NCBI RefSeq assembly: GCF_025336525.1
Contig: NZ_JAOCZP010000002.1
Location: 682,001-746,000 of the forward strand
Length of the DNA stretch: 64,000 bases
Source of the DNA: Chelativorans salis
GTDB taxonomy: Bacteria > Pseudomonadota > Alphaproteobacteria > Rhizobiales > Rhizobiaceae
Direction of reading: 5' to 3'
Under the pieces are notes generated by a model that saw only the letters and a list, made by a program, of their open reading frames with translations, made no database searches and was not told where the DNA came from. The position numbers were made by a program, and so were the translations under genes. Each line of letters starts with the position of its first letter. Within the stretch, counting starts at the first letter, position 1. This document shows positions 1-64,000 of this stretch, in pieces.

Positions 1-774
1 TTCGGAAAGTCTGGAGCGGCCGAAAGCGCCCATGACCAGGAGATCGGCATCCGTTTCGGCCAGCCGGTTGGCGATTACGTCGCCGTGGGACAGGCCGGCC
101 GAGTGCTCGGCCCGCGTCGTCACATCGAGGTCGTGGCGGGCGAGCGAGGCGGCGATTGCCGCGCCCGCAAGGCCGGCGTCCTGCTGCAGCGTGTCGCGGG
201 CGTCGACGGTCAGCACCTCGACCTTGCCAGCCTCCTTCATGAGCGGCAGAGCATCGAAGGCCGCGCGGGCTGCTTCCTTGCTGCCGTTCCAGGCCACGAC
301 CACCTCCTTGAAAGGAACGCTGCGGCCCTTGAAGGTGTAGGGCACAAGCAGGACGGGTCGGCCGCTTTCGAATATCAGCGCCTCGACGTCAGCCGTCATT
401 CGGCTGTCGGCGTCGGGGTCGTTCTGCTGGACGATCACCAGATCGGCCGTGCGCGCGCTCTCTATGCCGGAGACGGCCGAATCGCCTGAAACGCTTTCAT
501 AACCGCGCCATTCCGCCGCTACGCCTTCGGCCTGGGTGCGTTCCTCGAAGATGGCACGCAGCGCGGCGTGGCGCTGGGCGGCCTCCGCTTCCATCTCGAC
601 AGTAAAGTCCGCCATCGACCCACCCATGGGGGTGGCCATGGCGATAGGCAGCGCTTCAGCATGGAGGCCGATGACGTGGCTGTTGTGACGCGCGGCGAAG
701 GGCAGGGCGAAATCCAGCACCCGCGGCGTATCGGCCTCGCCTTTCAAGATGACGAGCAGTGTCTTGTAGACCAT
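1..774 (-). CDS. Universal stress protein, two tandem Usp domains (3' end cut by window edge)
   Basis: Reading the minus strand from 774 gives an open frame to the window edge, about 258 residues beginning MVYKTLLVILKG. It contains two Usp-type alpha/beta domains: the first covers about residues 1-145 and the second starts near residue 155 (KEVVVAWNGSKEA). The second domain ends in VMGAFGRSRLSE, the glycine-rich ATP-binding loop of the UspA family, so only a short C-terminal tail is missing. The start at 774 is preceded by GGAGG 6-7 bases upstream; an in-frame ATG at 786 is possible but overlaps that ribosome site. These are cytoplasmic stress proteins whose exact ligands are usually unknown. 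It is divided from the next gene by about 80 bp. Confidence 0.85.
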   Translation of the reverse strand, partial: MVYKTLLVILKGEADTPRVLDFALPFAARHNSHVIGLHAEALPIAMATPMGGSMADFTVEMEAEAAQRHAALRAIFEERTQAEGVAAEWRGYESVSGDSAVSGIESARTADLVIVQQNDPDADSRMTADVEALIFESGRPVLLVPYTFKGRSVPFKEVVVAWNGSKEAARAAFDALPLMKEAGKVEVLTVDARDTLQQDAGLAGAAIAASLARHDLDVTTRAEHSAGLSHGDVIANRLAETDADLLVMGAFGRSRLSE

Positions 775-858
775 GTAAGCCTCCATGGACGGCGACGTGG
801 GGCGCCATTAGAGACGACCCGCCCGCGTTTGCCTTTGCCTTATGTCAACGGCGCCGGC

Positions 859-1599
859 TCAATTTCGTTTCAGCAGGGTCTCCAGCATCTCCTCGACTGC
901 TTTCTTGGCTGCCCTTAGCGCCTCCTCCGAGCGGGAGCGGATGACGATCTCCGTCCAGAACCGGCCATCCTCGTATTTCGGGTAGGAGCCGATGATGGTC
1001 TCGCCGTGCGTCGTCTGGATGTCGCCCAGTGGTCCGCCGATCGTGCCTTCGGGCAGTGGCGAGGGGATAGCGACGGAGATCAGCTTTGCGCCTGTCTTCA
1101 GGCTTGGAATCACGCTGTCGAGCATGGCCTGGAAGATGGCCGGCACACCCGCCATCACGTAGACGTTGCCGATGGAAAAGCCCGGGGCCACGGAGATCGG
1201 ATTGGCGATATGGGCGGCACCCTCGGGCATGCGTGCCATGCGCTTGCGCGCTTCGGAGAATTCGATGCCGCGCTTGGCGAAATGCTCCTCCAGAAGGCGA
1301 TATGCCTCCCGTTCGTAGCCGCAAGGCACGCCGAAGGCGGCGGCGATGGCGTCGGCTGTGATGTCGTCGTGGGTGGGCCCGATGCCGCCGGTGGTAAAGA
1401 CGTAGGTGTTGCGCGCGCGCAGCCCGTTGACCGCCTCGACGATGGCTTCCTGATCGTCGGGGACGACGCGCACTTCCCTGAGATCGATGCCGACGGCCGT
1501 CAGCATGTCGGCCAGGTGCCCGATGTTCTTGTCCTTGGTACGGCCGGACAGGATTTCGTCGCCGATCACCACCATTGCCGCCGTAATGATTTCGCTCAT
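859..1599 (-). CDS. CinA/MoaB-like molybdopterin-binding domain protein
   Basis: This 246-residue protein is a stand-alone MoaB/Mog fold domain of the competence/damage-inducible CinA family. The hallmark GGIGPTHDD is at residues 71-79 and the N-terminal VIGDEILSGR motif is at residues 11-20. Full-length CinA is about 400 residues and has a C-terminal NMN deamidase domain; that domain is absent here, as in many alphaproteobacterial homologues annotated simply as molybdopterin-binding proteins. A catalytic role cannot be assigned from sequence alone. The gene is alone, on the minus strand, and diverges from wrbA with a 180-bp spacer in which I see no clear operator. Confidence 0.85.
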   Translation of the reverse strand: MSEIITAAMVVIGDEILSGRTKDKNIGHLADMLTAVGIDLREVRVVPDDQEAIVEAVNGLRARNTYVFTTGGIGPTHDDITADAIAAAFGVPCGYEREAYRLLEEHFAKRGIEFSEARKRMARMPEGAAHIANPISVAPGFSIGNVYVMAGVPAIFQAMLDSVIPSLKTGAKLISVAIPSPLPEGTIGGPLGDIQTTHGETIIGSYPKYEDGRFWTEIVIRSRSEEALRAAKKAVEEMLETLLKRN

Positions 1600-1780
1600 C
1601 GCGCGTTTTCTCCGTCAACCTCCGTCAGATAGCTGCATCGCGCTTCCGCGGCAATGGACGGCAAATGGTGAACACTGTGTCGACCGACGATGGCGTTTCA
1701 TCGCCTGCTGCTGCGCATACATCGGGCAAGGGCGCCGCACCCGGCGCCGCCCATGAGATTTTCAAGGAGCAGAAAAGACG

Positions 1781-2380
1781 ATGACGAAAATTTTGGTTCT
1801 TTATTATTCGAGCTGGGGCCACATGGAGCAGATGGCGCGGGCGGCGGCAGAGGGCGCTCGCGAGGCGGGCGCCGATGTGACGGTCAAGCGCGTGCCTGAG
1901 CTGGTGCCCCGGGAAGTGGCCGAGAAAGCCGGCTACAAGCTTTACCAGGAAGCGCCGGTGGCCGAGCCGTTGGAAGTGGCAGATTATGACGGCGTCATCT
2001 TCGGCATACCGACGCGCTTCGGCCTGATGTCTTCGCAGATGAAGAATTTCCTCGATCAGATGGGCCCGCTGTGGATGGAGGGGAAGCTGGTCAACAAGAC
2101 CGCCACCATCATGAGCTCCACCGCCACACAGCACGGCGGTGCGGAGATGACAGTGGTGACGTCGCAGATTCCCCTGCAGCATCTGGGTATGATCATCGTC
2201 CCCTTGTCCTACGCCTACCAGGGGCAATCGGGCAACGACACAGTGCGTGGCGGCTCACCATATGGGATGACGACGAGCACCAACAGCGACGGCTCGCGCA
2301 TGCCGTCCGAGCAGGAATTGGAGGGTGCGAAGTTCCAGGGCAAACGGATGGCCGAGATCACCGCGAAGCTGGCGGCCTGA
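1781..2380 (+). CDS. wrbA: NAD(P)H:quinone oxidoreductase, WrbA type
   Basis: This 199-residue flavodoxin-like protein matches the WrbA family over its full length. It opens with [17 protein letters not shown], the FMN phosphate-binding loop, and continues with the conserved [13 protein letters not shown] and FLDQMGPLW segments and the STATQHGG loop. WrbA is a tetrameric cytoplasmic FMN enzyme that reduces quinones by two electrons and limits redox cycling. The start follows an AAGGAG ribosome site about 9 bases upstream. It is monocistronic, with tRNA-Leu in the opposite orientation downstream. Confidence 0.93.
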
Positions 2381-2470
2381 TCTCCGGTATTTGCGGGCGG
2401 CCGCCGGGACGCTCGTTCCTGAAGGCTCGGGGGCAGGGCGGCCTGCACCCGAAGCTTTAGGAGCAAAAGG

Positions 2471-2556
2471 TGGTGCGGACGGCGGGGATCGAACCCGCAC
2501 GGGCAAAGCCCGAGGGATTTTAAGTCCCTTGCGTCTACCAGTTCCGCCACGTCCGC
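2471..2556 (-). tRNA. tRNA-Leu (anticodon UAA)
   Basis: On the minus strand the segment folds as a class II (long variable arm) tRNA. The acceptor stem pairs GCGGACG with CGTCCGC, followed by A and an encoded CCA at 2473-2471. The anticodon stem AGGGA/TCCCT closes the loop CTTAAAA, giving anticodon TAA, which reads UUA. The variable arm CGGGCTTTGCCCG and the T-loop GGTTCGATCC are both present. The length is 86 bases including CCA. No similar gene lies beside it. Confidence 0.96.
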
Positions 2557-2798
2557 ACGCGAGAACGCCTAGCCGCAGAACGCGGCGCGATCAAGCGATC
2601 GTGTGAGGAAGGCGCGGTTTACCACGATCCGGTGGAGGCGCGGCGGGCGGGCGGCCATGATTAACTCCGCGTTAGATCGGCTGCGTTAATTTGAAACAAT
2701 TGTCAGTCGGGGGTGGTGCGGCGGGGACCGTACCGCCTTCGTAATTCAGCTTCGTGCCTCGGGGCGGGGCCACGACTTCGTGGAAGGTGAAGTAGGGC

Positions 2799-3872
2799 AT
2801 GTCGCAAACGGCAAGCGTTTCGGAGGGAAGGGCCGACATTGCCACAACCATCGCGGCGTCCATGCGCCGCATGGGCGTCGTCGGCCTGCCGCGCAATTAC
2901 GAGATCTTCTACGAGGTGCTGACCGGCTCCAACCGGGAAATGTGCGACGCCTTCGCCGCGCTCGGCAACCGTCCCACACAGGCCGCCCTCGACGAGTTGT
3001 CGCGTAAGTACTTCGCCCAGAGCAGCCGCCAGGCCATTGTCGAGAACGCTCAGGAGCAGATTGCCGTGCGGGCCGAGGAAATCCTCGGTCTCCTGGGCCG
3101 TGAGCGCACGTCGCTGGAGAAATTCGGCCTCATCCTGGACCAGACCTCCGGCGGCCTCGGCCGTCGGCAGGAGATTTCGGGCGACCTGTTGCAGAAGATC
3201 GTCGGCATCATGGCGACCGCCACCCAGACCACGCTCGACCAGGGGCGCCAGATCAGCCAGGCGATGGCCGAGAAGAGCGCCGAATTGGCGAAGGTGAAAT
3301 CCAAGCTGGAACAGTACAAGCGCTTGGCCGACACCGACCCGCTCACCAAGATATGGAATCGCCGCGCCTTCGACCGCAAGCTGGCCGGAGTATGTTCGGA
3401 CAAGCGGGCGGTCATGTTCCACGCCCTGGTCCTGGCCGATATCGACGGTTTCAAAGCCTTCAACGACCGCTACGGCCATCCCGTCGGCGACCGCATTCTG
3501 CAGATGGTGGCGCAGCTTATCGATACCAAGAGCGGGGCGGGGAGCTTTGTGGCGCGTACTGGTGGCGAGGAATTCGCCATCGTACTCGACGGGCTTTCGG
3601 AAGCGGCGGCCGAGGAGACGGCCGAACGCGTGCGCACGGCGATCGGCGAGGCCGATTTCGTCATCGGCCCGTCCTCGCGCGGCTTCGGCCCCATCACCGT
3701 CTCGCTCGGCCTGTGCATGGCTGCCGAGGCCAGCGATGCCGAGGACCTTTACGCCAAGGCCGACCGCGCGCTCTATGCCTCCAAGATCGGCGGGCGCGAC
3801 CGCGTCACCTGTTTCTCCACACTTTCATCTGGCAAATTGACGAAAAACTGGCTCCTGTACCGGGCCGATTAG
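2799..3872 (+). CDS. GGDEF-domain diguanylate cyclase
   Basis: This 357-residue protein carries a C-terminal GGDEF domain that makes cyclic di-GMP from two GTP. The domain starts near residue 183 (TDPLTKIWNRRAF), has the ADIDGFKAFNDRYGH metal and substrate segment, and the signature GGEEF at residues 255-259. The N-terminal 180 residues are helical, with no recognisable sensory domain, signal peptide or membrane segment, so it looks cytoplasmic. The inhibitory RxxD site usually found five residues before the signature is absent: that stretch reads GAGSFVART. Activity is therefore plausible without product inhibition, but this is inference. Confidence 0.9.
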   Translation: MSQTASVSEGRADIATTIAASMRRMGVVGLPRNYEIFYEVLTGSNREMCDAFAALGNRPTQAALDELSRKYFAQSSRQAIVENAQEQIAVRAEEILGLLGRERTSLEKFGLILDQTSGGLGRRQEISGDLLQKIVGIMATATQTTLDQGRQISQAMAEKSAELAKVKSKLEQYKRLADTDPLTKIWNRRAFDRKLAGVCSDKRAVMFHALVLADIDGFKAFNDRYGHPVGDRILQMVAQLIDTKSGAGSFVARTGGEEFAIVLDGLSEAAAEETAERVRTAIGEADFVIGPSSRGFGPITVSLGLCMAAEASDAEDLYAKADRALYASKIGGRDRVTCFSTLSSGKLTKNWLLYRAD

Positions 3873-3985
3873 GGGCCTTGCCGTATTTCGCCGCATTTGT
3901 GTTAAAAGGGCTGCCCGGGGGACGTTCATTGGGATTCGTCGCTTTCGCGGTTGCGGGTCGATATTTGTCAGGAGAGGATGAGCTT

Positions 3986-4639
3986 ATGTTCAGGAAAGTG
4001 ATTGTGGTCGCCGCTGTGGCGGGTTTTGCAGCGGCTTGCACCACCGATCCCTATACGGGGCAGCAGAAGGTTTCCAACACCGCAGGGGGTGCGGCGCTCG
4101 GGGCACTGGCGGGGGCAGGCGCGGGCCTGCTCGCCGGCGGCGATGACCGGCGCAACGCACTGATCGGCGCTGGCATCGGCGCTTTGGCCGGCGGTGGCAT
4201 CGGCGCCTATATGGACCAGCAGGAGGCGCAGCTTCGCGGTCAGCTCCAGGGCACCGGCGTCAGCGTGACCCGGCAGGGTGACTACATCGTTCTGAACATG
4301 CCTTCCAACATCACCTTCGCCACCGATTCGTCCTCCATCCAGCCGGCATTCTACCCGACGCTGAACTCGGTGGCGCTGGTCTTGAAGCGCTACAACCAGA
4401 CGCTGGTCGACGTCTACGGCCACACCGATTCGACCGGCAGCTACGAGCACAACATGCAGCTTTCGCGCCAGCGCGCTCAGTCGGTGGCTGACTATCTCGT
4501 CGCCCAGGGCACGAACTCGCAGCGCTTCGCCGTCATCGGCCAAGGGCCGACCCAGCCCGTCGCCTCCAACGATACCCAGGAGGGCAGGCAGCAGAACCGG
4601 CGCGTGGAAATCCGCCTGGCGCCGCTCACCGCCGGCTAG
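3986..4639 (+). CDS. OmpA-family lipoprotein with glycine-zipper segment (YiaD-like)
   Basis: A 217-residue exported lipoprotein. Residues 1-18 form a signal peptide ending in the lipobox FAAAC, with Cys18 the lipidated residue. Residues about 33-75 are glycine/alanine-rich zipper repeats (GGAALGALAGAGAGLLAGG), typical of membrane-associated segments. The C-terminal half is an OmpA-type peptidoglycan-binding domain with the conserved VDVYGHTDSTGS and NRRVEIRLAPL motifs. It should anchor the outer membrane to peptidoglycan. The reading frame is open further upstream, but ATG 3986 has a GGAGAGG ribosome site and is the only start that yields a signal peptide. Confidence 0.92.
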   Translation: MFRKVIVVAAVAGFAAACTTDPYTGQQKVSNTAGGAALGALAGAGAGLLAGGDDRRNALIGAGIGALAGGGIGAYMDQQEAQLRGQLQGTGVSVTRQGDYIVLNMPSNITFATDSSSIQPAFYPTLNSVALVLKRYNQTLVDVYGHTDSTGSYEHNMQLSRQRAQSVADYLVAQGTNSQRFAVIGQGPTQPVASNDTQEGRQQNRRVEIRLAPLTAG

Positions 4640-4648
4640 CCGATCGCC

Positions 4649-5572
4649 TTATCCATCCTGCGCTGAAAGCGCCCTGGCAATGCGCGCCGCAAGGCGCGCA
4701 TTGTTTTTGACGAGCGCGGTGTTCGTCTTCAGGCTGCGGCCGTCGGTGATCTCCAGGATACGAGCGAGCAGGAAGGGTGTGACGGCCTTGCCCGTCACGC
4801 CCTCGGCCACGGCGTCAGCCTGGGCACGGGCGATGAAGCCCTCCATCTCCGGCGCCGCTATCTCGTCTTCCTGCGGCACCGGATTTGCCACAAGCATGCC
4901 GCCGCCGATCTGCAGCGCTGCGCGCGTTTTCTGGAAGCGGGCGATTGCCTCCGGCGTGTCGAGCCGCAAGGGCGCCGGTAGCGACGAGCCGCGCGACCAG
5001 AAGGCGGGCATCACGTCCGTCCCGAACCCCACCACCGGCACGCCGCGCGTCTCCAGCACCTCCAGCGTCTTGGGGACGTCGAGAATGGCCTTGGCGCCGG
5101 CCGAGACCACGATGACCGGCGTACGCGCCAGTTCGTCGAGGTCCGCCGAAATATCGAAGTTCGTCTCCGCCCCCTTGTGCACGCCGCCGATGCCGCCGGT
5201 GGCGAAGACGGCGATGCCGGCCAGATGCGCGGCCATCATGGTGGCCGCCACCGTTGTGCCGCCACTCCGCCCCTCGGCGACCGCGAAAGCGAGGTCGGCG
5301 CGCGACAGCTTCATGGCATCTTTGCGCTGCGCCAGCGCCTGCCGCTCGCCTTCGGAAAGGCCGATCTTCAGCCGCCCGTCGATGACGGCGATCGTGGCCG
5401 GCACGGCGCCTCCTTCGGCGATGATCGCCTCCACCTCCGCCGCCATCTCGTCGTTCTGCGGCCAGGGCATGCCGTGGGTGATGATGGTGCTTTCCAGCGC
5501 CACCACGGCTCGGCCACCGGCAAGCGCCTCGGCGACCGGCGGATGGATGTCGATATGCGCGGTGAGCGACAT
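4649..5572 (-). CDS. psuG: Pseudouridine-5'-phosphate glycosidase
   Basis: This 307-residue enzyme reversibly cleaves pseudouridine 5'-phosphate into uracil and ribose 5-phosphate. Family motifs are clear: VVALESTIITHGMPWPQN near the N-terminus, AKSPF-type lysine region replaced here by DAMKLSRADL, and FATGGIGGVHKGAE in the middle. The frame is open upstream to 5851, but that part overlaps the kinase gene; ATG 5572 begins the conserved domain. It lies 23 bp downstream of the PfkB-type kinase, which supplies its phosphorylated substrate, so the two form an operon for pseudouridine salvage from RNA turnover. Confidence 0.93.
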   Translation of the reverse strand: MSLTAHIDIHPPVAEALAGGRAVVALESTIITHGMPWPQNDEMAAEVEAIIAEGGAVPATIAVIDGRLKIGLSEGERQALAQRKDAMKLSRADLAFAVAEGRSGGTTVAATMMAAHLAGIAVFATGGIGGVHKGAETNFDISADLDELARTPVIVVSAGAKAILDVPKTLEVLETRGVPVVGFGTDVMPAFWSRGSSLPAPLRLDTPEAIARFQKTRAALQIGGGMLVANPVPQEDEIAAPEMEGFIARAQADAVAEGVTGKAVTPFLLARILEITDGRSLKTNTALVKNNARLAARIARALSAQDG

Positions 5573-5595
5573 GGGTTCTCCTGCTTCGATGTCTG

Positions 5596-6534
5596 TCAGA
5601 CGGGCTTTGGCCGCGGCACGCGGGCGAGCGCAGACCGGAAGACCTCGTCGTCCATCCGCGGCGCGGCGTCCTCGCTCTCCACGGCGAGCTTCGCCGCCGC
5701 CATCCCTTCGCGCACCGCTTCCGCGAATGCAAGCCCGCGCATCAGGGCGGCCACCGTCGCGCCGGCAAGCGCGTCTCCCGCGCCAGTCACGTCGGCTATG
5801 CGGTCGACGGGCGGCGGGGCGATCTCCAAGAAGTCGCCATGCCGGAAGCAAAGGGCAGGCCCCCCGCCGGCCGTGATCACGCCAGCCTGAAGCCCCATTT
5901 CCGCAAGAGCCTTCGCCACGGCGAGCGGCGGTGTCTCCTCTGCCACGCCCACCAGGCAGCAGGCTTCCCGCCGATTCATGAATAGGCAGGAAAGGGAGGG
6001 GATGACAGGCACCAGCCGAACTACCTTGGCCGGCGAGACGGCGATCGCATGGATCGGCTTTCCCGCCGCCAGCGCGACGAGCCTCTCGATCGCCTCCGCC
6101 GGCATATTGGCATCGCAGAGCAGCGCCTCGGCCCCGGCGCCCGCATCGCGCACCTTGGAGCGCCGCACCTGCTTTAAGAAGCCGTGCTCGTAGAGCGCCA
6201 TGTCGGCAAGCCCGGTAACGAGATCGCCAGATTCGGTAAGGATCGCCGTATAGCTCGGCGTCGTGCGATCGAGGAAGGTTGCCGAAAGATCCTCGATGCC
6301 CGCCGCCTCGATAGCCTCGGCCACCGTCTCGCCCGCCGCATCGCCGCCCCTGAGCGACAGAAGCGAAACCGCCGCCCCCCGCTGCACGGCCGCCCGTGCG
6401 GCATTGAAGGCGCCGCCGCCGATCTCCTCGCGCATGATGCCTGGATTTGAGGCCTCGGCCACATGGGCACCCGTGACACGGCCCCTGCGGTCGACATGCG
6501 CACCGCCGACGGCGAGAAGGCGCGGCTGCGTCAT
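5596..6534 (-). CDS. psuK: PfkB-family kinase, probable pseudouridine kinase
   Basis: A 312-residue ribokinase/PfkB-fold sugar kinase. The N-terminal GGAFNAARAAVQRGA segment and the C-terminal ATP site DVTGAGDALAGATVAAL, whose Asp is the catalytic base, are both present. Family sequence alone does not fix the substrate. Its position 23 bp upstream of psuG on the same strand makes pseudouridine kinase the best reading. It is divergent from recA, and the 214 bp between them contain the recA promoter and SOS box. Confidence 0.88.
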   Translation of the reverse strand: MTQPRLLAVGGAHVDRRGRVTGAHVAEASNPGIMREEIGGGAFNAARAAVQRGAAVSLLSLRGGDAAGETVAEAIEAAGIEDLSATFLDRTTPSYTAILTESGDLVTGLADMALYEHGFLKQVRRSKVRDAGAGAEALLCDANMPAEAIERLVALAAGKPIHAIAVSPAKVVRLVPVIPSLSCLFMNRREACCLVGVAEETPPLAVAKALAEMGLQAGVITAGGGPALCFRHGDFLEIAPPPVDRIADVTGAGDALAGATVAALMRGLAFAEAVREGMAAAKLAVESEDAAPRMDDEVFRSALARVPRPKPV

Positions 6535-6673
6535 GGCGTTATCCCGCTTGCGTTGGAAACGCGTTCATTTGTCTCAAAAACACTGCGCATTTTTCGCTCC
6601 GAGGCGGAAACAAAAATAGAACAAGATGAGATTACCCTTTGAAAACAGAAACATGTTCCCTATTGCCAAAACG

Positions 6674-6688
6674 GAACAAAAGAGGTAC
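6674..6688 (+). promoter_or_regulatory. Candidate LexA (SOS) box upstream of recA
   Basis: The sequence GAAC-AAAAGAG-GTAC fits the alphaproteobacterial LexA direct repeat GAAC-N7-GAAC with one changed base. It sits 60 bp upstream of the recA start in an AT-rich stretch, the expected place for SOS control of recA. The match to consensus is seen directly; LexA binding is inferred. Confidence 0.65.
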
Positions 6689-6748
6689 ACAAAAATATAG
6701 GGAAATTGGCCCGCGCGGCTTCCATTGACGTTAGAGGGGTGTTGTAAC

Positions 6749-7834
<1,086 letters not shown>

Positions 7835-7886
7835 GCCTCGCCCTTCCCACAAACGGGAGGGGGATCATGTCGCGCTCGACCGTGCT

Positions 7887-7908
7887 TCCCTCCCCCTTGG
7901 GGGAGGGA
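7887..7908. repeat. Perfect 10-bp inverted repeat between recA and soxG
   Basis: Arms TCCCTCCCCC and GGGGGAGGGA are separated by two bases. It lies between the convergent 3' ends of recA and soxG. There is no run of T on either side, so a classic intrinsic terminator is not supported. The C/G-tract core resembles the larger inverted repeats at 21971, 36261 and 45575 and may be a short relative of them. Confidence 0.55.
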
Positions 7909-8000
7909 TTGAGGATGGGCGAGCCGAGCAAAGACTCCCGCTGCTGAACATCATTGACGAAAGTGAAGGCGGTGCAGGCTTTTTTGCACCACTGCAGCCC

Positions 8001-8585
8001 TTATCGCACCTCGTAGCCCGTCTCCTCCGCCGCCGCACACAGCTCCTGCCAGAAAGCGCGGGCGAAGGAGCGGAAGACGTAGATGTCGAACTGCTCACCG
8101 CCCGTTCGCTGGATTTGGGCGAAGATGTCATGATGGGCGGTGGCGCGGCCTTCTCCGACAGGAAAGGCGGCGGGCGAGAAATCGAGCGCGAAGAGTTTCG
8201 AAAGCACCCATTCGGCACGCGGGCCGGCGATACGCAGCGCAGCACGGCCATGGGAAAGGTCGGTGACGGTGCCCATGTCGAGCGATATGGCAGCTTGCAG
8301 CTTCGTGCTCAGCCCTTCAGCCCCGGCAACGAGATAGCGCCCCGGCCCGATGGAGAACGCCACAGCGCCGCCGCCCACCACCCCGGCACCCGGCGCGGCG
8401 GGAAGTGAGAGACCGGTGACCGTTTCGATGGCACCCGAAAGTGCCACGGCACTGCCAGGCCAGGCTGCGGCCTCGGCGATCGTGACGGGAGTGGCCTCGG
8501 TGAGCGTCACGCCGGGACCTTCGGCGAGATTGCCATAGGTGCCGGGGCGGAAGGCCTCGCCCAGGGGGGAGATGCGCTCAACCAT
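8001..8585 (-). CDS. soxG: Sarcosine oxidase, gamma subunit
   Basis: This 194-residue protein is the small gamma subunit of heterotetrameric sarcosine oxidase. It has the SoxG pattern LTEATPVTIAEAAAWPGS, the conserved DLSHGRAALRIAGPRAEWVLSK segment and the closing FRSFARAFWQELCAAAEETGYEV. The fold is related to aminomethyltransferase (GcvT) domains and contributes to the tetramer rather than carrying its own cofactor. The gene overlaps soxA by 8 bp and is last in the soxBDAG operon. Confidence 0.93.
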   Translation of the reverse strand: MVERISPLGEAFRPGTYGNLAEGPGVTLTEATPVTIAEAAAWPGSAVALSGAIETVTGLSLPAAPGAGVVGGGAVAFSIGPGRYLVAGAEGLSTKLQAAISLDMGTVTDLSHGRAALRIAGPRAEWVLSKLFALDFSPAAFPVGEGRATAHHDIFAQIQRTGGEQFDIYVFRSFARAFWQELCAAAEETGYEVR

Positions 8586-11568
8586 GCATGCGGCTCCCTT
8601 CCGGATCGAAGAAGTGGTGGCTGACGATCTCGACCGGCCCGAAGCGCTTTCTCAGCGCATCGGAAACGAAGGCGCGCGTGCCATGCCGTGCCTTGCCGCC
8701 CTTGACCAGCGCCAGGCCTATATATTTCGAAAGCGCCGGCGAATAGCAGAAGGCGGTGATGTGGCCGATGCTTTCGCCCAAATCCTCAAGGCTACCTTTT
8801 TCCACAATATGCGCGCCGCCGCCGAGCGGCTGGCCGTCCAGCGAGACGACGCCAACGAGGCGGATGCGGTTCTTGTCGATGAGGCCCTCGCGGTCCATGA
8901 GGGCGGAGCCGATGAAGGGCTTTTTCTTGGACAGCATCCAGTCGAGATAAAGGTCGCGCGCCGTCGTGCGGCCATCGATCTCCGCGCCTGTCACGTGGCC
9001 CTTCTCGATACGCAGCGTACCCAGCGCCTCCATCCCGTAGGGCGTGATGCCGAAAGGCTCACCGGCCTCCATCAGCGCCTCCCACACATGTGTGCCGTGG
9101 CCGGCGCCGCAATAGACCTCGTAGGCAAGCTCGCCGGAGAAGGAGAGGCGGCAGATCATCACCGGCGCACCGGCGATCTCACCATGCACGATTCCCATGA
9201 AAGGCAAGGTCTCGTTGTCGACCTTCGAGCGGGTGACGCAAGCTTCCAGCATCTTGCGGGCGTTCGGCCCGCCCACCGCGGCACCCGCCCACTGGTCGGT
9301 GACGGAGGTAAGGTGCACCCTCAGGTCCGGCCACACCACATCGAGGAAATATTCCAGATGCTGCATCACATTGCCGGCGTTCGCCGTCGTGGTGGTCATC
9401 AGGAAGTCGTGCTCGCCGAGCCGCCATGTCGTGCCGTCGTCGAATGCGATGCCGTCCTCGCGCAGCATCAGGCCGTAGCGCGCCTTGCCGACGGCGAGCG
9501 TGGAAAACATGTTGGTGTAGACGCGGTCGAGGAATTCCGCCGCGTCCGGCCCCTTGACGGCGATCTTACCGAGCGTGGAGACGTCGACGATGCCGACCGA
9601 GGCACGCACGGCGGCGGCCTCGCGAATGTAAGCCTGTTCGACCGTCTCACCAGGATCGCCATAGATCATCGGCCGGTGCCACAGGCCGACCTCCATCATG
9701 CGCGCGCCGCGCTCAACGTGCCAGTCGTGTATGGGAGTGAGGCGGTCGGGTTTGAAGTGCTGGTGCTTCTCCGCCGCCAGGGAGCCGATGGAAACGGGCG
9801 AAAAGGGCGGCCGGAAGCGGGTGGTGCCGACATCGGGGATTGGCAGGCCGCGTGCGTCGGCCATGATGGCGAGCCCCGGCACGTTGGAGGTCTTGCCCTG
9901 GTCGGTTGCCATGCCCAGCGTGGTGTAGCGCTTCAGGTGCTCGACGGAAACAAAGCCCTCGCGGTGAGCGAGCCGCACATCGTCGGCCGTCACGTCATTC
10001 TGCAGGTCGACAAAGGCTTTGCCGTCCGCCTTGATTTCAAAGACCGGGGCGGGATTCACCTCAAGCGCAGGCGCGGCGACCTCCGGCAGCTTGGCGCGCG
10101 AGGCCTTTTTGCTTGCGGCGGCCAGACCGGCGTCGCGGCCCGTCGACAGCGCTTCCGCCGTCGTCATCGCTCCGGTGAAGGCGCCGGCGCCCGTCCATTC
10201 CTGCGTCGGCTCCGGCGGCAGGAAGGCGTTGAGCCTGCCGTCCCAGGCGGGGTTGCGGCCGGCTTGGCTTGCCAGGTGGATCGCCGGCGACCAGCCACCG
10301 GAAACGGCAAGGCAATCGGCCTCGACGGGCCGCACGTCGCCGGACAGGCGGCCGGTGGCGGCGTCGAAACGCTGCACCATGATCTTCGTCAGCCGCTTGC
10401 CGGCGGTGCCCACCACCGCGTGGCCAAGAAGCGGCACCACGCCCGCTTCCTCGGCGAGCCCTCGCGCCGCAGCGGAAATCTCCGGCCGCACGTCAATAAT
10501 GGCGATCACAGCACCGCCCGCCTTCTTTAAGGCCGCGGCGGCGCGATAGGCGCTGTCGTTGTTGGTGAAGACGGCGACCTTCTCGCCCGGCACGACGCCG
10601 AACTGGTTGGCATAGCGCTCGGCCGCCCCGGCAAGCATGACGCCCGGCCGGTCGTTGCCGGGAAAGACAATCGGCCGCTCGAATGCGCCGGTGGCGAGCA
10701 CCACCTTCTCCGCGCGTATCGACCAGTGCCGGTGGCGCGGCGCGCCTGGGGGGCGCGCGGCCAAATGGTCACCGACACGCTCGAGCGCGGCCAGATTGTT
10801 ACCGTCGTAATAGCCCCAGACGGTGGTGCGCGTCAGAAGCCGGACATTGTCCATGGCGGCGAGCCGCTCCGCCATTGTCTTTGCCCATCCGGCCGCCGGC
10901 TTGCCGTCGATCGTTTCACCCGACCAGTTGGCGGCGCCGCCGGCGCGCGGCTCCTGCTCGGCCAGGATGACGCGCCTTCCCCCTTTGGCGGCAGCCTCGG
11001 CCGCCATCAGTCCGGCCGGCCCGGCACCCAACACCAGCACATCGCAAAAGGCGTTCATGCGCTCGTAGCGGACAGGATCCTTGTCGTAGCCGGCACGGCC
11101 GAGCCCCGCCGCTCGGCGGATGAAATGTTCGCAGACCATCCAGAAGCGGGTGCCCTTGATCGGGCCGACGACCGGGCCCATGAAGGTCTTGTAGTAGAAG
11201 CCGGCGCCGAAGAGGGGCCCGGCGAGCTGGTTCAGGGCGCTGATATCGTAGTCGAGCGAAGGGAAGCGGTTCTGGCTCTCGGCCTCCAGACCCTCGTAAA
11301 GCTCGATCTGCGTTGCCGGGATGTTCGGCTCGCGCACGCCGTCCTTGAAGACCGTCACCAGCGCGTTCGGCTCGTCGACGCCGGCGGTGTAGACGCCGCG
11401 GGGTCGGTGGTACTTGAAGGAGCGGCCGACAAGCGTGATGCCGTTCGCCAGGAGGGCGGAGGCGAGCGTGTCGCCGGCACAGCCGGTATAGGTCTTGCCG
11501 TCGAAGGTGAAGCGGACGGTGCGGCTGCGGTCGATGAGCCCGCCGGTTGAAGTGCGGCGCGCGCTCAT
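8578..11568 (-). CDS. soxA: Sarcosine oxidase, alpha subunit
   Basis: This 996-residue alpha subunit has the usual order. An N-terminal ferredoxin-like region (residues about 15-100, TGCAGDTLASALLANGI) is followed by a NAD-binding Rossmann domain (VLVLGAGPAGLMAAEAAAKGG, about residues 173-195) and a C-terminal H4folate-binding GcvT domain (about 600-996) that receives formaldehyde from the beta subunit to form methylene-H4folate. The length matches the family. The start overlaps the end of soxD by 4 bp, a coupling overlap. The enzyme oxidises sarcosine to glycine with release of hydrogen peroxide. Confidence 0.97.
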   Translation of the reverse strand: MSARRTSTGGLIDRSRTVRFTFDGKTYTGCAGDTLASALLANGITLVGRSFKYHRPRGVYTAGVDEPNALVTVFKDGVREPNIPATQIELYEGLEAESQNRFPSLDYDISALNQLAGPLFGAGFYYKTFMGPVVGPIKGTRFWMVCEHFIRRAAGLGRAGYDKDPVRYERMNAFCDVLVLGAGPAGLMAAEAAAKGGRRVILAEQEPRAGGAANWSGETIDGKPAAGWAKTMAERLAAMDNVRLLTRTTVWGYYDGNNLAALERVGDHLAARPPGAPRHRHWSIRAEKVVLATGAFERPIVFPGNDRPGVMLAGAAERYANQFGVVPGEKVAVFTNNDSAYRAAAALKKAGGAVIAIIDVRPEISAAARGLAEEAGVVPLLGHAVVGTAGKRLTKIMVQRFDAATGRLSGDVRPVEADCLAVSGGWSPAIHLASQAGRNPAWDGRLNAFLPPEPTQEWTGAGAFTGAMTTAEALSTGRDAGLAAASKKASRAKLPEVAAPALEVNPAPVFEIKADGKAFVDLQNDVTADDVRLAHREGFVSVEHLKRYTTLGMATDQGKTSNVPGLAIMADARGLPIPDVGTTRFRPPFSPVSIGSLAAEKHQHFKPDRLTPIHDWHVERGARMMEVGLWHRPMIYGDPGETVEQAYIREAAAVRASVGIVDVSTLGKIAVKGPDAAEFLDRVYTNMFSTLAVGKARYGLMLREDGIAFDDGTTWRLGEHDFLMTTTTANAGNVMQHLEYFLDVVWPDLRVHLTSVTDQWAGAAVGGPNARKMLEACVTRSKVDNETLPFMGIVHGEIAGAPVMICRLSFSGELAYEVYCGAGHGTHVWEALMEAGEPFGITPYGMEALGTLRIEKGHVTGAEIDGRTTARDLYLDWMLSKKKPFIGSALMDREGLIDKNRIRLVGVVSLDGQPLGGGAHIVEKGSLEDLGESIGHITAFCYSPALSKYIGLALVKGGKARHGTRAFVSDALRKRFGPVEIVSHHFFDPEGSRMHG

Positions 11569-11846
11569 GGCTTCCCGGCACCTTCGTTCAGCGCCGCGCG
11601 GGCGAAGGCGACGGCCTGGATCTCGTGGGTCAGCGTGTCACGCGTGACGAGGAGATGCGTCCGGCAGCCACCCGCGTGCTGCCAGTATTCGCTGTGTCGG
11701 CCTGCAGGGTTCGACCGGTTGTAGACGTAGTCGTGCCAGGCCTTAACATCGGTGGAAGCGGGGTCGGGGCGTGTGCGCGTGGCGTCGCCCTGGTAGGAAA
11801 ACTCCGACACGTCGCGAGGGCCGCAATGGGGGCAGGGGATCAGCAT
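11565..11846 (-). CDS. soxD: Sarcosine oxidase, delta subunit
   Basis: A 93-residue zinc-binding subunit of sarcosine oxidase. The zinc ligands CPHC (Cys5, Cys8) and HAGGC (His57, Cys61) are in place, together with the conserved YQGDATRTRPDP and YVYNRSNPAGRHSEYW segments. The frame is open upstream to 11894, but ATG 11846 starts the conserved MLIPCPHCG. It lies 10 bp downstream of soxB and overlaps soxA by 4 bp. Confidence 0.95.
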   Translation of the reverse strand: MLIPCPHCGPRDVSEFSYQGDATRTRPDPASTDVKAWHDYVYNRSNPAGRHSEYWQHAGGCRTHLLVTRDTLTHEIQAVAFARAALNEGAGKP

Positions 11847-11856
11847 GCTTCTTACC

Positions 11857-13116
11857 TCAATGCAGCTTCGGCGTGGGCCCCTGGCCCTTTTCATCGAGAA
11901 TGGCGCCGCGCTCGAAGCGCGACAGCGTGAAGGGCGCGTTGATCACGTGCGGCTCGTCCTTGGCGATGGTCCAGGCGAAGGAGAAGCCCGAGGCGGGCGT
12001 TGCCTTGAAGCCGCCGTAGCACCAACCGCAATTCAGATACATGCCCGGCAGCGGCCCCTTGGTGATGATCGGCGAGCCGTCCATGGACATATCCATGACA
12101 CCGCCCCAGGAGCGCAGGAGGCGCAGGCGGGCGACGGCCGGGAACATCGCCACCATCTCACCCATCACCTCCTCGACGAGCGGCAGGTTGCCGCGCTGGG
12201 CATAAGAATTGTAGCCGTCGAGGTCGCCGCCGAACACGAGCCCGCCCTTGTCCGATTGGGACATATAGAGATGGCCGCCGCCGAAGGTGACGACGCAGTC
12301 GACATAGGGCTTTATGGCCTCGGTGACGAAGGCCTGCAGCACGTGGCTCTCGATGGGGAACCGGTCTATGCCCGCCATCGCCATCAGGTGGCTGGTGCTT
12401 CCCGCGACGGCGACGGCGACTTTCCTGGCGCGTATCTCGCCGCGCGTGGTGGTGACGCCGACAATCTTCTCGCCCTCGCGCAGGAAACCCGTCACCGCAC
12501 AGTTTTCGACGATATCGACGCCACGCCGGTCAGCCGCCCGCGCGTAGCCCCAGGCCACCGCGTCGTGCCGCGCTGTTCCGGCGCGCGGCTGCAGGAGGCC
12601 GCCGATCACGGGGAAGCGGGCGGAGCGTGAAAGGTCGACGCCCGGCACCTTGCGGGCGATCTCGTCCCGCGTCAGCCACACCCCGTCGCCGCCTCCGTGG
12701 AGCATGGCGTTGCCGCGGCGGATATAGTCGTCGGCCTGGGATGGCGAATGAGCGAGATTCAGGATGCCGCGCTGGGAGAACATCACGTTGTAGTTCAGTT
12801 CGTGCGACAGGTTTTCCCACAGCTTCACCGAGAAATCGTAGAAGCGGACGGATTCGGGCAGGAGATAGTTCGAGCGCACGATGGTGGTGTTGCGGCCGAT
12901 ATTGCCGGAGCCGAGCCAACCCTTCTCCAACACCGCGACGTTGGCAACGCCGTGCTCCTTGGCAAGATAATAGGCCGTCGCTAGGCCATGCCCGCCTCCG
13001 CCGATGATGATGACGTCATAGCCCGGTTTCGGCTCCGGCTTGCGCCAGGCCGGCTTCCAGTTCCGATTGCCGGTCAGTGCGTTTTTTAGAAGCGAAAGCG
13101 CAGAATATTCTGCCAT
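11857..13116 (-). CDS. soxB: Sarcosine oxidase, beta subunit
   Basis: This 419-residue flavoprotein is the catalytic beta subunit. The dinucleotide-binding motif DVIIIGGGGHGLATAYYLA is at about residues 34-52, followed by GNIGRNTTIVRSNY, a SoxB signature. The enzyme uses noncovalent FAD and covalently bound FMN in the tetramer to oxidise the N-methyl group of sarcosine. It is the first gene of soxBDAG and diverges from a DMGDH-like gene; the 248-bp spacer between the two starts is likely to hold both promoters. Confidence 0.96.
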   Translation of the reverse strand: MAEYSALSLLKNALTGNRNWKPAWRKPEPKPGYDVIIIGGGGHGLATAYYLAKEHGVANVAVLEKGWLGSGNIGRNTTIVRSNYLLPESVRFYDFSVKLWENLSHELNYNVMFSQRGILNLAHSPSQADDYIRRGNAMLHGGGDGVWLTRDEIARKVPGVDLSRSARFPVIGGLLQPRAGTARHDAVAWGYARAADRRGVDIVENCAVTGFLREGEKIVGVTTTRGEIRARKVAVAVAGSTSHLMAMAGIDRFPIESHVLQAFVTEAIKPYVDCVVTFGGGHLYMSQSDKGGLVFGGDLDGYNSYAQRGNLPLVEEVMGEMVAMFPAVARLRLLRSWGGVMDMSMDGSPIITKGPLPGMYLNCGWCYGGFKATPASGFSFAWTIAKDEPHVINAPFTLSRFERGAILDEKGQGPTPKLH

Positions 13117-13269
13117 GGAGGCCGCCGTCTGTTCCCACGGGTCAGGAAGCTATAGGGCAGCAGCGGGCGCGAAGGCAAATAATACGCCATGGGTTTTCAC
13201 AGGGACGACCTGCCGCCGCTGTACGTCTGCCACGTCGCCCGGTGCCCAAGTCGTAGGGCGGTTGCGGCG

Positions 13270-13292
13270 TGTCGCAAACAAGCGATTGCCGC
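13270..13292. promoter_or_regulatory. Candidate operator in the soxB/dmgdh-like divergent region
   Basis: Two related hexamers, TGTCGC (13270) and TGCCGC (13287), form a direct repeat with a 17-bp period, about 75-95 bp upstream of the flavoprotein start at 13365. The first continues as TGTCGCAAACA; the same 11-mer with one change lies upstream of the GlxA-type regulator gene (17853). Direct repeats suit an AraC-family regulator. Binding is inferred only. Confidence 0.35.
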
Positions 13293-13364
13293 ATGGACCG
13301 GCGTCGACATACTGGTTGTCGAAAAGATCGGGTTGCGGTTTCAACTCACCAGGACAAGGGCATC

Positions 13365-15881
13365 ATGAAATCCCAGGCACGCGCAGTCGTCATTGGTGGA
13401 GGCGTGGTCGGCGTCTCCACGCTCTATCATCTGGCCAAGAAAGGCTGGTCGGATGTCGTCCTCGTCGAGCGCAAGGAGCTGACCTCCGGCTCCACTTGGC
13501 ATGCCGCCGGTCTCCTGCCGCTCTTCAACATGAGCTACTCGGTCGGCCAGATCCACAAATACTCGGTGAAGTTCTACCAGGAACTTCAGCGCGAGACCGG
13601 CATGAATGTCGGCTTCACCCAGTGCTCGAACATCCGGCTGGCCCGCACCAAGGACCGCTGGGACGAGTACATGTATTACGCCGGCATCGCCGAGACGATC
13701 GGGATACCCGTCAATATCCTCACGCCGAGCCAGGTAAAGGAGATCTGGCCGCTGTGCGAGACCGAGGGCCTCCTGGGTGCCATCCAACATCCCGACGACG
13801 GCTATATCCAGCCTGCCGACCTCACGCAGGCGCTCGCCAAGGGCGCGCGCGATCACGGTGCAACCATCTACCGCAACACCGCCGTCACCGCCATCGAGCA
13901 GCAGCCGGACGGGCAGTGGCTGGTAAAGACCGACAAGGGCGATATCCTTGCCGAGCACGTGGTCACGGCCACCGGCAACTTCGCCCGGAAGACGGGCCAG
14001 ATGGTGGGGCTCGATGTCCCGGTCATCCCGGTCGAGCACCAGTACATCGTCACCGAGCCGCACCCGGCCATCGTTGAGCGCAAGAAACAGGGCCTGCCGG
14101 AGATGGGCGTGCTCAGGGAAAGCGACTCCTCCTGGTACATGCGCGAGGAAAATGGTGGCCTTTTGCTCGGCCCCTACGAGGCTGGCGCTCCCTGCTGCTA
14201 TGTCGACGGCCCATCCGAGGACAGCGAGTACGAGCTTTTTCAGGAGGACCTCGACCGCCTCATGCCGCATGTGGAGACGGCCATCGAGCGTGTGCCGGCC
14301 TTCGGCGAGGTGGGCATCAAGAAGATCTACAACGGCGCCATCGCCTACACGCCCGACGGCTCACCCATCATCGGGCCGGCGCCGGGGCTGAAGAATTTCT
14401 GGCTCAACGAGGGGCACTCCTTCGGCGTCACCGCCGCCGGCGGCGCCGGCTGGCAGCTTGCCGAATGGATCGTCGAGGGCGAGCCGTCCATCGATATGAT
14501 GGGCGTCGACCCGCGCCGCTTCGGCCCCTATGCGACCGAAGGCTATCTCAGGGAGAAGAACGAGGAGGCCTATGCCAACGTCTTCACCGTGCACTATCCG
14601 GACGAGGAGCGGGCGGCTGCAAGGGCATTGAAGACGACGCCTTGCTATGGCCGGATGAAGGAACATGGCGCCGTCTTCGGCTCCGTCTACGGCTGGGAGC
14701 GGCCCAACTGGTTCGCTCCGGCGGGCTATCGCGTGCCCGAGGGGGAGTTGGGTGTCGGCGCCGACGTGCTCATGAAGCACAATCATGCGCCCGCGCTCGA
14801 AGACGGTCGCATCGTGGAGAAATGGTCGTTCCGCCGCTCCAACTATTTCGAACATGTCGGCAACGAGGTGAGGAACGTTCACGAGAACGTCGGCTTGCTC
14901 GACATGTCGGCTTTCGCCAAATGCTGGGTCAGCGGACCCGGCGCAGAGGCGTGGCTGAACAGCATCTTCGCCAACCGCATTCCGAAGAAGAACGGGCGCA
15001 TCGCCCTTTGCCATCTTTTAACGAAGAACGGCGGCGTGCGCTCCGAATTCACCGTCTATCGGCAGCCGCAGGGCTTCTATCTCGTCTCGGCGGGCGCCTT
15101 CGAGGCGCATGACCACGACACGCTGATGAAACTTTTGCCCGACGACGGCAGCGTGCGCATGGTTCCCGTCACCACCCACTGGGGCGTGCTTGTGCTGGCA
15201 GGGCCAAAGAGTCGGGACGTGCTCGGGAAGCTCACCCGCGCCGACCTCTCCAACGCCGCCTTCCCGTGGCTCACCGGCCAGCGGGTTTCCATCGGCAATG
15301 CAACGGCGCATGCGTTGCGCGTCAATTTCGTGGGCGAGCTCGGCTGGGAACTGCACCATCCCATGGAGATGCAGAACACCATCTTCGACATGGTGATGGA
15401 GGCCGGTGCGCGGTTCGGCATCAAACCGTTTGGCATCCGCGCTATGACAGCGATGGCCATCGAGAAGAGCTACCGGCTCATCCCACGTGAACTTTCGATC
15501 GAATACACGGCCTGGGAAAGCGGGCTCGACCGCTTCGTGCATCCCGACAAGGGGGAGTTCATCGGCCGCGAAGCGCTTGTCGCCCAGCGCGAGAAAGGGC
15601 TTGGCTGGAAATACGTCACGCTCGAGGTGCACGATGTGACCGACGCCGACGCCCGCGGCAACGAGGCGATCTACCGTGACGGCCAGCTCGTCGGCCGCGC
15701 CACCCACGGCGCCTACGGCTGGCGGGTGGGAAAATCGCTGGCGCTCGCCATGGTGCGGCCGGAGCACGCGGGCGAGGGGACGCGGCTCGATATTAAGATT
15801 CTAGGCAAGCTCCACGCGGCGACCGTGATCGCGGAAAGCCCGTTCGACCCGGAAAATATGGCGTTGAGGGCAGACGGCTGA
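13365..15881 (+). CDS. Dimethylglycine dehydrogenase-like FAD oxidoreductase with GcvT domain
   Basis: This 838-residue enzyme has the DMGDH/SARDH architecture. An FAD-binding DAO domain (GGGVVG, residues 11-16) carries the STWHAAGL motif whose His46 is the expected covalent FAD attachment residue. A linker and C-terminal aminomethyltransferase (GcvT) domains fill the second half (about 480-838) and should bind H4folate. The likely reaction is oxidative N-demethylation of dimethylglycine or a related methylated amino acid. ATG 13365 begins the conserved fold; the frame is open to 13269 but lacks similarity there. It diverges from soxBDAG, so the two probably act in sequence: dimethylglycine to sarcosine to glycine. 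The exact substrate is not fixed by sequence. Confidence 0.88.
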   Translation: MKSQARAVVIGGGVVGVSTLYHLAKKGWSDVVLVERKELTSGSTWHAAGLLPLFNMSYSVGQIHKYSVKFYQELQRETGMNVGFTQCSNIRLARTKDRWDEYMYYAGIAETIGIPVNILTPSQVKEIWPLCETEGLLGAIQHPDDGYIQPADLTQALAKGARDHGATIYRNTAVTAIEQQPDGQWLVKTDKGDILAEHVVTATGNFARKTGQMVGLDVPVIPVEHQYIVTEPHPAIVERKKQGLPEMGVLRESDSSWYMREENGGLLLGPYEAGAPCCYVDGPSEDSEYELFQEDLDRLMPHVETAIERVPAFGEVGIKKIYNGAIAYTPDGSPIIGPAPGLKNFWLNEGHSFGVTAAGGAGWQLAEWIVEGEPSIDMMGVDPRRFGPYATEGYLREKNEEAYANVFTVHYPDEERAAARALKTTPCYGRMKEHGAVFGSVYGWERPNWFAPAGYRVPEGELGVGADVLMKHNHAPALEDGRIVEKWSFRRSNYFEHVGNEVRNVHENVGLLDMSAFAKCWVSGPGAEAWLNSIFANRIPKKNGRIALCHLLTKNGGVRSEFTVYRQPQGFYLVSAGAFEAHDHDTLMKLLPDDGSVRMVPVTTHWGVLVLAGPKSRDVLGKLTRADLSNAAFPWLTGQRVSIGNATAHALRVNFVGELGWELHHPMEMQNTIFDMVMEAGARFGIKPFGIRAMTAMAIEKSYRLIPRELSIEYTAWESGLDRFVHPDKGEFIGREALVAQREKGLGWKYVTLEVHDVTDADARGNEAIYRDGQLVGRATHGAYGWRVGKSLALAMVRPEHAGEGTRLDIKILGKLHAATVIAESPFDPENMALRADG

Positions 15882-15968
15882 GGCGTGGCTTTCCAGACAT
15901 CTCGCAAAAGTGAACGGGATTTCGCCGTAGCGGATTGCCGCGTTCCGCGCTTCACGTAAACTCGTTCC

Positions 15969-16790
15969 ATGTCGACTGCGGGATGGTACTGGCGCAAGCT
16001 GCTCTTTGGCGCGCTCGTCGCGCTGGTTCCGGCTTGCGCCCATGCGCAGGAAGCCGTGGATGTCGAACTCGCGCTGGGCGTCGACGTATCGCTGTCCATG
16101 TCGCCGGCCGAGATGAGCATTCAGCGCGAGGGTTATGCGGCCGCGCTTACCCATGAAACGGTGATCCAGGCCATCGAAGCCGGCATGCACGGCCGCATCG
16201 CGATTGCGTATTTCGAGTGGGCGGGGGACTTCTCCCACCGCGTCGTCGTGCCGTGGACGGTCATCGCGTCGGCCGAGGACGCGGCGCTTGTATCCGAACG
16301 GCTCAACGTCAATCCGCCCACCAGCGCCCGGCGCACCTCGATCTCCGGTGCCATACACTTCGCTGCAGATCTCTTCGCCGAAAGCGGCTTCCGTGGTGAG
16401 CGCCGCATCCTCGACATTTCCGGCGACGGGCCCAACAACCAGGGCCCACCCGTTACAGAGGCGCGCGACCGCCTTGTGGCCGCTGGCATCACCATCAACG
16501 GCCTGCCGCTGATGACCAATGACGGGCTCACCACCGCCTATGACGTTGAGGATCTGGACATCTATTACCGCGAGTGCGTGATCGGCGGACCGGGCGCATT
16601 CATGATCCCGGTCAACGAGTGGTCGCATTTTCCCGAGGCCGTTCGCCGCAAGCTGGTGATCGAGCTTGCAGGCAAAACCCCACGCTCCCTCCGCCCACCA
16701 GTGGTCGCGGCGCAGGCGGCGCCGTCCTATGACTGTATGGTCGGCGAGAGGATGTGGCAGAACCGCAGTTGGATTTGGCGGGAGCCATAA
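15969..16790 (+). CDS. DUF1194 exported protein (VWA-like)
   Basis: A 273-residue protein with a signal peptide (residues about 1-26, ending ACAHAQ) followed by a DUF1194 domain. The sequence VDVELALGVDVSLSMSPAEM resembles the metal-adhesion loop DxSxS of von Willebrand A domains, and ILDISGDGPNN is the second conserved loop. It is probably periplasmic. The family's function is not established. It sits between the demethylation genes and their likely regulator but shows no operon link: it starts 87 bp after the flavoprotein gene and converges with the regulator. Confidence 0.85.
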   Translation: MSTAGWYWRKLLFGALVALVPACAHAQEAVDVELALGVDVSLSMSPAEMSIQREGYAAALTHETVIQAIEAGMHGRIAIAYFEWAGDFSHRVVVPWTVIASAEDAALVSERLNVNPPTSARRTSISGAIHFAADLFAESGFRGERRILDISGDGPNNQGPPVTEARDRLVAAGITINGLPLMTNDGLTTAYDVEDLDIYYRECVIGGPGAFMIPVNEWSHFPEAVRRKLVIELAGKTPRSLRPPVVAAQAAPSYDCMVGERMWQNRSWIWREP

Positions 16791-16817
16791 GGCGCCTCCG
16801 CCGCCTCGGAGAAGGGG

Positions 16818-17816
16818 CTACGCCGCGATAAGCTGCTTGCGTTCAGCGCGCTCCTGCTGCGGTGAGCGGGCGTAGAGCTCCCGGTAGCACTTGGAGAAAT
16901 GCGAAGCGGATACGAAGCCGCAGGCAACCGCCACTTCCACCACGGGCATCGTCGACTGGATGAGCAGATGCCTGGCGCGGTCCAGCCGGATCTCCAGATA
17001 ATAGCGCGCCGGCGACCGGCCCATCTCCTGGCGGAACAGGCGTTCGATCTGGCGTCGCGACAGACCGACCGCCTCCGCCACTTCCACCAGCGACAGGGGC
17101 TCCGAAAGATTGGCTTCCATCAACTCGATGATGGTCAGCACCTTCGAGTTCTGCACGCCAAGGCGCGCCCTCAACGGCAGGCGCTGCCGGTCTGAGGGGC
17201 TGCGCACCCGGTCCGTCAGCAGTTGCTCGCACACGCGATTAACGATGTTGTCGTCGAAATCCTCGCCGATAAGGTGGAACATCATGTCCATGGCCGCCGT
17301 GCCGCCGGCGCAGGTATAGATGTTGGCGTCGATTTCGAAGAGATCGGCGAAGACGTTGGCTTTGGGGAACTTTTCGGCAAAGCCCGGCAGGTTCTCCCAA
17401 TGGATGGCGCAGCGTTTGTCGGAGAGCAGCCCGGCAGCGGCCAGGATTTGCGCGCCCGTGCACAAGCCGCCAAGCGCCACACCGCGGTTATATTCCTCGC
17501 GCAGCCAGGCGAAGACCGACTTGTTGACATAGTTCTCAATGCCGAGGCCGCTGCACACCACCACCATGGTGGGTCTGTCGCGGCCGGTCATCTTCTGCCG
17601 TTCGTCGGCAAGGGAGGAATCGACCGCCACCTCAACCCCGTTGGACGCCCGCACCGGCCGGCCGTCGACGCTGGCAAGGCGCCAGCCATAGGCCTCGTAA
17701 CCGGCCATGCGGTTGGCTGCCCTGAGCGGCTCCAGCGCGGTCGCGAAGGCGACCATCGTGAAGTCGGGCACAAGGAAGAACACCAGCGATCTCTTAAACT
17801 GCTTTTCGTCCTGCAT
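16818..17816 (-). CDS. GlxA-family AraC regulator (DJ-1/PfpI domain plus HTH), GbdR-like
   Basis: This 332-residue regulator has an N-terminal class I glutamine amidotransferase-like (DJ-1/PfpI) domain (residues about 8-175, with the elbow VVVCSGLGIE near 86-95 and GGLCTGAQILAAAG) and a C-terminal AraC double helix-turn-helix (about 225-325, ending in the signature GFVSASHFSKCYRELYARSP). Relatives such as Pseudomonas GbdR activate glycine betaine, dimethylglycine and sarcosine catabolism. Location beside soxBDAG and the DMGDH-like gene supports the same role here, by inference. The frame is open to 17951, but ATG 17816 has GGAGG about 6 bases upstream. Confidence 0.88.
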   Translation of the reverse strand: MQDEKQFKRSLVFFLVPDFTMVAFATALEPLRAANRMAGYEAYGWRLASVDGRPVRASNGVEVAVDSSLADERQKMTGRDRPTMVVVCSGLGIENYVNKSVFAWLREEYNRGVALGGLCTGAQILAAAGLLSDKRCAIHWENLPGFAEKFPKANVFADLFEIDANIYTCAGGTAAMDMMFHLIGEDFDDNIVNRVCEQLLTDRVRSPSDRQRLPLRARLGVQNSKVLTIIELMEANLSEPLSLVEVAEAVGLSRRQIERLFRQEMGRSPARYYLEIRLDRARHLLIQSTMPVVEVAVACGFVSASHFSKCYRELYARSPQQERAERKQLIAA

Positions 17817-17852
17817 CCCGGCCTCCTGCGTGTCCTCGCGCGCCGAACGTGA

Positions 17853-17863
17853 TGTCGCTAACA
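17853..17863. promoter_or_regulatory. Copy of the TGTCGCNAACA motif upstream of the GlxA-type regulator
   Basis: TGTCGCTAACA lies 36-46 bp upstream of the regulator start and shares ten of eleven bases with the element at 13270 upstream of the flavoprotein gene. It could be an autoregulatory half-site. An 11-mer with one mismatch can occur by chance in 64 kb, so support is weak. Confidence 0.25.
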
Positions 17864-18003
17864 GAAAAGCCTGCGCCGGAAAAGCCTTGTCTGTCAATGC
17901 AGTGCGCAAGCGCATAAAGAGGATTTTTTGCAGGCAGCAAAAATGCCGCACCGGCCATCCGATGCGGCGTTTTCGCTGGTGCCGTCTGCCAGCACGAAAA
18001 CTG

Positions 18004-18135
18004 TCAGTTGATGAGGAAGCCCAGGCGTAGGGCCGCCAGGGCTCCTGTCTCGCCCGGCATGGTGTTTTGCAGGCGCTCGCGGGGCGTCCGGCGTTGTTCG
18101 CGTCTGCCCCCGCGAAGGAAGTGGATGAGTTTCAT
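18004..18135 (-). CDS. Hypothetical small protein, 43 residues
   Basis: A short frame on the minus strand reads MKLIHFLRGGRREQRRTPRE and ends LAALRLGFLIN. The start is preceded by GGAGACGAGC, a usable ribosome site. The protein is basic in the middle and hydrophobic at the end, and I do not recognise it. It lies in a gap of about 480 bp between the GlxA-type gene and other small genes on the same strand, where a short peptide gene is plausible but unproven. Confidence 0.35.
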   Translation of the reverse strand: MKLIHFLRGGRREQRRTPRERLQNTMPGETGALAALRLGFLIN

Positions 18136-18296
18136 GCTCGTCTCCATCATATCGTATCGGCTCTCGAACGAGCGCCTTCTCACGCGTGCGATGGAGTGGG
18201 GCGGCTCGTCTTGCCGGCCCTTCTAAGCCCCATCGAGACTGACCGACGCGGAAAATGCGAAGCGGCCGTTAGGAAATGCGACACGGGCTGGCAACA

Positions 18297-18410
18297 TCAT
18301 CGCCTTTCGGTGTCGGGTTTGCGCCGCACCGGCTTGCGGCCTGTGCGCGCATGCTCGCTAATGTCCTGGAACTCGCGGGCGAAATCGACCAGTGTCTTCA
18401 GATACCTCAT
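18297..18410 (-). CDS. Hypothetical small protein, 37 residues, coupled to the upstream small gene
   Basis: The frame reads MRYLKTLVDFAREFQDISEH and ends KPVRRKPDTERR. Its ATG overlaps the stop codon of the preceding small gene as TGATG, and GGAGG stands 7 bases upstream; this arrangement is typical of translational coupling. The protein has an amphipathic helix followed by a basic tail. I do not recognise the family, but the ribosome site and overlap argue that it is expressed. Confidence 0.5.
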   Translation of the reverse strand: MRYLKTLVDFAREFQDISEHARTGRKPVRRKPDTERR

Positions 18411-18601
18411 CACAAGGCCTCCTTTTCTTCACGGTGTCGCGGCAACGTCTCGTCGGAGCGCTTCGCCGGCGACGAAGCGATCCCGTTCCGGGTGTCTGCG
18501 GGCCGGATATATGCGGGAAGGCTCCGGACGACCCGTTCGGTGCGTCGATGCTGCATGACTTCGACATACCCGGTGACGTAGTGGCTGAACATGTTGAACA
18601 T
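18410..18601 (-). CDS. Small DUF1127-like protein, 63 residues
   Basis: The frame begins MFNMFSHYVTGYVEVMQHRR and continues RTERVVRSLPAYIR, resembling the first helix of DUF1127 proteins. The second half does not show the usual KDIGW motif and is arginine-rich, so it is either a divergent member or a decayed one. GAGGAAGG lies about 10 bases upstream of the start. The stop overlaps the start of a 37-residue gene. The upstream neighbour on the same strand is a clear DUF1127 gene, which suggests a small operon. Confidence 0.5.
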   Translation of the reverse strand: MFNMFSHYVTGYVEVMQHRRTERVVRSLPAYIRPADTRNGIASSPAKRSDETLPRHREEKEAL

Positions 18602-18637
18602 GGTTCTTTCCCTTCCTCCGCAACGCCTGGGAGGCGG

Positions 18638-18823
18638 CTACCAGCGCCGCTCCCAAAGCGAATCCTTCGTACGCAACGGGGCGCGGCGGGTCTCGCCGCC
18701 GGGCCAGCCGATATCCTTCTGGATTTCAAGCGGCAGGTTGCTGATGAAACGGTCTGTGCGCTGGCGCTCCCAGAGCGCGATCCGGCGGCGCAGATAGTTG
18801 CTCACTGCGGTTTGAACAGACAT
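18638..18823 (-). CDS. DUF1127 domain-containing protein, 61 residues
   Basis: The protein MSVQTAVSNYLRRRIALWER continues RTDRFISNLPLEIQKDIGWP, the arginine-rich helix and DIG(W/R) motif that define DUF1127. Members are short basic proteins that in some alphaproteobacteria affect phosphate or carbon metabolism and RNA turnover; a specific role cannot be assigned here. ATG 18823 has AGGAG close upstream on the minus strand. It diverges from a LysR-type gene with a 127-bp spacer, so that regulator is a reasonable candidate controller. Confidence 0.85.
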   Translation of the reverse strand: MSVQTAVSNYLRRRIALWERQRTDRFISNLPLEIQKDIGWPGGETRRAPLRTKDSLWERRW

Positions 18824-18950
18824 GGGATGCTCCTCTCTTCGTCTCTCTTCACGCCTCACTGCGGCTTCGGTGTTGACTATCCCGCTTTTCTTGTGTTCAA
18901 TCAAACGCAATGAAATGATGCTTTGGTTCAGGGAAATTGAAGGAAGAGAG

Positions 18951-19853
18951 ATGAACGCCCCGCTCAACCACCCCCTGCCGCTGCTCGAGCTCGATGTTCT
19001 GCGCACTTTCGTGGCGATCGCCGAGACCGGCAGCTTCACCGCCGCCGCCAATGCCGTCTACCGCACGCCATCGGCCGTCTCCATGCAGATCAAGAAGCTG
19101 GAGGACATACTGGGACGCGCCGTCTTCACGCGCGACGCGCGTTCGGTGACGTTAACGGCGGATGGAGATCTGCTTCTAGGCTACGCGCGGCGCCTCCTGG
19201 CGCTCAACCGCGAGGCGGTCTCCAAATTCGTCATGCCGGACATCAGCGGCATCGTGCGGCTGGGCTCGCCGGACGATTTTGGCGAACGGGTGCTGCCGAG
19301 CGTCCTAAAGCGCTTCTCGCAGTCGCATCCGGCAATCGCCGTCGACGTGGTGATCGACCAGAGCGTGAACCTGAGAAAGCGCATGGCAAGCCGCCAGCTC
19401 GACATCACGCTTTTGTCGTGCTCCGGCGATGTGGAGCAGGAGCCGGGCGTAGAAATTCTCTTGACCGAGCCCATCGTGTGGGCCGGCACCAAGGGCGGCT
19501 GCGCCCACCTGCGCGAGCCGCTGCCTATTTCACTATGGGAGGAAGGTTGCGCCTGGCGCAATGCGGCGGTGAAGGCGTTGAGCGAGCAGGGGCGCGAGTA
19601 CCGCGTCGCTTACATGAGCGCGCATACGGCCGGCCAGCGGGCAGCGATCCTCGGCGGGCTCGCCGTGGCGCCGCTGCCGAAGTCCTTTATCGGCGGCGAT
19701 CTCGTGGAGCTCGGCCCGCAGGATGGCCTGCCGAAGATGGGCAACTATCATATCGGCATGGTGGTCGCGCCCGACGCCTCGGCCCCGGTGCGCGCCGCCG
19801 CCGACCACATCCGCGCCGCTTTCGAGCTGTTTCACGATACGGGGCGGTTCTGA
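18951..19853 (+). CDS. LysR-family transcriptional regulator
   Basis: A 300-residue LysR regulator. The N-terminal winged helix-turn-helix covers residues about 10-70 (LELDVLRTFVAIAETGSFTA, then RTPSAVSMQIKKLEDILG). A periplasmic-binding-like effector domain follows. The frame is open upstream to 18822, but ATG 18951 follows AGGAAGAGAG and starts the conserved domain. It diverges from the DUF1127 gene, a common rhizobial arrangement. The effector and regulon are unknown; resemblance to rhizobial LsrB is possible but I cannot verify it. Confidence 0.88.
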   Translation: MNAPLNHPLPLLELDVLRTFVAIAETGSFTAAANAVYRTPSAVSMQIKKLEDILGRAVFTRDARSVTLTADGDLLLGYARRLLALNREAVSKFVMPDISGIVRLGSPDDFGERVLPSVLKRFSQSHPAIAVDVVIDQSVNLRKRMASRQLDITLLSCSGDVEQEPGVEILLTEPIVWAGTKGGCAHLREPLPISLWEEGCAWRNAAVKALSEQGREYRVAYMSAHTAGQRAAILGGLAVAPLPKSFIGGDLVELGPQDGLPKMGNYHIGMVVAPDASAPVRAAADHIRAAFELFHDTGRF

Positions 19854-19877
19854 GGCTTTTGCAATTTCAGCCTGCTA

Positions 19878-21935
19878 CTACCGCCGCCTGCGCGCCGCCC
19901 GTTCCTCGCGCGAGCGGCGGCGCGGCCCTTCCGTGCCGCCGTCGCTGAGTACCTTGCGCGGCGGCAATGTCACCTGGCCGGCGAGCTTCGGATAGGGATC
20001 CACCTTGTTGGGCAGCGCCATGGCGTAGACGAAATGCTGCTGAAATCTCGGCTCAAGCGCGGTTTCGATCTTCTCGATCCTGCGCACCGTCTCCTCGATC
20101 TCGCGGCGGTGGTTCCGGTTGAGCAGCGCCATGCGCGCACCGGTGCCGGCGGCGTTGCCGACGGCGGACACCTTGTCGAGCTCGCAGTCCGGGATCAGCC
20201 CTAGCGTCATGGCATAGGTAGGATCGATGAAAGAGCCGAAGGCGCCGGCGAAGCGGATCGTGTCGACCGTCTCCACGCCTTGCTTTTCCATGAGCAGCTT
20301 TATGCCGGCATAGAGCGCCGCCTTGGCGAGCTGGATAGCGCGCACGTCATTCTGCGTCACCGCGATGCGCGGCTCGCCGTCGTGGAGCAGGTAGGAGAAG
20401 GTGCGACCCTCCGAAAAGACGCGCGGGCTTTTGGCGGCCATCGCACCGTCGATCACGCCGTCCTCGGAGACAATGCCGGAAAGATACATCTCGGCGATCA
20501 CCTCGATGATGCCGGAGCCGCAGATGCCGCTGACGCCGGTCGCGGCAATGGCTTCGGCAAAGCCCGGCTCGTCCGACCACAATTCCGAACCGATGATGCG
20601 GAAGCGCGGCTCCAATGTCTCGCGGTCGATGCGCACGCGCTCGATGGCGCCGGGGGCCGCACGCTGGCCCGAGGAGATTTCCGCGCCTTCGAAGGCCGGT
20701 CCGGTGGGGGAGGAGGCGGTGACCACGCGCTTCCGGTTGCCGAGCACGATTTCGGCGTTGGTGCCGACATCGACGATCAGCATCATCTCGTCCTGACGGT
20801 GCGGGCCTTCCGACAAGGTGACGGCCGCCGCGTCGGCGCCCACGTGGCCGGCAATGCAGGGCAGCATGTAGAGGCGCGCGCCGGGGTTTAGGTTCAGGCG
20901 CAGGTCGCCCGCCCGCGCCTTGACCGCGCCGGAAACGGCCAGCGCGAAGGGTGCGCCGCCGAGCTCCGTCGGATCGATGCCGAGGAACAGGTGGTGCATG
21001 ATCGGATTGCCGACGAAGACGGCGTCGAGGATGTCGGAGCGATCCACGCCGCCCTCGGTCGCCACCTTGTCGACGAGCTTGCCGACCTCCTGGCGCACGG
21101 CCTTGGTCATGGCCTGCCTGCCGTCCGGGTTCATCATGACGTAGGAGACGCGGCTCATCAGGTCTTCGCCGAAGCGGATCTGCGGGTTCGACGCGCCGGC
21201 CGAGGCCACGACGCGGCCCGACAGCAGTGAGACCATGTGCATGGCGATCGTCGTCGAGCCTATGTCGCAGGCGATGCCGTAGGCCTCATTCTTCAGGCCC
21301 GGCCAGAGCGCGATGATGCGCGCCGCATCCCCCTCGTCGTCGTGATGGATGGCGGCGGTGACGGCCCATTTACCCTGGCGCAGGATACTTTGAACTTCGC
21401 TCAGAAGATGAGCGTCCGCCTCCAGGCGGTTAAAACCCCAATCCTCGCGTAGCGCCGCCTTCAGGCGGTCGAGGTCGCCCAGCGGCTTGTGCATGTCGGG
21501 CTCGTCCACCTCGACATAGCATAGCTGCACCGCCGGATAGCGTTCGATCACCCTCTGGTCGGCGTCCTTGCGCACGACCTGCGCGTTGACGATGGCATCC
21601 TGCGGCACGTCGACGACGAGATCGCCTTCGATGGTCGCCGAGCAGGAGAGGCGCCGGCCGACCGGCAGCGCGCGCTTTTCGGCATAGCGCGCCTCCTTCG
21701 GCCCAATTGCTGAAATGCTGTCCTTGGACGAGGATATCTTGTGCTTGGCGAAGTGGCCTTCCTGCACCTCGATCTGGCAGCGCCCGCAGGTCGCCCGCCC
21801 ACCGCACACGCTCTCGACATAGACGCCGAGCTGCCGCGCAGCATCCAGTACCGTTGTGCCCTTCGGAAACCGTCCGCGCTTGCCCGAGGGCATGAAGAGG
21901 ACCAGGTGGTCCGCTATGTTGGGCGGCGCGTTCAT
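19878..21935 (-). CDS. Corrinoid activation protein: [2Fe-2S] ferredoxin plus ASKHA domain (RamA/RACo-like, DUF4445)
   Basis: This 685-residue protein begins with a plant-type [2Fe-2S] ferredoxin domain, cysteines 44, 50, 53 and 98 (CGGRATCGRC and LSC). The rest is an ASKHA ATPase-type fold of the DUF4445/RACo family, with IACDIGSTTIAMHM at about 221-234 and IVDVGTNAEIVLGN further on. Such proteins use ATP to reduce inactive Co(II) corrinoid to Co(I). It lies downstream of the methyltransferase on the same strand, separated by an inverted-repeat element that ends 36 bp before its start. In this island it most likely reactivates the corrinoid protein encoded at 27123-27821. ATG 21935 is chosen because upstream codons lie in the repeat. 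Confidence 0.9.
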   Translation of the reverse strand: MNAPPNIADHLVLFMPSGKRGRFPKGTTVLDAARQLGVYVESVCGGRATCGRCQIEVQEGHFAKHKISSSKDSISAIGPKEARYAEKRALPVGRRLSCSATIEGDLVVDVPQDAIVNAQVVRKDADQRVIERYPAVQLCYVEVDEPDMHKPLGDLDRLKAALREDWGFNRLEADAHLLSEVQSILRQGKWAVTAAIHHDDEGDAARIIALWPGLKNEAYGIACDIGSTTIAMHMVSLLSGRVVASAGASNPQIRFGEDLMSRVSYVMMNPDGRQAMTKAVRQEVGKLVDKVATEGGVDRSDILDAVFVGNPIMHHLFLGIDPTELGGAPFALAVSGAVKARAGDLRLNLNPGARLYMLPCIAGHVGADAAAVTLSEGPHRQDEMMLIVDVGTNAEIVLGNRKRVVTASSPTGPAFEGAEISSGQRAAPGAIERVRIDRETLEPRFRIIGSELWSDEPGFAEAIAATGVSGICGSGIIEVIAEMYLSGIVSEDGVIDGAMAAKSPRVFSEGRTFSYLLHDGEPRIAVTQNDVRAIQLAKAALYAGIKLLMEKQGVETVDTIRFAGAFGSFIDPTYAMTLGLIPDCELDKVSAVGNAAGTGARMALLNRNHRREIEETVRRIEKIETALEPRFQQHFVYAMALPNKVDPYPKLAGQVTLPPRKVLSDGGTEGPRRRSREERAARRRR

Positions 21936-21970
21936 TGGAGTCGGCGTTCCGGAATACGCCGACGGATGGC

Positions 21971-22147
21971 GCCCCTTCGCGCCCCCCTCCGGCCTGCCGG
22001 CCACCTCCCCCACGAGGGGGGAGATTGACCGTCATGCCCATCCCGCCTTTCCGGCAAGCGCGCCTGGAAAAGTGCCGTGGTCGCGGCCAGCTGATCTCCC
22101 CCCTCGTGGGGGAGATGGCCGGCAGGCCAGAGGGGGGCGCAAAAGGG
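21971..22147. repeat. Dispersed inverted-repeat element, copy A
   Basis: The left arm (about 21971-22026) and right arm (about 22093-22147) are imperfect inverted copies of each other. Each holds a palindromic core of C-run, ACGAG/CTCGT and G-run, then a GGCCGGCAGGCC palindrome, then a G-run with GCGC. About 65 bp of unrelated sequence separates the arms. Related elements are at 36261 and 45575. This copy lies inside an operon, between the methyltransferase and corrinoid activase genes, so it may form a strong RNA hairpin. Confidence 0.85.
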
Positions 22148-22169
22148 CACTGTCACCTCCGAACGTATC

Positions 22170-23153
22170 TCAATTCCGCCCCACCCGCGCCATGCGTGCT
22201 TCGCGCCCGCCGCGGCGCCGGCCGGCGGAAGCGGCGTGATTGCCGTTTCCCTGGGAAGACTCCCCGGAAGCGCTGGAGTTCCCGGCGGCGGCCGGCTGGT
22301 GGTCGCGGTAGGTCATGATCCAGGTGTGGCAGTTGGCGTCGGTGCCGTTCAGCACGTTGGCCGCGCGCACCATCTCCATTTCCTGCGGACGGCAGGGATT
22401 CATGATGGCGCTGGTCATGCCGGCGCCGATGACCATGGGGATGAAGCCGGCGTTGATGCCATGGCGGTGCGGCAGGCCGAAGGAGATGTTGGAAAGCCCG
22501 CAGGTGGTGTTGACCTTCAGTTCCTCGCGCAGCCGGCGCAAGAGCGCGAAGACCTGCTTGCCCGCCGTGCCCATGGCGCCGATGGGCATGACCAAGGGGT
22601 CGACGACGATGTCATGGGCGGGAATGCCGTAATCGGCAGCGCGCTGGACAATCTTCCTGGCCACCTCGAAACGCACATCCGGGTCTTCCGAAATGCCGGT
22701 CTCGTCGTTGGAGATCGCCACCACCGGCACGTCGTATTTCTTGACGAGTGGCAGGATGGCTTCCAGCTTCTCATCCTCACCCGTCACGGAATTGATCAGC
22801 GGCCGGCCCTTGGCCACCTTGAGCGCTGCCTCGATGGCCGCCGAGACCGAAGAATCGATGGAAAGCGGCACATCCACCAGTCCCTGCACGATCTCGAGCG
22901 TCTGCACGAGCAGATCCGGTTCGGTGGCATTCGGGTCCACCGCCGTCACGCCGGCGTTCACGTCGAGCATGGTGGCGCCGGCGGCGACCTGATCGAGCGC
23001 GTCCTTCTTCACCGTCTCGAAATTGCCGGCCACCATCTCGGCGGCGAGTTTCTTGCGGCCGGTCGGGTTGATGCGCTCGCCGATGACGCAAAAGGGCTGG
23101 TCGAAGCCGATGACGACTTCCTTGGTCGCAGAGGCAACGATAGTGCGGGTCAT
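22170..23153 (-). CDS. Methyl-H4folate:corrinoid methyltransferase (pterin-binding, AcsE/MtgA-like)
   Basis: A 327-residue TIM-barrel pterin-binding protein. Motifs of the methyl-H4folate:corrinoid branch are clear: IGERINPTGRK (24-34), MLDVNAG (62-68), PLSIDSS (96-102) and CGLSNISFGLPHR (218-230). It should move a methyl group between the corrinoid protein and H4folate. Residues 287-327 form an extra tail of low complexity (Ser/Gly/Asn, then GRRRGGREARMARVGRN) beyond the usual domain end. GGAGG precedes the start, and a palindromic operator candidate lies just upstream at 23171. Confidence 0.9.
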   Translation of the reverse strand: MTRTIVASATKEVVIGFDQPFCVIGERINPTGRKKLAAEMVAGNFETVKKDALDQVAAGATMLDVNAGVTAVDPNATEPDLLVQTLEIVQGLVDVPLSIDSSVSAAIEAALKVAKGRPLINSVTGEDEKLEAILPLVKKYDVPVVAISNDETGISEDPDVRFEVARKIVQRAADYGIPAHDIVVDPLVMPIGAMGTAGKQVFALLRRLREELKVNTTCGLSNISFGLPHRHGINAGFIPMVIGAGMTSAIMNPCRPQEMEMVRAANVLNGTDANCHTWIMTYRDHQPAAAGNSSASGESSQGNGNHAASAGRRRGGREARMARVGRN

Positions 23154-23170
23154 TCACAGTCCTCCAAGGG

Positions 23171-23190
23171 ATATAAAGACTTCTTTATAT
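23171..23190. promoter_or_regulatory. Perfect 9-bp palindrome, candidate ArsR/SahR-type operator
   Basis: Arms ATATAAAGA and TCTTTATAT are separated by two bases, 17-36 bp upstream of the methyltransferase start. A near-identical copy (one mismatch) lies upstream of the homocysteine methyltransferase gene at 33255. Such AT-rich palindromes suit a dimeric winged-helix repressor. A SahR-like ArsR regulator of methionine metabolism is a candidate from memory, but no such regulator gene is in the window. Confidence 0.6.
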
Positions 23191-23317
23191 CGTTATCTGA
23201 TGGGTTTCAAGCGGGAGAGTGAGTAGGGGAGCCGGGCGGCGATCGAACAGCAAACCCGTCTGGAAAACGGCAATTGAGGCTTCCCCCACTCGCTGCTCCC
23301 TATCTCGCTATTCCCTC

Positions 23318-24415
23318 TCATCCAGCCGCGTCCTTCACCATGTCGATCGGCTTCTCGCTTGGCGTCTCCAGAATGTGGTCCAGGCGCTCGGCCACCAGGG
23401 CGTCGTCCAGGCCCGGCTCGCGCTTCCACGGACGGCGGCCCTTCAGGACGCCCGATTCGTGGACGATCTCGGCCACGTATTCCTCCTGCCGGTAAGCCAT
23501 GACGTGAACCCCGGAAACGCCCTCGATCTCCTTCACCTCGTTGATGATGTCGATGCACAGGCGTTTTCCTTCGTCCTTCTGTTTCTCCGCACCTTCGAGG
23601 CGGGCGATGATGGAATCGGGAATATGCACGCCGGGCACGTTGGAGCGGATCCAACGTGCCGTCTTGGCCGAAGCCAGCGGCCCGACGCCGACGAGGATGA
23701 AGCATTGCTCGTGAAGGCCCATGTCGCGCACTCGCTTCATGTATTCCCTCAGCATCGGCACGTCGAAGCAGTACTGGCTCTGGACGAACTGCGCGCCCGC
23801 GGCAATCTTCTTGGCAAGCCGCAAGGGGCGGAAATCGTAAGGCGGGGCGAAGGGGTTGATGGCCGCGCCCAGGAAGACGGCGGGCGGCGTGGAGAGCTTG
23901 CGGCCGGAGAGGAATTTTTCCTCGTCGCGCATGGTGCGCACGGTTTCCAGAAGCGACATGCAATCGAGGTCAAAGACCGGTTTGGCACCCGGCTGGTCGC
24001 CCGCCTGCACGCCGTCGCCCGTCAGGCACAGGATGTTGCCCACACCCATCGCCGCCGCGCCCAGCACGTCGCCCTGGATGGCTATGCGGTTCCTGTCGCG
24101 GCAGGCGATCTGCATGATCGGCGCGTATCCCATGCGGGTGAGCAGTGCGCAGATGCCCATGGACGACATGTGGCAGTTGGCGCCGGAAGCATCGACAGCG
24201 TTGATGCCGTCCACCCAGCCGTCGAACACCGCTGCCCGCTCATAGGCGTCCTGCGCATTGGCGCTGTCGGGCGGGTTGAGCTCTGCGGTGACGGCGAACT
24301 CGCCGCGTCTCAGGATTCGCTCCAACCGCCCGCGCGAGGAGTGGCCGGGCAGCGGCTCGAGCGGCAGGTCGACGCCATGCGGGTTCTCATCGGGCTGAGG
24401 CGGGCGGCGTGTCAT
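23318..24415 (-). CDS. metF: Methylenetetrahydrofolate reductase, MetF family
   Basis: This 365-residue protein is a MetF TIM barrel. It has the N-terminal AVTAELNPPDS catalytic Glu segment, ILCLTGDG and the FVQSQYCFDVPML substrate segment. It interconverts methylene- and methyl-H4folate with a flavin. A proline-rich stretch of about 30 residues precedes the domain. The gene is fused by a 4-bp overlap to a MetV-like cysteine-rich partner, as in acetogens, and is followed by the methyl-H4folate:corrinoid methyltransferase. This suggests a catabolic role, oxidising methyl-H4folate from demethylation, rather than only making methionine; the direction is inference. Confidence 0.9.
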   Translation of the reverse strand: MTRRPPQPDENPHGVDLPLEPLPGHSSRGRLERILRRGEFAVTAELNPPDSANAQDAYERAAVFDGWVDGINAVDASGANCHMSSMGICALLTRMGYAPIMQIACRDRNRIAIQGDVLGAAAMGVGNILCLTGDGVQAGDQPGAKPVFDLDCMSLLETVRTMRDEEKFLSGRKLSTPPAVFLGAAINPFAPPYDFRPLRLAKKIAAGAQFVQSQYCFDVPMLREYMKRVRDMGLHEQCFILVGVGPLASAKTARWIRSNVPGVHIPDSIIARLEGAEKQKDEGKRLCIDIINEVKEIEGVSGVHVMAYRQEEYVAEIVHESGVLKGRRPWKREPGLDDALVAERLDHILETPSEKPIDMVKDAAG

Positions 24416-25011
24416 GCGGTCTCCCGTGCCTTTTCGCGCTGGGCGGTAGCCTGCGCGGTTACGCGCAGCCAGGCGGATGTCTCACGCAGCGACTGGTCGA
24501 CAGGCTTCTGCACGGCGAGGATGGCGTCGTGATTGCGCATCTTCTGCGACCCTTCCCACGCCTTCACCCAGACACAGGGCATGTCTGGCTCGACCTCACA
24601 GTTGCCGTTGGCGCGCACGCCGCCGCAGGGGCCGTTGCGCAGCTGCTTGGGGCAGTTCATGGGGCACGACATGCCGGTCGAGGAAAGGATGCACTGGCCG
24701 CACATGCGGCAGTCGAACATGAGCCCCTTCACATTCCGTTCGACGAATTTCACCGGCTTTTCGGCGCGGCGGTAGCCGATCGCGTTCCACAAGGGATGCA
24801 GCGTCAGGAAGAGGTCCGCGAACCGTGCATAGAACCATTCGAGGAAACGCGCATGGCGCACCGACCAAAGCCGCATCGTGTAGCGCCGCTGCACGCGCCG
24901 CTGGGGCGAAACGTCCGCCGGCTTGTAGGCCAGAAGGGCGCGCGCCTTTCTGACCAGCGTCGCCTGTGTGACGCGGGATTTCCGCGTTGGCCGCCCGTCA
25001 GTCCGCGACAT
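24412..25011 (-). CDS. MetV-like cysteine-rich protein (methylene-H4folate reductase C-terminal domain)
   Basis: A 199-residue protein with eight cysteines in a compact region: 101, 104, 107, 116, 120, 129, 138 and 146 (CRMCGQC, CPMNC, GPCGG, GNC, PC). This is the MTHFR C-terminal (PF12225-type) domain, found as MetV in acetogens, where it binds zinc or iron-sulfur and partners MetF. The first 90 residues are basic and helical, including an aromatic stretch (FLEWFYARFADLFLTLHPLW) that could contact membrane or partner. It overlaps metF by 4 bp and the upstream gene by 14 bp, showing tight co-expression. It could provide an alternative electron route for MetF. Confidence 0.85.
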   Translation of the reverse strand: MSRTDGRPTRKSRVTQATLVRKARALLAYKPADVSPQRRVQRRYTMRLWSVRHARFLEWFYARFADLFLTLHPLWNAIGYRRAEKPVKFVERNVKGLMFDCRMCGQCILSSTGMSCPMNCPKQLRNGPCGGVRANGNCEVEPDMPCVWVKAWEGSQKMRNHDAILAVQKPVDQSLRETSAWLRVTAQATAQREKARETA

Positions 25012-25300
25012 GTCCGCCTGCCTTGACGAGAGCCTTCAGCCGCTCGTCGGAAAATTCCCGTTCGATGCTTGCCAGCGCCTTGTCCGCCTCCGCCTCGAGA
25101 TCGTCGCTGACCGCCTGGGGCGTGCCGCGCCGCCATTCCGCGAGATAGGCATCGGTGTCGCGGGCGCCGACGCGCATGGCGCACATGTCGATTGCCTCGG
25201 TGAAGCGCAGGGGCAGCTCGCGCTTGGCCGTTTTACGTCCCATCCTGACAATGACTTGTGCAGGAATGTCGCGCCAGTAAACCACGATCAGATCGGCCAT
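24998..25300 (-). CDS. Small PF13769-type 'virulence factor' protein
   Basis: A 100-residue soluble protein, MADLIVVYWRDIPAQVIVRM and onward, matching the family named 'virulence factor' (PF13769) by its IPAQV, GRKTAKRELPLRF and AIDMCAM segments. The name carries no proven function. It overlaps the MetV-like gene by 14 bp, so it is a likely member of the same complex or pathway. The frame is open upstream to 25504, but ATG 25300 begins the conserved sequence. Confidence 0.75.
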   Translation of the reverse strand: MADLIVVYWRDIPAQVIVRMGRKTAKRELPLRFTEAIDMCAMRVGARDTDAYLAEWRRGTPQAVSDDLEAEADKALASIEREFSDERLKALVKAGGHVAD

Positions 25301-25415
25301 CTTGCCTTTGTTCCCTTGATTGAGTGGAGCATTGCCGCAAGCGCCATGGGCCCGCTTGCTGCGAGACGACGCGCGTGCCTTCAAAAACGACGCCCGCCAC
25401 GGGGCGTCGAGGCAG

Positions 25416-26096
25416 CTAGCCCATGAGGGCGCTGGCGAGCATGCCGGCCGCGCCGATGACGACGGCGATGACGATGAGGGAAAGTGCGCCGCTAGCCACG
25501 GCAACCGTCAGAAGGATACCGTCGCGCTCGGAAAGCGCCAGGCCGACCAGGGCGCAGGAAAACGCCGGAAACCAGTTGCCGAGTGGGATCGGCAGGGTCA
25601 CGGCGATGGCCAGGATGAGGGCGATGATGCCGATGAAGCGGTCGGCATGATCGCGTGCAAAGGGCCAGTAGCGCGGACGGATGAGCCGCTCGACCCACTT
25701 GATCTTGGGGATGAGCCGCTCGCTCATGCCGCGGAATTGTGCAGCACTCAGCGATTTTTGAAGGATGAAGCGGGGCAGCCAGACCGTGCGCTGGCCAAAC
25801 ACCATCTGGATGGACAAAAGCAGGAGCGGAATGCCCAGCACCAGCGTGCTGCCCGGCGGCAGCGGAAGCAAATTGATGGAGGAGAAGAACACCAGAAGCG
25901 TCGCAAAGCTGCGGTCGCCCAGCGCCTGGCGAAGCTGCTCCACCGTCACCGTGCCCTCGGCGTTGCTTGCCAGCTCCTCGAAAATCATGGACAGGCGGCG
26001 CGGCGGCAGGTCTGCGGCAACCCGTCGTGACACCATGCCCAGACCCGTTCCCTCCGCCTTCACATCCGTTTTTCCTGTCATGTGGTCTGAAAACAT
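25416..26096 (-). CDS. ExoD-family membrane protein
   Basis: A 226-residue inner-membrane protein of the exopolysaccharide synthesis ExoD family. After a soluble N-terminus (residues about 1-65) there is the family segment FATLLVFFSSINLLPLPPGSTLVLGIPLLLLS, and further membrane helices near 150-180 and 195-225. S. meliloti ExoD affects exopolysaccharide and alkaline tolerance, but the mechanism is unknown. It stands 115 bp upstream of the small PF13769-type gene on the same strand. A link with methyl transfer is not evident. Confidence 0.85.
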   Translation of the reverse strand: MFSDHMTGKTDVKAEGTGLGMVSRRVAADLPPRRLSMIFEELASNAEGTVTVEQLRQALGDRSFATLLVFFSSINLLPLPPGSTLVLGIPLLLLSIQMVFGQRTVWLPRFILQKSLSAAQFRGMSERLIPKIKWVERLIRPRYWPFARDHADRFIGIIALILAIAVTLPIPLGNWFPAFSCALVGLALSERDGILLTVAVASGALSLIVIAVVIGAAGMLASALMG

Positions 26097-26248
26097 TTTC
26101 CCCTGCAGCAGTTAAGTCTTCATGACAGGCAGGGCAAGCTATCGCGGCCGCTGAGGGTGGTCGCAAGGAAAGCGGAGGGGGCGCTGGAGGGCATTGTCTT
26201 CATCATACCAGACAAGCCGCCGATTGGAGCCTTTTTGTGGTAGCGCGC

Positions 26249-26881
26249 TCATTCCACTGGCGCCTTGCCTGCCGCCTCGACGAGGGCACTGGCCAGGTCG
26301 CCGTAGCCGGTGAAGCGGCGCTCGTAGGACAGGCCGAGCAGCTTTGCCGCATCCTGGGCCACCGTCTCCAGCGCGGGATCGTCGGTCTGCGCCAGATAGA
26401 CGAGCTTTTCATAGTTGCCGAAGTAATCCGCGATCAGCTCCGGATGCTCATCCAGGCGCAACGGCTTCAGGAAGAACGCCTCGAACTGCCGACACAGAAA
26501 GTCGGTCATGTAGAAGGACGTCATATCGTCCTCGCCGATCTCGGCGAAGGCCTCCAGTCCCTGATAGAACGCAAAGCAGTGCGGTCCGGCAATACGCTCG
26601 ACGCCATGCTTCTCGCACACGCGGTCGAGCCGGCCGCCCGTGCCGCAGTCGGCATAGCCGACGAAGATATGACTGTAGCCTTCTTCCCTGGCCTCTGCGA
26701 TGGCCGTGTCCATGGCGGGTGCAATCCGGTCGGGGCGGTAGTGGAATTCCGCTGGCAGGCAGGTGAGCTCCAGATGGTCGAGCCCCAGCCGCTCGCGCAC
26801 GGCCAGCACCTCGCGGGCGATCATCCCGCAGGCGATAACCAGAACCTTTTCAGGCCGGGTTCGTTCTTCGGTCATTGCCAT
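26249..26881 (-). CDS. DUF1638 domain-containing protein
   Basis: A protein of 210 residues with the DUF1638 pattern: VLVIACGMIAREVLAV at the start, LTCLPAEFHYRPDRI, FVGYADCGTGGRLD and GPHCFAFYQG. The conserved Cys in ACGM, YADCGTGG and GPHCF could ligate a metal. The family function is unknown. It lies between the corrinoid protein gene and the MetF/MetV genes on the same strand, suggesting a part in corrinoid or methyl transfer. ATG 26881 is chosen because GGAAAAAAG precedes it; 26899 and 26875 are alternatives. Confidence 0.85.
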   Translation of the reverse strand: MAMTEERTRPEKVLVIACGMIAREVLAVRERLGLDHLELTCLPAEFHYRPDRIAPAMDTAIAEAREEGYSHIFVGYADCGTGGRLDRVCEKHGVERIAGPHCFAFYQGLEAFAEIGEDDMTSFYMTDFLCRQFEAFFLKPLRLDEHPELIADYFGNYEKLVYLAQTDDPALETVAQDAAKLLGLSYERRFTGYGDLASALVEAAGKAPVE

Positions 26882-26928
26882 CTTTTTTCCGCGCACCATA
26901 ATAGCGCATACCGAATGGGAGACGCGTC

Positions 26929-27090
26929 ATGTACACGGGCTTTCTCTCGCGCATCGCCATCGTGATCGCCATCATCGGCCTCGCGGGCGGCTGCGCCAAC
27001 ACCATCCGCGGCGTCGGGCAGGATACGGCCAATGTGGTCGACGCCACGCAACAGGCGGGCCAAAATGTCGGTGGCGCGGCAGAGTACTGA
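26929..27090 (+). CDS. Entericidin-type small lipoprotein
   Basis: A 53-residue protein with a signal peptide (MYTGFLSRIAIVIAIIGLAG) and lipobox GLAGGC, Cys22 being the lipidated residue. The short mature part NTIRGVGQDTANVVDATQQA matches the entericidin A/B family, in which the mature helix is amphipathic. GGGAG stands about 7 bases upstream. It interrupts, on the opposite strand, the run of corrinoid genes and diverges from DUF1638 with a 47-bp spacer. It is probably unrelated to the pathway. Confidence 0.85.
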   Translation: MYTGFLSRIAIVIAIIGLAGGCANTIRGVGQDTANVVDATQQAGQNVGGAAEY

Positions 27091-27122
27091 CCGCCGGCCG
27101 CATATAGCTACCGACAGCCGTT

Positions 27123-27821
27123 CTAGACTGCAGCGCTCACATTGTGCTTGCGCTTCATCAGTTCCTTGGCCGTCTCGACCGCCACGGCCGCATCGCGGCA
27201 ATAGGCGTCGGCGCCGACGGCCTTGCCGAACTCCTCATTGAGCGGTGCACCGCCGACGAGCACGATCAGGTCGTCGCGGATGCCTTTTTCCTTCAGCGTG
27301 TCGATGACCACCTTCATATAGGGCATGGTGGTGGTCAAAAGCGCCGACATGCCGACGATGTCCGGCTGGTGCTTCTCGATGGCGTCGAGATAATTCTCGA
27401 CCGGATTGTTGATGCCGAGGTCGATCACCTCGAAGCCGGCGCCTTCCATCATCATGCCGACAAGGTTCTTGCCGATATCGTGGATGTCGCCCTTCACGGT
27501 GCCGATGACCATCTTGCCCTGCTTGGGCGCGCCGGTCTCCACCAGGAGCGGGCGCAGGATGTTCATGCCGGCCTTCATGGCGTTGGCTGATAGCAGCACC
27601 TCCGGCACGAAGAGGATGCCGTCGCGGAAATCCTCGCCGACGATGCGCATGCCTTCGACGAGAGCCTGCGTCAGCACCTCATAGGGCGACCAGCCCCGGT
27701 CGAGGAGAATGCGCGTGCCTTCCTCGATCTCTTCCTTCAGCCCGTCGTAAAGGTCGTCGTGCATCTGCTGCACGAGCTCGTCGTCGGGAAGCTCGGAAAG
27801 GATGATTTCTTCATCGGACAT
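27123..27821 (-). CDS. Corrinoid (B12)-binding methyltransferase protein, MtbC/MtgC-like
   Basis: A 232-residue corrinoid protein: a helical cap domain (residues about 12-95) followed by the B12-binding Rossmann domain with GDIHDIGKNLVG, where His114 is the lower axial cobalt ligand, then the MSALLTTTMPYM and VLVGGAPLNEEFG segments. It is the methyl carrier between an MttB-type methyltransferase and the folate methyltransferase. AGGAG stands upstream of ATG 27821; the frame is open further but without similarity. It is on the same strand as the pathway genes to the left and lies between them and the MttB gene at 29649. Confidence 0.93.
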   Translation of the reverse strand: MSDEEIILSELPDDELVQQMHDDLYDGLKEEIEEGTRILLDRGWSPYEVLTQALVEGMRIVGEDFRDGILFVPEVLLSANAMKAGMNILRPLLVETGAPKQGKMVIGTVKGDIHDIGKNLVGMMMEGAGFEVIDLGINNPVENYLDAIEKHQPDIVGMSALLTTTMPYMKVVIDTLKEKGIRDDLIVLVGGAPLNEEFGKAVGADAYCRDAAVAVETAKELMKRKHNVSAAV

Positions 27822-28161
27822 TCGCTGGCTCCTGCCGTTCTTGCCGCGCGCAAATCGGCCAAATGCATGTTCGCACGTACATAATCCGCTTTTTGCCGGC
27901 TTCCATAGCCAAATTGCGACGTGATGCAAAAGGAAAGCGACTGGAAATCCCGCTCTTGGTGCTTTTCGGCGCGGCGCGGGTGGTACACCCATTAGGAGAA
28001 ATTGTCATTTATCTATAGTCAAGAAATTCGCCAAAGAACACCTGTTTCAAAGGCGTATAGCGATTGCTTCTACAATTTAAGGTTTATTTAACGAGACCGC
28101 CCATAGAGTGACTGCTAATATCTTTTTGGGGGCATGCATCGTCTTTCGTATGGAGAAGACA
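27822..28161. other. Divergent intergenic region, 340 bp
   Basis: This AT-richer region separates the corrinoid protein gene (minus strand) from an exported-protein cassette (plus strand) and must contain promoters in both directions. I see one short symmetric element, GGGTG-GTA-CACCC at 27978-27990, and no protein-coding frame with a ribosome site. No cobalamin riboswitch features were recognised. Confidence 0.5.
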
Positions 28162-28638
28162 ATGATGAGACCTCTGACAAAGCCGCTTTTCGGTGCCGCG
28201 TTCCTCGCAGCAATCGCAATTCAGCCGGCCAATGCCGAAACAGTCATTTTCAACGGCCTGATCACGTCCACCTGCCTTATCAACGTCGGCACGCCGGGCA
28301 CGCTGGTGGCGAGCGCCGACTATACGGAACTGAGTTCCACCGAAGCAGGCGGGACTTCCGGCACGGTGACGATCCTGACCACGGGCGCAGGATACGAAGT
28401 TTCCACCGACTCGCCGAGCGCCTTTGCCACAGCGCCCGCCGGCGGCGGCGATTCCGTCACCTTCGCCTCCAGCTACAGCGCCAACGGCGTGACCTCGCTC
28501 ACCGACGTCGTGGGCTCGCTTGCTTCGCCGCTCGGCCTGGGACTGACCAACCTTAGTGTCGATCTGATGGCGACGAAGTCTACGGGAACCTTCCCCGCCG
28601 GCGATTACATGGCCGAGGTCACGGTCACCTGCGAATAG
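28162..28638 (+). CDS. Exported beta-rich protein, possible fimbrial/spore-coat-U-like subunit
   Basis: A 158-residue secreted protein with a clear signal peptide (MMRPLTKPLFGAAFLAAIAI, cleaved after PANA). The mature part is Thr/Ser/Gly-rich and looks all-beta. A cysteine near its start (TSTCLINVG) and one at the end (VTVTCE) could form a disulfide, and the closing FPAGDYMAEVTVTC resembles the last strand of spore coat U/fimbrial subunits (PAGxYxDxVTV). That relation is a guess from pattern. ATG 28162 has GGAGAAGACA before it. It is the first of three adjacent genes for exported proteins. Confidence 0.6.
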   Translation: MMRPLTKPLFGAAFLAAIAIQPANAETVIFNGLITSTCLINVGTPGTLVASADYTELSSTEAGGTSGTVTILTTGAGYEVSTDSPSAFATAPAGGGDSVTFASSYSANGVTSLTDVVGSLASPLGLGLTNLSVDLMATKSTGTFPAGDYMAEVTVTCE

Positions 28639-28647
28639 GACCGGGCG

Positions 28648-29049
28648 ATGGGTGCCGGCAGCGGGCGAGGGGGGATCGCGGCGGTGCTGGCGGCGCTTAT
28701 GGCCGCCAGCCAGGCGCAGGCACAGTCGATGACGCCGATGCGCGGCGAAATCACCAGCTTTACGGATGAATTCGCCGTGCGGGTCACCCCCTATAACCCA
28801 TACCCGCACCGCATCCAGGTGGAGGTGCGCGTCTATGACGAGCACTTCCGCCCGGTCGCTGCGAAAGTGACGCCCGCCAAGATCATGCTGGGAAGCCGCG
28901 CCTCGCGTCGGGTGGTCGCCATGGTGAAGTTCGACGGTGCAGGCCAAAGGCGCGTCAGGGTGTGTGCCGAAAGCGTTCCCTTTCCACATGAGAAAACCAG
29001 GATAAAGGCCCAGATATGCGGACGTTTTGTCGCCCGTCGTTTGCGCTGA
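28648..29049 (+). CDS. Exported protein resembling half of a PapD-type chaperone
   Basis: A 133-residue protein with a signal peptide (residues about 1-26, ending SQAQAQ). The mature region, with RVTPYNPYPHRIQVEVRVYD, KVTPAKIMLGSRASRRVVAM and GQRRVRVCAESVP, recalls the first immunoglobulin-like domain of periplasmic fimbrial chaperones, but there is no second domain and no usher gene nearby. It follows the previous gene by 9 bp and overlaps the next by 34 bp. Function is not established. Confidence 0.55.
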   Translation: MGAGSGRGGIAAVLAALMAASQAQAQSMTPMRGEITSFTDEFAVRVTPYNPYPHRIQVEVRVYDEHFRPVAAKVTPAKIMLGSRASRRVVAMVKFDGAGQRRVRVCAESVPFPHEKTRIKAQICGRFVARRLR

Positions 29050-29489
29050 TAACGGCGCTCTTCATGGGATGGCTGGTGCCGGGCGCCGCATTGGCCGACA
29101 GCGGCCAGTACATCATCAACCAAAACCAGACGGGGCTGAACCTGCCGGGCGTCACCATGCCAAACGGCTTCGATGAAATCAGGGCCGCCGACGGCACGAC
29201 ATGCCGGTCTTCCATGGGAGGGCGGGGCGCCTATCTCGATTCAGGCGTCGTGGGCGGCGGCCTCAACAACAATTCCAGCACGCTCTCGGCCTATGGCCGG
29301 GTCGTCGTGCCGATGGGCAAGGGGCCCCCGAGGCTGGATTGCGACCGCCTTTACCAGCTCGAGCTGCAACGGCTGGAGCTCGAGGTCGAGCTTCTCAAGC
29401 GCGGCCTCGACCCGCGCATGAGCGCGCCCACCACCAACGATGCCGAGTGGGCAAGCGACGACGGCTGGACGACCGGCGACCGCAAATAA
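29016..29489 (+). CDS. Exported protein of unknown function, 157 residues
   Basis: The protein begins with a signal peptide (residues about 1-28, ending GAALADS). The mature part contains an Asn/Gly-rich region (YIINQNQTGLNLPG and VVGGGLNNNSSTLSAYGRVV), two cysteines and then a charged helix LDCDRLYQLELQRLELEVEL that looks like a coiled coil. It could be an assembly or surface-anchoring factor. I do not recognise the family. The 34-bp overlap with the preceding gene marks it as the third member of the cassette. Confidence 0.6.
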   Translation: MRTFCRPSFALITALFMGWLVPGAALADSGQYIINQNQTGLNLPGVTMPNGFDEIRAADGTTCRSSMGGRGAYLDSGVVGGGLNNNSSTLSAYGRVVVPMGKGPPRLDCDRLYQLELQRLELEVELLKRGLDPRMSAPTTNDAEWASDDGWTTGDRK

Positions 29490-29648
29490 CCGCACCGACT
29501 GCAGTCCATCCCGGCCAACGCTCTCAATGCGACACGGTCTGGCGCTTGCGGAACGTTTGCCGCCGTTTGGCTGGATACGATGTACTCGATAGTGCTTCGC
29601 CCTAAATGAGGCGAAGCGTGCGGCGCATTCGCATTGAGGATGAGAACG

Positions 29649-31244
29649 ATGAATCAGAGCGTGCCGATGGACCAGGATATGCCGGCGGAGGCGAGCGAGG
29701 GCAGGCGCGGCCGTGGTGGCCGTGGAGAGCGCGGCGGCGCAGCCGCCAGGCGCGCGGCGCGCAGTGGCGGTGGTCCCGGTCAGCAGCTCGCCTATATCCG
29801 GCGCGCCCGGCAGCCCTACGAGGTGCTCGATGAGGAAGCGCTCGCCCTCATCGAAGCCAACACAGATACGGTGCTGGAGGAGATAGGCATCGAGTTCCGC
29901 GACGATGCGGAGGCGCTTGCCTTGTGGAAGGAGGCCGGCGCCGATGTGCGGGGCGACCGCGTTCACTTTCCGAAGGGGCTTTGCCGTGAACTCCTGAAGA
30001 CCGCGCCCGCCTCCTTCACTCAGCACGCGCGCAACCCCGAGCGCTCGGTCGAGATCGGCGGCAACACCACGGTCTTCGCCCCGGTCTACGGGCCGCCCTT
30101 CGTGCGCGATCTCGACGGCGTTCGCCGCTACGCCACGCTGGAGGATTTCCGCAATCTGGTGAAGCTCGCCTATATGGCACCGTCCATCCATCATTCCGGC
30201 GGCACCGTGTGCGAGCCGGTGGACGTGCCGGTCAACAAGCGCCATCTCGACATGGTCTACGCGCACATGCGTTTTTCCGATAAGCCCTTCATGGGGTCGG
30301 TGACGGCGCCCGACCGTGCCGAGGACACGGTGGCGATGGCCAAGATCCTGTTCGGCGAGGATTTCGTCGACAACAACACCGTCGTCATCAACCTCATCAA
30401 TGCCAACTCGCCCATGGTCTTCGACGAGACGATGCTGGGCGCGGCCAAGACCTACGCCCGCGCCAACCAGGCCTGCATCGTCACGCCCTTCATCCTGGCC
30501 GGCGCCATGAGCCCGGTGACGGTGGTCGGCACGCTCACCCAGGTACTGGCGGAGGTGATGGCGGGTGCCGCCTTCACGCAGCTCGTGCGGCCGGGCGCGC
30601 CGGTTCTGTTCGGCACCTTCGCCTCGTCGATCTCCATGCAGTCCGGCGCTCCCACCTTCGGCACGCCCGAGCCCTCGCTGGTTTCCTACGGCGCAGCCCA
30701 GCTCGCCCGCCGGCTGGGGCTTCCGTTCCGCACCGGCGGCTCGCTGACGGCCTCCAAGGTGGCGGATGCGCAGGCGGCGTACGAGAGTGCCAACACGCTG
30801 AATTCGACCATCCTCGCAGGCACCAACTTCGTGCTGCACGCGGCTGGCTGGCTGGAGGGAGGGCTCGTCTCCTCCTACGAAAAATTCATGATGGACATCG
30901 ACCAGCTCGGCATGCAGCAGCGCCTGTGCGAGCCGATCGACATGTCGGAGAACGGCCTGGCGATGGATGCAATCCGTGAGGTGGGGCCGGGCAGCCACTA
31001 TCTCGGCTGCGCCCACACTCAGGCCAATTTCCAGACCGCCTTCTACCGCTCGTCTATCGCCGACAACAATTCCTACGAGCAGTGGCAGGCGGAAGGCGAG
31101 AAGACCGCGGCCCAGCGCGCCAACCAGCTCGCCAGAAGCTGGTTGGAGACCTATCAGGCGCCGCCGATTGACGAAGGCGTGGACGAGGCGCTCCGGGACT
31201 TCATCGCCAAACGCAAGGAATCGATGCCGGACGCGTTCACGTGA
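29649..31244 (+). CDS. MttB-family corrinoid methyltransferase, non-pyrrolysine (copy 1)
   Basis: This 531-residue protein belongs to the trimethylamine methyltransferase (MttB) superfamily. It shows the TIM-barrel segments HARNPERSVEIGG, NLVKLAYMAPSIHHSGG, ILAGAMSPVTVVGTL, SGAPTFGTPEPSL and HAAGWLEGGLVSSYEKFMMDIDQL. There is no in-frame TAG, so it is not a pyrrolysine enzyme; such relatives (MtgB type) demethylate quaternary amines such as glycine betaine onto a corrinoid protein. The substrate is unknown. Residues about 18-42 are an Arg/Gly-rich extension (GRRGRGGRGERGG) not part of the fold. ATG 29649 has GAGGAT 8 bases before it; an upstream TTG and ATG are alternatives. Confidence 0.92.
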   Translation: MNQSVPMDQDMPAEASEGRRGRGGRGERGGAAARRAARSGGGPGQQLAYIRRARQPYEVLDEEALALIEANTDTVLEEIGIEFRDDAEALALWKEAGADVRGDRVHFPKGLCRELLKTAPASFTQHARNPERSVEIGGNTTVFAPVYGPPFVRDLDGVRRYATLEDFRNLVKLAYMAPSIHHSGGTVCEPVDVPVNKRHLDMVYAHMRFSDKPFMGSVTAPDRAEDTVAMAKILFGEDFVDNNTVVINLINANSPMVFDETMLGAAKTYARANQACIVTPFILAGAMSPVTVVGTLTQVLAEVMAGAAFTQLVRPGAPVLFGTFASSISMQSGAPTFGTPEPSLVSYGAAQLARRLGLPFRTGGSLTASKVADAQAAYESANTLNSTILAGTNFVLHAAGWLEGGLVSSYEKFMMDIDQLGMQQRLCEPIDMSENGLAMDAIREVGPGSHYLGCAHTQANFQTAFYRSSIADNNSYEQWQAEGEKTAAQRANQLARSWLETYQAPPIDEGVDEALRDFIAKRKESMPDAFT

Positions 31245-31360
31245 GTATAATACCAAGCTCCGCGTTAACGCGCGGCTGTTCGAGATTTTCGACCTGAAAT
31301 CCGACGAGCGCATCGAGATGGACGGCATGAGCCCTTGGTGAGCCGACGCGCGTCCGTCAG

Positions 31361-31394
31361 ATCGGATCATCGTTTCACGGATCGATGATCCGAT
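31361..31394. repeat. Perfect 12-bp inverted repeat between mttB-like 1 and padR
   Basis: Arms ATCGGATCATCG and CGATGATCCGAT are separated by ten bases. It is downstream of the MttB-like stop and could act as a transcription terminator or mRNA stabiliser, though no U-run follows. It may also be a protein-binding palindrome. It lies in a 289-bp gap that otherwise contains only a candidate PadR operator. Confidence 0.6.
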
Positions 31395-31481
31395 TTCAAC
31401 CCTCTGCCTTGCCGCGATCACGGACGTAAAAACAGGTTTTCCATTTTCCCGGAAATTGCTGGAGATGTCTCTTGCAAAAGA

Positions 31482-31501
31482 TATATCGTTTGGTAGATAT
31501 A
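31482..31501. promoter_or_regulatory. Candidate PadR operator
   Basis: TATATC and GATATA form a perfect inverted repeat with an 8-bp spacer, 33-52 bp upstream of the PadR gene start. PadR proteins commonly autoregulate through AT-rich palindromes of this size. Binding is inferred from position and symmetry only. Confidence 0.4.
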
Positions 31502-31533
31502 GCTCATGTAAGGCATAGCTTAGGAGAAATTTC

Positions 31534-32124
31534 ATGCACGGTATGCATGGACACACACACCGCGGATGCCGGGAGGCTTGGGCACTTGCGGCATCGCGTG
31601 GCCGTCACGGCGGTTTCAAAGGCGGCAGGGGCGGTTCGTTCGGCCGCCACCGCGGCGGACCATTCGGCGGAGGCGGCAGGAGGGTGTTCGATTCGGGTGC
31701 TCTGCGCCTCGTCGTCCTTGGTCTGATCGCGGAAGAGCCGCGCCATGGCTACGACATCATCAAGGCGCTGGAAGCTCGCTTCCAGGGCGCCTACAGCCCC
31801 AGCCCGGGCGCAATCTATCCGATGCTTCAGATGCTGGAGGAGGCCGACCTCGTTTCTTCCGAGACGGAGGGAAACAAGCGCCTCTTCACGATCACGAAGC
31901 AGGGCCGCGCCTTTCTCGACCAACACAAGGACGAACTCGAGCGCATCAATGCGCAACTCGACGAGGTCTCGGCCGATATGCAGGGTATTGCGCTCGGCGA
32001 AGCCTTTACGTCCCTACGCCACACGCTCTTCCAAAAGGTGCGCAGCGGCGAAATGAGCACCGAACAGGCAAAGAAGGCGCTTGAGATATTGAAGAAGGCG
32101 CGCGACGAGCTGAACGATTTGTAA
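31534..32124 (+). CDS. PadR-family transcriptional regulator with Gly/Arg/His-rich N-terminus
   Basis: A 196-residue regulator. The PadR winged helix covers about residues 53-130, with LVVLGLIAEEPRHGYDIIKALE and SPSPGAIYPMLQMLEEADLV, and a C-terminal helix for dimerisation follows. The first 50 residues are low complexity (GMHGHTHRGC, then GRHGGFKGGRGGSFGRHRGG). This histidine-rich tail could bind metal or nucleic acid, but similar tails are common in rhizobial PadR proteins. It sits between the first MttB-like gene and the homocysteine methyltransferase, which it converges with. Confidence 0.9.
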   Translation: MHGMHGHTHRGCREAWALAASRGRHGGFKGGRGGSFGRHRGGPFGGGGRRVFDSGALRLVVLGLIAEEPRHGYDIIKALEARFQGAYSPSPGAIYPMLQMLEEADLVSSETEGNKRLFTITKQGRAFLDQHKDELERINAQLDEVSADMQGIALGEAFTSLRHTLFQKVRSGEMSTEQAKKALEILKKARDELNDL

Positions 32125-32182
32125 GGCGTTACCAAGGCACAGATGAGAACGCTTAGTTCCGGGTGCTGCGCGAGCCCGACCC

Positions 32183-33205
32183 TCAGCCGCGCGCGCGGCG
32201 ACGTTCCCGCCGGCCGGCGGGAACGCTTCCCGCGCCGCTCTGGGCCGCGCCCTTGTTGCGCATCGGGCCGACGCGCGCCTCGATGTCGGCGACGGTGGGC
32301 CGGACGGCGGCCTTCTTGTGTTCGTCGAGCGCCTTGCGCATGGCAGCCAGGTGCTGGAAAGAGGTGCCGCAGCAGCCGCCGACGATCCTGGCGCCGCCGT
32401 CGACCGCCAGCCGCACATAGTCGGCCATCAGCTCCGGCGTGCCGGAATAATGGATATCCGTGCCGCGGAATTCGGGAATGCCGCAATTGCCCTTGATGAC
32501 GATGGTGCTGTCGGGCCGCGCCTCCGACATGTCGAGGAGGGCGGCGAGGATGTCCGGCGCGCCGACGCCGCAATTGGCGCCGACGGCGACCGGCTTCACC
32601 GGCAGCACCTCGGCCACACCGTGGATGTCCTTCGGGGCCAGACCCATCATGGTGCGTCCGGCGGTGTCGAAGGAACCGGTATAGGTGTAGGGCAGGCCGG
32701 CGCGGATGGCGGCTTCGGCCGCTGCGCGGATCTCGTCCGGCGCCGACATGGTCTCGATCCAGGCGACCTCGGCGCCACCCGCCTTCAGCCCTTCGATCTG
32801 CTCGGCAAAAGCCTCCACCGCCTCTTCATAGGTGAGGGCGCCGAGCGGCACCAGAAGCTCTCCGGTGGGGCCGACGGAACCGGCGACGATGACGCGCCGT
32901 CCGGCCTTTGCGGCCATCCGGCAGGCGATCTCGGCCGCCTTCTTGTTCAGCTCGAACACCCGGTCCTGGGCATGATGCAGCTTCAGCCGATGGCGGGTAC
33001 CGCCGAAGGAATTGGTGAGGATGATGTCGGCGCCTGCATCGATGAATCCTTGGTGCAGGGCCTCCACTTTCTCGGGAGCGGACTCGTTCCAAAGTTCCGG
33101 CGCTTCGCCCGACTCCAGCCCCATGTCGAAAAGATTGGTGCCCGTCGCACCGTCGGCCAAGAGCACGCCCTTTTCGGCAATCAGCGCATCAATGGGATTT
33201 TGCAT
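32183..33205 (-). CDS. bmt: Homocysteine S-methyltransferase family (betaine-homocysteine methyltransferase-like)
   Basis: A 340-residue zinc methyltransferase. The N-terminal LLADGATGTNLF and the zinc ligands Cys212 (GANCG) and Cys278/Cys279 (GGCCG) are intact. It uses a methyl donor, such as glycine betaine or S-methylmethionine, to make methionine from homocysteine. In rhizobia relatives are called Bmt. Residues about 319-340 form a basic tail (GRRERRRARG) beyond the barrel. A palindrome like that upstream of the folate methyltransferase stands 49-68 bp before its start, which suggests common control with methionine metabolism. Confidence 0.88.
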   Translation of the reverse strand: MQNPIDALIAEKGVLLADGATGTNLFDMGLESGEAPELWNESAPEKVEALHQGFIDAGADIILTNSFGGTRHRLKLHHAQDRVFELNKKAAEIACRMAAKAGRRVIVAGSVGPTGELLVPLGALTYEEAVEAFAEQIEGLKAGGAEVAWIETMSAPDEIRAAAEAAIRAGLPYTYTGSFDTAGRTMMGLAPKDIHGVAEVLPVKPVAVGANCGVGAPDILAALLDMSEARPDSTIVIKGNCGIPEFRGTDIHYSGTPELMADYVRLAVDGGARIVGGCCGTSFQHLAAMRKALDEHKKAAVRPTVADIEARVGPMRNKGAAQSGAGSVPAGRRERRRARG

Positions 33206-33254
33206 GGGAGCTGCCTTTTCAACCGTGTCCAGCGCGTTCGGTCCTTGGATAAGG

Positions 33255-33274
33255 ATATAAAGAAGTCTTTATGT
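33255..33274. promoter_or_regulatory. Second copy of the ATATAAAGA palindrome upstream of bmt
   Basis: Arms ATATAAAGA and TCTTTATGT with a two-base spacer: 8 of 9 positions pair. The element matches the one at 23171 almost exactly and lies 49-68 bp upstream of the homocysteine methyltransferase start. A shared operator for a methionine/S-adenosylhomocysteine-responsive repressor is the simplest inference. Confidence 0.6.
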
Positions 33275-33317
33275 GTCGTCAATGAAATCTCCGCACCGGC
33301 GCGTGCGAAACCGCGGC

Positions 33318-34166
33318 CTATTCCAACTCCAGGCGCCTCACGAAGGCCGCTGTCTCGTGTGCGTTCACCTCGGCTATGCGGATCAGGCCGTCGAAGTGGC
33401 GCGTCAGCGTGGTGACGGTCTGGCGCGTGTTCAAGACCAGATACATGCCGCCCATGTAGATCGCTGCGCGATAAGGGCCGAAGATCGTGTAGGGGGCGGA
33501 GAAGCGCTCGCGCCAGTCGAAGAGGAACAGGCGGAAGGTCGGATAGAGGTCGTCGATGAGGGTCGCCATATGCGTAAGCTGCGCGGCGCGCACGTCCCGA
33601 GGCAGGCCGTGCCAGCGGCCCAGGCCACTGGCGAAAAGCTCTAGCGTCTGGCGCGGCATGCACACTTCCATATCGGTCTCCGGCCGCCGGTTGTAGTCCA
33701 CCCGGTACTGCGCCTCGTCGCGCTGGGCTTCACGGTTGACCTTGGCGGCGTCGGCCTCGAAGTAGATCACGTCCTCGCTTCTCAGGAGGTCCGGGATGCC
33801 CGACGGCACGTAACGGATCTTCGTGCCCACCGCCTCTGCGTGCCACTTGGCCAGCAGCGTGCTGTCGAAGCCGCCCTCGGCTTGCGCGATTTCCATGTTC
33901 TCGCGCAGCTCGCCGGTGATCCCCTCGTCCTGGCTGAGGCCCAGAAGCCAATCGAGCGAGACCTGGTGCCGGGCGGCGATGTTCATCAGCGTCTCGGCGC
34001 GCGGCAGGCGCGTGGAGCTGCCGGCGAGAAGCTGCGATAGTGCCGAGCGGTCGATACCGACGGCGGCAGCGAAAGCCGACTGGTTGAGGCCCGAGCGCAG
34101 CATGAGCACCTTCAGCCGCTCGCGGAACGTGCCGGACAGGTCGCGCTTGTCGACGATCTTTTCCAT
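33318..34166 (-). CDS. XRE-family transcriptional regulator
   Basis: A 282-residue protein with an N-terminal XRE helix-turn-helix (residues about 14-77: RERLKVLMLRSGLNQSAFAAAVGIDRSALSQLL, then LPRAETLMNIAARHQ). The rest (about 100-282) is a conserved alphaproteobacterial region with no cofactor motif that I recognise, rich in aromatic residues (DDLYPTFRLFLFDW, YTIFGPYRAAIYMGG). It is divergent from the desaturase gene with a 207-bp spacer, so that gene is a likely target; the signal is unknown. Confidence 0.85.
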   Translation of the reverse strand: MEKIVDKRDLSGTFRERLKVLMLRSGLNQSAFAAAVGIDRSALSQLLAGSSTRLPRAETLMNIAARHQVSLDWLLGLSQDEGITGELRENMEIAQAEGGFDSTLLAKWHAEAVGTKIRYVPSGIPDLLRSEDVIYFEADAAKVNREAQRDEAQYRVDYNRRPETDMEVCMPRQTLELFASGLGRWHGLPRDVRAAQLTHMATLIDDLYPTFRLFLFDWRERFSAPYTIFGPYRAAIYMGGMYLVLNTRQTVTTLTRHFDGLIRIAEVNAHETAAFVRRLELE

Positions 34167-34373
34167 TGCCGTCTCCTGCCGAATTGCAATAGGCGCGGCT
34201 GGTTAAACTCCCGCATTTGTTCACTTAAGTCAACAATTGCGGTGCATGCTTTCGAAAAGCAACGTTTTGTGCGCGTTCTCGCGTTGCCTGTTTTTGCCCC
34301 TCCTGACATCAATGTGTCAGGAATCGGACGCGGTGCCGGGCATGGGGTTTGGCGCCGCAGATCAGAGATAGCA

Positions 34374-35384
34374 ATGAAACCGAGAGACAAGCGCCGGCGC
34401 GGCCGTCCGGCGATTGAATGGCCGACTATTGTCTTGATTTTCCTTTGCTATGCCGCCTGGGGCACGGCGGGCGTCCTTCTGTGGCCCGGTTGGCCGCTCG
34501 CCGCGCTTGCCGTGCTCACGGTGACGATCGCCCTGCAATCCTCACTCATGCACGAATGCCTGCACGGCCACCCGACGCGCAACGCGCTCGTCAACGAGGC
34601 GCTGGTGGGCCTGCCCATCGGCCTCGTCTATCCCTATCGCCGTTTCAAGGCGCTGCACCTGCGCCACCACGCCGATGAGCGCCTCACCGATCCGTTCGAG
34701 GACCCGGAGAGCTACTATCGTGCGCTGTGGCAATATGAGGAGTTGCCGGCGGCGATCAAATTCGTCCTGAAGATCAACAACACGATGATCGGCCGCTTCA
34801 TCCTCGGCCCGCTCATCATGAACGCCGCCTTCTTCGCCTCGGATACGAAGCTGATCGCCGGGGGCGACCGCGACGTGCGCCGCGCTTGGGCGCTGCATGC
34901 GGCGGGGCTGGCCGTCGTCCTGCCCATCGTTGTCTACGGCTTCGGCATGCCTCTGTGGCTCTACGTCCTGGTGCCGGCGTGGCTTGGCCAGTCGCTCATC
35001 TCGGTGCGCACCTTCGCCGAGCATCAGTGGTCGGAGCGGCCGGACGGGCGGACCATCATCGTCGAGCGCTCGCCGCTGTCGTTCCTCTTCCTCAACAACA
35101 ACTTGCACCTCGTCCACCACAAGCTGCCTACCGTCCCATGGTACCGGCTTCCCGAGAACTACTGGGAAAAGCGCACAGAGTGGCTGTCCATGAACGGCGG
35201 CTACGCCTATCCGAGCTATTTCGCGCTTTTGAGGGACTTCGCCTTCCGCGCCAAGGAACCGGTGCCGCACCCCGTCCTGCAGCGCGAGCCGCACAGCCCG
35301 CGCGCCTTCCGCCCGCGCGCCCGCGGCCGCTCGCTGACGGGAGCGGGTACCGTGCCTGTGCCGGCGAGGCCCGTGAAAGAATAG
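34374..35384 (+). CDS. Membrane fatty acid desaturase family protein
   Basis: A 336-residue di-iron membrane enzyme of the fatty acid desaturase superfamily. Histidine boxes are HECLHGH (60-66), HLRHH (95-99) and, toward the C-terminus, HLVHH preceded by NNN. Hydrophobic helices lie near 18-55 and 180-215. The substrate cannot be told from sequence: desaturation or hydroxylation of lipids is possible, and so is oxidation of another methylated compound. ATG 34374 begins the conserved part. The C-terminal 35 residues are Arg/Pro-rich (RAFRPRARGRS). It is followed 44 bp later by a PhnD-like gene. Confidence 0.85.
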   Translation: MKPRDKRRRGRPAIEWPTIVLIFLCYAAWGTAGVLLWPGWPLAALAVLTVTIALQSSLMHECLHGHPTRNALVNEALVGLPIGLVYPYRRFKALHLRHHADERLTDPFEDPESYYRALWQYEELPAAIKFVLKINNTMIGRFILGPLIMNAAFFASDTKLIAGGDRDVRRAWALHAAGLAVVLPIVVYGFGMPLWLYVLVPAWLGQSLISVRTFAEHQWSERPDGRTIIVERSPLSFLFLNNNLHLVHHKLPTVPWYRLPENYWEKRTEWLSMNGGYAYPSYFALLRDFAFRAKEPVPHPVLQREPHSPRAFRPRARGRSLTGAGTVPVPARPVKE

Positions 35385-35428
35385 AGGCCAGCCTTGCCCT
35401 TTCCGGCGCTGTCGGAAGATAACGCATC

Positions 35429-36235
35429 ATGAGCAGTCTCATCGCCGCCCTTCCGATGTACGACTGGCCTGAGGCCAGGGCCGAAACCGATGCCGAGTGG
35501 GCGCGGTTCCGCGACGCTCTGCAGATGGTCGGCATCGATGCACCCGTGCGGCTTGCCCGCCGCAACGCGGATTTGCCGGCGGTGCCTGGCGGCATACGGG
35601 ATGCCGAAGGCCGACAGATCGCACCGGACCCGGCGACGCTGCCCCCGGACGAGCTCGACTTTGCAACATTGTGGCGGCATCCGCGGCTCCTCCTGGCGCA
35701 AACCTGCTGGGGGCCGATGGAGGCAGGGCTTGAATCGGATGTGCAGGTGGTCGGCCAGCCTGCGTATTCAGTCTACGAGGGCGGCGAGGGGCCGCTCTAT
35801 TCAAGCGCCATCCTGATGCGGCGCCAAGATGCGCCGGCGGTGGCGCCTCCCGCCGACGGGTGCGCCTCAATCCCGCTGGAGACTCTGCTCGGCAAGCGCC
35901 TTGCCTATAACGAACCCCATTCCATGTCAGGTTTCCTCGCTCTCAAGCGCGATCTGGAGGCGATGGGTGAGGGGGTATCGCTGTTTTCCGAGTGTGTGCA
36001 AACAGGCTCGCACGGCGCCGCCGCGCTTGCGGTGGCCGAGGGCAGGGCGGACATCTGCGCTGTCGACTGCCGGACCTGGGCGCTCATCCGGCGTTTCAGG
36101 CCCGCATCCGCCGGCCTGGTGGTCGTCGGGTGGACGGCGCGGCGGAAGGGATTGCCTTTCATCACGAGCAGGGCGACAGGTGGGGAGCACCTGGCGATCC
36201 TCCGGCGCACGCTCGGTCATCTCTCTCCTGCTTGA
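35429..36235 (+). CDS. PhnD-like periplasmic-binding-fold protein without signal peptide
   Basis: A 268-residue protein of the phosphate/phosphite/phosphonate-binding (PhnD, PF12974) fold. Conserved blocks include LLAQTCWGPME, GKRLAYNEPHSMSGFLALKRDLE, TGSHGAAALAVAEGRADICAVDCRTWALI and GLPFITS. It has no signal peptide and no permease or ATPase partner nearby, so it is probably a cytoplasmic binding or sensing protein rather than a transport component. It follows the desaturase on the same strand and may be co-transcribed. The ligand is unknown. Confidence 0.8.
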   Translation: MSSLIAALPMYDWPEARAETDAEWARFRDALQMVGIDAPVRLARRNADLPAVPGGIRDAEGRQIAPDPATLPPDELDFATLWRHPRLLLAQTCWGPMEAGLESDVQVVGQPAYSVYEGGEGPLYSSAILMRRQDAPAVAPPADGCASIPLETLLGKRLAYNEPHSMSGFLALKRDLEAMGEGVSLFSECVQTGSHGAAALAVAEGRADICAVDCRTWALIRRFRPASAGLVVVGWTARRKGLPFITSRATGGEHLAILRRTLGHLSPA

Positions 36236-36260
36236 TTTTACAGGTGTGGTTTACCGCCGA

Positions 36261-36426
36261 GCCCCTTCGCGCCCCTCTGTCCTGCCGGACATCTCCCCCA
36301 CGAGGGGGAGATTGGCCGTGGAGAAGGTTTCGCCCAGTCGCCTGTGTTGCGGGGAAGCGCCGGCAAAGCGGCCAGCGCAGTCTCCCCCGTGTGGGGGAGA
36401 TGTCCGGCAGGACAGAGGGGGGCGCT
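36261..36426. repeat. Dispersed inverted-repeat element, copy B
   Basis: The left arm (about 36261-36313) and right arm (about 36380-36426) are inverted relative to each other, with a C-run, ACGAG or GTGTG, G-run core and a TGTCCGGCAGGACA-type palindrome. About 65 bp lies between them. The plan is the same as at 21971 and 45575. It sits between the convergent 3' ends of the PhnD-like and DMGDH-like genes, where its hairpins could aid termination. Confidence 0.85.
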
Positions 36427-36462
36427 GACCATCCTGATTTCAACTGTTAGGGGCGGGGCGGC

Positions 36463-39051
36463 CTACCCCCGCATCCGCTCCCCTTCCGGATCGAACGGCG
36501 GCAGAAGGTTGATGCGCGCCGGGCGGCGTACCCCAAGAATTTCGATCTCGAACAGCCCCTCGCTCTCATCCTCCGCCAGTTCCGCCGGCACATAGCCCTG
36601 CGCCATGGACTTTTCGACGAAATGCCCATAGCCGCCGGAGGTGACCCAACCGACGACGCGCCATTCGCCGTCTTCAATCCCGCGGATATGCGCCGAATCC
36701 TCGCCGCTCAACGCAGCAGTCCCGCTTCTTCGAACCGCCTCGCCGCCGGCCTCGAACCGCGGTGCCCCGAAGCCATGCGGCTTCTCCACCGTGCCGAAAT
36801 CCTCGCTCCCCACCTTCGCCCAGATCGGCTCATCGCCCATCACGTCGGCGTCCAGCGCCTCGACGATGAAGGAGACGCGGCGCAGCTTGGGTCCTTCCGC
36901 CTTCTCTCTCGCCGCCGCCTCGCGGCCGATAAAGTCGTTCTTCTCCAGCCTGACGAAGCGCTCCATCGCTCCCTCGAAAGGCCCGTAGATGGGGCGAAGC
37001 TCGCGGAACCAGGTGGGAAAGTTCTTTTCGAGCCGCATGGACAGAAGCGCCCGCATGCCGAAATCGACGATGCCGAACTCCGCACCCGCCTCCTTGATGC
37101 CGTCATAGACGCGCCGCTGATAGGCTGGCGGCATCCAGATCTCGTAGCCGAGATCGCCGGTATAGGTGAGCCGGTTGACCACGCATGGCGCACCCGTAAC
37201 CGCCATTTCGCGGAAATCCATGAAGCGGAAGGCTTCCCTGGAAACGTCCACGTCGGCAAGCTTCTCCAGCACCGCGCGCGACTTCGGCCCGGCGATGGAA
37301 AGCCCCACTAGCGTTTGGTCGAAGCGGTGGATGCGCACCGAGCCGTCCTTCGGCAGGTGCTTTTCGAACCATCGCTTGTGGTAGACCTGCGCGGCCGACG
37401 AGCCCCAGATCATGAAGCGCTCGTCGCCGGCCCGGGCGATGGTGAAATCGCCGATCAGCCTGCCGAACGCATTGAGCATCGGCGACAGCACGATGCGGCC
37501 CGTCTTCGGCATGCGGTTGGTCATCAGCCGGTCGAGGAAGGCCGCCGCGCCGGGTCCGGAGACCTGGTATTTGGCAAAGTTCGCGATCTCGGTGACGCCG
37601 ACACCGTTCCTGACGGCGCGCACCTCGTTGCCGACATGCTCGAAATCGTTGGAGCGGTGGAAGGAGACGATGTCCTTCGCCTCCGTGCCTTCCGGCGCGA
37701 ACCAGAGCGGCGTTTCCAGCCCCCAGCTATCGCCCATCACGGCGTTGTTGTCCCGCACCATGATATCATAGAGCGGCGTCGTCTGCGCCGGCCGGGCGGC
37801 TGGCAGCTCTTCGTTGGGGAAGCGGATGGAGAAGCGCCGCGAATAGTTCTCGCGCACCTTGGCGTTGGTGTAGCGCAACGTGGCCCATTCGCCGAAGCGG
37901 GCGACGTCCATGCCCCACACGTCGAAGCCCGGATCGCCGTCGACCATCCAGTTGGCAAGCGCCAGCCCCACACCGCCGCCCTGCGAGAAGCCGGCCATGA
38001 CGGCGCAGGCACACCAGAAGTTCGTCAGCCCCTGAACGGGACCCACCAGCGGGTTGCCGTCGGGCGCGAAGGTGAAGGGGCCGTTGATCACCTGCTTGAT
38101 GCCGGCTTTTTCCAGTGCGGGGAAATGGCGGAAGCCAACCTCCAGAGAGGGCGCGATGCGGTCGATGTCAGGCTGAAGCAACTCATGGCCGAAGTCCCAC
38201 GGCGTTTCGCGTTCGGACCACGGTTTTGCGGCCTTCTCATAGGTGCCGAGCAGGATGCCGTTCCGCTCCTGCCGCGTGTAAATCTCGCCCTTGAAGTCGA
38301 TGACGCCGATCATCTCGCGCCCCGTGGCGCGGTTGAATTCTTCGACCTCCGGCATCGGCTCCGTGAGCAGGTACATATGCTCCATGGCAAGCAGCGGTAG
38401 CTCCAGGCCCACCATCCGCCCCACCTCGCGCGCCCACAGGCCGCCGCAATTGACCACATGCTCGGCCTTCACCGTGCCCTTCTCGGTGACGACGTTCCAG
38501 GTGCTGTCGGCCTCCTGCGCCAGCTCCACCACCCGGTTCCTCAGCTCGATCTCCGCCCCCAGCTTGCGCGCTGCCTTGGCATAGGCGTGCGTGGTGCCGG
38601 AGGGGTCGAGATGGCCTTCGACAGGGTCCCACATGGCACCGACGAAGTTGGTCTCGTCCATGATCGGGAACATGGCCTTGGCCTCGGACGGGGTGATCAG
38701 CTCCGTCTCCATGCCCAGATAGCGCCCCTTGGCGTGAGCAAGCCGCAGGAAGTCCATACGCTCCGGGCTGTCAGCCATCATCACGCCGCCCGTCAGATGC
38801 AGCCCACAGGACTGGCCGGAGATCTCCTCGATCTCCTTGTAAAGCTGCACGGTATAAGCCTGCAGCTTCGCCACGTTCGGGTCGCCGTTCAACGTGTGGA
38901 AGCCGCCGGCGGCATGCCAGGATGAGCCGGACGTCAGCTCCGAACGCTCGATGAGAAGCACATCCGTCCAGCCTGCGCGCGCCAGATGATAAAGCACCGA
39001 GCAGCCCACCACGCCGCCGCCGATGACCACCGCTTTTGCATGGGTTTTCAT
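36463..39051 (-). CDS. DMGDH/SARDH-like FAD oxidoreductase with GcvT domain (copy 2)
   Basis: An 862-residue flavoprotein with the same plan as the one at 13365: FAD domain with GGGVVG (11-16) and SSWHAAGG, where His46 is the expected covalent FAD site, then a C-terminal folate-binding GcvT region (about 475-862). The two copies differ greatly after the FAD motif, so their substrates probably differ. It lies directly downstream of a second MttB-like gene (78-bp gap, same strand), which suggests an enzymatic pair: corrinoid-dependent removal of a first methyl group and oxidative removal of the next. The substrate is not known. Confidence 0.87.
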   Translation of the reverse strand: MKTHAKAVVIGGGVVGCSVLYHLARAGWTDVLLIERSELTSGSSWHAAGGFHTLNGDPNVAKLQAYTVQLYKEIEEISGQSCGLHLTGGVMMADSPERMDFLRLAHAKGRYLGMETELITPSEAKAMFPIMDETNFVGAMWDPVEGHLDPSGTTHAYAKAARKLGAEIELRNRVVELAQEADSTWNVVTEKGTVKAEHVVNCGGLWAREVGRMVGLELPLLAMEHMYLLTEPMPEVEEFNRATGREMIGVIDFKGEIYTRQERNGILLGTYEKAAKPWSERETPWDFGHELLQPDIDRIAPSLEVGFRHFPALEKAGIKQVINGPFTFAPDGNPLVGPVQGLTNFWCACAVMAGFSQGGGVGLALANWMVDGDPGFDVWGMDVARFGEWATLRYTNAKVRENYSRRFSIRFPNEELPAARPAQTTPLYDIMVRDNNAVMGDSWGLETPLWFAPEGTEAKDIVSFHRSNDFEHVGNEVRAVRNGVGVTEIANFAKYQVSGPGAAAFLDRLMTNRMPKTGRIVLSPMLNAFGRLIGDFTIARAGDERFMIWGSSAAQVYHKRWFEKHLPKDGSVRIHRFDQTLVGLSIAGPKSRAVLEKLADVDVSREAFRFMDFREMAVTGAPCVVNRLTYTGDLGYEIWMPPAYQRRVYDGIKEAGAEFGIVDFGMRALLSMRLEKNFPTWFRELRPIYGPFEGAMERFVRLEKNDFIGREAAAREKAEGPKLRRVSFIVEALDADVMGDEPIWAKVGSEDFGTVEKPHGFGAPRFEAGGEAVRRSGTAALSGEDSAHIRGIEDGEWRVVGWVTSGGYGHFVEKSMAQGYVPAELAEDESEGLFEIEILGVRRPARINLLPPFDPEGERMRG

Positions 39052-39129
39052 TTGCTTATGTCCGTATTTGAAGACGTTGGTTCCACCGCGGAGCGGCTCG
39101 GAGTGGGGGGTCGACCATTCCGCTTCATC

Positions 39130-40707
39130 TCAAAAATCCGTCGGCGCCCCGCCCTCGCGGATGCGGCGCTCCACGAACGCATCCAGCTCCTCGCGGATCG
39201 CCTCGTCCATCGGCGGTTTCTCGTATGTCTTCAGGCGCTCCTTCCACAGCCGGTTGGCATGTTCGATGGAGGTAGGGCCGCCGGCCTGCGCCCAGGTCTC
39301 ATAGTTGCGCCAGTCGGAGATGATCGGCGAATAGAAGGCTGTCTTGTAGCGCGCCTGGGTGTGGGGCGAGCCGAAGAAGTGGCCGCCCGGACCCACCTCG
39401 CGGATAGCCTCCACGCCGAGTGCGTCCTCCGAAAGATCGAGCGGGGTGAGAAACTCCGCCACCATCTGCAACAGATCGATGTCGAGCATCATCTTTTCGT
39501 AGGAGCAGCACAGTCCGCCTTCGAGCCAGCCGGCCGCGTGCTTGACGAGGTTGGCGCCGCCGTGAATGCAGCCCCATAGCGAAAAGACGCTTTCATAGGC
39601 GGCCTGCGCGTCCACCGTGTTGGCCGCGCACACATTGGAGCTGCGATAGGGAATGCCGTAGCGGCGGGCGAGCTGGCCGCCGATGAGCTGCGCCTTCATG
39701 GATTCTGGCGTGCCGAAGGCCGGCGCGCCGGAGCGCATGTCGACATTGGAGGTGAAGCCGCCATAGCCGACCGGCGCGCCCTTCCTCACCATCTGCGCGA
39801 AGGCAAGGGCGGCGAGCGCCTCGGCGTTCTGCTCAACCAGGGCCCCGGCCACGGTGATGGGCGCCATGGCGCCGGCGAGTGTGAACGGCGTGACGATGAC
39901 CACCTGGCCGTGGGCCGCCATCTGGATGACGCCCTCCAACATCGGGATGTCGAGCTTCAGTGGCGAGTTGGTGTTGATGACGGTGAAGCAGGAAGGCTCG
40001 TCGCGCAACTGTTCGGCGCTCACGCTACGGACGATGCGGGCAATCTCAATGCCATCCTGGTTGCGCTCCTTGCCGAGCGAATAGATGTGAAAGGTCTTAT
40101 CGGTCAGCGTGGTGATGTCGCGCAGGCATTCCAGATGCCTGATGCCGGCGTGGATGTCGATCGGCTCCACCGGATAGCCGCCCAGGCAGTGGATGATGTT
40201 GTGCATCTGGGCGAGCTTCACGAAATTGCGGAAGTCGGCCTGGTTTCCCGGCCGCCGCCCGTGGTCCGTATCGGAGCAGTTGGGCGCGGAGGCGATCTGC
40301 GCCAAGATGATATTGTTGCCGCCCATGCGCAGGTTGTGCGCCGGATTGCGTGCGTGGACGGTGAACTCGGACGGGCAATGGGCGATCAGCTCCAGCACCA
40401 TGTCGGCGTCGAAATGCACCCGGTGCGTGTCCTCGCGCACATCCGCGCCATGGCGGCGCATGATGGCGCGCGCCTCGTCGTGCAGCACCTCGATGCCGAT
40501 TTCCTTCAGCACCCGCAGCGAGGCAAGGTGGATCGATTCCAGCTCGTCTTCGGAGACAATCTCCGTCGGCGGGAAGGGAACCGTCAGTTGTCGGAAAGGA
40601 GGCTGGTCGAAAGCGCCGGCACCGCCACCCCGCTTTGCCGCACGGCCGCCACGCCGTGTGCGGCCGGCCTCGGGTTGTGCCTCGGCGGCTGCGTCGGGGA
40701 TGGTCAT
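39130..40707 (-). CDS. MttB-family corrinoid methyltransferase, non-pyrrolysine (copy 2)
   Basis: A 525-residue MttB-superfamily protein with the expected segments HARNPAHNLRMGGNN, FVKLAQMHNIIHCLGGYPVEP, TLAGAMAPITVAGAL, SGAPAFGTPESMKAQL and HAAGWLEGGLCCSYEKMMLDID. There is no in-frame TAG. It is clearly diverged from copy 1, for example LGGYPVEPIDIHAGIRH against SGGTVCEPVDVPVNKRH, implying a different substrate. Residues about 15-30 are Arg/Gly-rich (GRTRRGGRAAKRGGG). It is the first gene of a pair with the DMGDH-like copy 2. The upstream gap of 381 bp holds a candidate small RNA on the same strand. Confidence 0.92.
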   Translation of the reverse strand: MTIPDAAAEAQPEAGRTRRGGRAAKRGGGAGAFDQPPFRQLTVPFPPTEIVSEDELESIHLASLRVLKEIGIEVLHDEARAIMRRHGADVREDTHRVHFDADMVLELIAHCPSEFTVHARNPAHNLRMGGNNIILAQIASAPNCSDTDHGRRPGNQADFRNFVKLAQMHNIIHCLGGYPVEPIDIHAGIRHLECLRDITTLTDKTFHIYSLGKERNQDGIEIARIVRSVSAEQLRDEPSCFTVINTNSPLKLDIPMLEGVIQMAAHGQVVIVTPFTLAGAMAPITVAGALVEQNAEALAALAFAQMVRKGAPVGYGGFTSNVDMRSGAPAFGTPESMKAQLIGGQLARRYGIPYRSSNVCAANTVDAQAAYESVFSLWGCIHGGANLVKHAAGWLEGGLCCSYEKMMLDIDLLQMVAEFLTPLDLSEDALGVEAIREVGPGGHFFGSPHTQARYKTAFYSPIISDWRNYETWAQAGGPTSIEHANRLWKERLKTYEKPPMDEAIREELDAFVERRIREGGAPTDF

Positions 40708-40847
40708 GGGATGCCTCGCTATGCGTTGCGCTGACCGGTATCATGACCGGTCGCGCGGTGCGCGGACAACGAAGCGGCGACCGAAAGCGCAAGAGAAGCG
40801 ACATCCCGATGACGTATTCAAGCAAGGGCGAGCGCCGGCGCGGAAGC

Positions 40848-40881
40848 AAAAAACCGCGCCCTCCAGCCGGAGAAACGCGGT
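40848..40881 (-). terminator. Rho-independent terminator
   Basis: On the minus strand the stem ACCGCG/CGCGGT, with an inner CTCC/GGAG pairing, is followed by a run of six or more T. This is the best intrinsic terminator in the window. It ends about 140 bp before the MttB-like gene at 40707, so it terminates either a separate small transcript or its leader. Confidence 0.75.
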
Positions 40882-41015
40882 CTTCAAACACTCTTTACTG
40901 CCGCCCCCGCGCCTGAACCATACGCACGCAGGGGACGGTCCGCTCCGGTACGCGAGACCTTTTCCGGAGCCGGGAGGACCGTTGTGTCCGCCGCGTTCTG
41001 TTTTAGACGGACATC
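40848..41015 (-). ncRNA. Candidate structured RNA or long leader upstream of mttB-like 2
   Basis: Reading the minus strand, TGTCCG/CGGACA (41013 to 40985) and a larger hairpin with GGACCG and GCTCCGG arms paired to CCGGAGC and CGGTCC (40981-40936) are followed by an intrinsic terminator ending at 40848. No protein frame with a ribosome site is present. The arrangement suits a terminated small RNA or an attenuator-controlled leader of the MttB-like gene. The 5' end is a guess at the outer edge of the first stem; no known family was recognised. Confidence 0.4.
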
Positions 41016-41088
41016 GTTACCGGGAGGTTATTAAGTGCTTGAGCAATCCTTAATTCGGCATTTTTTTGACCATGCCGCGCGCTTTCGC

Positions 41089-41976
41089 TCACTGGCCGGC
41101 TTTTCCCCGCAGGAATTCGATGATGCCGGAAAAATCCTTGCCGCCATTGCCCATGGCTTCGAAGAGGGCATAAAGCTGGGCCGCCTCCGCGCCCAGCGGC
41201 GTCGCCGCGCCTGAGGCTTGGGCGGCCTCCTGGGCGAGGCGCAGATCCTTCAGCATCAGGCTTGCGGCAAAGCCCGGCTGGTAATCGCGGTTGGCGGGAG
41301 AGGCGGGCACGGGGCCGGGCACCGGGCAATAGGTGGTCAGCGACCAGCACTGGCCGGAAGAGGTGGAGGCGACGTCGAACAGCGCCTGGTGCGACAACCC
41401 CAGCTTCTCCGCCAGTACGAACGCCTCGCCGACGCCGATCATGGAGATGCCGAGGATCATGTTGTTGCAGATCTTCGCCGCCTGGCCGGCGCCAGCTTCA
41501 CCGCAATGGACGATGCGGCCGGCCATCGGTTCGAGAATGGGCTCGGCCTTCGCAAACGCGGCATCGCTGCCGCCGGCCATGAAGGTGAGCGTGCCAGCCT
41601 CCGCGCCCCCGACGCCGCCGGAGACCGGCGCGTCGATGGACAGAAGCCCATGCTCCGCGGCGATCGCATGCGCCTTGCGCGCCGATTCGACGTCGATGGT
41701 CGAAGAATCGATGAAGAGCATGCCCTCGGCCGCTTTCGGCGCAATCTCCTCGTAGACCGAAAGCACATGCCTGCCCGCCGGCAGCATGGTGATGGCCACC
41801 TCAGCCCCTTCCAGCGCCTCCACTCCATTCGTCGCCACCTCGACGCCGTGCTCGGCCGCCTTTTCCAGGTTCTCCGCCACTAGATCGAAGCCGCGCACCT
41901 TGTGCCCGGCCTTGACGAGGTTCGCGGCCATGGGATTGCCCATATTGCCGAGGCCGATGAATGCGATGGTGGTCAT
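41089..41976 (-). CDS. mmsB: 3-hydroxyisobutyrate dehydrogenase
   Basis: A 295-residue enzyme of the beta-hydroxyacid dehydrogenase family. The NAD site IAFIGLGNMGNPMAANLVKAG is at the N-terminus, the substrate motif DAPVSGGVGGAEAGTL in the middle, and the catalytic lysine segment GAGQAAKICNNM follows. It oxidises 3-hydroxyisobutyrate to methylmalonate semialdehyde in valine breakdown. The acyl-CoA dehydrogenase upstream at 42276-43448 on the same strand fits this pathway; a repeat element separates them. Confidence 0.93.
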   Translation of the reverse strand: MTTIAFIGLGNMGNPMAANLVKAGHKVRGFDLVAENLEKAAEHGVEVATNGVEALEGAEVAITMLPAGRHVLSVYEEIAPKAAEGMLFIDSSTIDVESARKAHAIAAEHGLLSIDAPVSGGVGGAEAGTLTFMAGGSDAAFAKAEPILEPMAGRIVHCGEAGAGQAAKICNNMILGISMIGVGEAFVLAEKLGLSHQALFDVASTSSGQCWSLTTYCPVPGPVPASPANRDYQPGFAASLMLKDLRLAQEAAQASGAATPLGAEAAQLYALFEAMGNGGKDFSGIIEFLRGKAGQ

Positions 41977-42070
41977 GTCGGGTTTTCCTCCAAGGAAAGG
42001 GATAGCGCACTAAGGGCAGTAGGGGATGTGGCCGGCAATTCGTTCGTGACCGCTGGCATCGCAGCGGCGC

Positions 42071-42205
42071 TCAGGCATGGATCCCCGGGTCAAGCCCGAG
42101 GATGACGAAGGTGGCGAAGTCAGCGGCAAAACGCCGACGTCGACGATTGGCGCAAACCTTTCTCCTCCCGTCATCCTCGGGCTTGACCCGAGGATCCATG
42201 CCTGA
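42071..42205. repeat. Inverted repeat, 36-bp arms, of the rhizobial intergenic type
   Basis: Arms 42071-42106 (TCAGGCATGGATCC, then GGGTCAAGCCCGAGGATGAC) and 42170-42205 are nearly perfect inverted copies with a 63-bp spacer. The core GGGCTTGACCCG type is a widespread dispersed repeat in Rhizobiales. It lies between the two valine catabolism genes and is a different family from the C-run elements. Confidence 0.85.
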
Positions 42206-42275
42206 ACGTCTCCAATCCGTAAGCGTCTCAATTCAATCCACCATAGTGCGAGGTTCTAGCCTCTCACTTCACAGC

Positions 42276-43448
42276 CTATTCCACTCTCCCCAGCAGATGC
42301 CGCGCGATGATGACACGCATGATCTCGTTCGTGCCTTCCAGGATTTGGTGCACGCGCAGATCGCGCACCAGCTTTTCCAGTCCATAGTCATGCAGATAGC
42401 CGTAGCCGCCGTGAAGCTGCAGCGCATCGTTGGCGACGTCGAAGCAGGTGTCGGTGACGAAGCGCTTGGCCATGGCCGACCATTTGGAAGCATCGGGTGC
42501 CTTGGCGTCCAGTTTGGCGGCGGCCGTGTAGAGCAGCACGCGCGCCGCACTCAGGTTCGTCTCCATGTCCGCCAGCTTGAACTGCAGCGCCTGGAAGCGG
42601 TTGATGGTCTTGCCGAAGGCCTCGCGCTCGGCCGTATAAGCCTGCGCCTTCTCGTGCGCGGCCTGGGCGCCGCCTAGGGAGCAGGCGCCGATGTTGAGCC
42701 TGCCGCCGTCGAGGCCGGCCATGGCGATGCGGAAGCCGTCGCCCTCGTTGGCCAGAAGGTTCTCCGCCGGCACCTTGCAGTCCTCGAAGATCACCTGCCG
42801 CGTGGGCTGCATGTGCCAGCCCATCTTCTTTTCGAGCGGCCCAAAGGAAAGGCCCGGCGCATCGGCGGGCACGACGAGAGCGGAAACCCCCTTCGGCCCG
42901 TCCTCGCCGGTGCGCACCATGGTGACGTAAAGCTCGGTCTCGCCGGCGCCGGAAATAAACTGCTTGGCGCCGCTCAGCACATAGTCGCCGCCCGATTTGA
43001 CCGCCTTCGTCCTCAGCGCCGCGGCATCGGAGCCGGAGCCCGGCTCCGTAAGGCAATAGCTCGCAAGCCACTCCATCGAGGTGAGCTTCGGCAGAAGGCG
43101 CTTACGCTGCGCTTCGCTGCCGAAGGTGTCGATCATCCAGGCTGCCATGTTGTGAATGGAGATGAAGGAGGAGAAGCCGGGGCAGGCGGCGGCCAGCGCC
43201 TCGAAGATCAGCACGGCGTCGAGCCGCCCGAGCCCGGAGCCGCCGACATCCTCCGCACAATAGATGCCGCCGAAGCCGAGTGGCCCCGTCTGGCGGATGA
43301 CGTTCAGCGGGAAATGCCGCTCGCGGTCCCAGTCGAGCGCGAAAGGCGCCACGTGGTCGGCAGCAAAGCTCTGCGTCATCTCGCGGATGGCGCGCTGATC
43401 GGCGTTGAGCGCGAACGGCCCGCTGCCGCTATCGGCGATGGCCTCCAT
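42276..43448 (-). CDS. Acyl-CoA dehydrogenase, probable isobutyryl-CoA dehydrogenase
   Basis: A 390-residue FAD acyl-CoA dehydrogenase. Conserved motifs are YCLTEPGSGSDAAALRTKA, FISGAGETELYVTMVRT and the C-terminal LQLHGGYGYLHDYGLEKLVRDLRVHQILEGTNEIMR, whose Glu before GTNE is the usual catalytic base. The neighbour mmsB points to isobutyryl-CoA, an intermediate of valine catabolism. Substrate choice cannot be proven by sequence alone. It is divergent from cobQ with a 75-bp spacer. Confidence 0.88.
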   Translation of the reverse strand: MEAIADSGSGPFALNADQRAIREMTQSFAADHVAPFALDWDRERHFPLNVIRQTGPLGFGGIYCAEDVGGSGLGRLDAVLIFEALAAACPGFSSFISIHNMAAWMIDTFGSEAQRKRLLPKLTSMEWLASYCLTEPGSGSDAAALRTKAVKSGGDYVLSGAKQFISGAGETELYVTMVRTGEDGPKGVSALVVPADAPGLSFGPLEKKMGWHMQPTRQVIFEDCKVPAENLLANEGDGFRIAMAGLDGGRLNIGACSLGGAQAAHEKAQAYTAEREAFGKTINRFQALQFKLADMETNLSAARVLLYTAAAKLDAKAPDASKWSAMAKRFVTDTCFDVANDALQLHGGYGYLHDYGLEKLVRDLRVHQILEGTNEIMRVIIARHLLGRVE

Positions 43449-43523
43449 CGTGTCCTCCCGGCCTTTCTTTTCTTTCGCTGAAGTTTAGTGCATTGGAGGG
43501 CGCGCGCAACGGGAGGATGGCCC

Positions 43524-45038
43524 ATGGCCCACGCCATCATGCTGCAGGGAACCGGTTCCGACGTCGGCAAGACGGTGCTCGTCGCCGGCCTGTGCCGGGC
43601 TGCACGCAAGCGCGGCCTGAAGGTGCGGCCCTTCAAGCCGCAGAACATGTCCAACAACGCCGCCGTCGCCGCCATTCCCGGCGAGGCGGGCGAGGGCGAG
43701 ATCGGTCGCGCGCAATGGTTGCAGGCGCTCGCCTGTGGCGTAGAGCCGACCGTCCACATGAACCCAGTGCTCCTGAAGCCGCAGAGCGACATCGGCTCGC
43801 AAATCGTGGTGCAGGGCAAGGTGGCCGGGGCGGCGGCCGCACGTGATTATCAGGCGCTCAAGGGCCGGCTGATGGACGCGGTCATGGATTCCTGGGCGCG
43901 CGTGGGCGAGGGGGCCGACCTCGTCATTGTCGAAGGCGCGGGCTCGCCGGCCGAGATCAACCTGCGCGCCCGCGACATTGCCAATATGGGCTTTGCGACG
44001 AGAGCCGACGTGCCGGTCGTCCTGGTCGGCGACATCGACCGCGGCGGCGTGATCGCCGCCCTTGCCGGCACGCACCTGATTCTCTCGGAAGAGGACCGGC
44101 GCATGGTCGCCGGCTACATCATCAACAAGTTTCGCGGCGACGTTTCTCTCTTCGACGACGGCATCGCCGCGATCGGCCGCTTCACCGGCTGGCGCTCCTT
44201 CGGCACGGTGCCCTGGCTCTCCGAGGCCGCTAGGCTGCCGTCGGAGGATTCGGTGGTGCTGGAGCGGCTTGCCGGCGGCACTGCGCGGCCCCTCAAGGTG
44301 GCCGTGCCCATGCTGCCGCGTATCGCCAATTTCGACGATCTCGACCCGCTGCGCGCCGAGCCGCTGGTGGAGGTGGTGTTCGTGCCGCCGGGAAGCAGGC
44401 TTCCAGCCGACGCGGGGCTCGTCGTCATTCCCGGCTCAAAATCGACCATCGGCGACCTTGCCGCGTTCCGGCAAAACGGCTGGGACAGTGACCTCATCGC
44501 GCACCGCCGGCGCGGCGGCCGCATCGTCGGCCTGTGCGGCGGTTACCAGATGCTGGGCAGGCGCGTGGGCGATCCGCACGGGCTGGAAGGCGGCGCGGCA
44601 ACGGCCGAGGGTCTCGGCCATCTCGACGTGGAAACCGTCATGGAGCCGGAGAAATCCGTGCGCAACGTGCACGCCCGCTCCATCCACCACGACGTGCCGC
44701 TCACCGGCTACGAAATCCACCTTGGCCGCACTGAGGGCGCGGACTGCTTGCGCCCGGTGGTCGAAATCGACGGCCGTGCGGACGGCGCAACTTCTCCAGA
44801 CGGCAAGGTCTTCGGCACCTATCTGCACGGCCTCTTCGGCTCCGATCCCTTCCGCGCCCGGTTCCTTGAGGAGTTCGGAATCGTCGGCGGCGGCGCCGAC
44901 TATCGTGCCGGTGTTGAGGCCGCGCTCGACGCGATTGCCGACCACCTGGAAACGCATCTCGACTGCGATGCGCTGTTTGCTGCTGCGCGCTCCGCCGGCC
45001 TGGACAGCCCGGCAGCGTCAAACATTTGGCAATATTGA
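43524..45038 (+). CDS. cobQ: Cobyric acid synthase
   Basis: A 504-residue enzyme that amidates the side chains of adenosylcobyrinic diamide with glutamine and ATP in cobalamin synthesis. The N-terminal dethiobiotin-synthetase-like P-loop GTGSDVGKT is at residues 9-17, and the C-terminal GATase1 domain has the nucleophile elbow [14 protein letters not shown] and the histidine segment [10 protein letters not shown]. Length is typical. GGGAGG precedes ATG 43524. No cobalamin riboswitch was recognised in the 75-bp divergent region. It supplies the cofactor for the methyl-transfer island. Confidence 0.97.
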
Positions 45039-45132
45039 CCTGCAAGGGAAGGATGGGGACTTTCGCTCGCAAGGGCCTTCATCGGCGGGACGAGCTCGCT
45101 TGCCGCCTTGCAAGGACTGGGGATGCCGAATA

Positions 45133-45534
45133 ATGGCCGTGGATATGCCGACCAAGACCGTAGGCCCCGTAGGGGGCCGTCCGCCATCTCCGACGGAGCT
45201 TGCCGGAGACGTCTTGCTGTTGCTGCGCCTGACGCTGAACGACGGCGAGATGACGCCCTCGGCACGTGACGCCCTGCAGCGCGTCGCCGAGCGCGCCTTC
45301 GGCATTGATGCATCGTCTTTCGAAGCATTCCTGCCGGCACTTCAGCCCTATGGCGTGAAGGATACGGGCAAGGCCAGCATCGTGTTCCGCGCGCGGCCGA
45401 AGGACGAGCGCGTGTTTCTCGCCCGTATGCTGCTTGCCGCCGCGCTCAAGGGCGACACGCTGACCCTGCACGAAGAGCGCCTGCGCGCCCGCTCGGCGGA
45501 GATCCTCGGCCTGGACGAAGGCGACGTGCGGTAG
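45133..45534 (+). CDS. TerB-like small protein, 133 residues
   Basis: The protein has two helical halves that resemble the TerB/DjlA-type domain: VLLLLRLTLNDGEMTPSARDAL in the first half and FLARMLLAAALKGDTLTLHEERLRARSAEILGLDEGDV in the second. The acidic residues at the ends of helices recall its metal-binding sites. No signal peptide or membrane helix. The family link is by pattern only. ATG 45133 is the first likely start; the region between cobQ and this gene (94 bp) has no other feature. Confidence 0.6.
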   Translation: MAVDMPTKTVGPVGGRPPSPTELAGDVLLLLRLTLNDGEMTPSARDALQRVAERAFGIDASSFEAFLPALQPYGVKDTGKASIVFRARPKDERVFLARMLLAAALKGDTLTLHEERLRARSAEILGLDEGDVR

Positions 45535-45574
45535 GCGCTTTCTAGCCCTATACCATTACACTTGCAGGAAATTA

Positions 45575-45760
45575 CGCCCTTCGCGCGCCCCCTGGCCTGC
45601 CGGCCGTCTCCCCACACGGGGGAGAGCAGCCCTCGCTTATGCCCGCCCGTTCTGGAACGCCGGTGATTGGCGAAAGCGGCACATGGCAGCCAATCTCCTC
45701 CCTCGTGGGGGAGATGGCCGGCAGGCCAGAGGGGGCGCGAAGGGGCGCGAAGGGGCGCGA
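45575..45760. repeat. Dispersed inverted-repeat element, copy C, with 10-bp tandem tail
   Basis: The left arm (about 45575-45632) and right arm (about 45692-45740) have the same plan as the elements at 21971 and 36261, again inverted. The right edge carries three tandem copies of a 10-bp unit of the form AGGGGCGCGA (45731-45760). It lies between the convergent ends of the TerB-like gene and the ABC ATPase. Confidence 0.85.
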
Positions 45761-45780
45761 CGAAAACCGCAACTGTCGTG

Positions 45781-47409
45781 CTACCCGCCGGATACGCGCT
45801 CCATCCGCATCCTCAGCGCCCTGTCGAGGTCCGGCGCGGCGTCGACGAGGGCCTTGGCGGCTTCCGTCTTCGGCCGGTCGAACACCGCATGGGTATCACC
45901 TGCTTCCACAATCCTTCCCTCGTGCATCACCATCACCCGGTCGGTGATGGCGCGGGCGACCGTCAGATCGTGGGTGATAAAGAGATAGGCCACTCCCAAT
46001 CGCCGGTTGAGGTCGGCGAAGAGATCGAGGATCTGCGCGCGGATCGACACGTCGAGGGCGGAGACCGGCTCGTCTGCGACGATCAGCTTCGGCTTGGTGA
46101 TGACGGCGCGGGCAATGGAGATGCGCTGGCGCTGGCCGCCGGAGAACTCGTGCGGATATTTTTCCATGTCGGAAGCCGAGAGCCCGACCTGTTCCAGCGC
46201 CTCGGCAACCAGCTCGCGCCGGCGTTTGGCGTCCGGCTTCTCGTCCAGCAAGTGCAGCGGCTCGGCCACCAGGCGCTCCACCTTGTGGCGTGGGTTGAAA
46301 GAGCCGTAAGGATCTTGGAATACCACCTGCATATGGCGGCGGGACGGACGCAATTGGTCCTCGCTCTTGTCCTCCAGTGTCTCGCCGTCGAAGTGTATGG
46401 AGCCTCCGGTCGGGCGGTCGAGCGCGAGGATCATGCGGGCGAGGGTGGACTTGCCGCAGCCCGAGCGGCCCACCAGCGCCATGGACTGGCCGCGGGCGAG
46501 CGAGAAGGAAACGTCGTCGACGGCCCGGAAGGATTGCCGTTTTGCAAAGAGCGATGCGCGGCGGATGGGATAGTCGCGCGTCACGCCCTCGACCTTCAGA
46601 AGCGTCTCGCTCGTATCGCCGGCCGCCGGCTTCGCGCGCGCCGGCACGTGGGTCGAGGCCTCGGCAAGCCGGCGCGTATAGGGATGCACCTGCTCGGTCA
46701 GCGTGCGCGCCGTTTCGCCCGCTTCCATCACCTGGCCGTGGCGCATGATGGTGGTGCGGTCGGCCATGTCGGCCACCACCGCCAGGTCGTGCGAGATGAG
46801 CAGCAGGCTCATGCGGTTTTCATCGACCAGATCGCGCAACAGATCGAGGATCTGCGCCTGCAGCACCACGTCGAGCGCGGTGGTCGGCTCGTCGGCGATC
46901 AGGAGCTTCGGCTTGAGCGCGCAGGCGATGGCGATCACCACGCGCTGGCGCTGGCCACCGGACAGTTCGTGCGGATAGCGCGTCAGTGGAAACTGCCTTT
47001 CCGGCAGGCCGACGCGCTCCAGCATGGCGCGGGCGCGCGCCTCGGCGTCCGGCCGGTTGACGCCCGTATGCCAGCGGATGCCCTCGGCCACCTGCTCGCC
47101 GATGGTCTTGACCGGATTGAGCGCCGTCATGGGCTCCTGGAAGACCATGCCGATATCGTCGCCGCGCAGCCGGCACATGGCCGCCTCGGGGGCCGCTAGG
47201 ATGTTTATGCCGTCGAAGGTGACGCGGCCTTGGGCGCGTGCAGCATGCGGCAGAAGCTTCATCATCGTCAGCGCCGTCATCGACTTTCCGGAGCCCGATT
47301 CGCCCACCAGCCCCATCACCTCGCCGGGGGCGATGGAAAGGTCGATGTCCTTGAGGATCGGCGCCTCGCCGATTCTCAGCGACAGGTTCTCGATCTCCAG
47401 AAGGCTCAT
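45781..47409 (-). CDS. Peptide ABC transporter, fused double ATPase (DppD-DppF type)
   Basis: A 542-residue protein with two complete ATPase halves. The first has Walker A GESGSGKS (36-43), signature LSGGQRQR and LLIADEPTTALD; the second has GRSGCGKS, FSGGQRQR and LIVADEPVSALD. Fusion of the two peptide-transport ATPases is common in Rhizobiales. It should power uptake of a dipeptide or oligopeptide through the two permeases upstream. The start overlaps the upstream permease by 4 bp, which fixes ATG 47409 although the frame is open to 47754. Confidence 0.94.
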   Translation of the reverse strand: MSLLEIENLSLRIGEAPILKDIDLSIAPGEVMGLVGESGSGKSMTALTMMKLLPHAARAQGRVTFDGINILAAPEAAMCRLRGDDIGMVFQEPMTALNPVKTIGEQVAEGIRWHTGVNRPDAEARARAMLERVGLPERQFPLTRYPHELSGGQRQRVVIAIACALKPKLLIADEPTTALDVVLQAQILDLLRDLVDENRMSLLLISHDLAVVADMADRTTIMRHGQVMEAGETARTLTEQVHPYTRRLAEASTHVPARAKPAAGDTSETLLKVEGVTRDYPIRRASLFAKRQSFRAVDDVSFSLARGQSMALVGRSGCGKSTLARMILALDRPTGGSIHFDGETLEDKSEDQLRPSRRHMQVVFQDPYGSFNPRHKVERLVAEPLHLLDEKPDAKRRRELVAEALEQVGLSASDMEKYPHEFSGGQRQRISIARAVITKPKLIVADEPVSALDVSIRAQILDLFADLNRRLGVAYLFITHDLTVARAITDRVMVMHEGRIVEAGDTHAVFDRPKTEAAKALVDAAPDLDRALRMRMERVSGG

Positions 47410-48275
47410 CGTTCGCGCCTCAGCCTCGGGTCGAGCACGTCGCGCAGACCGTCGCCCAGAAGGTTGAGGCCGAGCACGGTAACGACGATGGCGAGCCCCG
47501 GGAAAAGGGCGAGATGCGGGGCGACCGCCATGCGCGTCTGCGCCTCGAACAACATGCGCCCCCACGAGGGCATGGGCGGCTGGGCGCCGAGGCCGAGATA
47601 GGAGAGGCCCGCTTCGGCGAGGATGCCGAGCGCGAACTGGATCGTTCCCTGGACAAGCAACAGGCTGACGATGTTGGGCAGGATATGCTCGATGGTGATC
47701 AGCGCTTTGCCCTTGCCGGAGGCGCGCGCAGCCAGGATGAACTCGCGTGGCCACAGCGAAAGCGCACCGGCGCGGGCGATGCGGGCGAAGACCGGCACGT
47801 TGAAGATGCCGATGGCAATGATGGCGTTGACGGCGCCGGGGCCGAAGATGGCGGTGATCATCACCGCCGTCAGAAGGGCGGGAAAGGCGAAGACCACGTC
47901 ATTGACACGCATCAGCGCCTCATCCGCCCAGCCGCCGCGCGCTGCCGCCCACGTGCCGAGCGGCACGCCGAGCCCCATGCCGATGCCGACGGCGACAATG
48001 GCCACGGCGATCGAGTTGCGCGCGCCGATCATGATCATCGACAGGATATCGCGGCCCATATGGTCGGTGCCGAACGGGTGAACGAGGGACAGGCCCTGCA
48101 TGCGGTCGGCGACCTGCAACCGCGTGATGTCGTAGGGGGTCCAGAAGAAGGAGAGGAGCGCCATGAGTGCTATCGAGGCGGTGATGACGAGCCCGATCAG
48201 GAAGGAGCGGTTGGCGAGCGCCTTGACGAGCACATGGCGCTCGGGCGCCGGGGTGAAGACCGGATCGAGGCTCAT
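47406..48275 (-). CDS. Peptide ABC transporter permease, DppC type
   Basis: A 289-residue inner-membrane permease with about six helices. The family N-terminal helix (LIGLVITASIALMALLSFFW), HPFGTDHMGRDILSMIMIGARNS and the EAA loop region AARASGKGKALITIEHILPN are present. It pairs with the DppB-type protein. Coupling overlaps of 4 bp occur on both sides, so ATG 48275 is well supported. Confidence 0.93.
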   Translation of the reverse strand: MSLDPVFTPAPERHVLVKALANRSFLIGLVITASIALMALLSFFWTPYDITRLQVADRMQGLSLVHPFGTDHMGRDILSMIMIGARNSIAVAIVAVGIGMGLGVPLGTWAAARGGWADEALMRVNDVVFAFPALLTAVMITAIFGPGAVNAIIAIGIFNVPVFARIARAGALSLWPREFILAARASGKGKALITIEHILPNIVSLLLVQGTIQFALGILAEAGLSYLGLGAQPPMPSWGRMLFEAQTRMAVAPHLALFPGLAIVVTVLGLNLLGDGLRDVLDPRLRRER

Positions 48276-49228
48276 CGGCCCGTCCTCAGGCGTGGATCGG
48301 CGATGGCGTAGCAGATGTCGACCAGGAGATTGATGACGATGATGCTGGCGACCAGCAGCATCACCACGCCTTCCACGACGATCAGGTCGCGCTGGCTGAT
48401 GGCCTGGAAGATGAGCCGTCCCAGGCCCGGCAGGTAGAAGACGTTCTCGATGATGATGGTGCCGGCGAGCAGGAAGGCGAATTGCAGGCCGAGGATCGTC
48501 AGCACTGGGATCAGCGCATTGCGCAGTGCATGCCGCCACAAGACAGCGCGCCGCGGCAAACCCTTGGCGCGGGCAGTGCGGATATAGTCCTCGCCCATCA
48601 CCTCCAGCATGGCCGAGCGGGTGACGCGGGAAAGGATCGCCGCCTGCGGCAGGGCAAGCGCGACGGCCGGCAGGAGAAGCGCCTTGAACCCCTGCCAGAC
48701 ACCGCCCCAGTCCTCGCCCCAGCCGGGAAAACCGCCGGCCGGCACCAGCCGCAGGCCAACGGCGAAGATGTAGACGAGCAGCATCGCAAACCAGAAATTG
48801 GGGATAGCGACGCCCACCTGTGCGATACCCATGGCAATCGTGTCGGAGAGGCGCCCTCGGCGGGCGGCGGCGAAGATGCCGACCGGGATGGCGATGGCCG
48901 TCGACAGCGCCAGCGCCATCAGGGCAAGCGGCAGGGAGACCGAGACGCGCTCGGCGACCAGCTCGATGACCGGAGAGGAATAGGTATAGGAGCGGCCGAA
49001 ATCACCCGTCGCCATGCCGGCGAGCCAGTCGAGATAACGCAGCACAACCGGGCGATCGAGCCCCATCTGGCTGCGCAGCGCTTCCAGCGCCTCCGGGCTG
49101 GCGTTCAAGCCGAGCATGATGCGCGCCGGATCGCCGGGCAGGATCTCCAGTACGGAGAAGACGACGAGCGAGGCGACGAGCAGGGTCGCAAGGCCGATCG
49201 CCAGGCGCTTGGCGAGATAGGCGGTCAT
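48272..49228 (-). CDS. Peptide ABC transporter permease, DppB type
   Basis: A 318-residue permease. The N-terminus LAKRLAIGLATLLVASLVVF is the first helix, LPGDPARIMLGLNASPEALEALRSQMGLDRP is the DppB signature, and the EAA loop YIRTARAKGLPRRAVLWRHALRNALIP is clear. It forms the heterodimeric channel with the DppC-type subunit. The binding protein gene lies 55 bp upstream. Confidence 0.94.
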   Translation of the reverse strand: MTAYLAKRLAIGLATLLVASLVVFSVLEILPGDPARIMLGLNASPEALEALRSQMGLDRPVVLRYLDWLAGMATGDFGRSYTYSSPVIELVAERVSVSLPLALMALALSTAIAIPVGIFAAARRGRLSDTIAMGIAQVGVAIPNFWFAMLLVYIFAVGLRLVPAGGFPGWGEDWGGVWQGFKALLLPAVALALPQAAILSRVTRSAMLEVMGEDYIRTARAKGLPRRAVLWRHALRNALIPVLTILGLQFAFLLAGTIIIENVFYLPGLGRLIFQAISQRDLIVVEGVVMLLVASIIVINLLVDICYAIADPRLRTGR

Positions 49229-49283
49229 GTGTCGCGGTCCGTGAGCGGCAATCGGTACAAGCTTAGCCGTACCCTCGGAAAAA

Positions 49284-50765
49284 TCAGTCCGTCCACCGTA
49301 CCTTCGTCAGGTCGTTCGCCTGGATGGGCGCGTTCTCCCACATACCCTCCAGTTTGGCGTCCCACACCCCCGTCTTCGGCATCTGGAACAGGAAGCCGTT
49401 CACCGCATCTTCGGCAATGATGCGCTGGGCCGTGCCAAAGAGCTCCTTGCGCTTGTCCGGATCGGTGGTCGCGTCAAGCTCTTCCATCACCGCGTCGAAG
49501 GCGGGGTTGTTGTAATTGAAGTAGTAGTCGTCGCGTGCATAGATGTTGATGTCGTTGGGCTCGGTATGCGAGACGATGGACAGGTCGTAGTCCTTGTTGG
49601 TGAAGACCTGCTCCAGCCACTGCGCCCATTCCACCGGGATGATCTCAAGCTCGATGCCGATCTCGCGCAATTGCGAGGCGACGATCTCACCGCCCTGGCG
49701 CGCATAAGGCGGCGGCGGCAGCTTCAAGGTGGCGGAGAAGCCGTCCGGATGGCCGGCCTCGGCAAGCAGCGCCTTCGCCTTCTCCACGTCGTGGGGGTAT
49801 GTGTCGGTCAGGTCGATATAGGCCGCGTTTGCGGGCGAGAAGTGGGAGCCGATGGGTACGCCGTTGCCGGATGAGGCGCCGAGGATGATCTCGTCGCGGT
49901 TGAGCGCGTGGGCGATGGCCTGGCGAACCTTCAGATTATCGAACGGCGCCTTGCCGTTGTTGGTGGCCAGGATCGTCTCGCCCTCGGTGGCGCCGATCAC
50001 CACCTCGAAGCGCGGATCAGCTTCGATCTGCGGCAGGGCATCGCCCGCCTGCAGGTTGGTGAAGGCCTGCACGTCGCCGGAAAGCAGTGCCGGCACCGCG
50101 GCCGCGGCATCGGGGATGAAGCGGAATTCGGCCTTTTCCAGCGCCACCGGCTTGCCCCAATAGTCGGCGTACTTCGAAATAGTGACGGAGGCGCCCTTGG
50201 CCCAGTTGTCGAACTTGAAGGGGCCGGTGCCGACGGGCTTTTCCTTGTTGGCGTCGGCCGATTCAGGCGCCACGATCACCGCGTCGCCCCAGCCCATGTT
50301 GTAGGGAAAGGCGCCCTGCGGGTGCTTGAGCGTGACCCTGACGGTCGTGGGATCAACGGCTTCGACGTTCTCGATGGCTGAAAACAGCACCTTTTGTGCG
50401 TTCGTCGAATCCTCCGCCCTGGCGCGGTCGAGGGAGAATTTCACATCCTCTGCCTCGAAGGTCGTGCCGTCGTGGAAGGTCACGCCCTCTCGCAGTTTGA
50501 AGTTGTAGGTCAGGCCGTCGTCGGAGACCTCCCAGCTTTCGGCAAGCGCCGGCTCGACCTCGCCATTGGGGCCGATGCGGGTGAGGCCCTCGAAGACGTT
50601 GGCGTAGACGATTTCGTCGATGGCGGCGGCCGCCCCCGCGGTCGGATCGAGATGCGGCGGTTCAAGCACGACGCCGACAACAAGGTCCGTGCGTGCGCAC
50701 AGGGCAGCTGAGCCGGACGCGAGGAGGACCGCCGCCGCGCCGAGCATCGTTGCAAAAGTTTTCAT
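49284..50765 (-). CDS. Peptide ABC transporter substrate-binding protein
   Basis: A 493-residue SBP of the oligopeptide/dipeptide family (SBP_bac_5). The signal peptide is residues about 1-24 (MKTFATMLGAAAVLLASGSA). The mature part has ALAESWEVSDDGLTYNFKLREGVTFHDG and RQAIAHALNRDEII, both family hallmarks. It captures the substrate in the periplasm; the ligand could be a peptide or another small nutrient. It is the first gene of the four-gene transporter operon and follows an M20 peptidase by 62 bp. Confidence 0.93.
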   Translation of the reverse strand: MKTFATMLGAAAVLLASGSAALCARTDLVVGVVLEPPHLDPTAGAAAAIDEIVYANVFEGLTRIGPNGEVEPALAESWEVSDDGLTYNFKLREGVTFHDGTTFEAEDVKFSLDRARAEDSTNAQKVLFSAIENVEAVDPTTVRVTLKHPQGAFPYNMGWGDAVIVAPESADANKEKPVGTGPFKFDNWAKGASVTISKYADYWGKPVALEKAEFRFIPDAAAAVPALLSGDVQAFTNLQAGDALPQIEADPRFEVVIGATEGETILATNNGKAPFDNLKVRQAIAHALNRDEIILGASSGNGVPIGSHFSPANAAYIDLTDTYPHDVEKAKALLAEAGHPDGFSATLKLPPPPYARQGGEIVASQLREIGIELEIIPVEWAQWLEQVFTNKDYDLSIVSHTEPNDINIYARDDYYFNYNNPAFDAVMEELDATTDPDKRKELFGTAQRIIAEDAVNGFLFQMPKTGVWDAKLEGMWENAPIQANDLTKVRWTD

Positions 50766-50827
50766 GCCGTATCTCCCATTTTTCTTGGCGCGATTGAAGC
50801 GCGAATCCGGTGGTGAGTAAATCGCCC

Positions 50828-52111
50828 TTACGCCGCACCCCGCAACAGCGCATCGAGGCCGGCGGCCATCACCTTGGCCGATTCGACCATATCCTCGATC
50901 CCCACCCATTCGTCCGGGCGGTGCGCCAGGTCGAGGATGCCGGGGCCGTAGGCAACGCAGTCGTGCAAGTGGCCGAAGCGTGCGACGTGTTTCTGGTCAT
51001 AGGTGCCGGGCGAGATCACGTATTCAGGCTCCTTGCCGAAGACGTCGCGGATGGCGCCGGCGAGCGCGTTGGGCACCGGCGCGTCGCGTTCCGTCATCAA
51101 GGGCAGCACCTCCATCAGGTCGCGGATGGCGTAGTCGAAGCGCGGCCGCTCGCGTTTCAGCCGCTCCAGAATGGCCACCACCTCGCCCTTCACCTGGCCG
51201 ATGTCCTCCTCGATGAGGAAACGGCGGTCGATGACGAGGCGGCAGGAATCGGCGACATTGGGCGAGGGCAGGCCGGGGAAGAAATCCTCCGTCTGTCCGC
51301 CATGGATGGAATTGATGTTCATCGTCGAGCGGCGCGCCCCCTCCGGCACCACCGGCATGCGCGTCTGCTTGGTCTCGAGGGCGGGAAACAATTCCTCCTC
51401 AAACGCGCTGAGCACGGCACCCATGTGACGGATCGCCGAATCGCCGAGGAAAGGCATGGAGCCGTGGGCGATGGAGCCGGCCGTCTCGATCTCCGCCCAC
51501 CACACGCCGCGATGGCCGAGGCAGATCCGGTCCTTGTTGAGCGGCTCGGGGATGATGACGTGGTCGACGCGGGGTTTTGAGAAGAAACCCTGCTTCGCCA
51601 GATACGCCACGCCGCCATAGCCGCCCGATTCCTCGTCCGCCGTGCCGGAGATTTCGATGGCACCGGGAAAATCCGGGTTCACGGCAAGAAACGCTTCCGC
51701 CGCGATGATGGAAGCGGCCAGCCCGCCCTTCATGTCGCAGGCGCCGCGGCCGAACACCTTGCCCTCGCGGACGGTGCCGGCAAAGGGATCGACCGTCCAG
51801 CCTTCGCCGGCCTCGACCACGTCTATATGCGAGTTGAAGTGGACCGTGGGGCCGGGGCTCCGGCCCTCGCGCCGGGCCACCACATTGGTGCGCGGATAGC
51901 GGTCGCTGTCGCCCGGCGCGCCTTCGCCGCGGATGAAGCAGACCTCGAAGCCCTGCGCGGAAAGCCGCCTGCCGATATACTCCGCGCAGGGCGTGTAGGC
52001 CTCGCCCGGCGGATTGATGGTGGGAAAGCGGATCAGGTCGACGGTAAGCGCGACGAGGTCTTCGACGCGCTCGTCGACGGCACGAAACAGTCTCTCATTC
52101 ATGGCGGCCAT
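50828..52111 (-). CDS. M20-family peptidase (ArgE/DapE-like deacylase)
   Basis: A 427-residue zinc hydrolase of the ArgE/DapE/CPG2 family. The metal-binding HIDVV, FGRGACDMKGG and TADEESGG motifs are in order, and the central dimerisation domain is present. ArgE, DapE, or dipeptidase activity cannot be told apart by sequence; the neighbouring peptide transporter suggests hydrolysis of an imported acylated or peptide substrate. Two starts are possible (MAAM); the first is used. Confidence 0.88.
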   Translation of the reverse strand: MAAMNERLFRAVDERVEDLVALTVDLIRFPTINPPGEAYTPCAEYIGRRLSAQGFEVCFIRGEGAPGDSDRYPRTNVVARREGRSPGPTVHFNSHIDVVEAGEGWTVDPFAGTVREGKVFGRGACDMKGGLAASIIAAEAFLAVNPDFPGAIEISGTADEESGGYGGVAYLAKQGFFSKPRVDHVIIPEPLNKDRICLGHRGVWWAEIETAGSIAHGSMPFLGDSAIRHMGAVLSAFEEELFPALETKQTRMPVVPEGARRSTMNINSIHGGQTEDFFPGLPSPNVADSCRLVIDRRFLIEEDIGQVKGEVVAILERLKRERPRFDYAIRDLMEVLPLMTERDAPVPNALAGAIRDVFGKEPEYVISPGTYDQKHVARFGHLHDCVAYGPGILDLAHRPDEWVGIEDMVESAKVMAAGLDALLRGAA

Positions 52112-52220
52112 AGAGACGGGAAATCGGCCGGCTTTGCAAGATGGCCGGCACGTCTTCCCCGATTCCGCTCGCGGCCGTTCCCGGAGGCCGAAGCTAGTGA
52201 TCAGGCCCTTCCCAAACGCT

Positions 52221-53159
52221 CTAGCGACGCCGGCGGGAGCCGCGGATCCCCCAACGCCGGTGGAACCACATCCACTGGCCGGGGTCGGCGCGCACCCATT
52301 CCTCCACCACGTCGTTCAGCTGCTGGGCCATGCGCTCGACGTCGACGGTGCCACCGGCATCGCGCGGCAGGTCGAGCTTCTCGCCCACCTCGAGGCGGAA
52401 GCGGCCGCCGGGCAGGCGGATGCAGTGGGCAGGATAGACGTCGCAGTCGTATTGGCGCGCCAGCTTGGGCACGAGCGGGCTCGTCTCGCATTCGCGGCCG
52501 AAGAACCGGGTGCGCACACCGCGCCTGAACTTCTGGTCGACCAGCACGCCGATATTGCCGTCGCTCTCAAGCACGCGGGCCAGCTGCAGCGCGGCGCCGG
52601 CGCGCGAGGGCAGAAGACCGCCCATGGAGTTGGTGCGGGTGCTGTGGATATAGTCGGCAATATAGGGGTTGTTCGGCGGGCGGAAGAGCGAGGTGACCTC
52701 AAGGCCGAATGTCGCCGCGGCGATCGGCAGGAACTCGAAATTGCCGAGGTGGCCGGTGAAGAAGATGTGCGGCCGCTTCTCCTCGCGCACGCGCCTGAAG
52801 ATCTCGGTGCCCGAAACCTCCACGCGGCCGGGCTTCGGGCTGTCCGGATCGAAGTCGAAGAGCTTGTCGAGGAACACGTACTCGACCGCGAGACGGGCCA
52901 TGTTCGCCCACATGTCGGAGGCGATGGCCTCGATCTCGGCTGACGATTTTTCCGGATAGGCCTTGCGCAAATTGTCGAGCGCCAGGCGGTGGCGACCGAC
53001 CAGCGGGCCGACCTTGCGGGCGACGCGCTCGGCAAAATTCAGCGCCTTGTCGGGTGGCAGGCGGCGCAGGACGGAAAGAACCGCGAGCGATATCTGTGCC
53101 GTCAGCCAGTGCTCGGCGGTCTTGAGGCGGCGGCCGATTTTCACGAGGAAGCGGTTCAT
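52221..53159 (-). CDS. lpxXL: Lipid A acyltransferase of the lpxXL type
   Basis: A 312-residue membrane-associated acyltransferase of the LpxL/HtrB family. The catalytic HX4E motif is His137-Glu142 (GHLGNFE), and the family segments VLVDQKF and WVRADPGQWMWFHRRW are present. Position as last gene of the acpXL cluster indicates LpxXL, which transfers a very-long-chain hydroxy fatty acid from AcpXL to lipid A. It lies 10 bp downstream of the dehydrogenase gene. Confidence 0.92.
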   Translation of the reverse strand: MNRFLVKIGRRLKTAEHWLTAQISLAVLSVLRRLPPDKALNFAERVARKVGPLVGRHRLALDNLRKAYPEKSSAEIEAIASDMWANMARLAVEYVFLDKLFDFDPDSPKPGRVEVSGTEIFRRVREEKRPHIFFTGHLGNFEFLPIAAATFGLEVTSLFRPPNNPYIADYIHSTRTNSMGGLLPSRAGAALQLARVLESDGNIGVLVDQKFRRGVRTRFFGRECETSPLVPKLARQYDCDVYPAHCIRLPGGRFRLEVGEKLDLPRDAGGTVDVERMAQQLNDVVEEWVRADPGQWMWFHRRWGIRGSRRRR

Positions 53160-53168
53160 GTGGCGGCG

Positions 53169-54197
53169 CTACTGAACGCGCAGGACGATCTTGCCGAAGA
53201 CGTCGCGGCCTTCCATGCGCTTCAGCGCGGTTTCGATTTCCTCGAGCCCCACCACCGTGTCGACCACCGGCGCAACGAGCCCGGCGGCCATCTTCTGCAT
53301 GGCATCTGCCATGTTCTCCATACGGCAGCCGAAGGAGCCAAAGATCTTCAACTGCTGCTGGAAGAGCTGCATCAGGTTCATGTTCGTCGAAACGCCCGAG
53401 GTGGAGCCGCAGGTGACGATCCGGCCGCCGCGCCTCAAGGACAGCATGGAGCCCGCCCAGGTGTCGGCGCCCACATGCTCGAAAACCACGTCGACGCCGC
53501 GCTTCTTCGTGATCTTGCGCACAGCCCCTTCGAAGCGGTCTTCGCGGTAATTGATGACGTGGTCGGCACCCAGCGCCTTCGCCCTCTCGATCTTTTCGTT
53601 CGAGCCGACGGTGGTGATGACGGTGCAGCCCATGCGCTTGGCAAGCTGGATGGCCGCCGACCCGATGCCGGAGCCGCCCGCATGCACCAGGATCGTCTCG
53701 CCCGGCTCCAGCTTCGCGTTGTCGAACAGCATATGCTCGACCGTGCCGAAGGTAACAGGGGCCACAGCGGCGCCGATCTCGTCCACCCCCGGCGGCGCGG
53801 GCACGAGCAGGCGCGCCGGCAGATTGATCTTTTCCTGGGCAAAACCGTCGAGATGGAAGCCGTGCACGCCGCCGACATTCTCGCACAGATTGTCGCGCCC
53901 CTCGCGGCACGGACGGCACAGCCCGCAGGTGTGCGCGCCGTAGATGGAGACGAGCTGACCGGGAAGCAGGCCCGCAACGCCGGCTCCAACGGCATCGACG
54001 ATACCGGAAGCCTCCGCCCCCACCACCAGCGGCAGCTTGCGCTTGGCGAAAGCCATGCCGCGCCAGCCCCAGACGTCGATGTGGTTGAGCGCGACGGCGG
54101 CAACCCGCACCGTCACCTCGCCCTGTCCGGGCGGAGGAGGGGGCGGAATGTCGGCGATTTCGAGCTGGCGATCGGCGACCAGTTGCAATGCGCGCAT
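53169..54197 (-). CDS. Zinc-type alcohol dehydrogenase-like protein of the lipid A VLCFA cluster
   Basis: A 342-residue MDR-family oxidoreductase. It has the structural zinc site CGLCRPCREGRDNLC (about 91-105), a Rossmann domain with VHAGGSGIGSAAIQLAK, and the GADHVINY segment. In rhizobia the equivalent gene (adhXL) lies between fabF1 and lpxXL and is needed for full VLCFA synthesis; whether it acts as an enoyl reductase is not settled. Spacing is 33 bp to fabF1 and 10 bp to lpxXL. Confidence 0.9.
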   Translation of the reverse strand: MRALQLVADRQLEIADIPPPPPPGQGEVTVRVAAVALNHIDVWGWRGMAFAKRKLPLVVGAEASGIVDAVGAGVAGLLPGQLVSIYGAHTCGLCRPCREGRDNLCENVGGVHGFHLDGFAQEKINLPARLLVPAPPGVDEIGAAVAPVTFGTVEHMLFDNAKLEPGETILVHAGGSGIGSAAIQLAKRMGCTVITTVGSNEKIERAKALGADHVINYREDRFEGAVRKITKKRGVDVVFEHVGADTWAGSMLSLRRGGRIVTCGSTSGVSTNMNLMQLFQQQLKIFGSFGCRMENMADAMQKMAAGLVAPVVDTVVGLEEIETALKRMEGRDVFGKIVLRVQ

Positions 54198-54230
54198 GAA
54201 GTATCGGCCTCGTCTGATGAGACGGGTCGC

Positions 54231-55499
54231 TTAGCCCGCTTCGCGCGCCATGACAAGGCAGGTGTTCTGGCCGCCGAAACCGAAGGAGTTGGACAAAACC
54301 GTCGCCACGTCCGCCTGGCGCTTCACGTTCGGCACCACGTCGAGCTCGATCGCCGGGTCGGGGATCTCGTAGTTGATGGTCGGCGGGATGACGCCCTCGC
54401 GCATGGTGAGGATCGAGAAGACCGCCTCGACCGCACCGGCGGCCGAAAGCGTGTGGCCGATCATCGACTTATTGGAGGAGATGGGCACGGTCGGCATGCG
54501 AGGCCCGAAGACGGTCGACAGCGACAGATGCTCCATCTTGTCGTTCTCCGGCGTCGAGGTGCCGTGCGCGTTGATATACTCGATCTCGTCCTCCGACATG
54601 CCGGCGTCGGAAAGGGCGGCGCGCACGGCGGCGATGGCCGGTGAGCCGTCGGGCTTTGACCGCGTGCGGTGGAAGTCGTCCGCCTTCTCGCCGCAGCCGC
54701 GCATGATGCCGAGGATTTCCGCTCCCCGGGCGATGGCGCTTTCCAGCGATTCGAGCACCATCGCGCCCGAGCCCTCGGCCAGCACGAAGCCGCTGCGGTC
54801 CTTCGAGAAGGGCTTTGAAGCCTTCTCTGGCACGTCGTTCTGGGTCGTCAGCGCCGAAAGAAGCGAGAAGCGGATGAGTGCCTCGGCCGTCGCCGAACCG
54901 TCGGAGCCGATCGCCAGCGCCCGGTCGCACTCACCACGGCGGATCGCCTCTATGCCAAGCTGGATGGCCGTGGCGCCGGAGGCGCAGGCTGTCGAGAGCG
55001 TGATCGGCAGGCCGCGTGTGCCGTATTTCTCCGCCATCCTGTCGGCGATGGTGGCGAACTGGCTCTCGCCGAAAAGCTCCGCCTCATCGGCCTCGCGCGC
55101 CGCCTCGATCAGGCTGCGCCAGTCGCCCGCGCGTTGCGACTGCGCGTAAAGGCGCAGCCGGTGATGCCAGTCGATCTCCACGGGAGGGGCGGCAAGAAAC
55201 AGCGGGCCGCCGAAATCGGCGGCGGGAAGGCCGGCTTCGCCCACCGCTTCCTCGGCCGCAAGGTCGGCCAGCGCGTAGGTGAGGGGGCTTGCCCCGCGTT
55301 TGCTCTCGGGCAGGAAATCGACAGTGCCTGCGATGGTGGTGGCCAGGTGGCTGGTGGGAAAGCGGGTGATCGGATGGATGCCCGAGCGCCCGCTCGTCAG
55401 CGCCGCCCAATTCTCGTCCTTGCCCTGGCCGAGTGAAGTGACCACGCCCATGCCGGTGACGGCGACAAGCGGCCTTCCGAAGCTGTCGGCTGTCTTCAT
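54231..55499 (-). CDS. fabF1XL: Beta-ketoacyl-ACP synthase FabF1 of the acpXL cluster (catalytic)
   Basis: A 422-residue KAS II-type condensing enzyme. The Cys172-His312-His349 triad is intact (TACASG, NAHGTSTPEND, MIGHTLSAAG). It extends acyl chains on AcpXL in very-long-chain fatty acid synthesis. Its partner FabF2 upstream lacks the active-site cysteine, so this is the catalytic subunit if they form a heterodimer. The genes are 41 bp apart. Confidence 0.93.
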   Translation of the reverse strand: MKTADSFGRPLVAVTGMGVVTSLGQGKDENWAALTSGRSGIHPITRFPTSHLATTIAGTVDFLPESKRGASPLTYALADLAAEEAVGEAGLPAADFGGPLFLAAPPVEIDWHHRLRLYAQSQRAGDWRSLIEAAREADEAELFGESQFATIADRMAEKYGTRGLPITLSTACASGATAIQLGIEAIRRGECDRALAIGSDGSATAEALIRFSLLSALTTQNDVPEKASKPFSKDRSGFVLAEGSGAMVLESLESAIARGAEILGIMRGCGEKADDFHRTRSKPDGSPAIAAVRAALSDAGMSEDEIEYINAHGTSTPENDKMEHLSLSTVFGPRMPTVPISSNKSMIGHTLSAAGAVEAVFSILTMREGVIPPTINYEIPDPAIELDVVPNVKRQADVATVLSNSFGFGGQNTCLVMAREAG

Positions 55500-55540
55500 G
55501 CTTTCTTCCTCAGGCCCCTACTTCTTCAGGCACCTATTCC

Positions 55541-56725
55541 TCAGACCTTGACTACGAGCCCCATGCCCTCGAAGCAGTTGTAGCCGACTGCGGTGGCGAG
55601 CACTGCCTCCGGGGTGTCCTCGAAGGGCCGCTCGCCCTCCGCAAACGCGGGATAGGCCTCTCCGTGATGAACAGCGAGGGCGGCAAGCGCTACGGCGAAG
55701 GGGAACTGTGCCTCCTTCATATGTCCGGTAAGCGAAGAGAAGCCGCGTGCTGTGACATTTCCGCGGCCATCGAGCGCGGCTTTTTCGGCCTTCGTCACCT
55801 CGTGCGCACCAGAGGCGCCGGAGATGGCCAGCATGGGCGCATCGCTATCCGACAGCCCGCTCACCATACTCTCCAGCGCTTCCTGCAAGCCATCGCCGCC
55901 GCGCCGCGCCCGGCCGGATGTGACGGGGCCGATCGCCGCGTAGGCGCTACGGCCGCGCTTCTCAGCGTGCTCGCGCGATTCCAGCACCAGGAAGGCCGCG
56001 CCCGAGCCGGTGATGACGCCGCCGCCGTCCTCCGGTCGCCGCTGCCAGAGCGGAGACCAGCCGCCCCGCTGCAGATAGCGGCCGAGCTCGTAGGCGAGAA
56101 GCATGTCGGGATGCTCGGTCTGGAACGCCGCGCCCACCAAAAGGTGGCTCGACTGGCCCGAGCGGATGCGCGCGGCCGCCGTCTCGATCGCCGAAACGCC
56201 GGCGCCCTCCTCGCCCATGAAGGTGCGCGAGGAGCCGGTGACCTTGTGGACGATGGAGATGTTGCCGGCCAGAAGATTGGAAAGCTGGGCCAGGAACAGG
56301 GTCGGCCTCAGCTCCGTCGTCAGCTTCTCGTTCAAAAGCACGTCGTGATCGTTGCGGGTGAGCGATGTGTCGAGGATGTCCTGGTCGACGTCGACATCGC
56401 GCTCGCCACCGCCGGCTGCCACCACCATGTCCATGGAGGCACACAGCGCCTCGTCGTCTTTCATGCCGGCATCGTCTAGTGCCAGCCCCGCCGTGTAGGT
56501 GCCGAGGCGCTGCCAGGTTTCCATCTGCCGCTGGTCGCCGCGCTTGGGGATCTGCGTGCTCCAGTCGATCTCCGGCAAAGGATGAACCGTATAGGGAGCG
56601 AAGCGCTCGCCGTTAAGAACCGGCTTCGGCGCCGCACCCGTCAGCGCCTGCCAGTGCGCGTCGACGCCCAGGCCCAGCGATGAGACGACGCCTATCCCGG
56701 TGATGACCACGTCCGTCGGGTTCAT
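55541..56725 (-). CDS. fabF2XL: FabF2-like protein of the acpXL cluster, active-site cysteine missing
   Basis: A 394-residue KAS-fold protein. The N-terminal DVVITGIGVVSSLGLGVD is conserved, but the site that carries Cys in FabF1 reads TGSSRTFMG (about 163-171), so the nucleophile position aligns with Thr168. The second histidine region (LTGHMKEAQFP) is kept in part. It therefore resembles a chain length factor rather than a working synthase. ATG 56725 begins the conserved fold; the frame is open to 56779 within the acpXL coding region. Confidence 0.88.
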   Translation of the reverse strand: MNPTDVVITGIGVVSSLGLGVDAHWQALTGAAPKPVLNGERFAPYTVHPLPEIDWSTQIPKRGDQRQMETWQRLGTYTAGLALDDAGMKDDEALCASMDMVVAAGGGERDVDVDQDILDTSLTRNDHDVLLNEKLTTELRPTLFLAQLSNLLAGNISIVHKVTGSSRTFMGEEGAGVSAIETAAARIRSGQSSHLLVGAAFQTEHPDMLLAYELGRYLQRGGWSPLWQRRPEDGGGVITGSGAAFLVLESREHAEKRGRSAYAAIGPVTSGRARRGGDGLQEALESMVSGLSDSDAPMLAISGASGAHEVTKAEKAALDGRGNVTARGFSSLTGHMKEAQFPFAVALAALAVHHGEAYPAFAEGERPFEDTPEAVLATAVGYNCFEGMGLVVKV

Positions 56726-56759
56726 GTCGCCTCGCTGCGGTTCGGATATCGGCGCGTGC

Positions 56760-57041
56760 TCAGGCAGCCTTGGCGGCAACCAGGCCGTCGATCTTGGAGC
56801 ACAGGTTCTTCATGACGAAGTACTCCTCGGTCGCGACCTTTCCGTCATTGACTTCCTGCGTCCACTGCTCGAGCGGCACCTTGATGCCGAACTCCTTGTC
56901 GATCGCGAAGACGATGTCCAGGAAGTCCAGGCTGTCGATGCCGAGATCGTCGATGGTGTGGCTTTCAAGAGTAATCTTGTCGCGGTCGATCTCGCTCGTT
57001 TCAGCGATGATGTCGGCAACCTTGTCAAATGTCGTCGTCAC
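56760..57041 (-). CDS. acpXL: Acyl carrier protein AcpXL
   Basis: A 93-residue acyl carrier protein dedicated to very-long-chain fatty acids for lipid A. The phosphopantetheine serine is Ser37 in [14 protein letters not shown]. The acidic helix II region and the C-terminal extension ([16 protein letters not shown]) match rhizobial AcpXL, which is longer than housekeeping AcpP. It is the first gene of acpXL-fabF2-fabF1-adh-lpxXL; the gap to fabF2 is 34 bp. Confidence 0.95.
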
Positions 57042-57143
57042 TGCGGTTCCCTCGATGTGGGGATTCGGTTCTATGTGTGCGCCGGCTGTCTAATCGGTTT
57101 TTAACGGCAGGAAAAGGGCAGTCGCGCTCAATCCGGGGGGATG

Positions 57144-57698
57144 TTAGTTGAAGGTGACGCGACCCGCTACTCTGACCGCATCGCCCGAGCGCGAAAGAAC
57201 GACTGCCTCGCCCTCCCGCGGCCGGATATTGGCGATCGCCTCGATGTTGGCTTCGTGTGTCACCATGATGAGATTTCCTGAGCCGCCGTAGTTGAGGATG
57301 TGCTCCATCATGGCCTCTATCTGCGCGTCGGCCGCTTCCGGGTCGGGAGCCAGTGCGTCCAGCGCGTCGAACGTCTCGATCGGGCTGTCACGGAAGGCGA
57401 TGTCGGCGGTTTCCCTGGCGCGGCAGTAGCGGCTGCTCAGTACCCTTTCGATGGGCGCGGCGCGGGCGTAGAAGAGCGCACCCATCCGGCGGGCCTGCTG
57501 CCGTCCCTGGTCGGAGAGATTGCGCTGGGTGGAGCAGTTCTCCAGCTCGAAATTCGCAGGATCACCGCTGCCGGGCGCATGGGCATGGTTGACGAGCACC
57601 ACCTGGCCGCCGTTCCGCAACAGCGCCCATGCCGCTTCCGTCGCCTCCGCGGTTGCCACCGCAAAAAGCATGAAAAATGCGATGGCGATACGAAGCAT
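57144..57698 (-). CDS. Histidine phosphatase-like exported protein, first catalytic Arg replaced
   Basis: A 184-residue protein with a signal peptide (residues about 1-20, MLRIAIAFFMLFAVATAEAT). The domain has the histidine phosphatase fold: LSDQGRQQARRMG, VLSSRYCRARETAD and the second catalytic motif VTHEANIEAI. The first motif, normally RHG or RHA, reads NHAHAPGSGDP (Asn37-His38). The nucleophilic His remains but the phosphate-binding Arg is lost, so activity may be weak or altered. It is alone, 102 bp downstream of the acpXL start. Confidence 0.85.
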   Translation of the reverse strand: MLRIAIAFFMLFAVATAEATEAAWALLRNGGQVVLVNHAHAPGSGDPANFELENCSTQRNLSDQGRQQARRMGALFYARAAPIERVLSSRYCRARETADIAFRDSPIETFDALDALAPDPEAADAQIEAMMEHILNYGGSGNLIMVTHEANIEAIANIRPREGEAVVLSRSGDAVRVAGRVTFN

Positions 57699-57827
57699 TC
57701 ATCCCTCCGGAGTTGTCTTACTCATATAGGAGTATGGCAAGCCGGTAAGCAATCACGGCGTTTTCAACTGTGCATTCCCGGCGCGCCTGCTTGCCGTTCC
57801 TCACCCGGTGCCATAAAGCCGGGGCCG

Positions 57828-58775
57828 ATGTCCCCCCTCGTCGAAACAATCGCTTTCGTCTTCTCACTCGTCGCGCTCGGCTATGCCAGCGGCTGGTTCG
57901 GGCTGCTCAAGCAGGAGACCGGCGCGGCCTTGTCGGATTTCACCGTCTCCGTCGCCGTGCCGCTTCTGCTTTTCAGGACCATGGCCGGCGCCGATTTCGG
58001 CGGCAGCCTGCCGGCTAGCCTCTGGCTGTCCTATTTCACCGCCGTTGCCATAACCTGGCTCGTCGGGTTGCTTGCGGTGATCCACGTTTTCGGCCGCGAC
58101 AACCGCGCCGCCGTCGTCGGCGGAATGGCGGCGAGCTTTTCGAACCTGGTGCTCCTGGGCATTCCCTTCATGCTCGGGGTCTACGGCCAGGAGGGGTTCG
58201 AGATCCTGTCGCTCATCGTCTCCATCCACTTGCCGGTCATGATCGGCACCTCCATCGTGCTGTTCGGCTGGCTGGGCGGGGAGGGGGCACCGAAGGGTTT
58301 TGCCGGCGCGGTGCGCGACTTTGTGCGCAGCATGGCGTCGAGCCCGCTCATCGTCGGTATCGCCGCAGGGCTTCTGTGGCGCCTTTCGGGCATGGAAATG
58401 CCGTCGCTGATGACGCGGCTGGTGGATGCGCTGGCCAATGTTGCGGGCCCGGTGGCACTGTTCGCCATGGGGCTGGGGCTCAGGCGCTATGGCATCACCG
58501 GCAATGTGCGCCCGGCGCTCGCTGTGGCGGCGCTCAAGCTTTTCCTGATGCCCGGCCTGGCGCTCGTCATGGCCAAGCTGACGGGCCTGCCGCCGATGAG
58601 CGCGAAAGTGGTGGTGGCCGCCGCCTCGCTGCCTTCCGGCGTCAATCCCTATCTCATCGCCATGCGCTTCGGCACGGGCCAGGCGCTGTCGTCGAACGCC
58701 ATGAGCATCGGCACCGCCGCAGCCGTTCTCACCACGGCTTTCTGGCTGTCGGTGGCGGAGTGGGTATTCGGCTGA
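57828..58775 (+). CDS. AEC-family transporter
   Basis: A 315-residue permease of the auxin efflux carrier family with about ten membrane helices, starting VETIAFVFSLVALGYASGWF. The characteristic kinked segments GMAASFSNLVLLGIPFML and AASLPSGVNPYLIAMRFG are present. Substrates of bacterial AEC transporters range from malonate to small dicarboxylates and are not predictable here. ATG 57828 is the start of the first helix; the longer frame overlaps the opposite-strand gene. Confidence 0.88.
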   Translation: MSPLVETIAFVFSLVALGYASGWFGLLKQETGAALSDFTVSVAVPLLLFRTMAGADFGGSLPASLWLSYFTAVAITWLVGLLAVIHVFGRDNRAAVVGGMAASFSNLVLLGIPFMLGVYGQEGFEILSLIVSIHLPVMIGTSIVLFGWLGGEGAPKGFAGAVRDFVRSMASSPLIVGIAAGLLWRLSGMEMPSLMTRLVDALANVAGPVALFAMGLGLRRYGITGNVRPALAVAALKLFLMPGLALVMAKLTGLPPMSAKVVVAAASLPSGVNPYLIAMRFGTGQALSSNAMSIGTAAAVLTTAFWLSVAEWVFG

Positions 58776-58908
58776 TGGCCGCCTGCAATCGATGTGCTGG
58801 CCCAGCCGGCCAGCATGGACAGGTTCTAGCCGCAGCCTGGAAAGTGCACCAGTCTCGGGGTAATCCCCGTGAAAAGCCAACCGCGCCCTCCGGCGCGAAG
58901 GAGGAAGA

Positions 58909-60366
58909 ATGCTCAAGAAGACCAGTCATTTCATGCGCGAGGCGAATTTCATCGGCGGTGCATGGGTCGAGGCGGATTCGGGAGCCACGATCGAAGTCGT
59001 CAACCCCGCCACCCGGCAGACGATCGGTACGGTGCCGAAATGCGGCCGTGCCGAGACCCGGCGCGCCATCGAGGCCGCCGAGGAAGCCTTCCACTCCTGG
59101 AAGAAGACCTCCGCCAACGACCGTGCCAAGCTCCTGCGCAAGCTGCACGATGCGATTTTGGACAATCAGGAGGCGCTGGCCGAGCTGCTGGTCATGGAGC
59201 AGGGCAAGCCGCTTGCCGAGGCCCGCGCCGAGGTCGGCATGTCGGCGGCCTATGTGCTGTGGTATGCCGAGGAGGGACGGCGCGTCTATGGCGACGTCGT
59301 GCCTTCGCCCTGGGCCGACCGGCGCATTCTCGTCACCAAGGAGCCCGTGGGCGTCATCGGCGCCATCACGCCATGGAACTTCCCGTCCTCCATGCTTGCG
59401 CGTAAGATCGGCCCCGCACTTGCCGCCGGCTGCACGGCCGTCGCCAAGCCGGCCTCTCAGACACCCTATTCGGGGCTTGCCTTGGGCGTGCTCGCCGAGG
59501 AGGCGGGCTTTCCGGCCGGCGTCGTCAACATCGTCACCGGCTCGGCATCGGAGATCGGCGACGAGCTGACGGAAAACCCGCTGGTGCGCAAGATCACCTT
59601 CACCGGCTCCACAGAGGTCGGCAAGGTCCTCATCCAGAAGTCCGCCGGTACCGTCAAGAAGGTGTCGATGGAGCTCGGCGGCAACGCGCCCTTCCTCGTC
59701 TTCGACGACGCCGGCGTGGAGCGCGCGGTCGAAGGCGCGGTGGCGGCGAAGTACCGCAATTCCGGCCAGACCTGCGTGTGCACCAACCGTTTCTTCGTGC
59801 AGGAAGGCATTTACGATCGCTTCGTGGAGAAGCTCGTCGAGGCGACCAACAGGCTCAAGGTCGGCTCCGGCCTTGAAGACGGCACGCAGCAAGGGCCGCT
59901 GATCGACGAGAAGGCGGTCGAGAAGGTCGAGGAACTGATCGCCGACGCCGCGGAAAAGGGCGGTAAGGTGGTGGCCGGCGGCAAGCGGCACTCGCTCGGC
60001 GGCACCTTCTTCGAGCCGACGGTGATCGCCGAGGCCTCGCCGGAGATGCGCTTCATGCAGGAGGAGATATTCGGCCCCGTCTCGCCCATCTTCCGCTTCC
60101 ACGAGGAAGAGGAGGCCGTCAAGCTTGCCAACGACACCGCTTTCGGCCTCGCCTGCTATTTCTACACGGCCGATCTCGGCCGCGCCTTCCGCGTGATGGA
60201 GGGACTGAAATACGGCCTCATCGGCGTCAACGAGGGCATCATCACCACCGTTGAGGCGCCGTTCGGCGGTCTTAAGGAGTCCGGCCTCGGCAAGGAAGGC
60301 GGCCACCAGGGCATCGAGGATTATCTCGATACCAAATATGTCTGCATCGGCGGGCTGGGGCTGTAG
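58909..60366 (+). CDS. gabD: NAD(P)-dependent aldehyde dehydrogenase, succinate-semialdehyde dehydrogenase-like
   Basis: A 485-residue ALDH. The general base Glu255 (MELGGNAP) and catalytic Cys289 (SGQTCVC) are in place, along with the ITPWNFPSSML cofactor segment and FTGSTEVGK. Similarity is greatest to GabD, which oxidises succinate semialdehyde, but closely related aldehydes are possible. AAGGAGG stands upstream of the start. It is adjacent to a convergent KdgK-like kinase, with no gabT in the window. Confidence 0.9.
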   Translation: MLKKTSHFMREANFIGGAWVEADSGATIEVVNPATRQTIGTVPKCGRAETRRAIEAAEEAFHSWKKTSANDRAKLLRKLHDAILDNQEALAELLVMEQGKPLAEARAEVGMSAAYVLWYAEEGRRVYGDVVPSPWADRRILVTKEPVGVIGAITPWNFPSSMLARKIGPALAAGCTAVAKPASQTPYSGLALGVLAEEAGFPAGVVNIVTGSASEIGDELTENPLVRKITFTGSTEVGKVLIQKSAGTVKKVSMELGGNAPFLVFDDAGVERAVEGAVAAKYRNSGQTCVCTNRFFVQEGIYDRFVEKLVEATNRLKVGSGLEDGTQQGPLIDEKAVEKVEELIADAAEKGGKVVAGGKRHSLGGTFFEPTVIAEASPEMRFMQEEIFGPVSPIFRFHEEEEAVKLANDTAFGLACYFYTADLGRAFRVMEGLKYGLIGVNEGIITTVEAPFGGLKESGLGKEGGHQGIEDYLDTKYVCIGGLGL

Positions 60367-60370
60367 CCGC

Positions 60371-61300
60371 TCAGGCCCGGGCAAAGGCCTCCCGCAGCAC
60401 CGAAAACGGCGCCAGCGCGCCGTGCACCTGAATGACCGCGGCCGCCACGTTGTGGCCGCGGCGGACGGCCCGCTCCGGCTCGTCGCCGGCCAGCCTGCTA
60501 GCCAGATAGGCGCCGTTGAAGGAATCGCCGGCGCCGGTCGTGTCCACCGGATCGGCCACTACAATCGCGGGAATGGAGGCCTCTCTGCCGCCGGCCGAGA
60601 GGAAAGTCGCCCCCGCCCCGTTCTTGATGGCGATCTCGCTCACGCCGGCCTGCGCCAACCGCCGCACCGCCGCCGCCGGATTCGGGTCGTCGTATAGCTC
60701 CGCCTCGTCGGGAAAGGTGGGCAGCGCGATGTCCGAGACGGCGAGGGCGGCATCGACCGCCGCCCGCGCGGCCTCGGGCGAAGTCCAGAGGCGCGGCCGG
60801 TAGTTGGGGTCGAAGGCGATGCGGCTACCGCCCTTGCGTGCCGCCTCGAGCGCCGCGATCAGCGTCTTTCGCGCCGGCTCCTCGAGAATTGCCAAAGTGA
60901 TTCCGGAAAAATAGACAAGAACCTGGTTTTCCAGGGTTTTTTCCAATGCTTTCGGGTCGTCCGCCAGACACCTTGCAGCCGAATCCGCACGCCAATAGGT
61001 GAACGAGCGCTCCGCACCGTCGAGCGTGATGGCATAAAGGCCGGGGCGCCTTCCCTGAATGACCGGGCTCGCCGCGGTGCCGATGCCATGGTCCGCAAAG
61101 AATTTCCTCTGCTCGGCGGAGAAGGGATCGTCGCCGAAGGCGCTGACATAGTCGGCCGCGACCGATTCCGGCGTCAGCGCGCGCATGGCCCACAGCGTGT
61201 TGAAGGTGTCGCCGGCATGCCCCATGCGCCAATTGCCGCCGCTGCCGCCGGAAAGCTCCAGCATGCACTCACCCACCGACGCGACACCGCCCTTTTCCAT
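60371..61300 (-). CDS. kdgK: PfkB-family sugar kinase, 2-dehydro-3-deoxygluconokinase-like
   Basis: A 309-residue ribokinase-fold kinase. The N-terminal ASVGECMLELSGG with GHAGDTFNTLWAMRA matches KdgK, and the active site DTTGAGDSFNGAYLASR is intact. It would phosphorylate 2-keto-3-deoxygluconate in Entner-Doudoroff-type hexuronate breakdown. The pathway partner genes are not in this window. The frame is open upstream to 61528, but ATG 61300 begins the conserved motif. Confidence 0.88.
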   Translation of the reverse strand: MEKGGVASVGECMLELSGGSGGNWRMGHAGDTFNTLWAMRALTPESVAADYVSAFGDDPFSAEQRKFFADHGIGTAASPVIQGRRPGLYAITLDGAERSFTYWRADSAARCLADDPKALEKTLENQVLVYFSGITLAILEEPARKTLIAALEAARKGGSRIAFDPNYRPRLWTSPEAARAAVDAALAVSDIALPTFPDEAELYDDPNPAAAVRRLAQAGVSEIAIKNGAGATFLSAGGREASIPAIVVADPVDTTGAGDSFNGAYLASRLAGDEPERAVRRGHNVAAAVIQVHGALAPFSVLREAFARA

Positions 61301-61374
61301 ACGCTTTCCCTCGCTCGAACTCCGCGTCGCGCATAGCATGTTCCGGGGGGAGGGCAAATGGCCACCAGGGGTAG

Positions 61375-61824
61375 CTACTCCCTGACAGTCTCCATCGCCA
61401 CGAATGTCGATGTATGCGAGACGTGGGGCAGGCCTGAGATCTTTTCGCCCAGCACGCGGCGATAGGTCTGGATGTCCTTCGTGCGTACCTTCAAAAGATA
61501 GTCGAAGCTCGCCGCGATCATGTGGCACTGGTCGATTTCGGGCACGGCCATAACGGCGCGGTTGAAGGCCTCCAGTGCCGCCGAGCGCGTGTCGGAGAGC
61601 GTGACCTGAACGAAGGCGACGTGGCCTTCGCCCATGCGCTCGCGGTCGACGATGGCCGCGTAGCCGCGGATGACGCCGGTTTTCTCCAGTCGCTTCAAGC
61701 GCGCCAGGACCGGCGTCTTGGACAGGCCGACGCGCCTTGCCAGTTCGGCCATCGAAAGCCGGCCATCCTGCGACAGCGCACTGAGGATATTGCGGTCGAT
61801 ACGGTCCAGTCGGTCTGAAGACAT
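61375..61824 (-). CDS. putR: Lrp/AsnC-family regulator, probable PutR
   Basis: A 149-residue regulator: N-terminal helix-turn-helix (LDRIDRNILSALSQDGRLSMAELARRVGLSKTPV) and C-terminal RAM effector domain (VAFVQVTLSDT, SFDYLLKVRTKDIQTYRR). It is divergent from putA with a 145-bp spacer. In rhizobia and Agrobacterium the Lrp-type PutR activates putA in response to proline, so that role fits the position. Confidence 0.9.
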   Translation of the reverse strand: MSSDRLDRIDRNILSALSQDGRLSMAELARRVGLSKTPVLARLKRLEKTGVIRGYAAIVDRERMGEGHVAFVQVTLSDTRSAALEAFNRAVMAVPEIDQCHMIAASFDYLLKVRTKDIQTYRRVLGEKISGLPHVSHTSTFVAMETVRE

Positions 61825-61969
61825 ATACTTTTCCAGTGCAATTGTAGATAAACCGGGACTATATCAGCTGTTTTTGCCTGACAATATCCTCATTTCAGAC
61901 CGTGACGGTGAAACCCCATATGATATGAGTCCGAAAAAACCCGCCGGCCGAAGAAGCACAGGGGAATGA

Positions 61970-64000
61970 ATGATGCTCGCATCCGATCTCGACGTCCTGC
62001 GTGGGGCGATCCGCCAGCACTATCTCGCCGACGAAGACCGCGCGCTCGCCGGTCTCATCGAGACGGTGGCGCTTTCTGCGGCGCGGCGTGAGGCGATCTC
62101 TGCGCAAGCGGCGGAGCTCGTGCGGACCGTTCGGGCTCGTTCCGACCTGCATCTGATGGAAGCTTTCCTCTCCGAATACGGGCTTTCGACCAGCGAGGGC
62201 GTGGCGCTGATGTGTCTGGCGGAAGCACTGCTGCGCGTGCCTGACGCGGAAACAGTGGACGATCTCATCCGCGACAAGATCGCCCCGCACGACTGGTCGT
62301 CTCACTCCGGTTCCTCCGCCTCCATCTTCGTCAACGCCTCCACCTGGGCGCTGATGCTCACGGGCCGCGTGCTGGACGAGAAGGGCGCCGGCGTGGAAGC
62401 GACGCTGCGTTCGATGGTGAGAAGGCTCGGCGAGCCGGTCATCCGCACCGCGGTCGCGGTGGCTATGCGCGAGATGGGCGAGCAGTTCGTGCTCGGCCGC
62501 ACTATCGGTGAGGCCGTCAAGCGTGGCCGCGCCAACATCGAAAAAGGCTACGCTTATTCCTACGACATGCTGGGCGAGGCAGCGCGCACGGAGGCCGACG
62601 CCCTGCGCTATTTCGAAGCTTACCGGCAAGCGATCGCCGCCCTTCAGGGCGAGGCGAAAAGTGGCGACATCCGCGCCAATCCGGGGATTTCCGTAAAGCT
62701 CTCGGCGCTTCATCCGCGCTACGAGGTCACGCAGCGTGAAAAGGTGCTGCCGGTAATGGCGGAGCGCCTCCTGCTGCTCGCCCGGGCGGCGCGCGCGGCG
62801 GGCATGGGACTCAATGTAGACGCCGAGGAGGCGGACCGGCTCGACCTGTCGCTCGACGTGATCGAGCGCGTTCTCGCCGATCCCTCTCTTGAAGGCTGGG
62901 ACGGCTTCGGCGTCGTCGTGCAGGCCTACAGCCAGCGCGCACCCTTCGTTGTCGACTGGCTTTACGCACTGGCCGGAAAGCTTGGCCGCAAGATCATGGT
63001 GCGGCTCGTCAAGGGTGCCTACTGGGACACCGAGATCAAGCGCGCCCAGGTGATGGGGCTGGAGAGCTATCCCGTCTTCACGCGCAAGGTGAACACGGAC
63101 GTCTCCTACATCGCCTGCGCCCGCAAGCTCCTTTCCATGACCGATCGCATCTACCCGCAATTCGCCACGCACAACGCGCATACGGTGGCGGCGGTGCTGA
63201 CCATGGCCGAGGACAAGCAGGCTTTCGAGTTCCAGCGCCTGCACGGCATGGGAGAAGCGCTGCACGAGATCGTGCGGCGGCGCGAGGGCACGCGCTGCCG
63301 CATCTATGCGCCGGTGGGCGCGCATGAGGACCTTCTTGCCTATCTGGTGCGGCGGCTTCTCGAAAACGGCGCCAACTCCTCCTTCGTGCACCAGATCGTC
63401 GACGAGGATGTGAGCGCCGACGAGATCGCCCGCGATCCCTTCGCTGCCGTCGAAGCCAACGGCAAGGCCGCCAACCCCGCCATCCCCGCGCCGGCCATGA
63501 TCTTCGATCCGCAGCGGCGGAATTCGAAGGGCTGGGACCTGACGGACCCCGGAACGCTGGCGGAGATCGAGGAGGCGCGGCGCCCCTTCCTCAGCCCCCA
63601 CTGCTGGGAGGCGCAGCCGATGACGCGGGCGGCGGGCAAGGGCGAAGCCCGTACCATCCTCAACCCGGCGCGCACGGACGAGACGGTCGGCACGGTCGTC
63701 GACGCCTCGCCCGAGCAGGCGCGGGAGGCGGTGAAGATCGCCCTTGCCGCCCAGCCCGCCTGGGCCGCCACGCCCGTTAAGGAGCGGGCGGCGGTCCTGC
63801 GGCGCATCGCCGATCTCTACGAGGCCCACGCCGCCGAGTTCTTCGCGCTGGCCGCGCGCGAGGCCGGCAAATCCCTGGCCGACGGCATCGCCGAGGTGCG
63901 CGAGGCTGTCGACTTTCTGCGCTACTACGCCAACGGCGCACCGCAGATGGAGGAGGGGACAAAGGCGCGCGGCGTCATCGTCTGCATCTCGCCGTGGAAT
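61970..64000 (+). CDS. putA: Bifunctional proline dehydrogenase/L-glutamate-gamma-semialdehyde dehydrogenase PutA (3' end cut by window)
   Basis: The frame runs from ATG 61970 to the window end (677 codons) and reads MMLASDLDVLRGAIRQHYLA. The proline dehydrogenase barrel covers roughly residues 160-470 (GNPGISVKLSALHPRY-type segment, VRLVKGAYWDTEIKRAQVMG, FATHNAHTVAA). The aldehyde dehydrogenase half starts near residue 560 and breaks off at GVIVCISPWN. There is no N-terminal ribbon-helix-helix, consistent with control by the divergent Lrp-type regulator. AGGGGA precedes the start. It oxidises proline to glutamate in two steps. Confidence 0.96.
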   Translation, partial: MMLASDLDVLRGAIRQHYLADEDRALAGLIETVALSAARREAISAQAAELVRTVRARSDLHLMEAFLSEYGLSTSEGVALMCLAEALLRVPDAETVDDLIRDKIAPHDWSSHSGSSASIFVNASTWALMLTGRVLDEKGAGVEATLRSMVRRLGEPVIRTAVAVAMREMGEQFVLGRTIGEAVKRGRANIEKGYAYSYDMLGEAARTEADALRYFEAYRQAIAALQGEAKSGDIRANPGISVKLSALHPRYEVTQREKVLPVMAERLLLLARAARAAGMGLNVDAEEADRLDLSLDVIERVLADPSLEGWDGFGVVVQAYSQRAPFVVDWLYALAGKLGRKIMVRLVKGAYWDTEIKRAQVMGLESYPVFTRKVNTDVSYIACARKLLSMTDRIYPQFATHNAHTVAAVLTMAEDKQAFEFQRLHGMGEALHEIVRRREGTRCRIYAPVGAHEDLLAYLVRRLLENGANSSFVHQIVDEDVSADEIARDPFAAVEANGKAANPAIPAPAMIFDPQRRNSKGWDLTDPGTLAEIEEARRPFLSPHCWEAQPMTRAAGKGEARTILNPARTDETVGTVVDASPEQAREAVKIALAAQPAWAATPVKERAAVLRRIADLYEAHAAEFFALAAREAGKSLADGIAEVREAVDFLRYYANGAPQMEEGTKARGVIVCISPWN

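Follow-up and report, generated by a model that had tools for sequence, protein, structure and literature searches.

A probable aerobic Mtg dual methyltransferase of the Rhizobiales type in Chelativorans salis, and a small protein that accompanies it

Related systems

Among the described systems closest to the locus analysed here is MtgBCDE of Ruegeria pomeroyi, published in 2025 and studied by knockout of mtgC and mtgD together with proteomics (PMC12478193). In this system, one MtgC and one MtgD serve both glycine betaine demethylation, with the MttB-type MtgB, and methionine synthesis, with MtgE (PMC12478193). Combined with a homocysteine methyltransferase, MtgC and MtgD also act as a split methionine synthase (PMC5764234, PMC12478193), which allows methyl groups to flow in either direction. 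Work in Ruegeria or Phaeobacter has shown that neither function proceeds without MtgC and MtgD, and that methionine synthesis also requires MtgE, the activase and DUF1638 (PMC12478193, PMC5764234). N-osmolytes induce MetF2, a methylene-H4folate reductase paralogue, more strongly than any other Ruegeria protein (PMC12478193).

The split synthase of Phaeobacter inhibens consists of three MetH pieces, a DUF4445 activase and DUF1638, and operates there without a PF02965 protein or an annotated methionine synthase (PMC5764234). The mtgBCDE genes of Sinorhizobium meliloti are co-localised with both reactivation genes and with cobalamin genes, and a MetH is named for the strain (PMC12478193). A further relative is the MtgB/MtgC/MtgA system of Desulfitobacterium hafniense, where a non-pyrrolysine MttB delivers the methyl group of betaine to a corrinoid protein and from there to H4folate.

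The corrinoid island of Chelativorans salis

The window, meaning the whole stretch of 64,000 nucleotides that was analysed, holds the following features.

8001-13116, minus strand: SoxGADB heterotetrameric sarcosine oxidase genes, a downstream catabolic step
13365-15881, plus strand: DMGDH1, with DAO, FAO_M and GCV_T domains, a downstream catabolic step
16818-17816, minus strand: GbdR-like AraC regulator of choline/betaine catabolism (NF052371, 371.4 bits, under the cut-off of 480)
19878-22013, minus strand, start uncertain: RamA/RACo-like ferredoxin-ASKHA corrinoid reductive activase (RACE, PF14574)
22170-23153, minus strand: MtgD, stand-alone pterin-binding methyl-H4folate:corrinoid methyltransferase (NF005719, 399.8 bits, cut-off 259)
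23318-24415, minus strand: MetF2, methylene-H4folate reductase paralogue (MTHFR, PF02219, 113.6 bits)
24412-25011, minus strand: MetV-like partner with an 8-cysteine motif (PF12225, DUF5981, 96.3 bits)
24998-25300, minus strand: 100-residue PF13769 ("Virulence_fact") protein (88.9 bits), overlapping the start of MetV by 14 bases
25416-26063, minus strand: ExoD-family gene (PF06055, 161.1 bits), inside the run
26249-26824, minus strand: DUF1638 protein (PF07796, 82.4 bits)
27123-27821, minus strand: MtgC, cobalamin-binding methyl carrier (B12-binding PF02310, 95.2 bits; cap PF02607, 64.8 bits)
29649-31244, plus strand: MttB1/MtgB, non-pyrrolysine quaternary amine:corrinoid methyltransferase (PF06253, 791.6 bits)
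32183-33205, minus strand: MtgE (Bmt), stand-alone homocysteine methyltransferase module (NF005718, 533.7 bits, cut-off 338)
36463-39051, minus strand: DMGDH2, a DMGDH-like protein with FAD and GCV_T domains, directly downstream of MttB2
39130-40707, minus strand: MttB2, second non-pyrrolysine MttB (PF06253, 666.8 bits)
43524-45038, plus strand: CobQ, cobyric acid synthase of cobalamin biosynthesis (NF001989, 617.6 bits, cut-off 273)

All modules are thus present among the window ORFs with strong scores against Pfam and NCBIfam models, and each gene named in the original prediction was matched by such a model, the activase at 19878-22013. The DUF1638, PF13769, ExoD and GbdR-like genes lie beyond those that it had named.

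The island is a further copy of the known MtgBCDE system and no oddity (PMC12478193). As judged from gene content, it is very probably a Rhizobiales-type copy of the aerobic dual methyltransferase, combining betaine demethylation with methionine synthesis. The GbdR-like regulator, DMGDH1 and sarcosine oxidase alongside speak for this, whereas the scores of MtgC and both MttB proteins under the NCBIfam cut-offs, given below, count against it. It shares with R. pomeroyi the MttB-type MtgB, MtgC, MtgD, MtgE, RamA, DUF1638 and a MetF2 beside MtgD, but differs in having nearly all parts in one island, a classical MetH, and two MttB genes flanking the set. Compared with the published description of S. 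meliloti, cobQ is here the only cob gene among the window genes scanned; unlike P. inhibens, C. salis has a classical MetH with PF02965. The likeness to D. hafniense is limited by MtgC, which scores under the NCBIfam MtgC cut-offs (NF047995 and NF047996, 178 against 310 and 216.4 against 370 bits).

Of 80 loci kept in relatives, 67 offered 20 kb of sequence or more, and the neighbourhood of MtgC was compared in these. RACE was found within the flank in 64/67, and MtgD, DUF1638 and PF13769 in 65/67 each; MetF2 and MetV were found in 52/67 each, both missing from the same 15 loci. In the relatives these six genes lie downstream of MtgC on the same strand, and in 65/67 MttB1 is divergent from MtgC, at most 5 kb upstream. 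Because most of these relatives share the gene set around MtgC, the island is no chance assembly. Gene set and order are common to the Rhizobiales relatives and, exoD excepted, match those of genome G223 from another class. The ExoD gene is in the run in only 25 of the 67 and is probably outside the Mtg system. Relatives of MtgC occur in at least 590 stretches of the genome collection and the system has been published for diverse aerobic Proteobacteria (PMC12478193), so the original description of the set as unusual in an aerobe is not supported.

A minus-strand gene at 28084-28989 was rejected: it had no family match, and codon statistics favour small plus-strand ORFs there, two of which were compared with the 67 relatives and matched none. 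At the Rfam gathering score only a tRNA was called in the window, and hence neither a cobalamin nor a SAM riboswitch.

MttB proteins and amine demethylation

The two MttB proteins are 44% identical. Against the pyrrolysine MttB model TIGR02369 they score 287.8 and 304.8 bits (cut-off 525), and neither match contains an internal stop; neither therefore reads pyrrolysine through TAG, as had been predicted. Of the two, MttB1 scores higher against 9yce, a glycine betaine methyltransferase of solved structure (412.4 bits, against 328.3 for MttB2). Of 14 close orthologues found of MttB2, the neighbourhoods of 13 were fetched, and all 13 carry a DMGDH-like gene downstream on the same strand, 91-1401 bases off.

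Mesorhizobium alhagi is a relative with the island and has five MttB matches, one of them a fragment. In the passages of the report consulted, an mttB and fhs of this species are strongly salt-induced, in favour of the Mtg reading, and an mttB knockout is without a salt phenotype, which counts against it; those passages do not state which of its MttB genes is meant (PMC4302635).

Methyl carrier and methionine synthesis

MtgC is a stand-alone protein with cap, and its DxHxxG motif is present in 34/34 non-redundant homologues. Most solved relatives of MtgD are either folate:corrinoid methyltransferases or MetH folate domains.

MtgE might instead be a true betaine-homocysteine methyltransferase (BHMT) that demethylates betaine alone. 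Its match to NF005718, a betaine--homocysteine S-methyltransferase model, exceeds the cut-off, and Phaeobacter Bmt/MtgE reportedly converts betaine directly to methionine in vitro without folate or cobalamin (PMC12366255), a reaction that would bypass the corrinoid. Against this, MtgE has a MetH-type homocysteine domain by sequence, with 142.9 bits to that of MetH (1q7m) and weak similarity, 39.3 bits at best, to solved eukaryote-type BHMT, and the S. meliloti protein is reported to be without residues that betaine binding requires (PMC12478193). This reading is unlikely.

It is still less probable that the locus is a split methionine synthase only, in which methyl-H4folate would be turned into methionine by MtgCDE and the activase, and the adjacent MttB genes would have nothing to do with it. 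The Phaeobacter homologues are indeed important in methionine synthesis (PMC5764234), but the conserved divergent position of MttB1 beside mtgC speaks against it, as do the classical MetH retained in the genome and the methionine-fed Ruegeria mtgC mutant, which still does not use glycine betaine (PMC12478193). This MetH, with PF02965, is encoded elsewhere as two overlapping ORFs; the methionine role of MtgCDE may therefore be redundant in C. salis, and loss of mtgC should have the methionine part of its phenotype masked.

MetF2 and MetV

MetF2 is predicted to work in the oxidising direction. Other MTHFR matches in the genome are one of 304.7 bits (C12:427380) and three weaker ones. The 8-cysteine motif of MetV is shared by 39/39 non-redundant homologues, and no PDB sequence relative of MetV was found at E <= 0.01.

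The catabolic direction foreseen originally, from quaternary amine demethylation to methyl-H4folate and MetF2, agrees with the knockouts and proteomics in R. pomeroyi (PMC12478193). The route then envisaged, running in the catabolic direction only and alongside the flavoprotein demethylases, has the dedicated MetF2-MetV pair and the Ruegeria induction of MetF2 (PMC12478193) in its favour, but is very improbable given MtgE, a homocysteine module, within 4.4 kb of mtgC and published corrinoid and flavoprotein steps that act on successive methyl groups. A serial arrangement fits the published pathway better: the corrinoid step more likely lies upstream of the adjoining DMG dehydrogenase and sarcosine oxidase, MttB taking the first methyl and DMGDH and sarcosine oxidase the two that follow. 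The original account identified the parts and the catabolic direction correctly but did not include the methionine-synthase role, DUF1638 or the system's wide occurrence in aerobes.

Activase, DUF1638 and the PF13769 protein

The activase matches RACo_C_ter (303.3 bits), Raco_middle (160.8), the linker (100.6) and Fer2 (31); it has CxxxxxCxxC at residue 70 and DVGT at 415, and its best solved relative is 3zyy (325 bits). In DUF1638, whose Phaeobacter homologue is important for methionine-free growth (PMC5764234), residues C22, H28, C60, H82 and C83 are invariant in an alignment of 52. Its AlphaFold2 model (52 sequences, pLDDT 89.6) gave no PDB match by Foldseek at E <= 0.001. Likeness to ferrochelatase (rank 1, E 0.11) and to coproporphyrin ferrochelatase (rank 10, E 0.70) was too weak, with TM of 0.25-0.28.

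The new lead is the PF13769 protein, a conserved part of the Mtg unit known by its Pfam label only. Among 115 alphaproteobacterial genomes sampled, 24 have it; every one of these also matches the activase model, and in 23 the gene is at most 1.5 kb from a DUF1638 or MtgD match. In G001 it is found at contig bases 627-887, with none of the other families on that contig. Three of 27 activase genomes are without it: G071 (82% complete), G081, and G077, where a stop interrupts the activase match. Conversely, among the PF13769 genomes an MtgD match at E 1e-60 or better is missing from G007 and G056, and DUF1638 from G007, G074 and G109, the activase and PF13769 matches of G007 being partial. In the phylum sample, 16 of 44 DUF1638 genomes are without PF13769. 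The sampled genomes are related, so Fisher co-occurrence values overstate independence. The domain is not exclusive to the Mtg system, since the Bacillus subtilis control has it with the activase model unmatched.

Among the sampled genomes, PF13769 tracks the activase more closely than it does MtgD, MetF2/MetV or DUF1638, and its most likely role is therefore to help reactivate MtgC reductively or to dock the activase to the corrinoid protein. We lean slightly towards PF13769 being a functional component of aerobic corrinoid methyl transfer that has so far gone unrecognised, with MetV as the electron-transfer part for reverse MetF2 in aerobes. The AlphaFold2 model of PF13769 (44 sequences, pLDDT 81.1) had no PDB match by Foldseek at E <= 0.001, and a scan of viral contigs gave no confirmed relative. 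No paper in the literature collection searched contains PF13769 or pfam13769, among the papers listed under CvfC, YpgR and Virulence_fact none was relevant as judged by its title and the opening of its abstract, and MetV, pfam12225, pfam13769 and virulence are all absent from the main text of PMC12478193.

Proposed pathway

By analogy with Ruegeria and Phaeobacter, from which we infer the function of this copy, MttB1 would demethylate a quaternary amine, most likely glycine betaine, and load the methyl group onto Co(I)-MtgC, from which MtgD would pass it to H4folate. The resulting methyl-H4folate would be oxidised to methylene-H4folate by MetF2 and MetV, the cysteine-rich and probably iron-sulfur domain of the latter presumably carrying electrons, while dimethylglycine would proceed to the adjoining DMGDH and sarcosine oxidase. 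In the opposite direction, MtgD would charge MtgC, and the methyl would then reach homocysteine on MtgE. The activase and DUF1638, probably with PF13769, would return oxidised Co(II) to Co(I), and MttB2 with DMGDH2 may form a second substrate module on the same MtgC.

Significance

What looks like an exotic "anaerobic" gene set is thus, in aerobic rhizobia-like bacteria, a pathway explained only recently. The questions are thereby narrowed to how the corrinoid is kept as Co(I) in air, where two small conserved proteins, DUF1638 and PF13769, accompany the activase, what drives MetF2 towards oxidation, and which amine is used by each MttB.

Gene content and identity of the island

The genes of the island match the MtgBCDE system described by Mausz et al. 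2025 (PMC12478193), and the split methionine synthase, DUF4445 activase and DUF1638 had been shown earlier in Phaeobacter by Price et al. 2018 (PMC5764234); it is therefore not a new system. In Ruegeria pomeroyi, the former paper reports that mtgC and mtgD mutants lose both methionine synthesis and growth on betaine, and it already names a co-localised set in Sinorhizobium meliloti. The original prediction of a corrinoid methyl-transfer island at 19878-40707 was right about the genes, since family scans bear out every identity it named, and its proposal of a catabolic route largely stands, although the system itself was already known. The main features are:

much of 8001-17816, sarcosine oxidase, DMGDH1 and a GbdR-like regulator
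27821 to 19878, minus strand, mtgC, DUF1638, exoD, PF13769, metV, metF2, mtgD and activase, in this order
26249-26824, DUF1638
25416-26063, ExoD-family gene within the corrinoid gene run
29649-31244, plus strand, mttB1, divergent
32183-33205, mtgE
36463-40707, mttB2 and a DMGDH-like gene
43524-45038, cobQ

The reading frames of PF13769 and metV (24998/25011) and of metV and metF2 (24412/24415) overlap, which suggests that the three genes are translationally coupled. Between mtgC and mttB1 lie two small plus-strand ORFs (28150-28638 and 29064-29489) that match no Pfam family and have no counterpart in any of 67 relatives.

Distribution among relatives

The MtgC scan returned at least 590 relatives among 592 candidate stretches. 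The best 80, mostly Rhizobiales judging by their titles, were kept, the closest being Nitratireductor aquibiodomus (mean identity 88.45% over 7 proteins). Over the 67 of these with at least 20 kb, the activase is found in 64, and MtgD, PF13769 and DUF1638 in 65 each. In 65 loci mttB1 is divergent and no more than 5 kb upstream of mtgC. MtgE appears in 50 loci, a count limited by the 10-kb flank, and ExoD in just 25. MetF2 and MetV are each present in 52, the same 15 loci lacking both; two of these (L028 and L069) also lack MtgD, activase, DUF1638 and PF13769.

Amine methyltransferases

MttB1 and MttB2 are 44% identical, and the solved glycine betaine methyltransferase 9yce is closer to MttB1 (412.4 bits) than to MttB2 (328.3 bits). 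The nearest solved relative of MttB1 is 4yyc (954.4 bits), which we take to be an S. meliloti protein. In a search of 33 genomes (G000 and 32 relatives, L052 of an initial 34 being left out), each had between 1 and 9 MttB matches, a number that includes some fragments and distant paralogues. MttB2 occurs at 76-84% identity in 14 other genomes, and the best match is 61-64% in 8. DMGDH2, the DMGDH-like gene 3' of MttB2, is found downstream on its strand (at a distance of 91-1401 bases, 81-87% identical) in all 13 neighbourhoods examined from the former group, but is missing from all 7 examined from the latter. MttB2 and DMGDH2 thus form a stable module of two genes, distinct from MttB1.

Methionine synthesis

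Since MtgE is far closer to the homocysteine domain of MetH (142.9 bits) than to any solved BHMT (39.3 bits at best), its similarity favours a methionine-synthase module. Against this stands purified Phaeobacter Bmt, for which PMC12366255 reports that methionine was formed from betaine and DMSP with neither folate nor cobalamin; the two 2025 papers (PMC12478193 and PMC12366255) disagree on the role of MtgE/Bmt.

Besides MtgE, C. salis encodes a classical MetH, divided between two overlapping ORFs (L186, own genome C15:379000-388500). The first (L186:3169-4245, 358 aa) holds the homocysteine domain (PF02574, 331.3 bits), and the second (L186:4242-6917, 891 aa) the pterin (folate), B12-cap, B12 and PF02965 activation domains (TIGR02082, 1213.9 bits, cut-off 1010.85). 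The genome also encodes a stronger MTHFR (304.7 bits) elsewhere and a core-MetE-like protein (PF01717, 43.6 bits; NF005085, 461 bits, cut-off 313). Of the 24 genomes in the class sample described below whose MtgD match reaches E 1e-60 or better, 8 have a second match of MetH type as read from the match table, in line with PMC12478193, where MetH is absent from about 70% (108/156). On these grounds the island's methionine branch is probably redundant in C. salis, with catabolism as the likely main purpose of the system.

Elsewhere in the genome (L187, C5:12000-28000), a LigM-type vanillate/3-O-methylgallate O-demethylase (766.6 bits, cut-off 580) lies within about 8 kb of a weak MTHFR-like match and a core-MetE-like gene, a group that might supply methyl-H4folate by a second route, from aromatic compounds.

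PF13769 and DUF1638

The class sample comprised 115 alphaproteobacterial genomes, each listed row with a different family number. PF13769 was found in 24, DUF1638 in 21, the activase in 27, MetV in 10 and MtgD (E 1e-60 or better) in 24, two of them partial. All 24 PF13769 genomes have an activase match, the 88 genomes without activase all lack PF13769, and PF13769 accompanies DUF1638 in 21 of 21. It lies within 1.5 kb of a DUF1638 or MtgD match in 23 of its 24 genomes. One genome (G056) reads mtgC-DUF1638-PF13769-activase, with MtgD not found at E 1e-60, and another (G109) mtgC-PF13769-mtgD-activase, with DUF1638 not found. A genome of another class (G223) keeps the window's order, mtgC-DUF1638-PF13769-metV-metF2-mtgD-activase, with mttB1 divergent. 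Across a phylum sample of 299 genomes, DUF1638 is present in 28 of 28 PF13769 genomes, and 16 of 44 DUF1638 genomes lack PF13769.

Neither PF13769 nor pfam13769 occurs as a term in the literature searched, and "virulence", echoing the Pfam label of the family, appears in the three papers cited here on the Mtg system solely in one reference title. The predicted structure has no PDB match. In DUF1638, residues C22, H28, C60, H82 and C83 are invariant in an alignment of 52 sequences and may form a metal site. We infer a role for PF13769 in the corrinoid methyl-transfer system, and it is with this protein, DUF1638 and MetV that the remaining interest of the island lies.
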